From: Rhipicephalus microplus
Taxonomy: Eukaryota > Arthropoda > Arachnida > Ixodida > Ixodidae
Direction: 5' to 3'
NCBI RefSeq assembly: GCF_043290135.1
Contig: NC_134700.1
Location: 77,913,000-77,976,999, forward strand
DNA length: 64,000 nt
The position numbers were made by a program, and so were the translations under genes. The notes beneath the pieces were generated by a model. It was not told where the DNA came from, did no database searches, and saw only the letters and a list, made by a program, of their open reading frames with translations. Position 1 is the first letter of the stretch; each line of letters starts with the position of its first letter. Positions 1-64,000 of the stretch are shown in pieces.

Positions 1-2373
1 TTGCTAAGCCCCCCTTTTTTATTGGAAACCCTTGCAATGAGTCTGAGTACTCCTTCAGCATGTCCTGTAAGCTTATCTATAGTACGCCCGTGCTGATCGA
101 TAGCTTCAATAATCATGCCTAGCACCCGGAGAGAACGAACCCTGGGGATCTCGCACCTAGATGAAGTTCGTACCCTAATATGTGTCCCCTCGGGAGGCCT
201 CCACCCTCTAGGCTTCGGTCCCCTTCTAGTTGGACGATATAGGAGTGACTCTGCTTTAGAAGGTGAGAGACGGAGGCCCATCTGACTAACGTGTTTCTCG
301 ACGCAATGCACTGCCGCTTGCAGTGCTTCTTCACGCTGCTGTCTGACCCGCCAGAGCACCAGAGGGCGATGTTGTCCGCATAGATTGGGGAGCCAATACT
401 CTCCGTTTGCGCAAGCTCGACTGCCAAGCCCTGCATTGCTACATTAAACAAGAGCGGCGAAATAACCGACCCTTGTGGCGTACCCCGTTGCCCGAGATCG
501 TAAGCCTTTGATGTTAGGTCACCCAATTTGATGGTGGCCTTCCTACCTCCGAGAAAGGACTGCACAAATTTGTAAAACTTTTCTCCCAGGTCAAGGCGGG
601 AGATCGAGTCTAGAATATGCCTATGTGACACTTTGTCGAAGGCCTTTTCCAGATCGAGACCGAGAATGGCCCTCGTGTCTCGGGTGTCTCTATCTAATAT
701 ATCATGCTTGATGAGTAGCATGGCGTCCTGCGTAGAGAGGTGAGGCCTGAAGCCCATCATGTTTGGAAAAAGATCCTCGTTCTCAATGTGCTTAGAGAAC
801 CGATCATTTATCACATGCTCTGTCACTTTGCCCAAGCAAGATGTGAGAGAGATTGAGCGGAGGTTCTCAGCCCCGGGGCTGCGCCCAGGCTTGGGAATAA
901 GAATCACGGATGCAACTTTCCACTCATCTGGAAAGACACCTGATTCCCATATATGGTTGATCTCTGCCGTTATGACCTTTATAGACCTGTCGTCTAAATT
1001 GCACAGCAGCTTGTTAGTTACGCCATCGGGTCCCGGGGCTGACTGGCCATTGAGCTTTTGTAGTGTTTCGCGAAATTCCGCCTCTTGGAACGGCCTATCG
1101 AGGCGCACGGCTGGTTTGCCCTCATATCGTGACCAGGCCGGCCCCGAAGATCCAGCACCGCCCGCCAGAGGAAGATACCTCCGTGCTAAGCGCGTGGCGA
1201 TTTCGTCATCCCCGTGGTGCTGCCTTTCCGCATGTAGAATTCTGTCCACCACCCGATTCTGGCTGGTTTTGGTCTTATTTCTATGGAGCAGGTGCTTGAG
1301 TAGGTTCCATTTCCTACCTATTCGCATCTGTCCATCCACTATGTTACACACCTGCCATTGCTGTCTCTCAAGTACTTGGCAATGTGTTATAATTTCCTTG
1401 TTTAGCACGGCTGGCCTCTTTCTAAGCCTGCGATTGAGCTTCTGCGTTTTCCATCGAGACAGCAGAGAATCCTTGGCCTCTAGTAAGTGTGCTAATCTGC
1501 TATTCATCTGATTAACCTCGTGCTCGGTGTGTATAAACTTGCTCGCTTCATCTACGTCCCCTCTGACACTAGCCATCCAATCTTGGAAGTTCTCCGATGA
1601 TTCACCCCCTCTTTCCTCTCTTATCTTTCGGAAGTGATCCCAGTCTATGTATTTGAATGTCCTGGGAGGCTTCCTGCCTACCTGCAACTCTGTGCTGACA
1701 ATATAGTGATCACTCCCTAATTCTACTCCCAAGTTAGCCCAGGAAAATTCCCCTGTCGACCCCACGATTGTGAGATCGGGAGTCGAATCCTGTGACACAG
1801 AGTTGCCAATCCTAGTGGGAAAGTTGGAATCGGTTATTAATGTGAGTCCAAGGTCCGCCGCTGCCTGCCAGAGATTCGCGCCTTTGCGTGTGGTGTGTGG
1901 GTAACCCCAAGCCTGATGGTGGGCATTAAAGTCCCCGGCCACAACAATGGGGGCCCTGACCCAGCCTGCTACAGAAACTGCCTTGGCCATTAACGAAGTG
2001 AAGCGATGGTGCCCCCCTCTAGGGGAACTGTACACGTTGAGGATGAATATGCTATTTTTAAGCTCGCCACTCGGGATAACCTCGCCAAAAAGGTACTCAA
2101 TTTTGCACCTACCCATCTTTAAGTCATGCTCGATAAAAGTGTGTTTGTTAGAGACCAGGGTGGAGACCCCCCTACCTTCCGGCCCTTTGTTTACGTATCA
2201 TGTGTAGCCCGACAGAGAAACTGTATTTGTTAATACCTCTTGTAATAAAATAATCTGCAGTCGCGATGCGCTCGATCTGAGGAACTGTTGTAAGGCCGCC
2301 CTTTTTGAGAGAAGACCCAACTTTTCTATTGCCAGATCGTGAAGTTTAATATGCTGTTACTCGCAGCCATCAT
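1..2373 (-). pseudogene. Non-LTR retrotransposon ORF2 (endonuclease-reverse transcriptase), I-clade-like, broken and cut by the window edge
   Basis: Encodes an APE-type endonuclease followed by a reverse transcriptase, the enzyme that nicks DNA and copies the element's RNA into it. The endonuclease shows VVAGDFNAHH and the GSDHYIV histidine motif; the RT shows GFRPHLSTQDA, LDLEKAFDKVSH and RGTPQGSVISPLLFN. The main open stretch is 119-2116. Upstream, the same frame continues with endonuclease-like sequence but carries a TGA at 2198-2200. The probable start codons (2368-2373) overlap the end of ORF1 in another frame, so at least one indel follows the start. The RT active-site box reads YADN instead of YADD (codon 371-373), and the frame is lost near 335; RT-like sequence reappears in another frame at 1-120. 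The copy looks dead. The clade is inferred from the ORF1 type and RT motifs. Confidence 0.8.
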
Positions 2374-4081
2374 TAGTGATGTCGGCTGGTCCAGCCTGGG
2401 TGCTACCATAGGTCGCCCCCAAGGATGTAGCCCTACTCTTAACCAGCGACTTCAAGCCCTTCTTGGCTATCAGTTTCCTCAGCTCCTCTTCAAGCTTGGA
2501 AGTCCTAGCACCAAGAGATGCCATCGCCTCGGTCATTTGCTTAAAGGTCTTCTTAATCTCCGCCAAAGAATCTGTGGTTTGCACTTGAAAATCGAGCTCC
2601 TCGTTCCTCATATGCTCATTAGTGGCTTTTCTTTTTGCCGGCCTAACCTCAGAATGGGTGTCCATTGGAACCTCAGCTATTAGCGACTCCCCTATATTCT
2701 CAACGGGCCTGTTCGGCCGCGATGGAGGAGCGGCATTCATCACCTTAGCTCCCTTGATTTCTGTTATTTCAGCCTTGAGCTGTTCGACAATGCTTCTGAG
2801 AGTAGCATTCTCCTTTTGGATACTACTAACTAGCTCGAAGCTAACATGCTCTGAATCAGCACCCCCCTTTACCTGCGGCTGTGACGTCTTCTTGGCCTTG
2901 GTGGCCCACGGTTCCTTGTCAGCCCCTGGTGTTGTGATGCGAACCGAAGAAGTCCTAGATAGGGATCTTGCCATGGACGCTGATCGCCCTCCGGATCGTG
3001 ATCGGTTGCCCTTGGTTTGGGAGCGACCACGCTGTGTCGCACTGGCACCCCCTGGCTTGTACGTGTGCAGTGGTGGGAAGTCTTCTTTCGGGGCGTAGCC
3101 TCGCTGAAAACCCAGGTTGGAGTCTTGCCTCTGTCTTTCCTTTCTCCTGTGACGCATAACATACGTGGTCTGGAAGCGCTGCTTGCATTTTCTGTCTGCT
3201 GTTATGTGTGTGCCTCCGCAAAGTTTGCACATCGGCTTGCACTCGTGTTCCTCTGATGGGGATTTCTTGCCGCATCCCCTGCATATGACTTCATCTGGCG
3301 TAGGACATACGTCAGCGCGATGTCCGACCTTGCCACATGCGTAGCACCGCAAACTATGTGCAGCGAAACATGCTGCACAAACTTCTGAACAATGTGCAGA
3401 GAAACATGCTCACACCGCAAATAGCATGATTGGGAACTTTGAGTCCGTCGAACAGAATCACCACCGCTTTCGAGTTTTTGATTCGCTTTGCTTCAAGAGC
3501 CGTTGGGTTCCCGTCATGTACAATCAGCGCCTGAAGTTTCACCGGGTCGATGTCGAAGTCTACCCCTCGTATGACCCCTTTGCAAGTGTCGTCCGAGGCA
3601 GCCATATATGCATTGACTTCGTACTCCACACTGCCCAACGCAACACTGGATATGCTGGCATACGCCCTGGCATTCTTCTCTGTCGGAGTGCTCACCACCG
3701 CAATGTTTTGCATGACGTTGGGACAAACTACGTCCTCGGTGATTTCTTCCTCGCACAGATTCACCGCCTTGGCGAGGGCGAATGCAAACTTGATTTGGCT
3801 AACATGCCTCATGTCGAGGCCATTGCGTGGAAGGACCATCACCCGCAAATGATCTTTAGGAAGCTGTGGCATTTTGTCGCGGCTATGACTTGCTTTTTGA
3901 CGTTCGTGGGTAACCGATGAGGCTGCAACACCGTCGCCACGTCAGGATTCGCTCTTATTGCCTCGCCCGTAGCGTCGGGTACGGTTTTGACTTTCCGTCG
4001 ATTAACAGCCGGGGTCTAACCAGGAGATTGAAGTTCCTCGGGAGAAGCATCTTCTCCGTCTACCGCAACTTGCATAGACAT
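2357..4081 (-). pseudogene. ORF1 (Gag-like, CCHC zinc knuckles) of the same non-LTR element, broken
   Basis: ORF1 proteins of this class bind the element RNA. The reading starts at the ATG at 4079-4081 (MSMQVAVDGEDASPEE), meets a TAG at 4016-4018, changes frame near 3870, then stays open as 3354-3872. The second half, 2357-3352, begins with CYACGKVGHRADVC (CX2CX4HX4C), followed by two more Cys-rich knuckles, a basic Ser/Arg-rich stretch, and a C-terminal heptad-like region (SKLEEELRKLIAKKG). The halves are separated by an apparent insertion of about 60 bp (about 3353-3413) that carries two near-copies of an 18-mer, tgtgcag(c/a)gaaacatgct. The stop at 2357-2359 overlaps the ORF2 start, as expected for a two-ORF element. 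Confidence 0.75.
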
Positions 4082-5164
4082 GGCGCAAGCGGTTACATGA
4101 CGGCGAATAGCGGGAAAGCACTGTGCGTTCCGCAGCTGTCGCGAACACCTGCGCTCAGTTGGCGCAAACGCCCTGGCTTAGCTCGGTGCCTGCTCGACGC
4201 TGGCAGACAAGTCGTCCCAAAATGATGAAAAAGGGCGCCCACCTCGAAAACTGGGTGTCCACCGTTTCTTGGTGCTCAGGCCGATACGGTGATGATAATG
4301 GTTGGTGTCCAAAAAACGCTGCAGAACATTGAAAACGACAGAGCTGATAGGAGCGCGTCCGCACACCTCGGCGACCGCAGCGCCTTCCTCCATGTCGAAG
4401 ATGAAAGTGTTTAATTTATTTGGACAGACATGTAGCCAGAGAATAGAAAGTCAGATTACAGTGATACACACCGGCACTGATAGTGGCGAAATGAGCGTCG
4501 GCCACCGATCAACTGACAAGCAGCGAAGCGCGTCAGCTTTTATGCATGTGCTGTCAAATATTCCAGCCTTATCATTGGTGTGACGATTCTTATAGCGCGA
4601 GCTCAGAATGACAACAAAGGGACAAGAAGAAGGCGAGCGCTAACTTTCAACTGAGTTTATTGTCCAGAGTGCCAGAACATAAACTATGTGAAAAAAAAAA
4701 GAGTTATACAAGAGTAAGGGAAAAAAACAAAAGCCAAGAAAGAACTCTAAGGAAACGGTAAAGAAAAAAAAAACTATAACTAGTTGCGCGCGCCGATATT
4801 TTAGAGAAACCTTAATTCCTTCTCGGACAGAGACACGGAAGGCTTGCTAATGCATGAAACCTGCTCACGTGCCATCTGCGCGTCCTCGATGATGACTCGG
4901 GTGCGCTAGTCTCTGTGCTTATATAGCGTCACTGTGTCCTTTTAAAGGGGCACACAGTTGCACGCAGTGCTGTGGTGTGCAAGAAAACCATTTTTCTTGT
5001 TTCTGACATTGTTTGCATATTTCCTCAGTCGGTCGTACAGACACCTTGTGGTCATTCGACATAACGAGTTCCATAGGAAAGGGGGGTCCTATGGACAACT
5101 CCACGGGAACATGGCACGTACCTGGTTCTATGTTTAACTTTACATGCAGTTGATGACTGCTTCT
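4082..5164. other. No gene recognised; probable 5' region of the I-like element, then AT-rich sequence
   Basis: Sequence up to about 4400 is probably the 5' region of the minus-strand retrotransposon, but its end cannot be fixed because the other end lies outside the window. From about 4640 to 4790 there are several A-runs. No coding motif, splice-bounded exon or RNA gene could be supported on either strand. Confidence 0.4.
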
Positions 5165-5470
5165 TCAAAGGGTTTGTCGATTAGGACTGATTAATTTGAA
5201 TGGTGCAGAGAACAGCACACGAACAGCCGCACGTTTTCCGATTTTCTTGAGCTTGTGAGATATCTGGTGTTTGTACGGAACAACAGCTATTCTTTTACAC
5301 TCTGTGTCTGTGTTGCTCGGATCCTTTCCTTGTTTCTGCTTTGCCTTACTTGTCCGCAGGATCGACTCTGGAATAGATAGGATAAATGCCTTAGGGAAAC
5401 CCAAAGTCATAAGTCGGGGCACTTGAGCTTTGAAGCTTGCAGAAATGCTGTGAAAGCAAGACCTGTTCAA
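5165..5470 (-). pseudogene. Penelope-like element fragment (RT to GIY-YIG linker region)
   Basis: A stretch of about 100 codons on the minus strand contains KRIAVVPYKHQISHKLKKIG and AVRVLFSAPFKLISPNR. This resembles the segment after the RT and before the GIY-YIG endonuclease in Penelope-like proteins common in tick genomes (pattern: VPYxHxxSHxLKKIxxRxxVxVxFSAPxKL). No RT palm motif and no GIY-YIG motif was found in the flanks, so it would be a short internal relic. The assignment rests on remembered family patterns only and is tentative. Confidence 0.45.
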
Positions 5471-5675
5471 GGCATTTGTAAGGCAGGTCCGTGTTATGCC
5501 TCACTTTACTAGCTTACGGTGAGCAGATGAAAAAAGGAAGCGATGGTTTCTGGGCAGATGGTTCGTAACACCAACAAATGCGCCGTGGTAAAAACAGTCG
5601 TAACCCTTTGTTGGACGCAGTAAAATAAAAGAAGCAGGCAATATTTTCTTTTAGCACATGCTTTTCTGAGGTGAT

Positions 5676-5681
5676 TTTATT
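5676..5681 (-). promoter_or_regulatory. Possible polyadenylation signal of the piggyBac-like transposase
   Basis: AATAAA on the minus strand, about 90 bases downstream of the transposase stop (5771-5773) and inside the element's left end. Position and strand fit a 3' end signal; in AT-rich DNA such hexamers also occur by chance. Confidence 0.4.
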
Positions 5682-5770
5682 AGAAAAGAAACAAACCAGA
5701 AACCAAAATAACCATCCACAAAAAAGGGAAAAGTGGGACAGGGTATGTCCTACCATCCACTTCAGGCAAA

Positions 5771-7614
5771 TCATGGCCGGCAGTGAAATGGGCCGAAACA
5801 CACTGCACAAAGGGGCACATTACACATTGTGCAGATGTATTTGCTGCGAACTTCCTTCATCTGTGTGGAGCACCACCGGCACTGCAGACATTTATTTACT
5901 GGGGAACTTCGGATGGTGGCCATTTTTGACGAACCGGAGCTCGTCGGGCACTTCGCTCATGGCACGTCCGTTTTTTTTTCTTTTTTGATGGGATGAGCTT
6001 TCAGTGTAATGCTCGATCTTCTAAAACTGTTTTGCACAATCAGTTGGTGACCAAGTGTCAAGCAGAACTGTAGATATACAACAGGCTCTATAAAACTCAT
6101 TTGAATTCGCACTCATTTGAAACGCATTCACTATGGCTGCATTCAACATGAAGTAAAATATGCGGCTCCACCAGCGCTTTGATCAGCGGTTTGCGGGGTA
6201 GGCGTTTCTCACGTTTCTCTTCTGGTTGAATGTATCGACACCTCCCATCCACGTGTTGCAGTCTTTCACAACAGAGGGGCACACAACAGCCATTTTTCAG
6301 CCATTTTAGAGTGTTCTTTGCACCTGCACACGGTCCTCTGGGTCATGGTAGTTCGACATAAGGTGTACATTCTTTGAGTCTCTCCATTGAGTGGCGGCCA
6401 CCTCTGCCTTTCTCCTCCAAGTGTAGGACCCTCTCTCGAGCTTCTTATTTTCTTTGACTACTTGAGTGAGATCCTTCTTGTTGACGCCAAACTGACCACA
6501 AGCAAGAATGTCTTTTTCCCGAAGCACTTGAAGTAATTTTGTTGAGCTAAAAAAATTATCAAAGAATACCCGTGAGCCAGCAGATATGGCGCCGTCTGTC
6601 AGGGTCAGGACAACGTGCTCATTCAAGGTTGCGTCATCTAGCTTGTGTGCGCCTTTTTTTTTCTTGTAGAGCTGGAACTTCATGAGGGAGCCAGTCTCCG
6701 AGTCCGCGAGAGACCACTTTGTAGCCCCTCTTGATTTTAGGTTTCACGGGCATGTACTGTTTCATGCTTGAACGCCCTTTGAACAGTATCATACTCTCGT
6801 CGACGGTGAGATGACTCGATGGCGTGTAGTTAGCCAGAAACCTCTCGTTTATCATGTCCATCCACGGTCGAACTTTCTAGGACGGATCGTAGTTCTTTGT
6901 GCTGTAATCTGGCATAAGGTCGTTATTGTTCAGGTGAAGGCAGTTGGTTATGAGCTGGAGGCGTTTGTAAGGCATCACCTGCGTGATTTCTTTTACATGA
7001 AAAAAGCTGTCCGAGCACCAATACATTTGCAAGCGTTGCATGCGATTGACGCTCATCAAAATCAGCAGTCCTATGTAAGCACGAAGTTCCAAGCATGTCA
7101 GTACCGTCCATCTTGCATGGTTTGTTTGTGCTGCGTATAAGTTCGTTTGATCGACAATATGCTTTATAACATCGTCATCAAAATATAAAGAGAATGTTTC
7201 AAGTGCAGTGCTTTCTGCAAAAGCTTCTGGGATCCAAGTGCACTGCAATTTGTAGGAGTTGTGGCTACAAACGTGGATGAGTCTCACTTGTTGTCCACGG
7301 TCTCATCATCAAGCTCTTCAGAAGGCTTTTTTGATTTCTTTTTCTTTTTTTTTTCCAACGTATTGTTTGTGTCCGATTCTTTTGCGCTTGCTTGTACTCG
7401 GCCCTGGTAGTGGCGGCAAAGTGTCGTCCTCCTCGCTGCTTTCATCAGAGGCAAGCGCAAACTCTTCGTCTTCGGAACTTTTGCAGTACTCATCTGTACT
7501 GTCAATGCAATTGTCTGGTAAACTGAAAAACAGTTCTAGAGCTTCCTCTGGGCTCAAACATTTCTGTTTTCCTTCGTGGGAGAAGTAAATCAGCCAATTA
7601 GACACTGTTATCAC
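5771..7614 (-). pseudogene. piggyBac-like (PGBD family) transposase, multiply frameshifted
   Basis: This DDE transposase family performs cut-and-paste transposition at TTAA. Pieces read in order on the minus strand. An acidic Ser/Glu-rich N-terminus lies at 7318-7614. 6877-7287 has LELRAYIGLLILMSVNRMQ. 6634-6861 has SSHLTVDESMILFKGRSSMK with the first catalytic Asp. 6306-6683 has SRVFFDNFFSSTKLL with the second Asp. A later piece lies at 5880-6113. The C-terminus at 5771-5885 reads LQCRWCSTQMKEVR and YICTMCNVPLCAVCFGPFH, the cysteine-rich zinc-binding tail of piggyBac proteins. At least three frame changes and several stops separate the pieces, so no functional product is expected. The family is clear; the closest PGBD subgroup is not. 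Confidence 0.8.
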
Positions 7615-8022
7615 GCCAGTGCACGCATGCTACTCAACAAGCCTAACCCTGTGGGTGCGAAAACGCACACGTTACACGAGATTCATACATGCAATGTTTT
7701 TTTCGTATCATAGGGTAACTTTTATGGGCAATCGCATTTCTCAAAAGCAATACTGTTGGGCAAGAAGCAAACATTTCACTTACCAGACATGCTTATGTCG
7801 TTGAATTACCTTGAAAAACAGGCGCACACTGACGCGACGGGAGCGCTTCCAGCTCCACGTCAGGGAAAGAATGGAAAACAGTATAGAGTATTTTGCACAA
7901 TGCTTCATAGATGGCACCATATGAAAATTTGAAATAATAATTAATGTGCAAGGGTTTTAGAGTGAAAAAAAGACAACTCGAAAAGTGGGACCTACGTGTC
8001 CCATCATCCATCAAAGGGTTAA

Positions 8023-9258
8023 ATCCAAAAAGCCTAACGTGTCATTTCCGGGCATTTCATGTGTTAGCACAAGAGGCTTCAAACAATCTTCAAACACGTC
8101 TATCATTTGGGCTGATATCGAGAGGAATATGAAAGGATTACACTTTAGAACAACAAAGAAATCATCCAGCGTCTGAATACCTTGACAACATGCATACCTT
8201 CTAACTTGTCCTGCAGTTTATTGCCCATTTGACCAATAGCAGATCGCTCGGTAGAAGTGCTATGCACGAGCCGATTGAAACACCCTTTTTCTGCAAATAA
8301 ATTCTATCATTCCATTCAATGAATGTAGAGGTAAGGTACACGAAAAAAAAGTCCTTGACCTTGTTTTTTCCCTTGTTCCCCTTTAAGGTAAAATGAACCA
8401 CTTTTCTAAGTAATTATGAAATGACCTCAATATCAAAGGTTATTGTCTCACAAGTCAACTGCCACAAAAATGTCAAAGCGAGCAGAATCACAGGGGGTCG
8501 CTGCACACTTTATGTGGCTTCTTCTGTCATCTCAACGATGCATTGGTAGCTACATAGGAAGGGACAGCACAAAAAATAATTAGTCAAGTCTGCACACATC
8601 ATGACGTGATCACTTTTGCCCGTTGTGATGCCCATGCATGAGTGTTACTCACTACACAATGTTAGCAATTATGTAGAGCGGCGGCAGCATGTTGCAGCAA
8701 CCTATGGCAAGATGCACGTCTGACCAAAACACTGCTTTTGATTTATGTTGGCTATCAGCAATAGCATGCTATCTGTTGTTTGCAACATATAGTAAGTGTC
8801 GAAAAGTACAAAGAAAGTGGGCAGAGGCATCTTTATGAAATGAGGGTGCTTGAGTAATTCACAACTTCGCGCATCACTTCTAAACTCTCCTGCTGCACGT
8901 GGCTGCAAGATTTGGCTGAGGGATTTATAGGAGCATCTGTTATACACAGGATGTTTTTTATACATGACTGAGGGGTGGTTCTGACCTGTTTAATACTTGG
9001 ACATAACGCTACCAAAATTTATGAACACAAAGCATGTACTAATAAATGTTAAAGCATTTGACTGCAAACAACACAAGAGAAAGTTCAGCTTTAAAGAGAA
9101 TGTCAATGGCAAAGGTTAAGAAACGTCAATTCTTCTTTGTACTACCATGCTGAACTCAAATAAGACTGACAACACTTGTCACTGACACCCAGTAATCAAT
9201 CTCTTTCAGACAAGTTTGGTACATCAGCAACATAGCAAACACATTCAACTTTCATGTG
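8023..9258. other. No gene recognised
   Basis: AT-rich sequence between the piggyBac-like element and the 3' end of the tnp2-like gene. It may include that gene's 3' untranslated region. Open frames here are short (under 90 codons), lack recognisable motifs, and are best regarded as chance. Confidence 0.4.
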
Positions 9259-10039
9259 CATTCACACTCTGTCCAGATCCTCTGGTAAAAGAACTACTTT
9301 TTCTTCAGTTTCTGTGCAAAAACTAATGTGGGAAGTGTTCTCGTATCGTTCAGATGCAAGCCGCACACACATTAGCTCACACACAGAATCTGGCAGTTCA
9401 TGGACAAGCAGCAGGGTGAAATACATGCCATTTTTGCATTTGAAAAATTGGTTCTCATTTTTTTTATGCACCGATAGTCACTTGTGTCTAGATGTTCACC
9501 ATGCACCATGATGCACTGGCACCTCACCACTTGTGTTGGGACATAGCCTTTTTTTGCTAAAAAGGCATCCTTTCATCTTCTTTCACTATGCTGCACAAAA
9601 CTCTCTTTCCCAGAGGGCATGTGTCCACAATTCTAAGAGGCGATGTGGTCATCAAGCAATGGCAGGTTGTTCCAATCCCTGTGGAAAGCTCAAGCATATT
9701 CACAAGTTCGTTCAGCTAAAGTTTCATTAGAAGCCCCGCCGCGGTGGTCTAGTGGCTAAGGTACTCGGCTGCTGACCCGCAGGTCGCGGGTTCGAATCCC
9801 GGCTGCGGCGGCTGCATTTCCGATGGAGGCGGAAATGTTGTAGGCCTGTGTGCTCAGATTTGGGTGCACGTTAAAGAACCCCAGTTGGTCGAAATTTCCG
9901 GAGCCCTCCACTACGGCGTCTCTATTAATCATATAGTGGTTTTGGGACGTTAAACCCTACATATCAATCAATCAAGTTTCATTAGAAACTGTTCAGAAAT
10001 TTGTGATGGCACACCATTAGCATTGTTGATCAGCTTTAG
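9259..10039 (-). pseudogene. 3' part of a tnp2/EnSpm-like transposase gene, split off by nested insertions
   Basis: Directly beyond the CR1-like insertion the minus strand reads NANGVPSQISEQFLMKL, the expected continuation after NGTLLRL on the other side of the insertion (14657-14700). The SINE at 9733-9973 interrupts next. Ignoring the SINE and one copy of its 14-bp duplication, there is an in-frame TAG and then about 50 open codons (ending near VKEDERMPF). The last open piece, 9262-9471, reads NQFFKCKNGMYFTLLLV and ends LLPEDLDRV before the stop. Tnp2-type proteins have a comparable C-terminal region, but the similarity here is weaker than in the core. Confidence 0.5.
9733..9973 (+). mobile_element. 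Ruka-type tRNA-derived SINE, copy 1
   Basis: The tRNA-like head carries an A box (tggtctagtggctaaggta) and a B box (ggttcgaatccc), the internal RNA polymerase III promoter. The body is tRNA-unrelated, including gatggaggcggaaatgttgt and gcacgttaaagaacccc. It ends in a short (atca)n tail. A perfect 14-bp target-site duplication, aagtttcattagaa, lies at 9719-9732 and 9974-9987. The sequence matches the Ruka SINE described from Rhipicephalus ticks, recognised from memory. It interrupts the tnp2-like gene. Confidence 0.9.
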
Positions 10040-10385
10040 TTCAGTTCAGTTTATTTCCTTAAAAGCCCCGTTTATAGGGGTGTTACATAAGGGGTGGGGG
10101 GGACAACATGTAATGGGTAAATCAAAATCAAAATAAAAATCAATAGAACTTTAAAAGAAAAGGAGAAAGTAAAAGAAAGATTTGGTAACATTAGAACAAA
10201 CAGCATGATGTGGCAATATAACGTAATAATCATTGAAAATCTTGCACAAAAATACCACTGTACAAATAAATATAACAATAACAAACAATGAACACTGTAG
10301 AAATAAAGACTAAGGTTAAATACAATCAATGGTAACTAATTTGGTAAAACAGAAGACACAGCAGCATAGAACATGTGACGGTTAT

Positions 10386-13300
10386 TTGTAGATACAACAT
10401 GGTGCGGAAGGGCATTCCACTCTGATGCTGTACGAGAAAAAAATGAAGTAGAGAAGGTAGTAGTGTGTGTGCGCGGTTTTGAAACCTGTAGCGGGTGACC
10501 AGTGCATTGCGATATTCTTGATGGTGGGGTGGCCCCGCCGCGGTGGTCTAGTGGCTAAGGTACTCGGCTGCTGACCCGCAGGTCGCGGGTTCAAATCCCG
10601 GCTGCGGCACTGCATTTTTGATGGAGGCGGAAATGTTGTAGGCCCGTGTGCTCAGATTTGGGTGCACGTTAAAGAACCCCAGGTAGTCTAAATTTCCGGA
10701 GCCCTCTACTACGGCGTCTCTCATAATCATATAGTGGTTTTGGGACGTTAAACCTCACATATCAAATCATTGATGGTGGGGTGATGTACGGCATGCAGTT
10801 AAGTGAACTGTAAAAAAAAAACTTATGAAAAAGACCAAGGCTGGATATCGTATGACGGTGTAAGAGGGATTGTAGTTTAGATTTTTTTTTTAGGGTAGAT
10901 ATGCTTACGTCATATGAGTAGGATGAATGAATGAATCTTGCTGCGCGATTTTGAAGAGACTCAAGTGCGTTGATGAGGTATTTTTGATATGGATCCCAGA
11001 TTGGTGAAGCATATTCAACTTTAGGCCTGATTAGTGTTATGTACGCTAGTAATCTTACGTCGCGTGGGGCATGACGTAAGTGGCGCCTCAAGAAGCCGAG
11101 TGATTGGTTCGCCGATGACAGAATGCTGTTTATATGTGTGCCCCAGTTAAGATCAAATGAAATTAAGACTCCTAGGTACTTGAATGATGGGACTGTTTTA
11201 ATGGGATTATTGGCTATCATGTAAGGAGAAGTAATGGGAATGTGACTACGGGTAATTGATATATGTTTGCATTTTTTTGGATTGAGAGTCATTAGCCACC
11301 GGGTACACCAAGACTGCACGTGGTTAAGATTTTGCTGTAATGTATCTGCGTCAGTAATATTGTTAATGGTATGATAAATCACGCAGTCGTCTGCGAACAT
11401 ATGGATTTTTCAAGTTACATGAAGGGGTAAGTCATTGATATACCAGAAAAAGGAGTGGGCCAAGAACAGACCTCTGGGGGACACCTGAAGTAACCGGAAG
11501 TGGGATGGAGGACTGATCACTGATGCTGACGAATTGTGAACGGTTGACTAAGAACGCTTCAAGCCATTTTAGTACGTCAGAGTTTAAGTTTAAGAAGGAA
11601 AGTTTATGTAACAAGTGTCGGTGAGAAACCTTGTCAAAAGCTTTTTCATAGTCGAGGAAGATAGCATCAATTTGTCTGTTACAGTCAAGATTCGTATGAA
11701 GGTCGTAAATAAAAAGAGCTAGCTGCGTTTCGCAAGAAAGGTCCTTGCGGAATCCATGTTGTGCAGGATGAAAGAAATGATTGGCATCCAAATGGTCCAT
11801 AATGAGTGAGTAAATGACATGTTTTATGATTTTACTTGGCAGACTCGTGAGGGAGATGGGGCGATAATTTAGCGGGTGAAGCCTGTTACCTGCTTTGTAG
11901 ATAAGAATCACTTTTCCCACATTCCAGTCGTGAGGAATGCAACCTACTGAAAACGACTGAGCAAACAACAGACACAAAAATGTCGAGGATATATCTTTAG
12001 TGTTTCTTAACAATTTTGAGTTAATACTATTGATACCATCACAGGACGAAAGCTTTAGGTTATCAATCACATTTGAAATATCATCTACGCTGAACGCGAT
12101 GGCCGGCATACTGGATACTACGTTGCTAGACAGTAAAGGTAGAGGAGGACTAGTATCCTTGGTAAAAACTGAGACGAAGGCATTGTTGAAAGTTGTGGTA
12201 CAGTCAGTACCAGACATAATGTTTCCCGAGTCATCAACAAGTGTTAAGGCGCTAACATGACTTGGGTTTATTACTTGCCAGAATTTCTTTGGGTTTTCTC
12301 TAAGTATTTTGGGCAAGTCATTGTTTAAAAAAAGCATGCTTGGCACCACGAACAGCAGATAGATACATTTTTTCGGCAGAATGATATTTTTCCCAAGTGT
12401 TAGCATTCGTACCCTGTTTAGCAGCTCGGAAAAGTATTTTCTTCTTATTTTCTAAACACTTTAAGTGATTAGTGAACCATGGCATCTGCCGATTCTCACG
12501 GAAGGTAATTTTCGGTATGTGTTTCTCTGCTAATTGAATCATTTTACTTTTGAAGAGCACCCGGTTATCATCAATAGATTGCTCGTGAAATCGAGACTCA
12601 AAGATAGGTAGAAAGGCAGCTAATTCGTCATTAATGGCTTGGAAGTTTCCTCTATCGTATAGGCTGACTGTTATGCTATATTTTGCACGTGGTGGTGCAG
12701 AAAATAAAAATGTGGCGTGAAGAACTTTGTGGTCACTGATAGGAGGAAGAAAGGTTAAAGATGATAAGCTGTCTGGGTGATTAGTTAGTATAAGGTCTAA
12801 GACTTTCGCACAGTCACGCGAAACACGTGTTGGTTCGGAAACAAGCTGTGAAAGATCAAAGTTTAAACAGACGTCGATGAGATCTCTAGCCTCAGGGTTA
12901 GTTGATGCTACGGAATATAGGTTACGCCAGTTGATACCGGGGAAGTTAAAGTCGCCGAATAAAAGAATATGAGCACTAGGATGCGCAGCTATAACCTGGC
13001 ACAAAACGCTGTTTAACTTGCTAGGAAAATCGCGGCTGTTAACGGGAGGTCGATAACAGGCTCCCGGCAGGACAGCCTGTGGGAATGAGCGGAGAAGTAG
13101 CCTGGCTATCTCGAAGCCAGCAGGAGGCGCAATTGTCGTGCAAGGTAATTGCTTGCTGAATGCTATAAAAACTCCCCCACCTCGCGTTCCTAAACGGTCA
13201 TGACGATGAACTTCGAAGTTTGGCAAGTCTGATAATACCTAATTGTCACTGATGTCGCCCATGAGCCGTGTTTCTGTTATGATGAGTAAATTACTGCTAG

Positions 13301-13436
13301 ATGAAGAAACAAGACTTGGTATATCTTCATGCTTTAGAAGGAAACTGCGGGCGTTAGTGAAAATAACAGATAAAGAAAGATTATTCACTGTGGCAATGGG
13401 GCGAGGGTTTCGTGAACCTCTGTAGCGCTTTGATTG
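10386..13436 (-). pseudogene. CR1/L2-like ORF2: APE endonuclease and reverse transcriptase, broken
   Basis: The endonuclease shows LLIITETRL, HILLFGDFNFPGINW and PISDHKVLHA. The RT shows SSCDGINSINSKLL, HGFRKDLSCETQLALF, FLDYEKAFDKVSHRHLL, VPQRSVLGPLLF and FADDCVIYH. The conserved PQGS is PQRS here (Gly to Arg). Breaks are a TAG at 13239-13241, a frame change near 12320-12400, loss of frame at 11401-11435 just before FADD, and the SINE at 10532-10769, which replaces the continuity of the last approximately 60 codons. The remaining C-terminus reads on at 10386-10517. The FADD catalytic residues themselves are intact. Membership of CR1, L2 or Crack is not resolved. Confidence 0.8.
10532..10769 (+). 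mobile_element. Ruka-type tRNA-derived SINE, copy 2, inside the CR1/L2-like RT
   Basis: Nearly identical to the copy at 9733 over head and body, with B box ggttcaaatccc (one change). A perfect 14-bp target-site duplication, ttgatggtggggtg, lies at 10518-10531 and 10770-10783. It lies in the last part of the retrotransposon ORF2, so it inserted after that element did. Confidence 0.9.
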
Positions 13437-14433
13437 CTAGTGACTCTCTTTAACGGTATTGGATGATTCATCATATACATTGCGTTTGGATCCTATGACA
13501 AGTGTCTTGAAACGTAGTTTGAAGGGTGCTCCTTTACTTTTGCCGAAAGCAGTAAGATGTTTGCAGGCATTTCGAACGGCTGGTGAAAAATCTTGGCCAA
13601 TTGCGCAATTACTCCCCTTTAACTTACGACCGCCAGCCAGGACTAATTCTTTAGCTTTGTAGAGCGCAAATTTAACTATGATGGGGTGGTTACGGCCAGG
13701 TGCGTACCGTCCCAGCCGGTGTGCATGCTCTATTTTTTTATCATCAAGGCTTATATGTGCATGTGCTCACTAATCTTATCAATGAACAATTTTTCGGACT
13801 GTGTAAAGGTAAAGAAGGGTTGCAATCAGAAATGCCATACAATATTAAGTTATTTCTACCAGACTGGTTGTCAGCGACGTCTTTGCCGCTCTCGAGAATA
13901 GACACCAGGCGACCAGTTACGCTTGTAGCAGCATGCACTGCTTTTAATTCGTTGCGTAAGGGCATGAGTGCCCGGTAGTGTTGCTCAAGTTCCGTCATTC
14001 GCTTACTTAGATCCGTCAGTGTTTTATCGGTACTCATAACTTGATTCTTTAGGCTTTGCACCTCAGTGATTAGTTTGCTTTGCCCGGCTGTCAGCTTCTG
14101 TAACTCAGCGAGAACATCGCTCATACTGGGCCCTGGATCGGTTTCCACATCTCCTGATAGCAACAGCAAAGTCTGGATGACATGTATACATTCACCAAAT
14201 AGAGCAAGGCAGCACTGGGGGCTCGGCAGCTGCACCAAACAGTAATCACTAGATTTCTTATTAAATAGGCTGTATTTTGCACTAACCTGCACGGCGAAAA
14301 CCAGCGTGTTAGAACACCTCGTTGTGGCGCAGCCACCGAGCCCACAAAGCGGTCGCGATGGTCGCTGCTCCTTTATAGTTGGTGGACTTGACAGTGTCAC
14401 TTTCGATGCAGAATCCGACGATGGCTGGAGCAT
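13437..14433 (-). pseudogene. CR1/L2-like ORF1 with 2A-like motif, coiled coil and RRM-like region
   Basis: From an ATG at 14431-14433 the frame runs through LLLLSGDVETDPGP, then a predicted coiled coil (LAELQKLTAGQSKLITEVQS and LTDLSKRMTELEQHYRA), then SGRNNLILYGISD. After a frame change near 13800-13850 it continues with EHAHRLGRYAPGRNHPIIVK and LAGGRKLKGSNCAIGQDF, the RRM-like and C-terminal parts of such ORF1 proteins, which bind RNA and multimerise. The stop is a single TAG at 13437-13439. The downstream endonuclease frame follows in the same phase without an intervening stop. Whether the protein really starts at 14433 is uncertain; 2A motifs in this family sit near the N-terminus. Confidence 0.65.
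14126..14155 (-). other. 2A-like ribosome-skipping motif, with Asp in place of the conserved Asn
   Basis: Reads LSGDVETDPGP. Functional 2A peptides end D-(V/I)-E-x-N-P-G-P and cause the ribosome to release the chain between G and the last P. Such motifs are known at the N-terminus of CR1, L2 and ingi-type retrotransposon proteins. Here the codon for the essential Asn is GAT (Asp), a single A-to-G change from AAT, so this copy would probably not skip. Confidence 0.7.
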
Positions 14434-14654
14434 CCAGTACTAGGGTGTCGATATGCGTTCCTCCGGCGAAGCCTAAACAAGCGGAATGGCAATCTGATTT
14501 GGGTAGTGGTAGAATTATGGTGCATGCTCCATTGGCACCATGGTGCATACCATCTGCACAAGAGGCAGCAACACGAGGCAGAGAGCGGCGGTGATTATCT
14601 GCACGGCAAAAACCAGCGTGTTAGAAGACAGCGTTGTGACGCAGCCACCGAGCC
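14285..14654. repeat. Two direct copies of a 58-bp motif in the CR1/L2-like 5' region
   Basis: The stretch ctgcacggc(g/a)aaaaccagcg through gcagccaccgagcc occurs at about 14286-14342 and again at 14598-14654, spaced 312 bp apart. The outer copy touches the 5' boundary of the element. This could be a duplicated 5' promoter unit or the trace of an internal rearrangement. The rest of the 312 bp is not repeated. Confidence 0.6.
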
Positions 14655-14656
14655 AA

Positions 14657-16001
14657 CCTTAGAAGGGTGCCATTGCTAGATTCAAAGACGAATGAAGAGT
14701 GGGACCACAGTTGGCCAGCTCTGTTACACTTTTCGTAAGGTGGAGCAGCGGTGCATGTTAAATAACATGGAACTTTTGTAATCTTCAGAGCAAAATCGAA
14801 CAGTCTATTCATTGCTACCACGACTTCTTCCCTGCTGATGTGATCCTTGAGAAGAAGGTAGAGTGATCTTGCTATCAAGCACATGTGACTTCGATACGGA
14901 CATGGCAAGATGCCATTCACGCATCGGCCAGCGTAGGAAAGGACCCACCACTTCCATTCGCTTGCCTTTCACAAGCATCTTTCTTTAATGCTTCGCGTCA
15001 TTCTCGTGAGTCAGCAGTGTGGCTTTGCATTGGTGAGCCTGTGATCCAATTTCCGTACATTTTTTGGCTGCCCGATGAGCCAAACCATATGTTGGCAAGG
15101 TGCTTGGCCGCACCTTCTAGGACATTGTGCGTATAATCGGGGCACACGGTCCACACTAAATCAAACCCTAGCAGCCGGGCAAGTAGTGAAATGTCTTTGA
15201 TACAATTCGATGGTTCACCTGACTTCTGGGATCTTTCCTTGTCCCTTTGAAAAGTGTCATTCGTTCTTGGTTCCGGCGCGTGGCCATCTTTCGACAGTGG
15301 ATATTTCAGCGACCCTGCAAATGAACAAAACAAAAAATGGGCCTTTCAAGAAAGTTGTAACATGACACCAGTGTTTGGCAATGTTGTACAAGAATTAAAG
15401 TAAAAAATTCTGCCCTATAGCGAGCATGCAAAGTATATATATTTACATTTGAGATAGATTGTTCGTTAGATGCCTGATTAGATGTTTACAGAAGATTACA
15501 AGCGTTCTTACTGCATAATTGTAAAAGTATGCTTAGTTTTGAATGCTTGCTATGCTATAATGATTGTCAGTAGGTTTAATGAATGTTACCATTGTAACCC
15601 ATCATTAGCAAAAAGCGAAAACTCACAGTATGCATTGAAATATATGCATGTGGGAAACTTTTAAAACTTTTGCTTGGGCACACTAAACTGAACTTTCGCT
15701 TGAACAGATGTGATACTCACCAGAGAAATAAACGCTTTTGTGGTAACAGAAGCTCAGCTGTAATACCCGTTGAATTGTTTCTTGTTAAGTACTCCAGCTC
15801 GTGCAGGTGCATTGACGCAGCAGCAAACCACAATGACTTTAGATGACAACTTGAGATCGTTGCCCTCCCATTTGATAGCCCCAACTTTGCTGATATTTTC
15901 AATGAACAGCTCCAGAAAAAGTGCTCCAAAAGGGGTGCAAGTGAAAATGGAGAAACACGATGAATTAACAGCTGAATTGAGAGCCAGGACGTTCTATACA
16001 T
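14657..16001 (-). pseudogene. 5' part of a tnp2/EnSpm-like transposase gene, with one intron
   Basis: On the minus strand 15721-15960 reads EGNDLKLSSKVIVVCCCVN then APARAGVLNKKQFNG, a motif typical of Tnp2-type transposases. A canonical intron follows (15315-15720, donor CTG|gtgagt, acceptor tttgcag|G). The next exon reads YPLSKDGHAPEPRTNDTF, GFDLVWTVCPDYTHNVLEG, ISREEVVVAMNRLFDFALK and LWSHSSFVFESSNGTLLRL. These match, in order, the YP..G..PRT, DxxHxVLxG and W.HS.F.FE..NG landmarks of the family. At least one stop (TGA where YYSC is expected) and several frame changes are present. The N-terminus is not identified. EnSpm/CACTA identity is by motif only. Confidence 0.55.
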
Positions 16002-16149
16002 AATTGCCTATGAAACGTGGCATTTACATCAAGTATTTATATTCTGAGCCTGCCAGAACAAAAAGAAACTTCAGCTTCCGTCCTGCCCGATGTCGCTGTA
16101 TGGGCTAGTAAATCAAGCTCTTGCACAACTAGCTAGCTGATACCATATC

Positions 16150-16301
16150 TTATGTCGCAATCTGTATGCACCCACCATGCAAAAGCTCATGATTGAGCAC
16201 ATGTTTTGCTGCTGGAGTAACATTGTACATTACCAGCGAGACCCGTGGGCTGTGTAGGGAAGCTAGCGTGAATTGGGCTTGCAGCTCTCTTCTCTTGACT
16301 T
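16150..16301 (-). pseudogene. 3' part of a SAMD3-like ORF, beyond the LTR insertion
   Basis: Reads KVKRRELQAQFTLASLHSP and VSLVMYNVTPAAKHVLN before a stop at about 16150. It resembles the segment after the GCV-WQP box in an uncharacterised SAMD3-related family seen in fish and arthropods (pattern: K..L...F......V..LM..TY..QR..IN). When the LTR element and one 4-bp duplication are skipped, it follows in frame from the piece at 19621-20302. Confidence 0.4.
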
Positions 16302-16840
16302 TGTGGGGGTGCTGACACCCCCTGTAAAGTTGTTTGCGCCCCGTGGCGCATGTCTTGCCCCAAGGCCGTATTTTGGTGGTGACCACCGCCAGGCGATAGA
16401 TGGCGTTGTGTTCGCTTTGAGTACCACTGTTGGTAGAGTGGTAGCGTTGGCGGTGACCCCTGGCAGAAGGCAGGCCTTGGTAGCGGAGGAGAGTTGAGCG
16501 AGTCTCTCCTGCGCGTGGCGGCTGCCGGGAATGGTTCTCTCTTGCGGTGGGTCTACCGTGGACGGCGCCACAGGCCGCCTACGGTAGGCCCATGTGGTGA
16601 TTCAAGCGTTGGCGACCTCGCCTTGGGTGTGTTAGTGTGTTTGTCATGTTGTGTGTTTGTCGTGTTATTGTGTAATGATGTCCTAGCGTGTTAATTACTG
16701 ATGTATAATTCGGCGGACGATATCGTCATCTAAATTAATTAAATAAATGTATGTATGTTGTTTGGTTTGTACCGACCGCGTCTGCTGTGTCCGTTCACTC
16801 CAAGAGCATGGCGAGGCGCTCGCCTCGTCGAGACCCCACA
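16302..16840 (+). repeat. 5' LTR (539 bp)
   Basis: Starts TGTGGGGGTGCTGACACCCC and ends cgagACCCCACA. It matches the split 3' LTR along its whole length with scattered substitutions, by eye of the order of five per cent. An AATAAA lies at 16742-16747. Confidence 0.8.
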
Positions 16841-16841
16841 C

Positions 16842-16862
16842 TGGCTGCCCAATGTCGAGCTC
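16842..16862 (+). other. Probable primer-binding site, tRNA-Lys-like
   Basis: Begins TGGCTGCCCAATGTCGAGC one base after the 5' LTR. It resembles the complement of the 3' end of an arthropod tRNA-Lys(CUU), TGGCGCCCAACGTGGGGC, with one extra base and a few mismatches. Such sites prime minus-strand DNA synthesis in LTR elements. Confidence 0.5.
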
Positions 16863-18101
16863 TTGGAGTATCGGACGACAGTTTTTGCGGTTCGGTTGAA
16901 GCTTTTGTTAGAGCGGACGGAGAGTAGGCCTAGGGGGACTTTTTTGCTAGCGTCGGCGGTGTGCTTTCTTGAGAAGCGAGCATATTGGTTTTGTGACGTG
17001 TTTGAATTTGTCGGCAGATTGAGTTTTTATTTTTTTTTTGCTCGCAAGTGTTGTTCTTTTTTATTAGTGTTAGTTTTCAAAACCGTTGTTGAATTCGGAT
17101 GAGAGCCATGCGGTCTGAATCCTGGGGTGAGCAAGGCTTAGAGTACGTGGTTGTAGGCCAGGCCCGAAGCGAGTGAGTACGGAAGCCTTGTGGGCGGTCC
17201 GATTTTCTGTAAATAGCTTCTTCTATCTCTTTGGGCTCAGGGAGTCGGGGCGTCGTTGTTGACTTGCATTGCGGCTCGGCGCCGGGGCATTGTGACACCG
17301 CCCTGGGCGGTGGACGCTGATCGCTCGGTAAGCTGCTGTGTGCGGCGAGCGATAGGACCACCTCACAGAGTGGACGTTTCCTCGCGGCTGCCTCTTCTGC
17401 GCCTAGGCTGGATGCTGGGTGGATGCCGGTTTTCGTCGAGCGACTCATTAGGCCTAAGGCTCTGCGCAGCCGCCTGTCGCACGTAGCACAACTAGGTGGA
17501 TCGTGGCGTTGAGGTGTTGCGCTTTGCTTCCCTCACTTTTTTTAAATCTTGCGATGCACGAGTTAGGAAAAGAGATTTTTGTTTTATTTTGATGGGCGTC
17601 TCGGCCGCCGCCAATGTATTGGCTAGCAGTACTGACCATCGTACCACGTGGCCGAAAAGCCCGAAGCTCCCTTCCCTAGGCCCTGCTCCATTGTTTCTTT
17701 CGAGTTTTTGTTTTTTTGTTGATGTATTCAGCGGGAGGGATGTCATTCACGGCCGGCTGTCTTCTGCACATCATCAGCGTCGCTGGCCAGGAATGCGGTT
17801 GTGAGGTCGGGCGATGGAGATGCCAGAAACCTGCGCAACTGCCTGCAGTCCGGCGCTCTCGTGAGTGCTAGTCGCAGCTGGAAGACGTGTCGGCGCTAGC
17901 GAGGGTTCGTTGCGCAGATGGCAACGTTGCTGTTGCGGGGCCGGTACTGAGGTGAAGTCGAGCCGAACAGTGCAGCAGTGTCGACCAGCGGCGGTGTCGT
18001 GGTGCAAGGACATATGGACATGCGATGTCATTTTTTTGTTGTTAAAGCTTGTGTAGCTAATTTTTGTTTTAGGAATATGGGTTGATTTAAGGTTGGAAGA
18101 A

Positions 18102-19620
18102 TGTGGGGGTGCTGACACCCCCTGTAAAGTTGTTTGTGCCGCGTGGCGCATGTCTCGCCCCAAGGCCGTATTTCGGTGGTGACCACCGCCGGGCGATAGA
18201 TGGCGTTGTGTTCGCTTTGAGTACCACTGTTGGTAGAGTGGTAGCGCCGGCGGTGACCCCTGGCGGAAGGCAGACCTTGGTAGCGGACGAGAGTTGAGCG
18301 AGTCTCTTCTGCGCGTGGCGGCTGCCGGGAATGGTTGTCTCTTGCGGTGGGTCTTTGAACTTTGAACTTTATTATGAATAAACAACATACAGTAAAGAAA
18401 AACATGTTAGCAACATCTGGATCCTTAGCAGAATGCTAGTAGGGATCCATGCAATTATAACATACATTAATTAGAGGCAGGAGAAAGAGTTGTATAATGA
18501 ACGACATTTTAGTTTAAGATGCAGATTGTTTTGATAAACATATCACTCATACACAGATACCGAACACATTGAAGAGGAAAAATCCAACTTATACATTACA
18601 CTTTGAACACGTTTTTGGTTTGCATACTTAACGTAATACATCTAATATTTCTGTACATCTGGTAATAGCATTCCTGGTCAGCATACAAAACATTAGTTTA
18701 AAATCATGTCACTTTTCATCATTTCACAAAACTTATCAGTAGTCTAATAGAGCTCTTTGTAACGACGTTTGAGCATTAATGTGAAAGCATTATGTTGTTT
18801 CACTTCCACTGGTAGGTTATTCCACAATGATGTTCCAACACTATAAAGTCGTCTTTTGCCATAAACATTTTTAACCAGTGGTTTTAGGAAGTTACCACAA
18901 TGACGGGCTCTTGTTTGCAATTCTGAGGGAATAAAAAGGGAGCGGTGAAGAGGGATATTGCATGTTAGAGACTTGTACACCATTATTCTTGTTTTATAAT
19001 TTATTACTAGTTGTAGAGGCATTACCTGGTACTGTCGAAAGAGTGGTTTAGATGAGGCCATATAGTTTGCGTTTGATATAAATCGGATAGCACGTTTTTG
19101 CAGGACTATAAGTGGCTTTAAGTATTAATCGTATGTATGGCCCCAAGACTCAATACAGTATGAGAGTTGGCTGTGAAATAGGGCAAAATATATTGTTCTT
19201 AAAGTTTCCGCATCGAAGTACTGGCGACATTTGAAAAGAGTATAGCAGACTGTCGCAAGTTTTTTGCAGAGAGAGTCTATATGCATTTTCCAGCTGAAAT
19301 GATGATCCAACACAATTAGGTATGTTCCAAGGTCTGCCGTGGACGGCGCCGCGGGCCGCCTACGGTAGGCCCACGTGGTGGGTCAGGCGTTGGCGACCTC
19401 GCCTTGGGTGTGTTAGTGTGTTTGTCATGTTGTGTATTTGTCGTGTTATTGTGTAATGATCTCCTAGCGTGTTAATTACTGATGTATAATTTGGCGGACG
19501 ATATTATCGTCTAAATTAGTTGAATAAATGTATGTATGTTGTTTGGTTTGTACCGACCGTGTCTGCTGTGTCCGTTCACTCCAAGAGTGTGGCGAGGCGC
19601 TCGCCTCGTCGAGCCCCACA
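18102..19620 (+). repeat. 3' LTR, split by a CR1-like insertion at 18355-19330
   Basis: 18102-18354 matches the first half of the 5' LTR and 19331-19620 the second half, ending gagCCCCACA. The break is marked by GGTCT at 18350-18354 and 19331-19335. Confidence 0.8.
18355..19330 (-). mobile_element. 5'-truncated CR1-like retrotransposon fragment (RT C-terminus and 3' tail)
   Basis: The minus strand reads LDHHFSWKMHIDSLCKKLA, FALFHSQLSYCIESWGHTYD, then after an in-frame TAA YLKPLIVLQKRAIRFI, and later FIPSELQTRARHCGNF and LYSVGTSLWNNLPVEVK. This is the conserved post-RT region of CR1/Jockey-type proteins. The 3' end has AATAAA and a GTTCAAA-repeat tail. A 5-bp duplication, GGTCT, flanks it. 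About 976 bp survive, consistent with the 5' truncation usual for these elements. It is a different lineage from the element at 10040-14656. Confidence 0.75.
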
Positions 19621-20302
19621 ACTTTCAGCAGTTTAGTCAGTGGAAAGTCAGGTTGCTAAACTACGCAGCCACAACAATCATTTTGGAGTTGCGGCTTTCT
19701 TGGGGTCAACTCCTCTTCATCCTCTGAAAAGCACCGTATTGAACATTGAACACTGCATCTTTTCTTGTTATTAATGCAATTGTGCAGCTTCCACAAAAGT
19801 GTTTCTAAGCCTGTGGCAATGACTGCACCATTGAGGGTGTCCTCAAAAGTTCTTGAATATTTGCTCACGATTTCTCTAGCAAGAGCTTGTAGTACTCTGC
19901 GCCCAGGATTCTGGAAGCAGGCCATGACTTGGTCGCACAATATCCTCACCATCTCATTGAGGTCACTTTTCAATGGGCATCTGCCTTCCTGGCACGCTCT
20001 CTTGAGTTCAGGTGGGCAAGCATCCCTAGGAATTTCAAAGGCCTGGTCTAGCTCATTAAGAGAATCTTTATTTATTTCTGGGAAAGATACTAGCATGGCT
20101 GGTAGAGCAGCTGTCTGGAATTTTTCAAGCAGGATGCGTCTGCTCACTGCATTTAGAAACATTAGGTCTCCTTCTACGACATATGTCAGGTTCTCAAGCG
20201 ATTGCACACCACAGTCGAGCAGCTTCTGCACAGTAAATTGAATTGCTTCATTGTCTAAGTGCGGCAGCTAGCTGGAAATGTACTGTATCAAGTCCATTTT
20301 TC
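19621..20302 (-). pseudogene. SAMD3-like uncharacterised ORF, 5' exon part, interrupted by the LTR element
   Basis: A splice acceptor (cttggcag|G) precedes the ATG at 20295-20297. The frame reads MDLIQYISS, a TAG at 20268-20270, then LLDCGVQSLENLTYVVEGDL (SAM-like), ELDQAFEIPRDACPPELKR, MVRILCDQVMACFQNPGRR and FEDTLNGAVIATGLETLLWK. It closes with DCCGCVV and a TAG (19656-19658) before QP, where related proteins have GCV-WQP. The family, seen in fish and arthropods near SAMD3, has no established function that I can name. Two stops and an insertion make this copy a pseudogene, although much of the frame is preserved. Confidence 0.45.
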
Positions 20303-21389
20303 CTGCCAAGAACGTGAAATTAGGCAAAATTTAATATAGCATGCTTTAACACAACAACCGCTATGGAGTCCAATCAAGAAGGCTTTCAAGCTTTGTCAGT
20401 TTGAATGGACAATCACAGCTGATAATGTTATAGAAATGCATAGCAGGCTTATATCTTGTGAGGGCAATTCTTAGCAAGAAAAGTTTTTGTCGATGCTGGT
20501 AAGAATATGCTTAATCTCACCAAAAACAAGAGCACCATCCATCCGCCCCATCCGTCCGCCCCACGCATCACTTGCGTGGATTTCATAACTGAATCGCTGA
20601 TGGGGCTAGAAACATGTATTGGGACTGTAGTGGGTCTCTGCAGCGTAGTCACTTTTGTAGTGTGGAATTGCGAAAATAACATTGCGTGACCCCATAAAAG
20701 CTTTTTTTTTCCTCCGTACTGCACAGGTGTCATTAGAAAATATAGCTCGCTTAGATCATAAATTTCCACACAACCAACCAAAACCTTATTTTAAGCTTTA
20801 AAAAAATACCCGCATTTTAAAGCCGTAATGTAGGAACGCTGGTACAGTACATGCATGCTACCCTGTGAAGTCATTTGATATGCATCCACTATGCTAACTT
20901 GACCGTTTTTTCACTGCCATGACATCAGATGTTGGCCGCCACACATTTTTTTCTTCACATATATTACTTTCCTTGAACCCACTAGGCCGTTTGAGTGATT
21001 AGCGTGATGACGGCGACGAGATGAGTATGCAAACGAGAAATGCAGGAAAACAAAATGGAAAGTGAAAATCATGCTTGTAAATCAAGTATACGAACATCTG
21101 TACTCACCGCCGATATCTCTCAAGGTTCGTAGAAGGTATCACGGCATCGCCTTTCCCATAGCACTCCGGAAAAATTGTCGGAATGTATGCTGGGTATTGT
21201 GCTATTGAACTTCTCTCATTACCCACGAAGTGGGCGCGCACTGCATATGCGACTTTGGTTCTTCACAGGCCGCCAAAGGCCTCCATCAGGACTAAAAAGG
21301 CAGAGTTGACGACCACGATCGCCATTTATGCACAATGAAGGCAAAGAAAGCAAAAAAAAAAGAGCGTCTGTTCAGCTCGCACATCTCAC
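20303..21389. other. No gene recognised
   Basis: Mixed AT-rich sequence between the SAMD3-like exon and the THAP exon. It could be intron or intergenic. No exon bounded by good splice sites, and no repeat family, could be supported. Confidence 0.35.
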
Positions 21390-21569
21390 CGCCCTGATCT
21401 AACGCTCCTGTCGCTCGGTCTGGTACGGCCTCCAAGAAAATCCGTAGAACTTTATCTTTGGCACCTTACAGGCAGTGTTTCTGTAGCTGTTGTGACAGCC
21501 GTACACACAACAATACACAGTTCCGGCCCTTTTTGACCGCGATTTATCTTCGTCTTTTAAAGCTGCCAT
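21390..21569 (-). pseudogene. THAP-domain first exon, with a premature stop
   Basis: Starts at ATG 21567-21569 (MAALKDEDKSRSKRAG) and reads YCCVYGCHNSYRNTACKVP then IKFYGFSWRPYQTERQER, the C2CH start of a THAP zinc finger, a DNA-binding domain found in P-element-type transposases and many host proteins. A TAG (21399-21401) stands where the invariant Trp of the domain is expected, followed in frame by IRA and a good splice donor (gcg|gtgaga). The downstream exon with the second half of the domain was not found. It may be a nonsense-mutated exon of a transposon-derived gene. Confidence 0.55.
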
Positions 21570-23570
21570 GCTCGTGACCGTACGCACTCACTTCGCGATA
21601 CGACTGACTAGGAGCGCGCCGCGTCGCTGGTGGCGCAACCTGTCCAGTCAAAACTGCAGTGCTCTAGGCCCATAGCAAACACCTTGTGGGTTTAAGAATA
21701 TATTTTAAGTCACTTCCCAGGTGTACCTAAATGCTCATTCTCCTAATTGAGGCCCATCCCGAGCGCGCCCAACGCTGACGTAGCTCTACAGGAAGGGCAA
21801 CAAAAGTTCTAGTGACGTCACACCAGATCTGTAGTCTGCTGAGTGACCTCCGGACTTCCGCCCCGTACATATCTGCAAAGCAGCGCGGCTGCTTCAGGTA
21901 GCGGCGAGATTGTTTTGCAGGTGCTTGTGTGGCACATGTGTGCGAGAGCTGACAATACTCATCATGACGCATGCAAAGCTTTGTGATCACGTGACTAAGA
22001 TACACTGCTATGTACTTGCATAACTCGGTCCCCATAAACAGGAACTGAAAATTGTCCATACCAAAAAGGCGACCAATTGTATAGCGAGAATAAATGAATC
22101 TTGTGCGTGTTTCGTGCTTATTGGAGTTGTAACTAAAGCTTGCAGCAAAGAGCACGCAAGCCACAAATATTGTGCCACGACACCTTTATGGCCTGACTAC
22201 TCATGCGCGTTGAAGCCCATCAGCACGTAACCTATGGAGTGTGGAAGAGGGTGCGAGAACTTAGCATACTGCTTTGAGTCCTTGAAAAACTTGCAACAGG
22301 TCCAGGAAAGTCCTTGACTATCCTTGAATTTTAGCTTTGGAAACCTGTACGAACCCTGCTGCTGCATAGTTTGGAAAAAGTGGTGATAACAGGTTTTTGT
22401 TGGTGAAGTCCTGTAACAATAAAGTAAAATGATTATGCACATGTGGCTATACGAATCAAAAATGTGTAAAAAAATGTGTGCAAAAAAACAGTGGAATTTG
22501 CCTTACAGCTAAGCTACCACACAGGATTATATACCTGTATATACAATTTTTCTTGACTTGATAAAGCTCTATGCAGTTGCAAATTTAATCCAGGCCCAAT
22601 AGAGCTGCCAGAGGAGTCTGAAGTCAAAAATGAATTTTCATTTCTGAAAATTCACTGTTTCAGAAATACAAGGAGGAGCATACTTGTTATGCAATGACAT
22701 TTGTTGACCTCTAAACCATCGTCCATAGGATCATCTGTAATGCCAAAGGGCACGCTAATTGAATAAAAGTGCAGCAACTTTGGGTAGGTAGGGTTCACAC
22801 TAAAAGAACATTTAACTGCCTGAAACTGCACTGAGTTGAGTAGGAACGCCGCAGTGTAGGGTTTCTCTGATTATGATCACCTGGCCGAACTTTAAAATGA
22901 CCAAAATCATTAAAAAACGTATCATGGGTTGTTGACGAAAATGAAAATGACTAAAGGTTATTCTGGCAGTCATCATGCTGTTTGTAAATCGAAAAGTTAT
23001 AATTTGACACTGGCACAGATTAAGGTAAAAATTATAATTTTGAACATCCTCCTACAAGTGCAGCATTGGCACTTCGTGATAGAGCAATTAACAATGGAAT
23101 TGTAGTCGGCTGCTACAGCTTCAGTGTCGCCACATTTAAAACTAGTGTTCTCAGTTTCTGTAGCAATAAGTGCAGAGGCAGACTTTTAGATGCGTGTTGT
23201 CTAATTTTATGACAGTGCCCTTAAATACATTTTTGTGCACATGCAAGTTTTCATGTGACAGTGCAGATCTATACAGTCTCCCAGCAAAATTCAAAAGGAC
23301 AGTATTTATTTCTACCATAAATAGGCGTTGGTGCTGCATTATCATTACAAAGGGCATGCCATTGATTGCCTGTAAAAAGATTTATACTTTTGTCAAGTGG
23401 TGACATTACAGCTCCTGTGAAGTTATAGGGTGGGGAACTTTCCAATGTTATGAGCAGAACACCCATTCAGAATGCCCCTCGTGACAAAACACAGATTGAT
23501 ACAAATAGCTAGTTGAAAACTAATTTGATACGTTTGTGACGACTTCTGCAGCAAAGTGCTTTCATATTAC
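21570..23570. other. No gene recognised; possible hAT-like end near 22358
   Basis: The minus strand at about 22300-22358 starts CAGGGTTCGTACAGGTTTCC and continues into sequence rich in caaggactt-like repeats, a pattern seen at ends of many hAT-type transposons. No matching opposite end or target duplication could be found. The rest is AT-rich without recognisable features. Confidence 0.3.
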
Positions 23571-23573
23571 TAA

Positions 23574-23598
23574 TGGCGAATTCCATTGAGAGAACAGG
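23574..23598 (+). repeat. Left terminal inverted repeat of the Harbinger element
   Basis: TGGCGAATTCCATTGAGAGA followed by ACAGG. It pairs with the right end at 29214-29238 with two mismatches. Confidence 0.85.
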
Positions 23599-23866
23599 AG
23601 TAAGGGTGCCGAGCAGAGAGGAGTAGGGGGCAGAGCACTGAGAGCCGCGTCACTCGACCTGCCACTGGAATGCGGCACACCTCCGCAGAGCAGGTGTGAG
23701 GGAATAAAAAGGCGAGTGAGGAGAAAGGTTGTGCATCCCAGCGTCCTCTGCTGCAAAACACGTGCGGTCTGATCCGGACGGGCAAGGAAAGCACGTGTGG
23801 CAGTGGTTGGTACAGCGCACTCGCTTGCGCGCTATCCTGCAAAGCTGCTGCTTCGTATACTACTAC

Positions 23867-25987
23867 ATGATGGACTCGGAAGCTCAGCGCATCCTACTGT
23901 CTTTAATTCAACACCAGGCACCATCTAGTACGGAAGGTAAAGTGAATTTGATTGCTTTTTATTTGTTTCAGCGCACTTGTCGCGCATGCAGCATGCAATG
24001 CATTCTTGCGCGCGTGGACCTAAGCCCACTATTCTTTATCATATCAGAAAAACACCGTGGATATGACAGCTTTATCAGACTGTTCATGCAGTTACCAGCT
24101 GCTGCTGTCATCAGCAGTTAACAAAACGTAAACAATTCTAGAAGTACTGCAGTACACTATCCTGTTGCCAAGTTTCCTTGCATGAGTAATTAATCCTTAA
24201 TTCAAAACAAACTTACATTGCAGACCCCTCCATCAGCAACAGAATGATTCGCAGCGTTTTAAGAAAAGTAACTGCGAAGTGGCGTGTAGCAAGTGTCACG
24301 TGGGTGCAGCTAAGTATTGCACGCAGTAACAATTTATTTTTATTTCTGATTTTTAAGTGGCTAATGTCTCCAGACGGCAGATCAGCATCCCACGTGATAC
24401 GGTGAAGCCATACATCTCCTCGGAAGCACGATTTCTTATCGCAGGGTCGAGATGCTACGTATGATAAGCGATATTTTTTTTTAATTATCAGTGATTTGTG
24501 CAGTGTTTCATGCAGCCCTGTAACATGATGAATTGACTTTTTTAGAATTTGTTTTTTGCTTGCTCTAATCCGCTTACCTTCGAGTGTAAGGCATCCGAGT
24601 TTGCATAATGTAGCTGACTACTTGAGAAACCATTTTCATTATATAACTGATTTGATTACATTTCCATCATTGTGTGAAAACAGATGCAGTTCTGCGTACA
24701 AATATGGCTGGCGATGTGCCAAGGCGAGGGAGCGAAGAAATGCGCATGGAGCTCAGATTGCCATGCGTTGAAACAGGAGGTGGTAAGTATTAGTATTAAC
24801 ATTATTGCGAGGCACTACATTTACTGCTCATTTATATTTTTTAGATGGCACAGATACTCTGCACCTGCCAGCTCCCACTGCATCAAGATCAGCTGACGGG
24901 GAGACTGGTGCTTAAAGCAAGCCATCAGGCTCCAGGAGAGGAGGTGGAGGCAAGTATATTAACACTGAGTGTCTACAATTGCCTCAGCAAGTGTTCTTGG
25001 GTAAATCTAACAAGCATGCATCAGAGCGTGTAAAAGTGTACTTGTAGGAGTGATCCTTAAATGACAAAAAAAAAAGAGAGCATGGAAAGCAGACCACTAC
25101 AATTACTGGAAGACTGGCACAATTTGCATATTGCATTTACATGCACAATACCAGAACTTATCACTTATGTATGTTTGCTAGTCTGCGCAAATGCTTGTTT
25201 TGTTGATTAATGCTTGCTGATTGATAATTAAGCTCAAGTGACCGTGCTGTGTGTTAAATTATTCAATTATAAGTAATGCCTGCACAATGACCGACAGTTT
25301 CCCAATAAACCATTTATGTGTTGGTTCTTTCTTATTCTAGCTGCTGAATGGACAGAGGGGCAAACAAGGCTGCTCCTAGAGTACTACCTCAAATATTTCC
25401 CTCAGATTGGCCCATTTAAAAAATTCAAAAACAGGAAGCAAGCCTTTAAACAAATATCGATGGACATCGAGGCTGTGCTTGGCATAGCCAAAACCCCAGA
25501 ACAGTGTGAAAATAGGTACAAAACAGTAATTAGGCGTCGGAAGGCGTCTTCCGACCATAACAAAAGGTCTGGTGCTTCACCCACCCCTGTGCCTTTTGAC
25601 GACGAGGTGAAAAAAATTGAAAGCATTGATGACAGCATTGAACCGGAGGTAGAGCGAGACGCCTCAGGGGCTACATTCAAAGCCTCGCCCGAATCTCCGG
25701 CCGTGTTGTCACCTGCCAACACCACTGAGGAAAATAAGACGCAGTCCTCAAATCCCGACACGAAGCCACGGGTAGGAACTGCACGCCTGGCACACATGCA
25801 GTTGTTTTTTACTGAAATGAGGGCACTGCAAGAAGAAAAGGAGGCTCAAAAGGCGGCCAGACGTCAAGAAAAAGAAAATCGAAGAGCTGAAAGGCAGGCC
25901 GAGCGACAGGTGCTTCGTGAAGAGCGGCGCAAAATGCATGAAGAAAAAATGGAGATTCTCCGTCAGGCCTTTGGACTTCCAAAATAA
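23867..25987 (+). CDS. Myb/SANT-like DNA-binding protein of the Harbinger element, 4 exons, 292 aa
   Basis: Predicted exons are 23867-23936, 24684-24782, 24845-24907 and 25341-25987. All three introns are phase 1 and the joined length is 879 bases, divisible by three and open to the stop. The first exon reads MMDSEAQRILLSLIQHQAPS. The last exon carries AAEWTEGQTRLLLEYYLKYF, RKQAFKQISMDIEAVLG and CENRYKTVIRRRK, a Myb/SANT-like helix-turn-helix, then an acidic linker and a charged C-terminal helix (QEKENRRAERQAERQVLREE). In Harbinger elements this partner binds transposon ends and helps bring the transposase to the nucleus and DNA. Donor 3 (gtgctt) is weak, so exon 3 could end differently. AATAAA overlaps the stop codon (25983-25988), with more copies at about 26000-26010. 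Confidence 0.75.
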
Positions 25988-26226
25988 AGTGGTAGTTTTA
26001 AATAAATAAACGTACTACCCAAAGCGATTACTTAGTTTCAATGTCTTTTATTTTCTAGTTTGGCACAATACACTACCTTGAGAAAATGCAAATGGGCCAA
26101 CAGGTGTGTGGTAAGGACAATTTTTCCCAACCTTGAAGGTGTTTTAACGAGTTCAGCTTTTCAGGTGGGCCTTTGGTAAGCATATATTTGCTCACAACTG
26201 CATAACACGTAAAGGAATTCCTTGTT

Positions 26227-28946
26227 TCATGGCTGCTGGTTCTGCAACCCCATTTTTATCATCAAGTGATCTCTCTTGATGCTAGCCAAGCCACGTAATA
26301 GGCTATCCTGTTGGGCTACACTACTGCTGCTTACTTGAACTGCAGAAGAGCTTGAGTCTACATTTGTTGTTTGTGAGGTAAGTGACAGGTCTCGTGACAG
26401 GTTCTCTGGCAAATCTCCACAATCAATGCAGAGGTTGTGAAGCACACAGCATGAAATGATAAACTTGGACATGTTATCCACTGTCCACATATCCAACCTG
26501 TGCAGTTGTCTGAAACGATTTTTTAAATCGCCAAAAGTATTTTCAATAAGCACCCTTGTCCCGGAGAGTCTTGCATTGAAGGTTTTTTTGATGCTGTCAA
26601 GATTCCCATAGTCTCGAATTGGTGTCATCAGGTACTCCCGGAAAGGATATGCAGCATCCCCCACTATATGGTACTTGCTAGAGCACAGTTGTGGCAAAAC
26701 ACTTGAAATCCTGGACCGACGGAAAATGCGTGCGTCATGAATTTTGCTTGGGTAGCCAGTGCTGGCATCAAGAAACCTCTTCTTGTTGTCACAAACACCT
26801 TGAAGTGTCAAGGATAGGTAATGGTGCCGGTTTATATAAACAGATCGCACTTTCCTGGCTGGGCACCTGATAGGCATGTAGCTTCCGTCAACACACCCAA
26901 TTGTGTCTGGGAATCCCGACAGCTGCAAGAGAAAAAAATGTGCACACACATAGTCAAATAAGCATGGCACTAAGGGTAATGAAAGGTGCCAATAACATGC
27001 GGAAAAGTTTAAAACAAACTGGAGACTTGAAGCTCATAACGGCGAGTGCAATACACTACCGGTACACATGATTGAAATTAACTGGCTATTTAATTGTGAA
27101 GCATCTGGGAAAAATAATTGTAATAACTTATTTAAAAGGTGCATTCTGGCACTAACTAATTCATAATTGTAATAGTAGAGCGGTAAAGAACACATGGGAC
27201 CGCACGAAGGGGAATTAATGACACATACAGAGTACATACAGAGTGCACAAGTAACTGAACTCTAGGTTTATTCACTGTACATGCAGGACAAGTACTAGAT
27301 GTACATCACTAAGCAGAAGATGGGAAAATAGAAGAGATATGAAACAGCATCACATGGTCAAAACTACTCAAGAAAAATGTCCGATTGCTGACAGCATTTG
27401 TAATACACATGAAGGAGGCTTGACTGTGTGGTGCTCTTTCATATCTCTTGCATTTTTACATTTTCTGTTCATTTGCAGTTCTGATCCTGCATATCAGTTG
27501 CTTTCAGTCCTTATTGTGGTTTGAGTAGGTGTAATTCCTCTTAGTCTGGTCCCTTGAGTTGTGTAGAGCTGTATGACATTGGTGTGAAAAAAACTGTAGT
27601 TTATACCTTAAATAGCATGTTTACAAAAGCATAGTTACCTTCTCAAAATCCACAGCAAGCTTCTGCAGGTCACTGGGGAACTTGATTACATTCGGTGCTA
27701 TGTCGAGCAGGAATGCAGTTACTCGGCCCATCATTCTGTGGTGAGTGCTTTCTGCGACTTCAAAGCGGCCAGCGACATCTCTAATGCATGCTTTGTTGGC
27801 TGCATACCTGAAAAGGAGAGGATACTCTAATTAAATAATGGAATTAAGCTTGCTGTTGCTGTCAATGACTGAATAATGGTGTTAACAATGCTGTCGCTGT
27901 CAATGAAGCAAATTAGCAAGACAACTGAAGTCAGAAAACACGATTCCACCTTTTTGGGTGACACCTTAGAAACTCAAAATATTTGATTAGTAGAAGCACT
28001 ATCTAAATAACAAATTCTAATTTTAATTCGCGCATTACATTTATAAGTGTGGAGATGAAGCTCACTGTGAACCTGCTGACACAGCCGATTTGAAATGCTT
28101 CGTGAGCAAAAGTTTTCATGGTTGTTTGTAATGATGCATCATGAATTATGCTTTGCCACTGATTCTAGTAACGAGAATTTTGTGAAGCTCAGTGTGTAGG
28201 TGTACAAACTACGAAAGCATTTCACAAAATACTATAACTCTATTACGTTCGACACTCGCTAGTAGCATTTAACAAGTTTAAAGCAAGGTGGTCCAATGAC
28301 ATGCTGCGAATTAGGTACATTTATTTGCAATATTTCATATGCCTCTAACCCACTATAAAACGGATTATGCAGTGACCTGATGACAGCGGCATTCCTAAAC
28401 GTACGGACACTCACCAAAGAAAGGAGAGAATGTGTTCTTCAGCCGACTTGGCAGGCAGGCCACCATGATCACTGTTCTGAGGGCAGTGCGGTGACTTGGC
28501 GAATTCTGCTGCCAAGAAGTCCACGACCGGCCGCGTGACGCGGAAATTTCTTTTGAACTGGAAGAAAACAGGCCTTTAAGCAACCTAATTAAAACAGAAG
28601 CCGAATGACTCACCTCCTCGTCGGAGTAGCTAGCCACCGTCTTTGTAACATATGCTTCCACTTTCGGCCTTCGCTCTGGCAGAGAAAAGAGCTGCTGAAA
28701 CGCTGCTGCATACACTTCGTCGTCATCGTCGCTGCTGCTTGAACTCGACTCGGACGTAGAGCTCCAGCAGCTATCGCTGCTGACATCGTCTAGCTCGTCA
28801 AATACTTCGGCAAGACGACGACGTTTTGCTGCCTCCGCCATCCGTGAATCTGAAGGCAGGCAAGGTGGACGTTCACTGCCAGAATCTGCCGCTACGACGT
28901 TAAAATCGTTCGAGCCCGAGCACCACGCACGCTTCGCTGCCGCCAT
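26227..28946 (-). CDS. PIF/Harbinger (HARBI1-like) DDE transposase, 4 exons, up to 446 aa
   Basis: Exons on the minus strand are 28614-28946 (or from ATG 28841), 28415-28557, 27639-27807 and 26227-26922. All introns are GT-AG (56, 607 and 716 bp), and the frame is open across every junction. The N-terminus is acidic and serine-rich. Exon 2 reads FKRNFRVTRPVVDFLAAEF. Exons 2-3 join as SFLWYAANKACIRDVAGRFE, a helix-turn-helix region. Exon 4 carries the nuclease core: GFPDTIGCVDGSYMPIRC, YHIVGDAAYPFREYLMTPI and SGTRVLIENTFGDLKNRFR, giving a D-D-E triad at about D227, D304 and E342 (long start). It is as long as active Harbinger transposases. A minus-strand AATAAA at 26047-26052 may end the transcript. 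A domesticated gene is possible, but intact ends argue for a transposon. Confidence 0.85.
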
Positions 28947-29213
28947 AACCGCCCGACACGACGCCGCAAAATGTAAACAAGTGAGGAGGATTGCTGAGAG
29001 GGTATGTCCGGACATGACGTTCCAAACACGTGGTTTCCTGCGTTTTCCACTCACTCCGCTTTTTAAGAGGGAGCAGACAGAACTGCTCCTGGCTGCTCTC
29101 GGCGCAGCAAAAGCGCTCTCGCTCTACCAATGGATGACAGTGCTCCTACTCCTGTTCGACCACTGAAACACGCCGCCTCGGAAGAGAGCACTTTGAGCGT
29201 GCTTTTGAGTGCA

Positions 29214-29238
29214 CCTGCTCTCCCAATGGAATTCGCCA
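29214..29238 (-). repeat. Right terminal inverted repeat of the Harbinger element
   Basis: Read on the minus strand it is TGGCGAATTCCATTGGGAGA then GCAGG. It is followed on the plus strand by the TAA target duplication. Confidence 0.85.
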
Positions 29239-29241
29239 TAA

Positions 29242-29864
29242 GTTAGACTTGCCGAATATTACGAAAATGGTTCTGTCCCACAAATAAATGCAAGAAATTT
29301 TCTGTTCTATTCGAGCTCTCTATGTAAATACCTTTTCTGGTTAAAGTGGAGTCTTATGAAATGAATTAGTTTTCAATTGTTAAACAGTTGTCCCACATCT
29401 GCTTTGGAGCCAAAACACTTCAGAACACTTCAAACAACTCGCCTATCTTGTCATGTTTTGCTTTTCGGACTTGCGCTGCCCGCTTCCTTTTGCTATAACA
29501 CGCAAGTTTAGAAATATAAATGCAATTGATGCACAACCCGTCATAAAAACAAGTCATTGTTATGGCACATATTTTATAATTAGGAAGTCATAGTTTTAGA
29601 CTTCGCACTTAAAAAAGAGGAAAGCTTACCTTCCATGCTACGATCATGAGTCTGAATGGCTTCTGCTACAATAATATATGCCAGTTATATTGCTATACTT
29701 ACAGCAGAGCCAATAATTGCCACACTCTAAATGTGTTAGTTCATAAAGTATGCATTAAACTTTATGTGGAATGTGTCTTTTACACACTCTTGGCTGTATA
29801 ATTCATAATGGTAAAGCTGAAATTATGTTTAGGATGACTGTCAGTTGGGCGTGTTAGTAAAAGT
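29242..29864. other. No gene recognised
   Basis: AT-rich sequence directly outside the Harbinger element. No coding motif, RNA gene or repeat boundary could be supported. Confidence 0.4.
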
Positions 29865-29865
29865 T

Positions 29866-30097
29866 CATGATGAAACAAGTGCTAAAAGTTACATACACTC
29901 AGAGAGAACACAGATGAGTGAGAGCAAAATTTTTTAATGTAAGAAACATAATTTCATGACGAAACAAGGGCTAAAAGTTGCACACACTCAGACAGGACAC
30001 AGACGAGCGCTCGTCTGTGTTCTCTCTGAGTGTGTGTAACTTGTAGCACTTGTTTCATCATGAAATTAGGTTTCTTACATTAAAAAACTTGGCTCTC
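29866..30097. repeat. Foldback repeat with about 89-bp arms and an extra direct copy
   Basis: 29920-30008 and 30009-30097 are inverted copies meeting at agacgagc|gctcgtct with no spacer. Arms share ctgagtgtgtg(t/c)aact, cttgtttc and ttcttacattaaaaaa. A further direct copy of the inner half precedes them (29866-29919 matches 29954-30007, spacing about 89 bp). The RNA or single strand would form a long hairpin. It may be a foldback or MITE-like remnant or a local inverted duplication. Confidence 0.75.
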
Positions 30098-30101
30098 AAG
30101 G

Positions 30102-30621
30102 CAATGCTGTAATGGCTGCAGCTGCTGCAGCAAAATACCATTTGTTCTTCAAGCCTCTCGGCTTTTTTTTTCTCCACATCTTTTGCTCTTCCACCTCTCG
30201 CTGAAGCTCTGAACATGCCACTAACGATTCGCCATCTCACGACGACACATCACTGTTCCAGCATCGTTTCTTTGGGCTCTGAAAATTTAAATTGAAGCAT
30301 TAACAAGAGGGAATTAATACAAGTACAGGTGACACTTACACAACTTCGACGGCTTGGCTGGTTGCTAGAATCATTCCTGGCTTTTTTTCTGACACATGCT
30401 TGGCCAGAATTTTGCAGTATGCGTCTGATTTTGCACGCACTTGCATATTTTTACGCTTTTGTTGTGCCTAGTAAAAAGCAAGAAAACTGTAGGTACAACA
30501 AGTTCACAAGGCAATGCCTATCTATCTGCATATCAAGTACATGTCAGGATGGTTGCATACCTCCTTATGGTTGGGTTTCTTGCTGGCGCAGGGCCTATCA
30601 TCACCAGAATCATATTCATCA
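30102..30621 (-). pseudogene. Possible host gene fragment: two or three candidate exons, unknown product
   Basis: On the minus strand, 30561-30621 reads DEYDSGDDRPCASKKPNHKE and ends at a good donor (GAG|gtatgc). 30340-30467 lies between ttttactag|G and a donor TTGT|gtaagt and reads AQQKRKNMQVRAKSDAYCK then ILAKHVSEKKPGMILATSQ. A third piece after ttttcag at about 30280 reads LVACSELQREVEEQKMWRK but has stops. Splice sites and amino-acid composition suggest real exons. The 5' exon is cut by the transposon end at about 30622. The family is not recognised. Confidence 0.35.
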
Positions 30622-30868
30622 GTATACAGTCGAACCCCGCTACAACGAAACTGATCGGGCACGGAAAAAATTTCATTGAAGAGAAAATTTTGTTGTAGTA
30701 ATATCGAAAAAATATAGCTGATCTGAGCTAGCATAACAAAGCAACATTTATTCTGAAAAGTCAAAGTGGCCGCTGCTTCTTTCCCAGAAGCGTCTCGATG
30801 CAATTATCACCGACGCATAGCGAGGCCATGGTGAAAGCAAGCTGAAACAAGGCCTATAACTGCTTTAG
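30622..30868 (+). mobile_element. Possible pogo/Tigger-like transposon end
   Basis: Starts, after a TA, with cagtcgaaccccgctacaac and then gaaactgatcgggcacgg. This resembles the terminal repeat of pogo/Tigger-type elements (CAGT.RA.CC.CG.TA.AACGAA). The opposite end was not found before the satellite begins, so it is either truncated by the array or a solo end. Tentative. Confidence 0.4.
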
Positions 30869-33800
30869 CATCAGCTAAAGGTACACCATGTGCTGGTGGA
30901 CGTTGAACAATGTGATCACCCGCGTGCCTCCATCCTCCTCACCTTTTAAGAAGTCTAGCTGCGATGCTGATACAGACACTGTTATGGGCGCCTTGTTGGT
31001 AGCCCTTGATGGGTGACACCCCTCAGAAAAACGTCTTTTTCAGCCTTCTTTTCGCTCTCATCCTCAGAGCTGCTGCATTCGAACCGCAGGTTGACAGGCA
31101 CATCCCTGAAGCCTAGGACGCGGCCCCTTTTTTCACGCATGACTATACGCAGGTTGACCCTAGTGCCCACATGTTCTTTGGACAAATCAAAGTAATACAA
31201 TTTCATTCTGTGTAGCAGTATTGTGTGACGATCCCTGTCCGATTCATGATACAGAACCGCTTCAATGCATTCGACATCAGCTAAAAGTACACCATGTGCT
31301 GGTGGACGTTGAACGATGTGATCACCCGCGTGCCTCCATCCTCCTCACCTTTTAAGAAGTCTAGCTGCGATGCTGATACAGACACTGTTATGGGCGCCTT
31401 GTTGGTAGCCCTTGATGGGTGAAACCTCTAAGAGGAACGTCTTTTTCAGCCTCCTTTTCGCTCTCATCCTCAGAGCTGCTGCATTCGAACCGCAGCAGAC
31501 AGGCACATCCCTGAAGCCCAGGACGCGGCCCCTGTTTCCATGCATGACTATGCGCAGGTTGACCCTAGTGCCCACATGTTCTTTGGACAAATCAAAGTAA
31601 TACAATTTCATTCTGTGTAGCAGTATTGTGTGACGATCCCTGTCCGATTCATGATACAGAACCGCTTCAATGCATTCAACATCAGCTAAAAGTACACCAT
31701 GTGCTGGTGGACGTTGAACAATGTGATCACCCGCGTGCCTCCACCCTCCTCACCTGTTAAGAATTCTAGCTGCGATGCTGATACAGACACTGTTATGGGC
31801 GCCTTGTTTGTAGCCCTTGATGGGTGAAACCTCTCAGAAAAACGTCTTTTTCGGGCTTCTTTTCGCTCTCATCCTCAGAGCTGCTGCATTCAAACCGCAG
31901 GTTGACAGGCACATCCTTGAAGCCTAGGACGCGGCCCCTTTTTTCACGCATGATTATACGCAGGTTGACCCTAGTGCCCACATGTTCTTTGGACAAATCA
32001 AACTAATACAATTTAATTTGGTGTAGCAGTATTGAGTGACGATCCCTGTCCGATTCATGATACAGAACCGCTTCAATGCATTCGACATCAGCTAAAAGTA
32101 CACCATGTGCTGGTGGACGTTGAACGATGTGATCACCCGCGTGCCTCCATCCTCCTCACCTTTAAGAAGTCTAGCTGTGATGCTGATACAGACACTGTTA
32201 TGGGCGCCTTGTTGGTAGCCCTTGATGGGTGAAACCTCTCAGAGGAACGTCTTTCTCAGCCTTCTTTTCGCTCTCATCGAAGCTGCTGCACTTGAACCGC
32301 AGGTTGACAGGCACATTCCTCAAGCCCAGGACGCGGCCCCTGTTTTCATGCATGACTATGCGCAGGTTGACCCTAGTGCCCACAAGTTCTTTAGACAAAT
32401 CAGGGTAATACACCTATGATTTGGTGTAGCAGTGTGGTGTGACGATCCCTGTCCGATTCATGATACAGAACCGCTTGGATGCATTCAACATCAGCTAAAA
32501 GTACTAGTGCCCACATGTTCTTTGGACAAATCAAAGTAATACACCTCTGATTTGGTGTAGCAGTGTGGTGTGACGATCCCTGTCCGATTCATGATACAGA
32601 ACCGCTTCGATGCATTCAACATCAGCTAAAAGTACACCATGTGCTGGTGGACGATGAACGATGTGATCACCCCCGTGCCTCCACCCTCCTCACCTGTAAA
32701 CAAGTCCAGCTGCGATGGTGACTCAGACACTGTTATGTGCGGGCGCCTTGTTGGTAGCCGTTGATGGGTAAAACCTCCCAGAGAAATGTTTTCCTCGGCC
32801 TCCTTTTAGCTCTCATCATTGTAGCTGCTACACTTGAACCGCAGGTTGACAGGCACATTCCTGAAGCCCAGGGCACGGTCCCCTTTTTTTGCGCATGACT
32901 ATGTGCAGGTTGACCTTGGTGCCCACATATTCTTTGGACAAATCAGAGTAATAAACCTATGATTAGGTGTAGCAGTGTGGTGTGACGATCCCTGTTCGAT
33001 TCATGATACTGAATTGCTTCAATGCATTCGACATCAGCTAAAAGTACACCATGTGCTGGTTGACGTTGAAAAATGTGAGCACCCGCGTGCCTCCACCCTC
33101 CTTACCCGTTAAGAAGTCTAGCTGTGATGCTGATACAGACACTGTTATGGGCGCCTTGTTGGTAGCCCTTGATGGGTGAAACCTCTCAGAAAAACGTATT
33201 TTTCAGCCTTCTTTTCGCTCTCATTCTCAGAGCTGCTGCATTCGAACCGCAGGTTGACAGGCACATCCCTGAAGCCTAGGACGCGGCCACTTTTTTCACG
33301 CATGACTATACGCAGGTTGACCCCAGTGCCCACATGTTCTTTGGACAAATCAAAGTAATACACCTCTGATTTGGCGTAGCAGTGTGGTGTGACGATCCTT
33401 GTCTGATTCATGATACAGAACCGCTTCGATGCATTCAACATCAGCTAAAAGTACACCATGTGCTGGTGGACGCTGAACGATGTGATCACCCCCGTGCCTC
33501 CACCCTCCTCACCTGTGAAGAAGTCCAGCTGCGATGGTGACTCAGACACTGTTATAGGCGGGGGGCTTGTTGGTATCCGTTGATGGGTAAAACCTCCCAG
33601 AGAAACGTTTTCCTCGGCCTCCTTTTCGCTCTCATCATTGTGGCTGCTGCACTTGAACCGCAGGTTGACAGGCACATTCCTGAAGCCCAGGGCGCGGCCC
33701 CTTTTTTTTACGCATGACTATGCGCAGGTTGACCCTAGTGCCCACATGTTCTTTGGACAAATCAAAGTAATACACCTCTGATTTGGTGTAGCAGTGTGGT

Positions 33801-35179
33801 GTGACGATCCGTGTCCGATTTATAATACAGAACCGCTTCAATGCATTCGACATCAGTCAAAAGTATACCATTTGCTTGTTGACGTTGAACAATGTGAGCA
33901 CCCGCGTGCCTCCACCCTCCTCACCTGTTAAGAAGTCTAGCTGCTATGCTGATACAGACACTGTTAAGGGCACCTTGTTGGTAGCCCTTGATGGGTAAAA
34001 CCTGTGAGAGAAACGTCTTCTTCAGCCTCCTTTTCGCTCTCATCGTTGGAGCTGCTGCACTTGAACCGCAGGTTGACAGGCACATTCCTGAAGCCCAGGA
34101 CGTGGCCCCTTTTTCATGCATGACTATGCGCAGGTTGACCCTAGTGCCCACAAGTTCTTTGGACAAATCAGAGTAATACACCTATGATTTGGTGTAGCAG
34201 TGTGGTGGGACGATCCCTGTTCAATTCATGATACTGAACTGCTTCAATGCATTCGACATCAGCTAAAAGTACACCATGTGCTGGTTGACGTTGAACAATG
34301 TGAGCACCCGCGTGCCTCCACCCTCCTGGTTTGTAAAGAAGTCCAGCTGCGATGGTGACACAGACACTGTTAAGGGCACCTTGTTGGTAGCCGTTGATGG
34401 GTAAAACCTGTCAGAGAAACGTCTTCTTCAGCCTCCTTTTCGCTCTCATCGTTGGAGCTGCTGTACTTGAACCGCAAGTTGACAGGCACATTCCTGAAGC
34501 CCAGGACGTGGCCCCTTTTTCATGCATGACTATGCGCAGGTTGACCCTAGTGCCCACATGTTCTTAGGACAAATCAGAGTAATACATCTATGATTTGGTG
34601 TAGCAGTGTGGTGGGACGATCCCTGTTCGATTCATGATACAGAACCGCTTCAATGCATTCGACATCAGTCAAAAGTACACCATGTGCTGGTTGACGTTGA
34701 ACAATGTGAGCACCCGCGTGCCTCCACCCTCCTGGTTTGTAAGAAGTCCAGCTGCGATGGTGACACAGACACTGTTAAGGGCACCTTGTTGGTAGCCGTT
34801 GATGGGTAAAACCTGTCAGAGAAACGTCTTCTTCAGCCTGCTTTTCGCTCTCATCGTTGGAGCTGCTGCACTTGAACCGCAAGTTGACAGGCACATTCCT
34901 GAAGCTCAGGACGTGGCCCCTTTTTCATGCATGACTATGCGCAGGTTGACCCTAGTGCCCACATGTTCTTAGGACAAATCAGAGTAATACATCTATGATT
35001 TGGTGTAGCAGTATGGTGGGACGATCCCTGTTCGATTCATGATACAGAACCGCTTCAATGCATTCGACATCAGTCACAAGTACACCATTTGCTTGTTGAC
35101 GTTGAACAATGTGAGCACCCGTGTGCCTCCACCCTCCTCACTTGTTAAGAAGTCCAGCTTGATGGTGACACAGACACTG
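30869..35179 (-). repeat. Left edge of the satellite: more diverged monomers without regular higher-order structure
   Basis: About ten to eleven monomers, each still aligning to the 407-bp unit but with many private substitutions and indels. One truncated monomer lies at about 32500. Some keep the linker in frame with the next domain (33445-33675 reads PTSPPPITVSESPSQLDF). Edge monomers are typically the least homogenised part of an array. Confidence 0.7.
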
Positions 35180-38100
35180 TTATGGGCACCTTGTTGGTAG
35201 CCCTTGATGGGTGAAACCTCTCAGAGAAATGTCTTCTTTAGCCTTCTTTTCGCTCTCATCGTTGGAGCTGCTGCTTTTGAACCGCAGGTTGACAGGCACA
35301 TTCCTGAAGCCTAGGACGCGGCCCCTTCTTTCATGCATGACTATGCGCAGGTTGACCCTAGTGCCCACATGTTCTTTGGACAAATCAGAGTAATAAACCT
35401 ATGATTTGATGTAGCAGTGTGGTGTGACGATCCCAGTCCGATTCATGATACAGAACCGCTTCGATGCATTCAACATCAGCGAAAAGTACACAATGTGCTG
35501 GTGGACGTTGAACAATGTGATCACCCGCGTGCCTCCACCCTCCTCACCTGTCAAGAAGTCTACCTGCGATGCTGATACAGACACTGTTATGGGCACCTTG
35601 TTGGTAGCCGTTGATGGGTGAAAGCTCTCACAGAAACGTCTTCTTCAGCCTCCTTTTCGCTCTCAGCGTTGGAGCTGCTGCACTTGAACTGCAGGTTGAC
35701 AGGAACATCCCTGAAGCCTAGGACGCGGCCCCCTTTTTCACGCATGAATATGCGCAGGTTGACCCTAGTGCCCACATGTTCTTCGGACAAATCAAAGTAA
35801 CACACCTCTGATTTGGTGTAGCAGTGTGGTGTGACGATCCCTGTCCGATTCATGATACAGAACCGCTTCGATGTACTCAACATCAGCTAAAAGTACGCCA
35901 TGTGCTGGTTGACGTTGAACAATGTGATCACCCCCGTGCCTCCACCCTCCTCGCCTGTTAAGAAGTCTAGCTGCGATGCTGATACAGACACTGTTATGGG
36001 CGCCTTGTTGGTAGCCGTTGATGGGTGAAACCTCTCAGAGAAACGTCTTCTTCAGCCTCCTTTTCGCTCTCATCGTTGGAGCTGCTGCACTTGAACCGCA
36101 GGTTGACAGGCACATCCCTGAAGCCTAAGACGCGGCCCCTTTTCTCACGCACGACTATGCGCAGGTTGACACTAGTGCCCACATGTTCTTTGGACAAATC
36201 AAAGTAATGGACCTCTGATTTGGTGTAGCAGTGTGGTGTGACGATCCATGTCCGATTTATAATACAGAACCGCTTCGATGCATTCAACATCAGCTAAAAG
36301 TACAACATGTGCTGGTGGACGTTGAACGATGTGATCACCCATGTGCCTCCACCCTCCTCGCCTGTAAAGAAGTCCAGCTGCGATGGTGACTCAGGCACTG
36401 TTATGGGCGGGCGCCTTGTTGGTAGCCGTTGATGGGTGAAACATCCCAGAGAAACGTTTTCCTCAGCCTCCTTTTCGCTCTCATTGTTCTAGCTGCTGCA
36501 CTTGAACCGCAGGTTGACAGGCACTTTCCTGAAGCCCAGGGCGCGGCCCCTTTTCATCGCGCATGACTATGCGCAGGTTGACCCTAGTGCCCACATGTTC
36601 TTTGGACAAATCAAAGAATACACCTATGATTTGGTGTAGCAGTGTGGTGGGACGATCCCTGTTTGATTCATGATACTGAACTGCTTCAGTGCATTCGACA
36701 TCAGCTAAATGTACACCATGTGCTGGTTGACATGAACAATGTGATCACCCGTGTGCCTCCACTCTCCTCACCTGTAAAGAAGTCCAGCTTGATGGTGACA
36801 CAGAGACTGTTATGGGCGCCTTGTTGGTAGCCCTTGATGGGTGAAACCTCTCAGAGAAATGTCTTCTTCAGCCTTCTTTTCGCTCTCATCGTTGGAGCTG
36901 CTGCACTTGAACCGCAGGTTGACAGGCACATTCCTGAAGCCTAGGACGCGGCCCCTTCTTTCATGCATGACTATGCGCAGGTTGACCGTAGTGCCCACAT
37001 GTTCTTTGGACAAATCAGAGTAATAAACCTATGATTTGGTGTAGCAGTGTGGTGTGACGATCCCAGTCCGATTCATGATACAGAACCGCTTCGATGCATT
37101 CAACATCAGCGAAAAGTACACAATGTGCTGGTGGACGTTGAACAATGTGATCACCCGCGTGCCTCCACCCTCCTCACCTGTCAAGAAGTCTACCTGCGAT
37201 GCTGATACAGACACTGTTATGGGCACCTTGTTGGTAGCCGTTGATGGGTGAAAGCTCTCACAGAAACGTCTTCTTCAGCCTCCTTTTCGCTCTCAGCGTT
37301 GGAGCGGCTGCACTTGAACTGCAGGTTGACAGGAACATCCCTGAAGCCTAGGACGCGGCCCCCTTTTTCACGCATGAATATGCGCAGGTTGACCCTAGTG
37401 CCCACATGTTCTTCGGACAAATCAAAGTAACACACCTCTGATTTGGTGTAGCAGTGTGGTGTGACGATCCCTGTCCGATTCATGATACAGAACCGCTTCG
37501 ATGTACTCAACATCAGCTAAAAGTACGCCATGTGCTGGTTGACGTTGAACAATGTGATCACCCCCGTGCCTCCACCCTCCTCGCCTGTTAAGAAGTCTAG
37601 CTGCGATGCTGATACAGACACTGTTATGGGCGCCTTGTTGGTAGCCGTTGATGGGTGAAACCTCTCAGAGAAACGTCTTCTTCAGCCTCCTTTTCGCTCT
37701 CATCGTTGGAGCTGCTGCACTTGAACCGCAGGTTGACAGGCACATTCCTGAAGCCTAGGACGCGGCCCCTTCTTTCATGCATGACTATGCGCAGGTTGAC
37801 CGTAGTGCCCACATGTTCTTTGGACAAATCAGAGTAATAAACCTATGATTTGGTGTAGCAGTGTGGTGTGACGATCCCAGTCCGATTCATGATACAGAAC
37901 CGCTTCGATGCATTCAACATCAGCTAAAAGTACAACATGTGCTGGTGGACGTTGAACGATGTGATCACCCATGTGCTTCCACCCTCCTCGCCTGTAAAGA
38001 AGTCCAGCTGCGATGGTGACTCAGGCACTGTTATGGGCGGGCGCCTTGTTGGTAGCCGTTGATGGGTGAAACATCCCAGAGAAACGTTTTCCTCAGCCTC

Positions 38101-41100
38101 CTTTTCGCTCTCATTGTTCTAGCTGCTGCACTTGAACCGCAGGTTGACAGGCACTTTCCTGAAGCCCAGGGCGCGGCCCCTTTTCATCGCGCATGACTAT
38201 GCGCAGGTTGACCCTAGTGCCCACATGTTCTTTGGACAAATCAAAGAATACACCTATGATTTGGTGTAGCAGTGTGGTGGGACGATCCCTGTTTGATTCA
38301 TGATACTGAACTGCTTCAGTGAATTCGACATCAGCCAAATGTACACCATGTGCTGGTTGACATGAACAATGTGATCACCCGTGTGCCTCCACTCTCCTCA
38401 CCTGTAAAGAAGTCCAGCTTGATGGTGACACAGAGACTGTTATGGGCGCCTTGTTGGTAGCCCTTGATGGGTGAAACCTCTCAGAGAAATGTCTTCTTCA
38501 GCCTTCTTTTCGCTCTCATCGTTGGAGCTGCTGCACTTGAACCGCAGGTTGACAGGCACATTCCTGAAGCCTAGGACGCGGCCCCTTCTTTCATGCATGA
38601 CTATGCGCAGGTTGACCGTAGTGCCCACATGTTCTTTGGACAAATCAGAGTAATAAACCTATAATTTGGTGTAGCAGTGTGGTGTGACGATCCCAGTCCG
38701 ATTCATGATACAGAACCGCTTCGATGCATTCAACATCAGCGAAAAGTACACAATGTGCTGGTGGACGTTGAACAATGTGATCACCCGCGTGCCTCCACCC
38801 TCCTCACCTGTCAAGAAGTCTACCTGCGATGCTGATACAGACACTGTTATGGGCACCTTGTTGGTAGCCGTTGATGGGTGAAAGCTCTCACAGAAACGTC
38901 TTCTTCAGCCTCCTTTTCGCTCTCAGCGTTGGAGCGGCTGCACTTGAACTGCAGGTTGACAGGAACATCCCTGAAGCCTAGGACGCGGCCCCCTTTTTCA
39001 CGCATGAATATGCGCAGGTTGACCCTAGTGCCCACATGTTCTTCGGACAAATCAAAGTAACACACCTCTGATTTGGTGTAGCAGTGTGGTGTGACGATCC
39101 CTGTCCGATTCATGATACAGAACCGCTTCGATGTACTCAACATCAGCTAAATGTACGCCATGTGCTGGTTGACGTTGAACAATGTGATCACCCCCGTGCC
39201 TCCACCCTCCTCGCCTGTTAAGAAGTCTAGCTGCGATGCTGATACAGACACTGTTATGGGCGCCTTGTTGGTAGCCGTTGATGGGTGAAACCTCTCAGAG
39301 AAACGTCTTCTTCAGCCTCCTTTTCGCTCTCATCGTTGGAGCTGCTGCACTTGAACCGCAGGTTGACAGGCACATTCCTGAAGCCTAGGACGCGGCCCCT
39401 TCTTTCATGCATGACTATGCGCAGGTTGACCGTAGTGCCCACATGTTCTTTGGACAAATCAGAGTAATAAACCTATGATTTGGTGTAGCAGTGTGGTGTG
39501 ACGATCCCAGTCCGATTCATGATACAGAACCGCTTCGATGCATTCAACATCAGCTAAAAGTACAACATGTGCTGGTGGACGTTGAACGATGTGATCACCC
39601 ATGTGCTTCCACCCTCCTCGCCTGTAAAGAAGTCCAGCTGCGATGGTGACTCAGGCACTGTTATGGGCGGGCGCCTTGTTGGTAGCCGTTGATGGGTGAA
39701 ACATCCCAGAGAAACGTTTTCCTCAGCCTCCTTTTCGCTCTCATTGTTCTAGCTGCTGCACTTGAACCGCAGGTTGACAGGCACTTTCCTGAAGCCCAGG
39801 GCGCGGCCCCTTTTCATCGCGCATGACTATGCGCAGGTTGACCCTAGTGCCCACATGTTCTTTGGACAAATCAAAGAATACACCTATGATTTGGTGTAGC
39901 AGTGTGGTGGGACGATCCCTGTTTGATTCATGATACTGAACTGCTTCAGTGCATTCGACATCAGCGAAAAGTACACAATGTGCTGGTGGACGTTGAACAA
40001 TGTGATCACCCGCGTGCCTCCACCCTCCTCACCTGTCAAGAAGTCTACCTGCGATGCTGATACAGACACTGTTATGGGCACCTTGTTGGTAGCCGTTGAT
40101 GGGTGAAAGCTCTCACAGAAACGTCTTCTTCAGCCTCCTTTTCGCTCTCAGCGTTGGAGCTGCTGCACTTGAACTGCAGGTTGACAGGAACATCCCTGAA
40201 GCCTAGGACGCGGCCCCCTTTCTCACGCATGAATATGCGCAGGTTGACCCTAGTGCCCACATGTTCTTTAGACAAATCAAAGTAATACACCTCTGATTTG
40301 CTGTAGCAGCGTGGTGTGACGATCCCTGTCCGATTCATGATACAGAACCGCTTCGATGCATTCGACATCAGTCACAAGTACACCATTTGCTTGTTGACGT
40401 TGAACAATGTGAGCACCCGTGTGCCTCCACCCTCCTCACTTGTTAAGAAGTCCAGCTTGATGGTGACACAGACACTGTTATGGGCACCTTGTTGGTAGCC
40501 CTTGATGGGTGAAACCTCTCAGAGAAATGTCTTCTTTAGCCTTCTTTTCGCTCTCATCGTTGGAGCTGCTGCTTTTGAACCGCAGGTTGACAGGCACATT
40601 CCTGAAGCCTAGGACGCGGCCCCTTCTTTCATGCATGACTATGCGCAGGTTGACCCTAGTGCCCACATGTTCTTTGGACAAATCAGAGTAATAAACCTAT
40701 GATTTGGTGTAGCAGTGTGGTGTGACAATCCCTGTCCGATTCATAATACAGAACCGCTTCGATGCATTCAACATCAGCTAAAAGTACACCATGTGCTGGT
40801 GGACGTTGAACAATGTGAGCACCCGCGTGCCTCCACCCTCCTCACCTGTCAAGAAGTCTACCTGCGATGCTGATACAGACACTGTTATGGGCACCTTGTT
40901 GGTAGCCGTTGATGGGTGAAAGCTCTCAGAGAAACGTCTTCTTCAGCCTCCTTTTCGCTCTCATCGTTGGAGCTGCTGCACTTGAACTGCAGGTTGACAG
41001 GAACATCCCTGAAGCCTAGGACGCGGCCCCCTTTCTCACGCATGAATATGCGCAGGTTGACCCTAGTGCCCACATGTTCTTCGGACAAATCAAAGTAACA

Positions 41101-44100
41101 CACCTCTGATTTGGTGTAGCAGTGTGGTGTGACGATCCCTGTCCGATTCATGATACAGAACCGCTGCGATGTACTCAACATCAGCTAAAAGTACGCCATG
41201 TGCTGGTTGACGTTGAACAATGTGATCACCCCCGTGCCTCCACCCTCCTCGCCTGTTAAGAAGTCTAGCTGCGATGCTGATACAGACACTGTTATGGGCG
41301 CCTTGTTGGTAGCCGTTGATGGGTGAAACCTCTCAGAGAAACGTCTTCTTCAGCCTCCTTTTCGCTCTCATCGTTGGAGCTGCTGCACTTGAACCGCAGG
41401 TTGACAGGCACATCCCTGAAGCCTAAGACGCGGCCCCTTTTCTCACGCACGACTATGCGCAGGTTGACACTAGTGCCCACATGTTCTTTGAACAAATCAA
41501 AGTAATGGACCTCTGATTTGGTGTAGCAGTGTGGTGTGACGATCCATGTCCGATTTATAATACAGAACCGCTTCGATGCATTCAACATCAGCTAAAAGTA
41601 CATCATGTGCTGGTGGACGTTGAACGATGTGATCACCCATGTGCCTCCACCCTCCTCGCCTGTAAAGAAGTCCAGCTGCGATGGTGACTCAGGCACTGTT
41701 ATGGGCGGGCGCCTTGTTGGTAGCCGTTGATGGGTAAAACATCCCAGAGAAACGTTTTCCTCAGCGTCCTTTTCGCTCTCATTGTTCTAGCTGCTGCACT
41801 TGAACCGCAGGTTGACAGGCACTTTCCTGAAGCCCAGGGCGCGGCCCCTTTTCATCGCGCATGACTATGCGCAGGTTGACCCTAGTGCCCACATGTTCTT
41901 TGGACAAATCAAAGAATACACCTATGATTTGGTGTAGCAGTGTGGTGGGACGATCCCTGTTTGATTCATGATACTGAACTGCTTCAGTGCATTCGACATC
42001 AGCTAAATGTACACCATGTGCTGGTTGACATGAACAATGTGATCACCCGTGTGCCTCCACTCTCCTCACCTGTAAAGAAGTCCAGCTTGATGGTGACACA
42101 GAGACTGTTATGGGCGCCTTGTTGGTAGCCCTTGATGGGTGAAACCTCTCAGAGAAATGTCTTCTTCAGCCTTCTTTTCGCTCTCATCGTTGGAGCTGCT
42201 GCACTTGAACCGCAGGTTGACAGGCACATTCCTGAAGCCTAGGACGCGGCCCCTTCTTTCATGCATGACTATGCGCAGGTTGACCCTAGTGCCCACATGT
42301 TCTTTGGACAAATCAGAGTAATAAACCTATGATTTGGTGTAGCAGTGTGGTGTGACGATCCCAGTCCGATTCATGATACAGAACCGCTTCGATGCATTCA
42401 ACATCAGCGAAAAGTACACAATGTGCTGGTGGACGTTGAACAATGTGATCACCCGCGTGCCTCCACCCTCCTCACCTGTCAAGAAGTCTACCTGCGATGC
42501 TGATACAGACACTGTTATGGGCACCTTGTTGGTAGCCGTTGATGGGTGAAAGCTCTCACAGAAACGTCTTCTTCAGCCTCCTTTTCGCTCTCAGCGTTGG
42601 AGCTGCTGCACTTGAACTGCAGGTTGACAGGAACATCCCTGAAGCCTAGGACGCGGCCCCCTTTTTCACGCATGAATATGCGCAGGTTGACCCTAGTGCC
42701 CACATGTTCTTCGGACAAATCAAAGTAACACACCTCTGATTTGGTGTAGCAGTGTGGTGTGACGATCCCTGTCCGATTCATGAAACAGAACCGCTTCGAT
42801 GTACTCAACATCAGCTAAAAGTACGCCATGTGCTGGTTGACGTTGAACAATGTGATCACCCCCGTGCCTCCACCCTCCTCGCCTGTTAAGAAGTCTAGCT
42901 GCGATGCTGATACAGACACTGTTATGGGCGCCTTGTTGGTAGCCGTTGATGGGTGAAACCTCTCAGAGAAACGTCTTCTTCAGCCTCCTTTTCGCTCTCA
43001 TCGTTGGAGCTGCTGCACTTGAACCGCAGGTTGACAGGCACATCCCTGAAGCCTAAGACGCGGCCCCTTTTCTCACGCACGACTATGCGCAGGTTGACAC
43101 TAGTGCCCACATGTTCTTTGGACAAATCAAAGTAATGGACCTCTGATTTGGTGTAGCAGTGTGGTGTGACGATCCATGTCCGATTTATAATACAGAACCG
43201 CTTCGATGCATTCAACATCAGCTAAAAGTACAACATGTGCTGGTGGACGTTGAACGATGTGATCACCCATGTGCCTCCACCCTCCTCGCCTGTAAAGAAG
43301 TCCAGCTGCGATGGTGACTCAGGCACTGTTATGGGCGGGCGCCTTGTTGGTAGCCGTTGATGGGTGAAACATCCCAGAGAAACGTTTTCCTCAGCCTCCT
43401 TTTCGCTCTCATTGTTCTAGCTGCTGCACTTGAACCGCAGGTTGACAGGCACTTTCCTGAAGCCCAGGGCGCGGCCCCTTTTCATCGCGCATGACTATGC
43501 GCAGGTTGACCCTAGTGCCCACATGTTCTTTGGACAAATCAAAGAATACACCTATGATTTGGTGTAGCAGTGTGGTGGGACGATCCCTGTTTGATTCATG
43601 ATACTGAACTGCTTCAGTGCATTCGACATCAGCTAAATGTACACCATGTGCTGGTTGACATGAACAATGTGATCACCCGTGTGCCTCCACTCTCCTCACC
43701 TGTAAAGAAGTCCAGCTTGATGGTGACACAGAGACTGTTATGGGCGCCTTGTTGGTAGCCCTTGATGGGTGAAACCTCTCAGAGAAATGTCTTCTTCAGC
43801 CTTCTTTTCGCTCTCATCGTTGGAGCTGCTGCACTTGAACCGCAGGTTGACAGGCACATTCCTGAAGCCTAGGACGCGGCCCCTTCTTTCATGCATGACT
43901 ATGCGCAGGTTGACCCTAGTGCCCACATGTTCTTTGGACAAATCAGAGTAATAAACCTATGATTTGGTGTAGCAGTGTGGTGTGACGATCCCAGTCCGAT
44001 TCATGATACAGAACCGCTTCGATGCATTCAACATCAGCGAAAAGTACACAATGTGCTGGTGGACGTTGAACAATGTGATCACCCGCGTGCCTCCACCCTC

Positions 44101-47100
44101 CTCACCTGTCAAGAAGTCTACCTGCGATGCTGATACAGACACTGTTATGGGCACCTTGTTGGTAGCCGTTGATGGGTGAAAGCTCTCACAGAAACGTCTT
44201 CTTCAGCCTCCTTTTCGCTCTCAGCGTTGGAGCTGCTGCACTTGAACTGCAGGTTGACAGGAACATCCCTGAAGCCTAGGACGCGGCCCCCTTTTTCACG
44301 CATCAATATGCGCAGGTTGACCCTAGTGCCCACATGTTCTTCGGACAAATCAGAGTAATACATCTATGATTTGGTGTAGCAGTATGGTGGGACGATCCCT
44401 GTTCGATTCATGATACAGAACCGCTTCAATGCATTCGACATCAGTCACAAGTACACCATTTGCTTGTTGACGTTGAACAATGTGAGCACCCGTGTGCCTC
44501 CACCCTCCTCACTTGTTAAGAAGTCCAGCTTGATGGTGACACAGACACTGTTATGGGCACCTTGTTGGTAGCCCTTGATGGGTGAAACCTCTCAGAGAAA
44601 TGTCTTCTTTAGCCTTCTTTTCGCTCTCATCGTTGGAGCTGCTGCTTTTGAACCGCAGGTTGACAGGCACATTCCTGAAGCCTAGGACGCGGCCCCTTCT
44701 TTCATGCATGACTATGCGCAGGTTGACCCTAGTGCCCACATGTTCTTTGGACAAATCAGAGTAATAAACCTATGATTTGATGTAGCAGTGTGGTGTGACG
44801 ATCCCAGTCCGATTCATGATACAGAACCGCTTCGATGCATTCAACATCAGCGAAAAGTACACAATGTGCTGGTGGACGTTGAACAATGTGATCACCCGCG
44901 TGCCTCCACCCTCCTCACCTGTCAAGAAGTCTACCTGCGATGCTGATACAGACACTGTTATGGGCACCTTGTTGGTAGCCGTTGATGGGTGAAAGCTCTC
45001 ACAGAAACGTCTTCTTCAGCCTCCTTTTCGCTCTCAGCGTTGGAGCTGCTGCACTTGAACTGCAGGTTGACAGGAACATCCCTGAAGCCTAGGACGCGGC
45101 CCCCTTTTTCACGCATGAATATGCGCAGGTTGACCCTAGTGCCCACATGTTCTTCGGACAAATCAAAGTAACACACCTCTGATTTGGTGTAGCAGTGTGG
45201 TGTGATGATCCCTGTCCGATTCATGATACAGAACCGCTTCGATGTACTCAACATCAGCTAAAAGTACGCCATGTGCTGGTTGACGTTGAACAATGTGATC
45301 ACCCCCGTGCCTCCACCCTCCTCGCCTGTTAAGAAGTCTAGCTGCGATGCTGATACAGACACTGTTATGGGCGCCTTGTTGGTAGCCGTTGATGGGTGAA
45401 ACCTCTCAGAGAAACGTCTTCTTCAGCCTCCTTTTCGCTCTCATCGTTGGAGCTGCTGCACTTGAACCGCAGGTTGACAGGCACATCCCTGAAGCCTAAG
45501 ACGCGGCCCCTTTTCTCACGCACGACTATGCGCAGGTTGACACTAGTGCCCACATGTTCTTTGGACAAATCAAAGTAATGGACCTCTGATTTGGTGTAGC
45601 AGTGTGGTGTGACGATCCATGTCCGATTTATAATACAGAACCGCTTCGATGCATTCAACATCAGCTAAATGTACAACATGTGCTGGTGGACGTTGAACGA
45701 TGTGATCACCCATGTGCCTCCAACCTCCTCGCCTGTAAAGAAGTCCAGCTGCGATGGTGACTCAGGCACTGTTATGGGCGGGCGCCTTGTTGGTAGCCGT
45801 TGATGGGTGAAACATCCCAGAGAAACGTTTTCCTCAGCCTCCTTTTCGCTCTCATTGTTCTAGCTGCTGCACTTGAACCGCAGGTTGACAGGCACTTTCC
45901 TGAAGCCCAGGGCGCGGCCCCTTTTCATCGCGCATGACTATGCGCAGGTTGACCCTAGTGCCCACATGTTCTTTGGACAAATCAAAGAATACACCTATGA
46001 TTTGGTGTAGCAGTGTGGTGGGACGATCCCTGTTTGATTCATGATACTGAACTGCTTCAGTGCATTCGACATCAGCTAAATGTACACCATGTGCTGGTTG
46101 ACATGAACAATGTGATCACCCGTGTGCCTCCACTCTCCTCACCTGTAAAGAAGTCCAGCTTGATGGTGACACAGAGACTGTTATGGGCGCCTTGTTGGTA
46201 GCCCTTGATGGGTGAAACCTCTCAGAGAAATGTCTTCTTCAGCCTTCTTTTCGCTCTCATCGTTGGAGCTGCTGCACTTGAACCGCAGGTTGACAGGCAC
46301 ATTCCTGAAGCCTAGGACGCGGCCCCTTCTTTCATGCATGACTATGCGCAGGTTGACCCTAGTGCCCACATGTTCTTTGGACAAATCAGAGTAATAAACC
46401 TATGATTTGGTGTAGCAGTGTGGTGTGACGATCCCAGTCCGATTCATGATACAGAACCGCTTCGATGCATTCAACATCAGCGAAAAGTACACAATGTGCT
46501 GGTGGACGTTGAACAATGTGATCACCCGCGTGCCTCCACCCTCCTCACCTGTCAAGAAGTCTACCTGCGATGCTGATACAGACACTGTTATGGGCACCTT
46601 GTTGGTAGCCGTTGATGGGTGAAAGCTCTCACAGAAACGTCTTCTTCAGCCTCCTTTTCGCTCTCAGCGTTGGAGCGGCTGCACTTGAACTGCAGGTTGA
46701 CAGGAACATCCCTGAAGCCTAGGACGCGGCCCCCTTTTTCACGCATCAATATGCGCAGGTTGACCCTAGTGCCCACATGTTCTTCGGACAAATCAAAGTA
46801 ACACACCTCTGATTTGGTGTAGCAGTGTGGTGTGACGATCCCTGTCCGATTCATGATACAGAACCGCTTCGATGTACTCAACATCAGCTAAAAGTACGCC
46901 ATGTGCTGGTTGACGTTGAACAATGTGATCACCCCCGTGCCTCCACCCTCCTCGCCTGTTAAGAAGTCTAGCTGCGATGCTGATACAGACACTGTTATGG
47001 GCGCCTTGTTGGTAGCCGTTGATGGGTGAAACCTCTCAGAGAAACGTCTTCTTCAGCCTCCTTTTCGCTCTCATCGTTGGAGCTGCTGCACTTGAACCGC

Positions 47101-50100
47101 AGGTTGACAGGCACATCCCTGAAGCCTAAGACGCGGCCCCTTTTCTCACGCACGACTATGCGCAGGTTGACACTAGTGCCCACATGTTCTTTGGACAAAT
47201 CAAAGTAATGGACCTCTGATTTGGTGTAGCAGTGTGGTGTGACGATCCATGTCCGATTTATAATACAGAACCGCTTCGATGCATTCAACATCAGCTAAAA
47301 GTACAACATGTGCTGGTGGACGTTGAACGATGTGATCACCCATGTGCTTCCACCCTCCTCGCCTGTAAAGAAGTCCAGCTGCGATGGTGACTCAGGCACT
47401 GTTATGGGCGGGCGACTTGTTGGTAGCCGTTGATGGGTGAAACATCCCAGAGAAACGTTTTCCTCAGCCTCCTTTTCGCTCTCATTGTTCTAGCTGCTGC
47501 ACTTGAACCGCAGGTTGACAGGCACTTTCCTGAAGCCCAGGGCGCGGCCCCTTTTCATCGCGCATGACTATGCGCAGGTTGACCCTAGTGCCCACATGTT
47601 CTTTGGACAAATCAAAGAATACACCTATGATTTGGTGTAGCAGTGTGGTGGGACGATCCCTGTTTGATTCATGATACTGAACTGCTTCAGTGCATTCGAC
47701 ATCAGCGAAAAGTACACAATGTGCTGGTGGACGTTGAACAATGTGATCACCCGCGTGCCTCCACCCTCCTCACCTGTCAAGAAGTCTACCTGCGATGCTG
47801 ATACAGACACTGTTATGGGCACCTTGTTGGTAGCCGTTGATGGGTGAAAGCTCTCACAGAAACGTCTTCTTCAGCCTCCTTTTCGCTCTCAGCGTTGGAG
47901 CTGCTGCACTTGAACTGCAGGTTGACAGGAACATCCCTGAAGCCTAGGACGCGGCACCCTTTCTCACGCATGAATATGCGCAGGTTGACCCTAGTGCCCA
48001 CATGTTCTTTAGACAAATCAAAGTAATACACCTCTGATTTGCTGTAGCAGCGTGGTGTGACGATCCCTGTCCGATTCATGATACAGAACCGCTTCGATGC
48101 ATTCGACATCAGTCACAAGTACACCATTTGCTTGTTGACGTTGAACAATGTGAGCACCCGTGTGCCTCCACCCTCCTCACTTGTTAAGAAGTCCAGCTTG
48201 ATGGTGACACAGACACTGTTATGGGCACCTTGTTGGTAGCCCTTGATGGGTGAAACCTCTCAGAGAAATGTCTTCTTTAGCCTTCTTTTCGCTCTCATCG
48301 TTGGAGCTGCTGCTTTTGAACCGCAGGTTGACAGGCACATTCCTGAAGCCTAGGACGCGGCCCCTTCTTTCATGCATGACTATGCGCAGGTTGACCCTAG
48401 TGCCCACATGTTCTTTGGACAAATCAGAGGAATAAACCTATGATTTGATGTAGCAGTGTGTGTGACGATCCCAGTCCGATTCATGATACAGAACCGCTTC
48501 GATGCATTCAACATCAGCGAAAAGTACACAATGTGCTGGTGGACGTTGAACAATGTGATCACTCGCGTGCCTCCACCCTCCTCACCTGTCAAGAAGTCTA
48601 CCTGCGATGCTGATACAGACACTGTTATGGGCACCTTGTTGGTAGCCGTTGATGGGTGAAAGCTCTCAGAGAAACGTCTTCTTCAGCCTCCTTTTCGCTC
48701 TCATCGTTGGAGCTGCTGCACTTGAACTGCAGGTTGACAGGAACATCCCTGAAGCCTAGGACGCGGCCCCCTTTCTCACGCATGAATATGCGCAGGTTGA
48801 CCCTAGTGCCCACATGTTCTTCGGACAAATCAAAGTAACACACCTCTGATTTGGTGTAGCAGTGTGGTGTGACGATCCCTGTCCGATTCATGATACAGAA
48901 CCGCTTCGATGTACTCAACATCAGCTAAAAGTACGCCATGTGCTGGTTGACGTTGAACATTGTGATCACCCCCGTGCCTCCACCCTCCTCGCATGTTAAG
49001 AAGTCTAGCTGCGATGCTGATACAGACACTGTTATGGGCGCCTTGTTGGTAGCCGTTGATGGGTGAAACCTCTCAGAGAAACGTCTTCTTCAGCCTCCTT
49101 TTCGCTCTCATCGTTGGAGCTGCTGCACTTGAACCGCAGGTTGACAGGCACATCCCTGAAGCCTAAGACGCGGCCCCTTTTCTCACGCACGACTATGCGC
49201 AGGTTGACACTAGTGCCCACATGTTCTTTGGACAAATCAAAGTAATGGACCTCTGATTTGGTGTAGCAGTGTGGTGTGACGATCCATGTCCGATTTATAA
49301 TACAGAACCGCTTCGATGCATTCAACATCAGCTAAAAGTACATCATGTGCTGGTGGACGTTGAACGATGTGATCACCCATGTGCCTCCACCCTCCTCGCC
49401 TGTAAAGAAGTCCAGCTGCGATGGTGACTCAGGCACTGTTATGGGCGGGCGCCTTGTTGGTAGCCGTTGATGGGTAAAACATCCCAGAGAAACGTTTTCC
49501 TCAGCGTCCTTTTCGCTCTCATTGTTCTAGCTGCTGCACTTGAACCGCAGGTTGACAGGCACTTTCCTGAAGCCCAGGGCGCGGCCCCTTTTCATCGCGC
49601 ATGACTATGCGCAGGTTGACCCTAGTGCCCACATGTTCTTTGGACAAATCAAAGAATACACCTATGATTTGGTGTAGCAGTGTGGTGGGACGATCCCTGT
49701 TTGATTCATGATACTGAACTGCTTCAGTGCATTCGACATCAGCTAAATGTACACCATGTGCTGGTTGACATGAACAATGTGATCACCCGTGTGCCTCCAC
49801 TCTCCTCACCTGTAAAGAAGTCCAGCTTGATGGTGACACAGAGACTGTTATGGGCGCCTTGTTGGTAGCCCTTGATGGGTGAAACCTCTCAGAGAAATGT
49901 CTTCTTCAGCCTTCTTTTCGCTCTCATCGTTGGAGCTGCTGCACTTGAACCGCAGGTTGACAGGCACATTCCTGAAGCCTAGGACGCGGCCCCTTCTTTC
50001 ATGCATGACTATGCGCAGGTTGACCCTAGTGCCCACATGTTCTTTGGACAAATCAGAGTAATAAACCTATGATTTGGTGTAGCAGTGTGGTGTGACGATC

Positions 50101-53100
50101 CCAGTCCGATTCATGATACAGAACCGCTTCGATGCATTCAACATCAGCGAAAAGTACACAATGTGCTGGTGGACGTTGAACAATGTGATACCCGCGTGCC
50201 TCCACCCTCCTCACCTGTCAAGAAGTCTACCTGCGATGCTGATACAGACACTGTTATGGGCACCTTGTTGGTAGCCGTTGATGGGTGAAAGCTCTCACAG
50301 AAACGTCTTCTTCAGCCTCCTTTTCGCTCTCAGCGTTGGAGCTGCTGCACTTGAACTGCAGGTTGACAGGAACATCCCTGAAGCCTAGGACGCGGCCCCC
50401 TTTTTCACGCATGAATATGCGCAGGTTGACCCTAGTGCCCACATGTTCTTCGGACAAATCAAAGTAACACACCTCTGATTTGGTGTAGCAGTGTGGTGTG
50501 ACGATCCCTGTCCGATTCATGATACAGAACCGCTTCGATGTACTCAACATCAGCTAAAAGTACGCCATGTGCTGGTTGACGTTGAACAATGTGATCACCC
50601 CCGTGCCTCCACCCTCCTCGCCTGTTAAGAAGTCTAGCTGCGATGCTGATACAGACACTGTTATGGGCGCCTTGTTGGTAGCCGTTGATGGGTGAAACCT
50701 CTCAGAGAAACGTCTTCTTCAGCCTCCTTTTCGCTCTCATCGTTGGAGCTGCTGCACTTGAACCGCAGGTTGACAGGCACATCCCTGAAGCCTAAGACGC
50801 GGCCCCTTTTCTCACGCACGACTATGCGCAGGTTGACACTAGTGCCCACATGTTCTTTGGACAAATCAAAGTAATGGACCTCTGATTTGGTGTAGCAGTG
50901 TGGTGTGACGATCCATGTCCGATTTATAATACAGAACCGCTTCGATGCATTCAACATCAGCTAAAAGTACAACATGTGCTGGTGGACGTTGAACGATGTG
51001 ATCACCCATGTGCCTCCACCCTCCTCGCCTGTAAAGAAGTCCAGCTGCGATGGTGACTCAGGCACTGTTATGGGCGGGCGCCTTGTTGGTAGCCGTTGAT
51101 GGGTGAAACATCCCAGAGAAACGTTTTCCTCAGCCTCCTTTTCGCTCTCATTGTTCTAGCTGCTGCACTTGAACCGCAGGTTGACAGGCACTTTCCTGAA
51201 GCCCAGGGCGCGGCCCCTTTTCATCGCGCATGACTATGCGCAGGTTGACCCTAGTGCCCACATGTTCTTTGGACAAATCAAAGAATACACCTATGATTTG
51301 GTGTAGCAGTGTGGTGGCACGATCCCTGTTTGATTCATGATACTGAACTGCTTCAGTGCATTCGACATCAGCTAAATGTACACCATGTGCTGGTTGACAT
51401 GAACAATGTGATCACCCGTGTGCCTCCACTCTCCTCACCTGTAAAGAAGTCCAGCTTGATGGTGACACAGAGACTGTTATGGGCGCCTTGTTGGTAGCCC
51501 TTGATCGGTGAAACCTCTCAGAGAAATGTCTTCTTCAGCCTTCTTTTCGCTCTCATCGTTGGAGCTGCTGCACTTGAACCGCAGGTTGACAGGCACATTC
51601 CTGAAGCCTAGGACGCGGCCCCTTCTTTCATGCATGACTATGCGCAGGTTGACCCTAGTGCCCACATGTTCTTTGGACAAATCAGAGTAATAAACCTATG
51701 ATTTGGTGTAGCAGTGTGGTGTGACGATCCCAGTCCGATTCATGATACAGAACCGCTTCGATGCATTCAACATCAGCGAAAAGTACACAATGTGCTGGTG
51801 GACGTTGAACAATGTGATCACCCGCGTGCCTCCACCCTCCTCACCTGTCAAGAAGTCTACCTGCGATGCTGATACAGACACTGTTATGGGCACCTTGTTG
51901 GTAGCCGTTGATGGGTGAAAGCTCTCACAGAAACGTCTTCTTCAGCCTCCTTTTCGCTCTCAGCGTTGGAGCTGCTGCACTTGAACTGCAGGTTGACAGG
52001 AACATCCCTGAAGCCTAGGACGCGGCCCCCTTTTTCACGCATCAATATGCGCAGGTTGACCCTAGTGCCCACATGTTCTTCGGACAAATCAAAGTAACAC
52101 ACCTCTGATTTGGTGTAGCAGTGTGGTGTGACGATCCCTGTCCGATTCATGATACAGAACCGCTTCGATGTACTCAACATCAGCTAAAAGTACGCCATGT
52201 GCTGGTTGACGTTGAACAATGTGATCACCCCCGTGCCTCCACCCTCCTCGCCTGTTAAGAAGTCTAGCTGCGATGCTGATACAGACACTGTTATGGGCGC
52301 CTTGTTGGTAGCCGTTGATGGGTGAAACCTCTCAGAGAAACGTCTTCTTCAGCCTCCTTTTCGCTCTCATCTTTGGAGCTGCTGCACTTGAACCGCAGGT
52401 TGACAGGCACATCCCTGAAGCCTAAGACGCGGCCCCTTTTCTCACGCACGACTATGCGCAGGTTGACACTAGTGCCCACATGTTCTTTGGACAAATCAAA
52501 GTAATGGACCTCTGATTTGGTGTAGCAGTGTGGTGTGACGATCCATGTCCGATTTATAATACAGAACCGCTTCGATGCATTCAACATCAGCTAAAAGTAC
52601 AACATGTGCTGGTGGACGTTGAACGATGTGATCACCCATGTGCCTCCACCCTCCTCGCCTGTAAAGAAGTCCAGCTGCGATGGTGACTCAGGCACTGTTA
52701 TGGGCGGGCGCCTTGTTGGTAGCCGTTGATGGGTGAAACATCCCAGAGAAACGTTTTCCTCAGCCTCCTTTTCGCTCTCATTGTTCTAGCTGCTGCACTT
52801 GAACCGCTGGTTGACAGGCACTTTCCTGAAGCCCAGGGCGCGGCCCCTTTTCATCGCGCATGACTATGCGCAGGTTGACCCTAGTGCCCACATGTTCTTT
52901 GGACAAATCAAAGAATACACCTATGATTTGGTGTAGCAGTGTGGTGGGACGATCCCTGTTTGATTCATGATACTGAACTGCTTCAGTGCATTCGACATCA
53001 GCGAAAAGTACACAATGTGCTGGTGGACGTTGAACAATGTGATCACCCGCGTGCCTCCACCCTCCTCACCTGTCAAGAAGTCTACCTGCGATGCTGATAC

Positions 53101-53400
53101 AGACACTGTTATGGGCACCTTGTTGGTAGCCGTTGATGGGTGAAAGCTCTCACAGAAACGTCTTCTTCAGCCTCCTTTTCGCTCTCAGCGTTGGAGCTGC
53201 TGCACTTGAACTGCAGGTTGACAGGAACATCCCTGAAGCCTAGGACGCGGCCCCCTTTCTCACGCATGAATATGCGCAGGTTGACCCTAGTGCCCACATG
53301 TTCTTTAGACAAATCAAAGTAATACACCTCTGATTTGCTGTAGCAGCGTGGTGTGACGATCCCTGTCCGATTCATGATACAGAACCGCTTCGATGCATTC
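35180..53400 (-). repeat. Higher-order repeat block, four monomers per ~1630-bp unit
   Basis: The monomer type with the ESEKKAEEDISLRGFTHQG linker recurs at 35180, 36810, 38440, 40478, 42108, 43738, 44551, 46181, 48219, 49848 and 51477. Spacings are 1629-1630, except 2038 (one extra monomer) before 40478 and 48219, and 813 (two fewer) before 44551. Corresponding monomers in successive units are nearly identical, while the four types within a unit differ clearly. Types differ by fixed stops and by presence of gggcgggcgcc or gggcgcc. Confidence 0.8.
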
Positions 53401-55550
53401 AACATCAGCTAAACGTACACCATGTGCTGGTGGACGTTGAACGATGTGATCACCCCCGTGCCTCCGCCCTCCTCACCTGTAAAGAAGTCCAGCTGCGATG
53501 GTGACTCAGACACTGTTATGGGCGGGCGCCTTGTTGGTAGCCGTTGATGGGTAAAACCTCCCAGAGAAACGTTTTCCTCAGCCTCTTTTTCGCTCTCATC
53601 ATTGTAGCTGCTTCATTTGAACCGCAGGTTGACAGGCACATTCCTGAAGCCCAGGGTGCGGCCCCTTTTTTTTGCGCATGACTATGTGCAGGTTGACCCT
53701 GGTGCCAGCATGTTCTTTGGACAAATCAGAGTAATAAACCTATGATTTGGTGTAGCAGTGTGGTGTGACAATCCCTGTCCGATTCATAATACAGAACCGC
53801 TTCGATGCATTCAACATCAGCTAAAAGTACACCATGTGCTGGTGGACGTTGAACAATGTGAGCACCCGCGTGCCTCCACCCTCCTCACCTGTTAAGAAGT
53901 CTAGCTGCGATGCTGATACAGACACTGTTAAGGGCACCTTGTTGGTAGCCGTTGATGGGTAAAACCTGTCAGAGAAACGTCTTCTTCAGCCTCCTTTTCG
54001 CTCTTATCGTTGGAGCCGCTGCACTTGAACCGCAGGTTGACAGGCACATTCCTTAAGCCCAGGACGTGGACCCTTTTTCATGCATGACTATGCGCAGGTT
54101 GAGCCTAGTGCCCACATGTTCTTAGGACAAATCAGAGTAATACACCTATGATTTGGTGTAGCAGTGTGGTGGGACGATCCCTGTTTGATTCATGATACAG
54201 AACCGCTTCAATGCATTCGACATCAGTCAAAAGTACACCGTGTGGTGGTTGACGTTGAACAATGTGATCACCTGCGTGCCTCCACCCTCCTCACCTGTAA
54301 AGAAGTCCAGCTGCGATGGTGACACAGACACCGGTATGGGCGCCTTGTTGGTAGCCCTTGATGGCTGAAACCTCTCAGAGAAACGTCTTCTTCAGCCTCC
54401 TTTTCGCTCTCATCGTGTGAGCTGCTGCACTTGAACCGCAGGTTGACAGGCACATTCCTGAAGCCCAGGACGTGGCCCCTTTTTCATGCATTACTATGCG
54501 CAAGTTGACCCTAGGGCCCACATGTTCTTCGGACAAATCAGAGTAATATACCTATGACTTGGTGTAGCAGTGTGGTGGGACGATCCCTGTTCAATTCATG
54601 ATACTGAACTGCTTCAATGCATTCGACATCAGCTAAAAGTACACCATGTGCTGGTTGACGTTGAACAATGTGAGCACACGCGTGCCTCCACCTTCCTGGT
54701 TTGTAAAGAAGTCCAGCTGCGATGGTGACACAGACACTGTCAAGGGGACCTTGTTGGTAGCCGTTGATGGGTAAAACCGGTCAGAGAAACGTCTTCTTCA
54801 GCCTCCTTTTCGCTCTCATCGTTGGAGCTGCTGCACTTGAACCGCAAGTTGACAGGCACATTCCTGAAGCCCAGGACGTGGCCCCTTTTTCATGCATGAC
54901 TATGTGCAGGTTGACCCTAGTTCCCACATGTTCTTAGGACAAATCAGAGTAATACACCTATGATTTGGTGTAGCAGTGCCGTGGGACGATCCCTGTTCGA
55001 TTCATGATACAGAGCCGCTTCAATGCATTCGACATCAGTCAAAAGTACACCATTTGCTTGTTGACGTTTAACAATGTGAGCACCCGCGTGCCTCCACCCT
55101 CCTCACCTGTTAAGAAGTCCAGCTGCGATGCTGATACGGACACTGTTAAGGGCACCTTGTTGGTAGCCGTTGATGGGTAAAACCTGTCAGAGAAACGTCT
55201 TCTTCAGCCTCCTTTTTGCTCTCATCGTTGGAGCTGCTGCATTCAAACCGCAGGTTGACAGGCACATCCCTGAAGCCTAGGACGCGGCCCCTTTTTTCAC
55301 GCATGACTATACGCAGGTTGACCCTAGTGCCCACATGTTCTTTGGACAAATGAAAGTAATACAATTTAATTTGGTGTAGCAGTATTGCGTGACGATCCCT
55401 GTCCGATTCATGATACAGAACCGCTTCAATGCATTCGACATCAGCTAAAAGTACACCATGTGCTGGTGGACGTTGAACGATGTGATCACCCGCGTGCCTC
55501 CATCCTCCTCACCTTTTAAGAAGTCTAGCTGCGATGCTGATACAGACACT
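53401..55550 (-). repeat. Diverged monomers embedded between higher-order blocks
   Basis: Five monomers that resemble the left-edge types (for example aagggcaccttg, cttaggacaaatc) interrupt the regular structure. The same set reappears at 61552-63701. Confidence 0.7.
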
Positions 55551-58500
55551 GTTATGGGCGCCTTGTTGGTAGCCGTTGATGGGTGAAACCTCTCAGAGAA
55601 ACGTCTTCTTCAGCCTCCTTTTCGCTCTCATCGTTGGAGCTGCTGCACTTGAACCGCAGGTTGACAGGCACATTCCTGAAGCCTAGGACGCGGCCCCTTT
55701 TCTCACGCACGACTATGCGCAGGTTGACACTAGTGCCCACATTGTCTTTGGACAAATCAAAGTAATCGACCTCTGATTTGGTGTAGCAGTGTGGTGTGAC
55801 GATCCATGTCCGATTTATAATACAGAACCGCTTCGATGGATTCAACATCAGCTAAAAGTACAACATGTGCTGGTGGACGTTGAACGATGTGATCACCCCC
55901 GTGCCTCCACCCTCCTCACCTGTAAAAAAGTCCAGCTGCGATGGTGACTCAGACACTGTTATAGGCGGGGGCCTTGTTGGTAGCCGTTGATGGGTAAAAC
56001 ATCCCAGAGAAACGTTTTCCTCAGCGTCCTTTTCGCTCTCATTGTTCTAGCTGCTGCACTTGAACCGCAGGTTGACAGACACTTTCCTGAAGCCCAGGGC
56101 GCGGCCCCTTTTCATCGCGCATGACTATGCGCAGGTTGACCCTAGTGCCCACATGTTCTTTGGACAAATCAAAGAATACACCTATGATTTGGTGTAGCAG
56201 TGTGGTGGGACGATCCCTGTTTGATTCATGATACTGAACTGCTTCAGTGCATTCGACATCAGCTATATGTACACCATGTGCTGGTTGACATGAACAATGT
56301 GATCACCCGTGTGCCTCCACTCTCCTCACCTGTAAAGAAGTCCAGCTTGATGGTGACACAGAGACTGTTATGGGCGCCTTGTTGGTAGCCCTTGATGGGT
56401 GAAACCTCTCAGAGAAATGTCTTCTTCAGCCTTCTTTTCGCTCTCATCGTTGGAGCTGCTGCACTTGAACCGCAGGTTGACAGGCACATTCCTGAAGCCT
56501 AGGACGCGGCCCCTTCTTTCATGCATGACTATGCGCAGGTTGACCCTAGTGCCCACATGTTCTTTGGACAAATCAGAGTAATGAACCTATGATTTGGTGT
56601 AGCAGTGTGGTGTGACGATCCCAGTCCGATTCATGATACAGAACCGCTTCGATGCATTCAACATCAGCGAAAAGTACACAATGTGCTGGTGGACGTTGAA
56701 CAATGTGATCACCCGCGTGCCTCCACCCTCCTCACCTGTCAAGAAGTCTACCTGCGATGCTGATACAGACACTGTTATGGGCACCTTGTTGGTAGCCGTT
56801 GATGGGTGAAAGCTCTCACAGAAACGTCTTCTTCAGCCTCCTTTTCGCTCTCAGCGTTGGAGCTGCTGCACTTGAACTGCAGGTTGACAGGAACATCCCT
56901 GAAGCCTAGGACGCGGCCCCCTTTTTCACGCATGAATATGCGCAGGTTGACCCTAGTGCCCACATGTTCTTCGGACAAATCAAAGTAACACACCTCTGAT
57001 TTGGTGTAGCAGTGTGGTGTGACGATCCCTGTCCGATTCATGATACAGAACCGCTTCGATGTACTCAACATCAGCTAAAAGTACGCCATGTGCTGGTTGA
57101 CGTTGAACAATGTGATCACCCCCGTGCCTCCACCCTCCTCGCCTGTTAAGAAGTCTAGCTGCGATGCTGATACAGACACTGTTATGGGCGCCTTGTTGGT
57201 AGCCGTTGATCGGTGAAACCTCTCAGAGAAACGTCTTCTTCAGCCTCCTTTTCGCTCTCATCGTTGGAGCTGCTGCACTTGAACCGCAGGTTGACAGGCA
57301 CATCCCTGAAGCCTAAGACGCGGCCCCTTTTCTCACGCACGACTATGCGCAGGTTGACACTAGTGCCCACATGTTCTTTGGACAAATCAAAGTAATGGAC
57401 CTCTGATTTGGTGTAGCAGTGTGGTGTGACGATCCATGTCCGATTTATAATACAGAACCGCTTCGATGCATTCAACATCAGCTAAAAGTACAACATGTGC
57501 TGGTGGACGTTGAACGATGTGATCACCCATGTGCCTCCACCCTCCTCGCCTGTAAAGAAGTCCAGCTGCGATGGTGACTCAGGCACTGTTATGGGCGGGC
57601 GCCTTGTTGGTAGCCGTTGATGGGTGAAACATCCCAGAGAAACGTTTTCCTCAGCCTCCTTTTCGCTCTCATTGTTCTAGCTGCTGCACTTGAACCGCAG
57701 GTTGACAGGCACTTTCCTGAAGCCCAGGGCGCGGCCCCTTTTCATCGCGCATGACTATGCGCAGGTTGACCCTAGTGCCCACATGTTCTTTGGACAAATC
57801 AAAGAATACACCTATGATTTGGTGTAGCAGTGTGGTGGGACGATCCCTGTTTGATTCATGATACTGAACTGCTTCAGTGCATTCGACATCAGCTAAATGT
57901 ACACCATGTGCTGGTTGACATGAACAATGTGATCACCCGTGTGCCTCCACTCTCCTCACCTGTAAAGAAGTCCAGCTTGATGGTGACACAGAGACTGTTA
58001 TGGGCGCCTTGTTGGTAGCCCTTGATGGGTGAAACCTCTCAGAGAAATGTCTTCTTCAGCCTTCTTTTCGCTCTCATCGTTGGAGCTGCTGCACTTGAAC
58101 CGCAGGTTGACAGGCACATTCCTGAAGCCTAGGACGCGGCCCCTTTTTTCATGCATGACTATGCGCAGGTTGACCCTAGTGCCCACATGTTCTTTGGACA
58201 AATCAGAGTAATAAACCTATGATTTGGTGTAGCAGTGTGGTGTGACGATCCCAGTCCGATTCATGATACAGAACCGCTTCGATGCATTCAACATCAGCGA
58301 AAAGTACACAATGTGCTGGTGGACGTTGAACAATGTGATCACCCGCGTGCCTCCACCCTCCTCACCTGTCAAGAAGTCTACCTGCGATGCTGATACAGAC
58401 ACTGTTATGGGCACCTTGTTGGTAGCCGTTGATGGGTGAAAGCTCTCACAGAAACGTCTTCTTCAGCCTCCTTTTCGCTCTCAGCGTTGGAGCTGCTGCA

Positions 58501-61500
58501 CTTGAACTGCAGGTTGACAGGAACATCCCTGAAGCCTAGGACGCGGCCCCCTTTTTCACGCATCAATATGCGCAGGTTGACCCTAGTGCCCACATGTTCT
58601 TCGGACAAATCAAAGTAACACACCTCTGATTTGGTGTAGCAGTGTGGTGTGACGATCCCTGTCCGATTCATGATACAGAACCGCTTCGATGTACTCAACA
58701 TCAGCTAAAAGTACGCCATGTGCTGGTTGACGTTGAACAATGTGATCACCCCCGTGCCTCCACCCTCCTCGCCTGTTAAGAAGTCTAGCTGCGATGCTGA
58801 TACAGACACTGTTATGGGCGCCTTGTTGGTAGCCGTTGATGGGTGAAACCTCTCAGAGAAACGTCTTCTTCAGCCTCCTTTTCGCTCTCATCGTTGGAGC
58901 TGCTGCACTTGAACCGCAGGTTGACAGGCACATCCCTGAAGCCTAAGACGCGGCCCCTTTTCTCACGCACGACTATGCGCAGGTTGACACTAGTGCCCAC
59001 ATGTTCTTTGGACAAATCAAAGTAATGGACCTCTGATTTGGTGTAGCAGTGTGGTGTGACGATCCATGTCCGATTTATAATACAGAACCGCTTCGATGCA
59101 TTCAACATCAGCTAAAAGTACAACATGTGCTGGTGGACGTTGAACGATGTGATCACCCATGTGCCTCCACCCTCCTCGCCTGTAAAGAAGTCCAGCTGCG
59201 ATGGTGACTCAGGCACTGTTATGGGCGGGCGCCTTGTTGGTAGCCGTTGATGGGTGAAACATCCCAGAGAAACGTTTTCCTCAGCCTCCTTTTCGCTCTC
59301 ATTGTTCTAGCTGCTGCACTTGAACCGCAGGTTGACAGGCACTTTCCTGAAGCCCAGGGCGCGGCCCCTTTTCATCGCGCATGACTATGCGCAGGTTGAC
59401 CCTAGTGCCCACATGTTCTTTGGACAAATCAAAGAATACACCTATGATTTGGTGTAGCAGTGTGGTGGGACGATCCCTGTTTGATTCATGATACTGAACT
59501 GCTTCAGTGCATTCGACATCAGCTAAATGTACACCATGTGCTGGTTGACATGAACAATGTGATCACCCGTGTGCCTCCACTCTCCTCACCTGTAAAGAAG
59601 TCCAGCTTGATGGTGACACAGAGACTGTTATGGGCGCCTTGTTGGTAGCCCTTGATGGGTGAAACCTCTCAGAGAAATGTCTTCTTCAGCCTTCTTTTCG
59701 CTCTCATCGTTGGAGCTGCTGCACTTGAACCGCAGGTTGACAGGCACATTCCTGAAGCCTAGGACGCGGCCCCTTTTTTCATGCATGACTATGCGCAGGT
59801 TGACCCTAGTGCCCACATGTTCTTTGGACAAATCAGAGTAATAAACCTATGATTTGGTGTAGCAGTGTGGTGTGACGATCCCAGTCCGATTCATGATACA
59901 GAACCGCTTCGATGCATTCAACATCAGCGAAAAGTACACAATGTGCTGGTGGACGTTGAACAATGTGATCACCCGCGTGCCTCCACCCTCCTCACCTGTC
60001 AAGAAGTCTACCTGCGATGCTGATACAGACACTGTTATGGGCACCTTGTTGGTAGCCGTTGATGGGTGAAAGCTCTCACAGAAACGTCTTCTTCAGCCTC
60101 CTTTTCGCTCTCAGCGTTGGAGCTGCTGCACTTGAACTGCAGGTTGACAGGAACATCCCTGAAGCCTAGGACGCGGCCCCCTTTTTCACGCATCAATATG
60201 CGCAGGTTGACCCTAGTGCCCACATGTTCTTCGGACAAATCAAAGTAACACACCTCTGATTTGGTGTAGCAGTGTGGTGTGACGATCCCTGTCCGATTCA
60301 TGATACAGAACCGCTTCGATGTACTCAACATCAGCTAAAAGTACGCCATGTGCTGGTTGACGTTGAACAATGTGATCACCCCCGTGCCTCCACCCTCCTC
60401 GCCTGTTAAGAAGTCTAGCTGCGATGCTGATACAGACACTGTTATGGGCGCCTTGTTGGTAGCCGTTGATGGGTGAAACCTCTCAGAGAAACGTCTTCTT
60501 CAGCCTCCTTTTCGCTCTCATCGTTGGAGCTGCTGCACTTGAACCGCAGGTTGACAGGCACATCCCTGAAGCCTAAGACGCGGCCCCTTTTCTCACGCAC
60601 GACTATGCGCAGGTTGACACTAGTGCCCACATGTTCTTTGGACAAATCAAAGTAATGGACCTCTGATTTGGTGTAGCAGTGTGGTGTGACGATCCATGTC
60701 CGATTTATAATACAGAACCGCTTCGATGCATTCAACATCAGCTAAAAGTACAACATGTGCTGGTGGACGTTGAACGATGTGATCACCCATGTGCCTCCAC
60801 CCTCCTCGCCTGTAAAGAAGTCCAGCTGCGATGGTGACTCAGGCACTGTTATGGGCGGGCGCCTTGTTGGTAGCCGTTGATGGGTGAAACATCCCAGAGA
60901 AACGTTTTCCTCAGCCTCCTTTTCGCTCTCATTGTTCTAGCTGCTGCACTTGAACCGCTGGTTGACAGGCACTTTCCTGAAGCCCAGGGCGCGGCCCCTT
61001 TTCATCGCGCATGACTATGCGCAGGTTGACCCTAGTGCCCACATGTTCTTTGGACAAATCAAAGAATACACCTATGATTTGGTGTAGCAGTGTTGTGGGA
61101 CGATCCCTGTTTGATTCATGATACTGAACTGCTTCAGTGCATTCGACATCAGCGAAAAGTACACAATGTGCTGGTGGACGTTGAACAATGTGATCACCCG
61201 CGTGCCTCCACCCTCCTCACCTGTCAAGAAGTCTACCTGCGATGCTGATACAGACACTGTTATGGGCACCTTGTTGGTAGCCGTTGATGGGTGAAAGCTC
61301 TCACAGAAACGTCTTCTTCAGCCTCCTTTTCGCTCTCAGCGTTGGAGCTGCTGCACTTGAACTGCAGGTTGACAGGAACATCCCTGAAGCCTAGGACGCG
61401 GCCCCCTTTCTCACGCATGAATATGCGCAGGTTGACCCTAGTGCCCACATGTTCTTTAGACAAATCAAAGTAATACACCTCTGATTTGCTGTAGCAGCGT

Positions 61501-61551
61501 GGTGTGACGATCCCTGTCCGATTCATGATACAGAACCGCTTCGATGCATTC
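55551..61551 (-). repeat. Second higher-order repeat block
   Basis: The same four-monomer, 1630-bp organisation resumes (marker monomers at 56368, 57998 and 59628) and ends in the same way as the first block before the repeated diverged segment. Confidence 0.75.
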
Positions 61552-64000
61552 AACATCAGCTAAACGTACACCATGTGCTGGTGGACGTTGAACGATGTGA
61601 TCACCCCCGTGCCTCCGCCCTCCTCACCTGTAAAGAAGTCCAGCTGCGATGGTGACTCAGACACTGTTATGGGCGGGCGCCTTGTTGGTAGCCGTTGATG
61701 GGTAAAACCTCCCAAAGAAACGTTTTCCTCAGCCTCTTTTTCGCTCTCATCATTGTAGCTGCTTCACTTGAACCGCAGGTTGACAGGCACATTCCTGAAG
61801 CCCAGGGTGCGGCCCCTTTTTTTTGCGCATGACTATGTGCAGGTTGACCCTGGTGCCAGCATGTTCTTTGGACAAATCAGAGTAATAAACCTATGATTTG
61901 GTGTAGCAGTGTGGTGTGACAATCCCTGTCCGATTCATAATACAGAACCGCTTCGATGCATTCAACATCAGCTAAAAGTACACCATGTGCTGGTGGACGT
62001 TGAACAATGTGAGCACCCGCGTGCCTCCACCCTCCTCACCTGTTAAGAAGTCTAGCTGCGATGCTGATACAGACACTGTTAAGGGCACCTTGTTGGTAGC
62101 CGTTGATGGGTAAAACCTGTCAGAGAAACGTCTTCTTCAGCCTCCTTTTCGCTCTTATCGTTGGAGCCGCTGCACTTGAACCGCAGGTTGACAGGCACAT
62201 TCCTTAAGCCCAGGACGTGGACCCTTTTTCATGCATGACTATGCGCAGGTTGAGCCTAGTGCCCACATGTTCTTAGGACAAATCAGAGTAATACACCTAT
62301 GATTTGGTGTAGCAGTGTGGTGGGACGATCCCTGTTTGATTCATGATACAGAACCGCTTCAATGCATTCGACATCAGTCAAAAGTACACCGTGTGGTGGT
62401 TGACGTTGAACAATGTGATCACCTGCGTGCCTCCACCCTCCTCACCTGTAAAGAAGTCCAGCTGCGATGGTGACACAGACACCGTTATGGGCGCCTTGTT
62501 GGTAGCCCTTGATGGCTGAAACCTCTCAGAGAAACGTCTTCTTCAGCCTCCTTTTCGCTCTCATCGTGTGAGCTGCTGCACTTGAACCGCAGGTTGACAG
62601 GCACATTCCTGAAGCCCAGGACGTGGCCCCTTTTTCATGCATTACTATGCGCAAGTTGACCCTAGGGCCCACATGTTCTTCGGACAAATCAGAGTAATAT
62701 ACCTATGACTTGGTGTAGCAGTGTGGTGGGACGATCCCTGTTCAATTCATGATACTGAACTGCTTCAATGCATTCGACATCAGCTAAAAGTACACCATGT
62801 GCTGGTTGACGTTGAACAATGTGAGCACACGCGTGCCTCCACCTTCCTGGTTTGTAAAGAAGTCCAGCTGCGATGGTGACACAGACACTGTCAAGGGGAC
62901 CTTGTTGGTAGCCGTTGATGGGTAAAACCGGTCAGAGAAACGTCTTCTTCAGCCTCCTTTTCGCTCTCATCGTTGGAGCTGCTGTACTTGAACCGCAAGT
63001 TGACAGGCACATTCCTGAAGCCCAGGACGTGGCCCCTTTTTCATGCATGACTATGCGCAGGTTGACCCTAGTTCCCACATGTTCTTAGGACAAATCAGAG
63101 TAATACACCTATGATTTGGTGTAGCAGTGCCGTGGGACGATCCCTGTTCGATTCATGATACAGAGCCGCTTCAATGCATTCGACATCAGTCAAAAGTACA
63201 CCATTTGCTTGTTGACGTTTAACAATGTGAGCACCCGCGTGCCTCCACCCTCCTCACCTGTTAAGAAGTCCAGCTGCGATGCTGATACGGACACTGTTAA
63301 GGGCACCTTGTTGGTAGCCGTTGATGGGTAAAACCTGTCAGAGAAACGTCTTCTTCAGCCTCCTTTTTGCTCTCATCGTTGGAGCTGCTGCATTCAAACC
63401 GCAGGTTGACAGGCACATCCCTGAAGCCTAGGACGCGGCCCCTTTTTTCACGCATGACTATACGCAGGTTGACCCTAGTGCCCACATGTTCTTTGGACAA
63501 ATGAAAGTAATACAATTTAATTTGGTGTAGCAGTATTGCGTGACGATCCCTGTCCGATTCATGATACAGAACCGCTTCAATGCATTCGACATCAGCTAAA
63601 AGTACACCATGTGCTGGTGGACGTTGAACGATGTGATCACCCGCGTGCCTCCATCCTCCTCACCTTTTAAGAAGTCTAGCTGCGATGCTGATACAGACAC
63701 TGTTATGGGCGCCTTGTTGGTAGCCGTTGATGGGTGAAACCTCTCAGAGAAACGTCTTCTTCAGCCTCCTTTTCGCTCTCATCGTTGGAGCTGCTGCACT
63801 TGAACCGCAGGTTGACAGGCACATTCCTGAAGCCTAGGACGCGGCCCCTTTTCTCACGCACGACTATGCGCAGGTTGACACTAGTGCCCACATTGTCTTT
63901 GGACAAGTCAAAGTAATCGACCTCTGATTTGGTGTAGCAGTGTGGTGTGACGATCCATGTCCGATTTATAATACAGAACCGCTTCGATGGATTCAACATC
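61552..64000 (-). repeat. Repeat of the diverged segment, 8151 bp downstream of the first copy
   Basis: Matches 53401-55849 at a constant offset of 8151 bp with only a few differences seen (for example accggtatggg against accgttatggg, tatgtgcagg against tatgcgcagg, gacaaatcaaag against gacaagtcaaag). Confidence 0.8.

Follow-up and report, generated by a model that had tools for sequence, protein, structure and literature searches.

A satellite-like array of decayed MSP domains in the tick Rhipicephalus microplus, probably derived from a processed MOSPD1-type gene copy

A tandem array on C1 of the 3.26-Gb Rhipicephalus microplus assembly is very probably made up of about a hundred decayed MSP-domain-plus-linker copies from a MOSPD1-type gene, with a processed retrocopy as the likely founder. 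The array itself is non-coding, satellite-like, and found at one locus. We further consider it probable that this is satellite DNA born from mRNA, in which a spliced MOSPD1-type transcript yielded a domain-sized piece, and that piece a monomer with centromere-style higher-order repeats. On this reading, the start codon of the founder still lies at the array edge, and the whole birth would be readable in one locus.

Results

Extent and organization of the array

The window examined here is a stretch of 64,000 nucleotides (C1:77,913,000-77,976,999); positions without a prefix are given on its scale, which is continued beyond its end where the array runs on. Within the window, TRF reported a tandem array with periods of 405-407 as well as a short 131-bp row (Table 1). 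An anchor search placed 82 anchors there, which delimit 80 full units, 403-412 bp long, and a single interval of 131 bp, in line with the roughly 81 tandem monomers counted in the first-pass annotation. The mean pairwise identity of the units was 91%. The 33 kb originally given for the array proved too short, since on 200 kb fetched on the right it runs past 64000 to 77203 (C1:77,990,202), in two blocks (30869-68203 and 73952-77203) that together hold 99 anchors, 96 full units, and 40.6 kb. No recurrence was seen in the rest of this 200-kb right flank.

A 5.7-kb insert (about 68204-73951) interrupts the array between the two blocks. It has an ORF that encodes a reverse transcriptase and endonuclease, its tail is CATCATCATT, and its target-site duplication, GTTGGTAGCCGTTG, is at least 14 bp long and composed of array sequence. 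Pfam returned no match for the first ORF of the insert. This insert is a LINE and is younger than the array.

The core of the array is a higher-order repeat of four unit types, J-K-L-M, with lengths of 407/407/411/405 and a higher-order period of 1,630 bp, although some units are skipped or replaced. Units of the same type are 98-99% identical, against about 90% for neighboring units. When the tick's own genome was searched with the intact protein P0003 (143 matches, with 150 of 154 candidates scored), all array-type matches fell within C1:77,943,865-77,990,280. A second R. microplus record contains array-like predicted proteins (P0001, P0002, and P0004) on one 5.87-Mb contig, one of which equals the window at 100% over 99 residues, and this counts against an assembly artefact. 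With its head-to-tail units, higher-order repeats, and near-neutral variant ratio, the array has the length, non-coding character, and homogenization of satellite DNA; the high abundance or many loci of satellites were not seen in the P0003 search at the scoring depth given above, and the window contains no match to the CENP-B-box core.

Table 1. Positions of the array, its parts, and MOSPD-type loci. Ranges without a prefix are window positions; the minus strand is the gene sense of the array.
Feature	Position	Strand	Basis or remark
MSP-domain tandem array, part within the window	30869..64000	-	TRF, 82 anchors
Array left edge, truncated within the MSP domain and joined to unrelated sequence	30869..31226	-	
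Two copies of a 131-bp partial unit (short internal duplication)	32373..32635	-	TRF, anchors
Homogenized core, 4-unit higher-order repeat J-K-L-M	35426..53358	-	
Representative complete domain and linker with one in-frame TAG (P0016)	48628..49038	-	Translation
Founder edge, 5' part of a MOSPD1-type gene	C1:77,990,203-77,990,342		Correct order and orientation relative to the array
MOSPD1 (R. microplus protein P0010), separate exons	C11:508.10-508.20 Mb		Own-genome protein search
Genic MOSPD-type locus	C11:484.30-484.37 Mb		Own-genome protein search
MOSPD-like locus, repeated exon	C1:115.81-115.91 Mb		Own-genome protein search
Genic MOSPD-type locus	C1:25.22-25.30 Mb		Own-genome protein search

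Identity of the monomer

Several comparisons support the view that the monomer contains a MOSPD-type MSP domain, now decayed, together with its linker, much as the first-pass annotation had proposed. The conserved minus-strand peptide pattern is as described there, with stops at two consensus positions and loss of frame at the unit junction. In Pfam, the majority consensus (minus strand, X at its two stops) matched a single family, PF00635 (MSP), with E 8.7e-4 and 19.6 bits, so that the profile check suggested at the outset pointed to this family alone but fell short of its curated cut-off of 25.9 bits. A mixed consensus in which sense codons were favored reached 24.0 bits, likewise under the cut-off, and two readings from neighboring unit types gave 12.8 bits and no match, whereas intact P0003 passes at 32.3 bits. 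We thus read the array, from these profile comparisons, as a relic of the PF00635 domain in the MOSPD1-type family rather than as an intact member.

Homology to intact members extends over the full length of the domain. P0003, an intact protein of 240 aa that contains PF00635, shares 57% identity with the mixed consensus over 99% of the length of the consensus; the other three of the four matches in this protein search were R. microplus hypothetical proteins from such an array. P0016, a representative unit, shared 34-55% identity with ten relatives in an alignment. By tblastn, P0003 scored 164 bits on the array (two blocks joined), whereas the best of 20 dinucleotide shuffles reached 25.4 bits and 19 of them gave any match; among the matches listed for P0003, none came from the reversed array. 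All 141 P0003 HSPs on the window and right flank (E up to 1e-5) lie on the minus strand. The unit spans the start of the MSP domain to the end of the linker, directly before the membrane part, and no C-terminal membrane segments were matched in the array or in the 263 kb around it.

Structure prediction points in the same direction. An AlphaFold2 model of P0016, with its TAG read as Q and with intact relatives included in the input alignment, has 9 strands at a mean pLDDT of 69, i.e., moderate confidence. In Foldseek, rows 1-16 for this model were yeast SCS2, VAP, and nematode MSP structures (best E 1.4e-7), followed in lower rows by other Ig-like folds such as HYDIN and pilus chaperones. For this one unit, an immunoglobulin-like MSP fold is hence predicted with moderate confidence. 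By sequence, the consensus matched no PDB chain; P0003 itself gave weak PDB matches to MOSPD2 and VAP (best E 0.0084), while a search with the alignment matched VAP-A at E 7.6e-4. In Pfam, P0003 also had two weaker matches below their cut-offs, to Cep192_D6 and a CFAP65 domain. For the array proteins, Pfam gave weak unrelated matches alone for P0001 (E 0.037 or worse) and none for P0002.

Intact relatives and candidate parent genes

Of the 12 proteins that the P0003 search listed, five carry the name motile sperm domain-containing protein 1 or 3-like (from R. microplus and Dermacentor), and the remainder are unnamed or uncharacterized. Most have a single MSP domain followed by an acidic linker and, at the C-terminus, a hydrophobic part in which two membrane segments are likely; several half-domains are present in P0006 and P0011, and P0014 stops early. 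The expectation that intact relatives of the monomer might exist elsewhere was borne out, as an own-genome search with P0010 and P0003 gave exon-wise matches at four genic loci (Table 1), among them MOSPD1. P0003 residues 161-233 were matched genome-wide at these four loci only. Of the single- or multi-MSP genes envisaged in the first-pass annotation, this search recovered a single-MSP MOSPD1 on C11, while the repeated-exon gene on C1 has a different unit and keeps its introns.

The C11 MOSPD1, with one MSP domain and with introns, is the nearest gene located, and shares 74.8% DNA identity with the array consensus over 74 codons. Because the nearest located gene is just 75% identical in DNA, the true parent may be another, perhaps lost, paralogue. 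A FastTree phylogeny built on the MSP part, from 12 sequences and about 105 columns, joined the array to R. microplus MOSPD1 and MOSPD3-like with a support of 0.98 and kept the Dermacentor proteins separate; on the basis of this grouping, the founder likely arose in the Rhipicephalus lineage. A PF00635 family search of the same genome (8 candidates) had a sole match, L001, which was rejected as a parent since it reads as a VAP-type exon; this family search overlooked MOSPD1 exons that the protein queries recovered.

Intron absence and the founder edge

In one gene, that on C11, the GT-AG borders were read on pieces of four exons. Spliced across its three GT-AG junctions, the exons align seamlessly to the right edge of the array, and P0003 HSPs cross junctions 1 and 2 in 94 of 141 cases and all three in 45 of 141. 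The matches at the remaining three genic loci break at roughly the residues where those in the C11 gene do. One match, at C1:115877808, seemed to extend across splice junction 2; the DNA there has an ordinary acceptor (TCTACAG), and the alignment was judged to have run into the intron. Judged by the three junctions of the C11 gene, the array appears to lack the parental introns, as a processed retrocopy would.

Beyond the last unit and outside the window, the right edge carries a MOSPD1-type start codon and N-terminus. On the gene strand it reads MLRSGSETRRRSVSATDLR, then in another frame EAGEVRDDASSAGIPENKEVEQ / EAGEVRDDASSAGIPENKEVEQSLDAPIPVS, and continues into the MSP domain. This edge matches P0003 residues 11-136 at 55.6% identity (E 4e-44, one stop) and, in a small search, P0010 residues 1-19 at 68% (E 0.003); these matches show the array to be joined to 5' sequence of a MOSPD1-type gene from which the tested introns are missing. 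The start-codon exon of the C11 gene was not located, so that continuity across the N-terminal junction is supported by protein comparison, across an intervening frameshift. No C-terminal part was found at the left edge, and with the 3' half missing and the left edge truncated, a poly(A) tail or target-site duplication of the retrocopy cannot be shown.

Decay and coding constraint

Compared to the C11 gene, the array consensus has a dN of 0.235 and a dS of 0.606 over 74 codons (dN/dS 0.39), and the right-edge unit a dN of 0.294 and a dS of 0.535 over 75 codons, with stop codons dropped and exons 1 and 3 only in both comparisons. Among the 96 units, transition variants were seen at 54 of 139 possible synonymous and 103 of 260 possible nonsynonymous changes, and transversion variants at 25 of 140 synonymous, 102 of 624 nonsynonymous, and 11 of 40 stop-making changes. 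Little or no coding constraint is therefore apparent between units, whereas comparison of the unit with its presumed parent does show constraint. Columns varying in at least two units numbered 63, 48, and 65 of 134 at codon positions 1, 2, and 3, and the somewhat lower count at second positions may reflect weak residual constraint.

Reading frames are broken throughout. A TAG at one site occurs in 54 of 96 units and a TAG or TGA at another site in 76 of 96, a length divisible by 3 is found in 32 of 96, and every P0003 match spanning residues 39-161 holds at least one stop. The 4-bp indel noticed in the first-pass annotation is real, with the extra bases in 18 of 81 aligned intervals of the window; by pattern search, the extra 4 bp at the junction are present in 17 and absent in 59 of the 76 readable units (96 in total). 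The common form of the junction reads AACAAG and then, across the boundary, GCGCCCATA or GTGCCCATA, similar to GACGCGCCCATA at the founder edge, and is out of frame in the 407-bp type. This resemblance and the loss of frame suggest that the common junction was the first form and that amplification was non-coding from the start; the out-of-frame junction could also be secondary. We predict that no functional protein is made from the array as it now stands.

Discussion

The first-pass annotation had derived the monomer from a repeated-domain gene. The nearest genes are single-MSP genes, the commonest junction is out of frame, and parental introns are absent, so the founder was most likely a processed retrocopy, as judged from these sequence features. 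In the scenario we propose, a spliced MOSPD1-type mRNA was probably copied back into the chromosome through reverse transcription, probably by LINE machinery, and the 3' half of this retrocopy would then have been lost. A first duplication would have placed the MSP start out of frame behind the linker end, after which one segment of the retrocopy may have been multiplied and homogenized as satellite-like DNA, with later growth conceivably through unequal exchange or a similar process.

Origin of the unit from a repeated-domain gene by genomic, DNA-level duplication could draw on the MOSPD-like locus at C1:115.81-115.91 Mb, which has five matches to its N-terminal exon, and on the several half-domains of P0006 and P0011. 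Yet the repeat unit at that locus is a different one (N-terminal linker plus half an MSP domain), lying in separate exons with introns kept, while the array is continuous where all four genic loci are split, and its edge resembles the start of a single-domain gene. Such an origin is therefore unlikely. It is very unlikely that the array encodes, or until recently encoded, a protein of many MSP domains. The extra 4 bp at 17 of 76 readable junctions, which keep the frame in the 411-bp type, would fit such a gene, as would some open half-domain stretches of about 99 codons, the NCBI hypothetical proteins (P0001, P0002, and P0004) predicted from such an array, and the slightly lower variation of second codon positions; against it stand the stops in every match spanning the domain, the frequency of TAG and TGA codons and of unit lengths that break the frame, and synonymous variants that are about as frequent as nonsynonymous ones per possible change.

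A role as a small-RNA source that silences MOSPD1 genes, comparable to Suppressor of Stellate, would also start from a gene-derived tandem array, but the longest exact same-sense match to the four MOSPD1 exon pieces is 14 nt, short for guide pairing, and we hold such a role to be very improbable. That the MSP resemblance arose by chance, or belongs to another fold, has next to no probability: the sub-threshold Pfam score and the lack of a PDB chain matched by the consensus could be cited for it, and it is already refuted by the tblastn score relative to shuffled sequence, the identity to an intact MSP protein, and the MSP/VAP structures in the leading Foldseek rows. A processed MOSPD1-type retrocopy thus stays the preferred founder.

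Compared to the MOSPD1/MOSPD3 genes of the VAP superfamily, the array unit is homologous to the MSP domain and linker, and the right edge to the N-terminus. The array differs from these genes in having no introns at the three junctions, no hydrophobic C-terminus, and about a hundred broken copies. Alpha-satellite-like arrays consist of diverged neighboring units in nearly identical multi-unit blocks, an organization that the tick array shares, except that it is one 40-kb locus found rather than megabases and has no CENP-B-box core in the window. The Stellate and Suppressor of Stellate arrays of Drosophila are tandem arrays from a protein gene too, with longer units and a known silencing role. 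The D4Z4 unit measures about 3.3 kb. Among the matches listed, the closest precedent is this retrogene-bearing macrosatellite, whose unit carries, in human, the DUX4 retrogene, and the product of that retrogene is made (PMC5849414 and others). Both systems have a retrogene within tandem units, a probable one in the tick; the tick unit differs in being a 0.41-kb fragment, all its complete copies that were matched contain a stop, and its repeats are nested in blocks of four units. No account of the array was found among the titles and abstract openings listed for tick satellites, gene-derived satellites, and retrogene macrosatellites, or for MOSPD with tick and the R. microplus assembly.

To our knowledge, the origin of most satellite monomers is untraceable. 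The tick locus matters as a satellite-like array whose origin stays readable: it shows a related intact gene, intron loss, the founder edge, the unit-making junction, and the higher-order repeats, so that the path from gene copy to satellite-like array can be put in order and would be testable in related ticks.

A LINE and possible further mobile elements in and around the array

The tandem array of decayed MSP-domain units is interrupted by an inserted LINE, whose target site is duplicated over 14 bp or more. At the left edge of the array, the adjoining sequence is one that we take to be similar to the end of a DNA transposon, and it is possible that this element caused the truncation of the array there. 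Further left, several open frames presumably resemble LINE, piggyBac-like, and Harbinger-like transposon proteins, and two tRNA-family matches, spaced 800 bp apart, could represent either tRNA genes or tRNA-derived SINEs.

Features in and near the array (window scale, continued past the window's end)
Feature	Position	Remarks
Open frame	119-3352	
Match to P0010 C-terminal tail	4459-4533	One in window
Open frame	6306-7287	
tRNA-family match	9738-9810	
tRNA-family match	10537-10609	
Open frame	10762-13226	
Open frame	26227-26970	
Transposon-end-like sequence	30620-30868	Adjoins array left edge
LINE	68204-73951 (C1:77,981,203-77,986,950)	Reverse transcriptase and endonuclease domains

MOSPD-related sequences elsewhere in the genome

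Roughly 34 of the 127 own-genome matches, distributed over many contigs, fell on the C-terminal tail (residues about 269-320) of P0010, isoform X3 of R. microplus MOSPD1, and the last exon of this isoform seems to be a repeat element. A separate own-genome search, with P0003, placed five matches to the N-terminal exon within a MOSPD-like locus on the same contig as the window (C1:115,809,901-115,907,989). This locus is a possible counterpart of P0006 from R. microplus and of P0011, relatives that each carry several half-MSP repeats, although the contig recorded for P0006 measures 302,860,622 and C1 302,840,251, so the two are different records. It is the second instance in which a member of the MOSPD gene family shows internal repetition.
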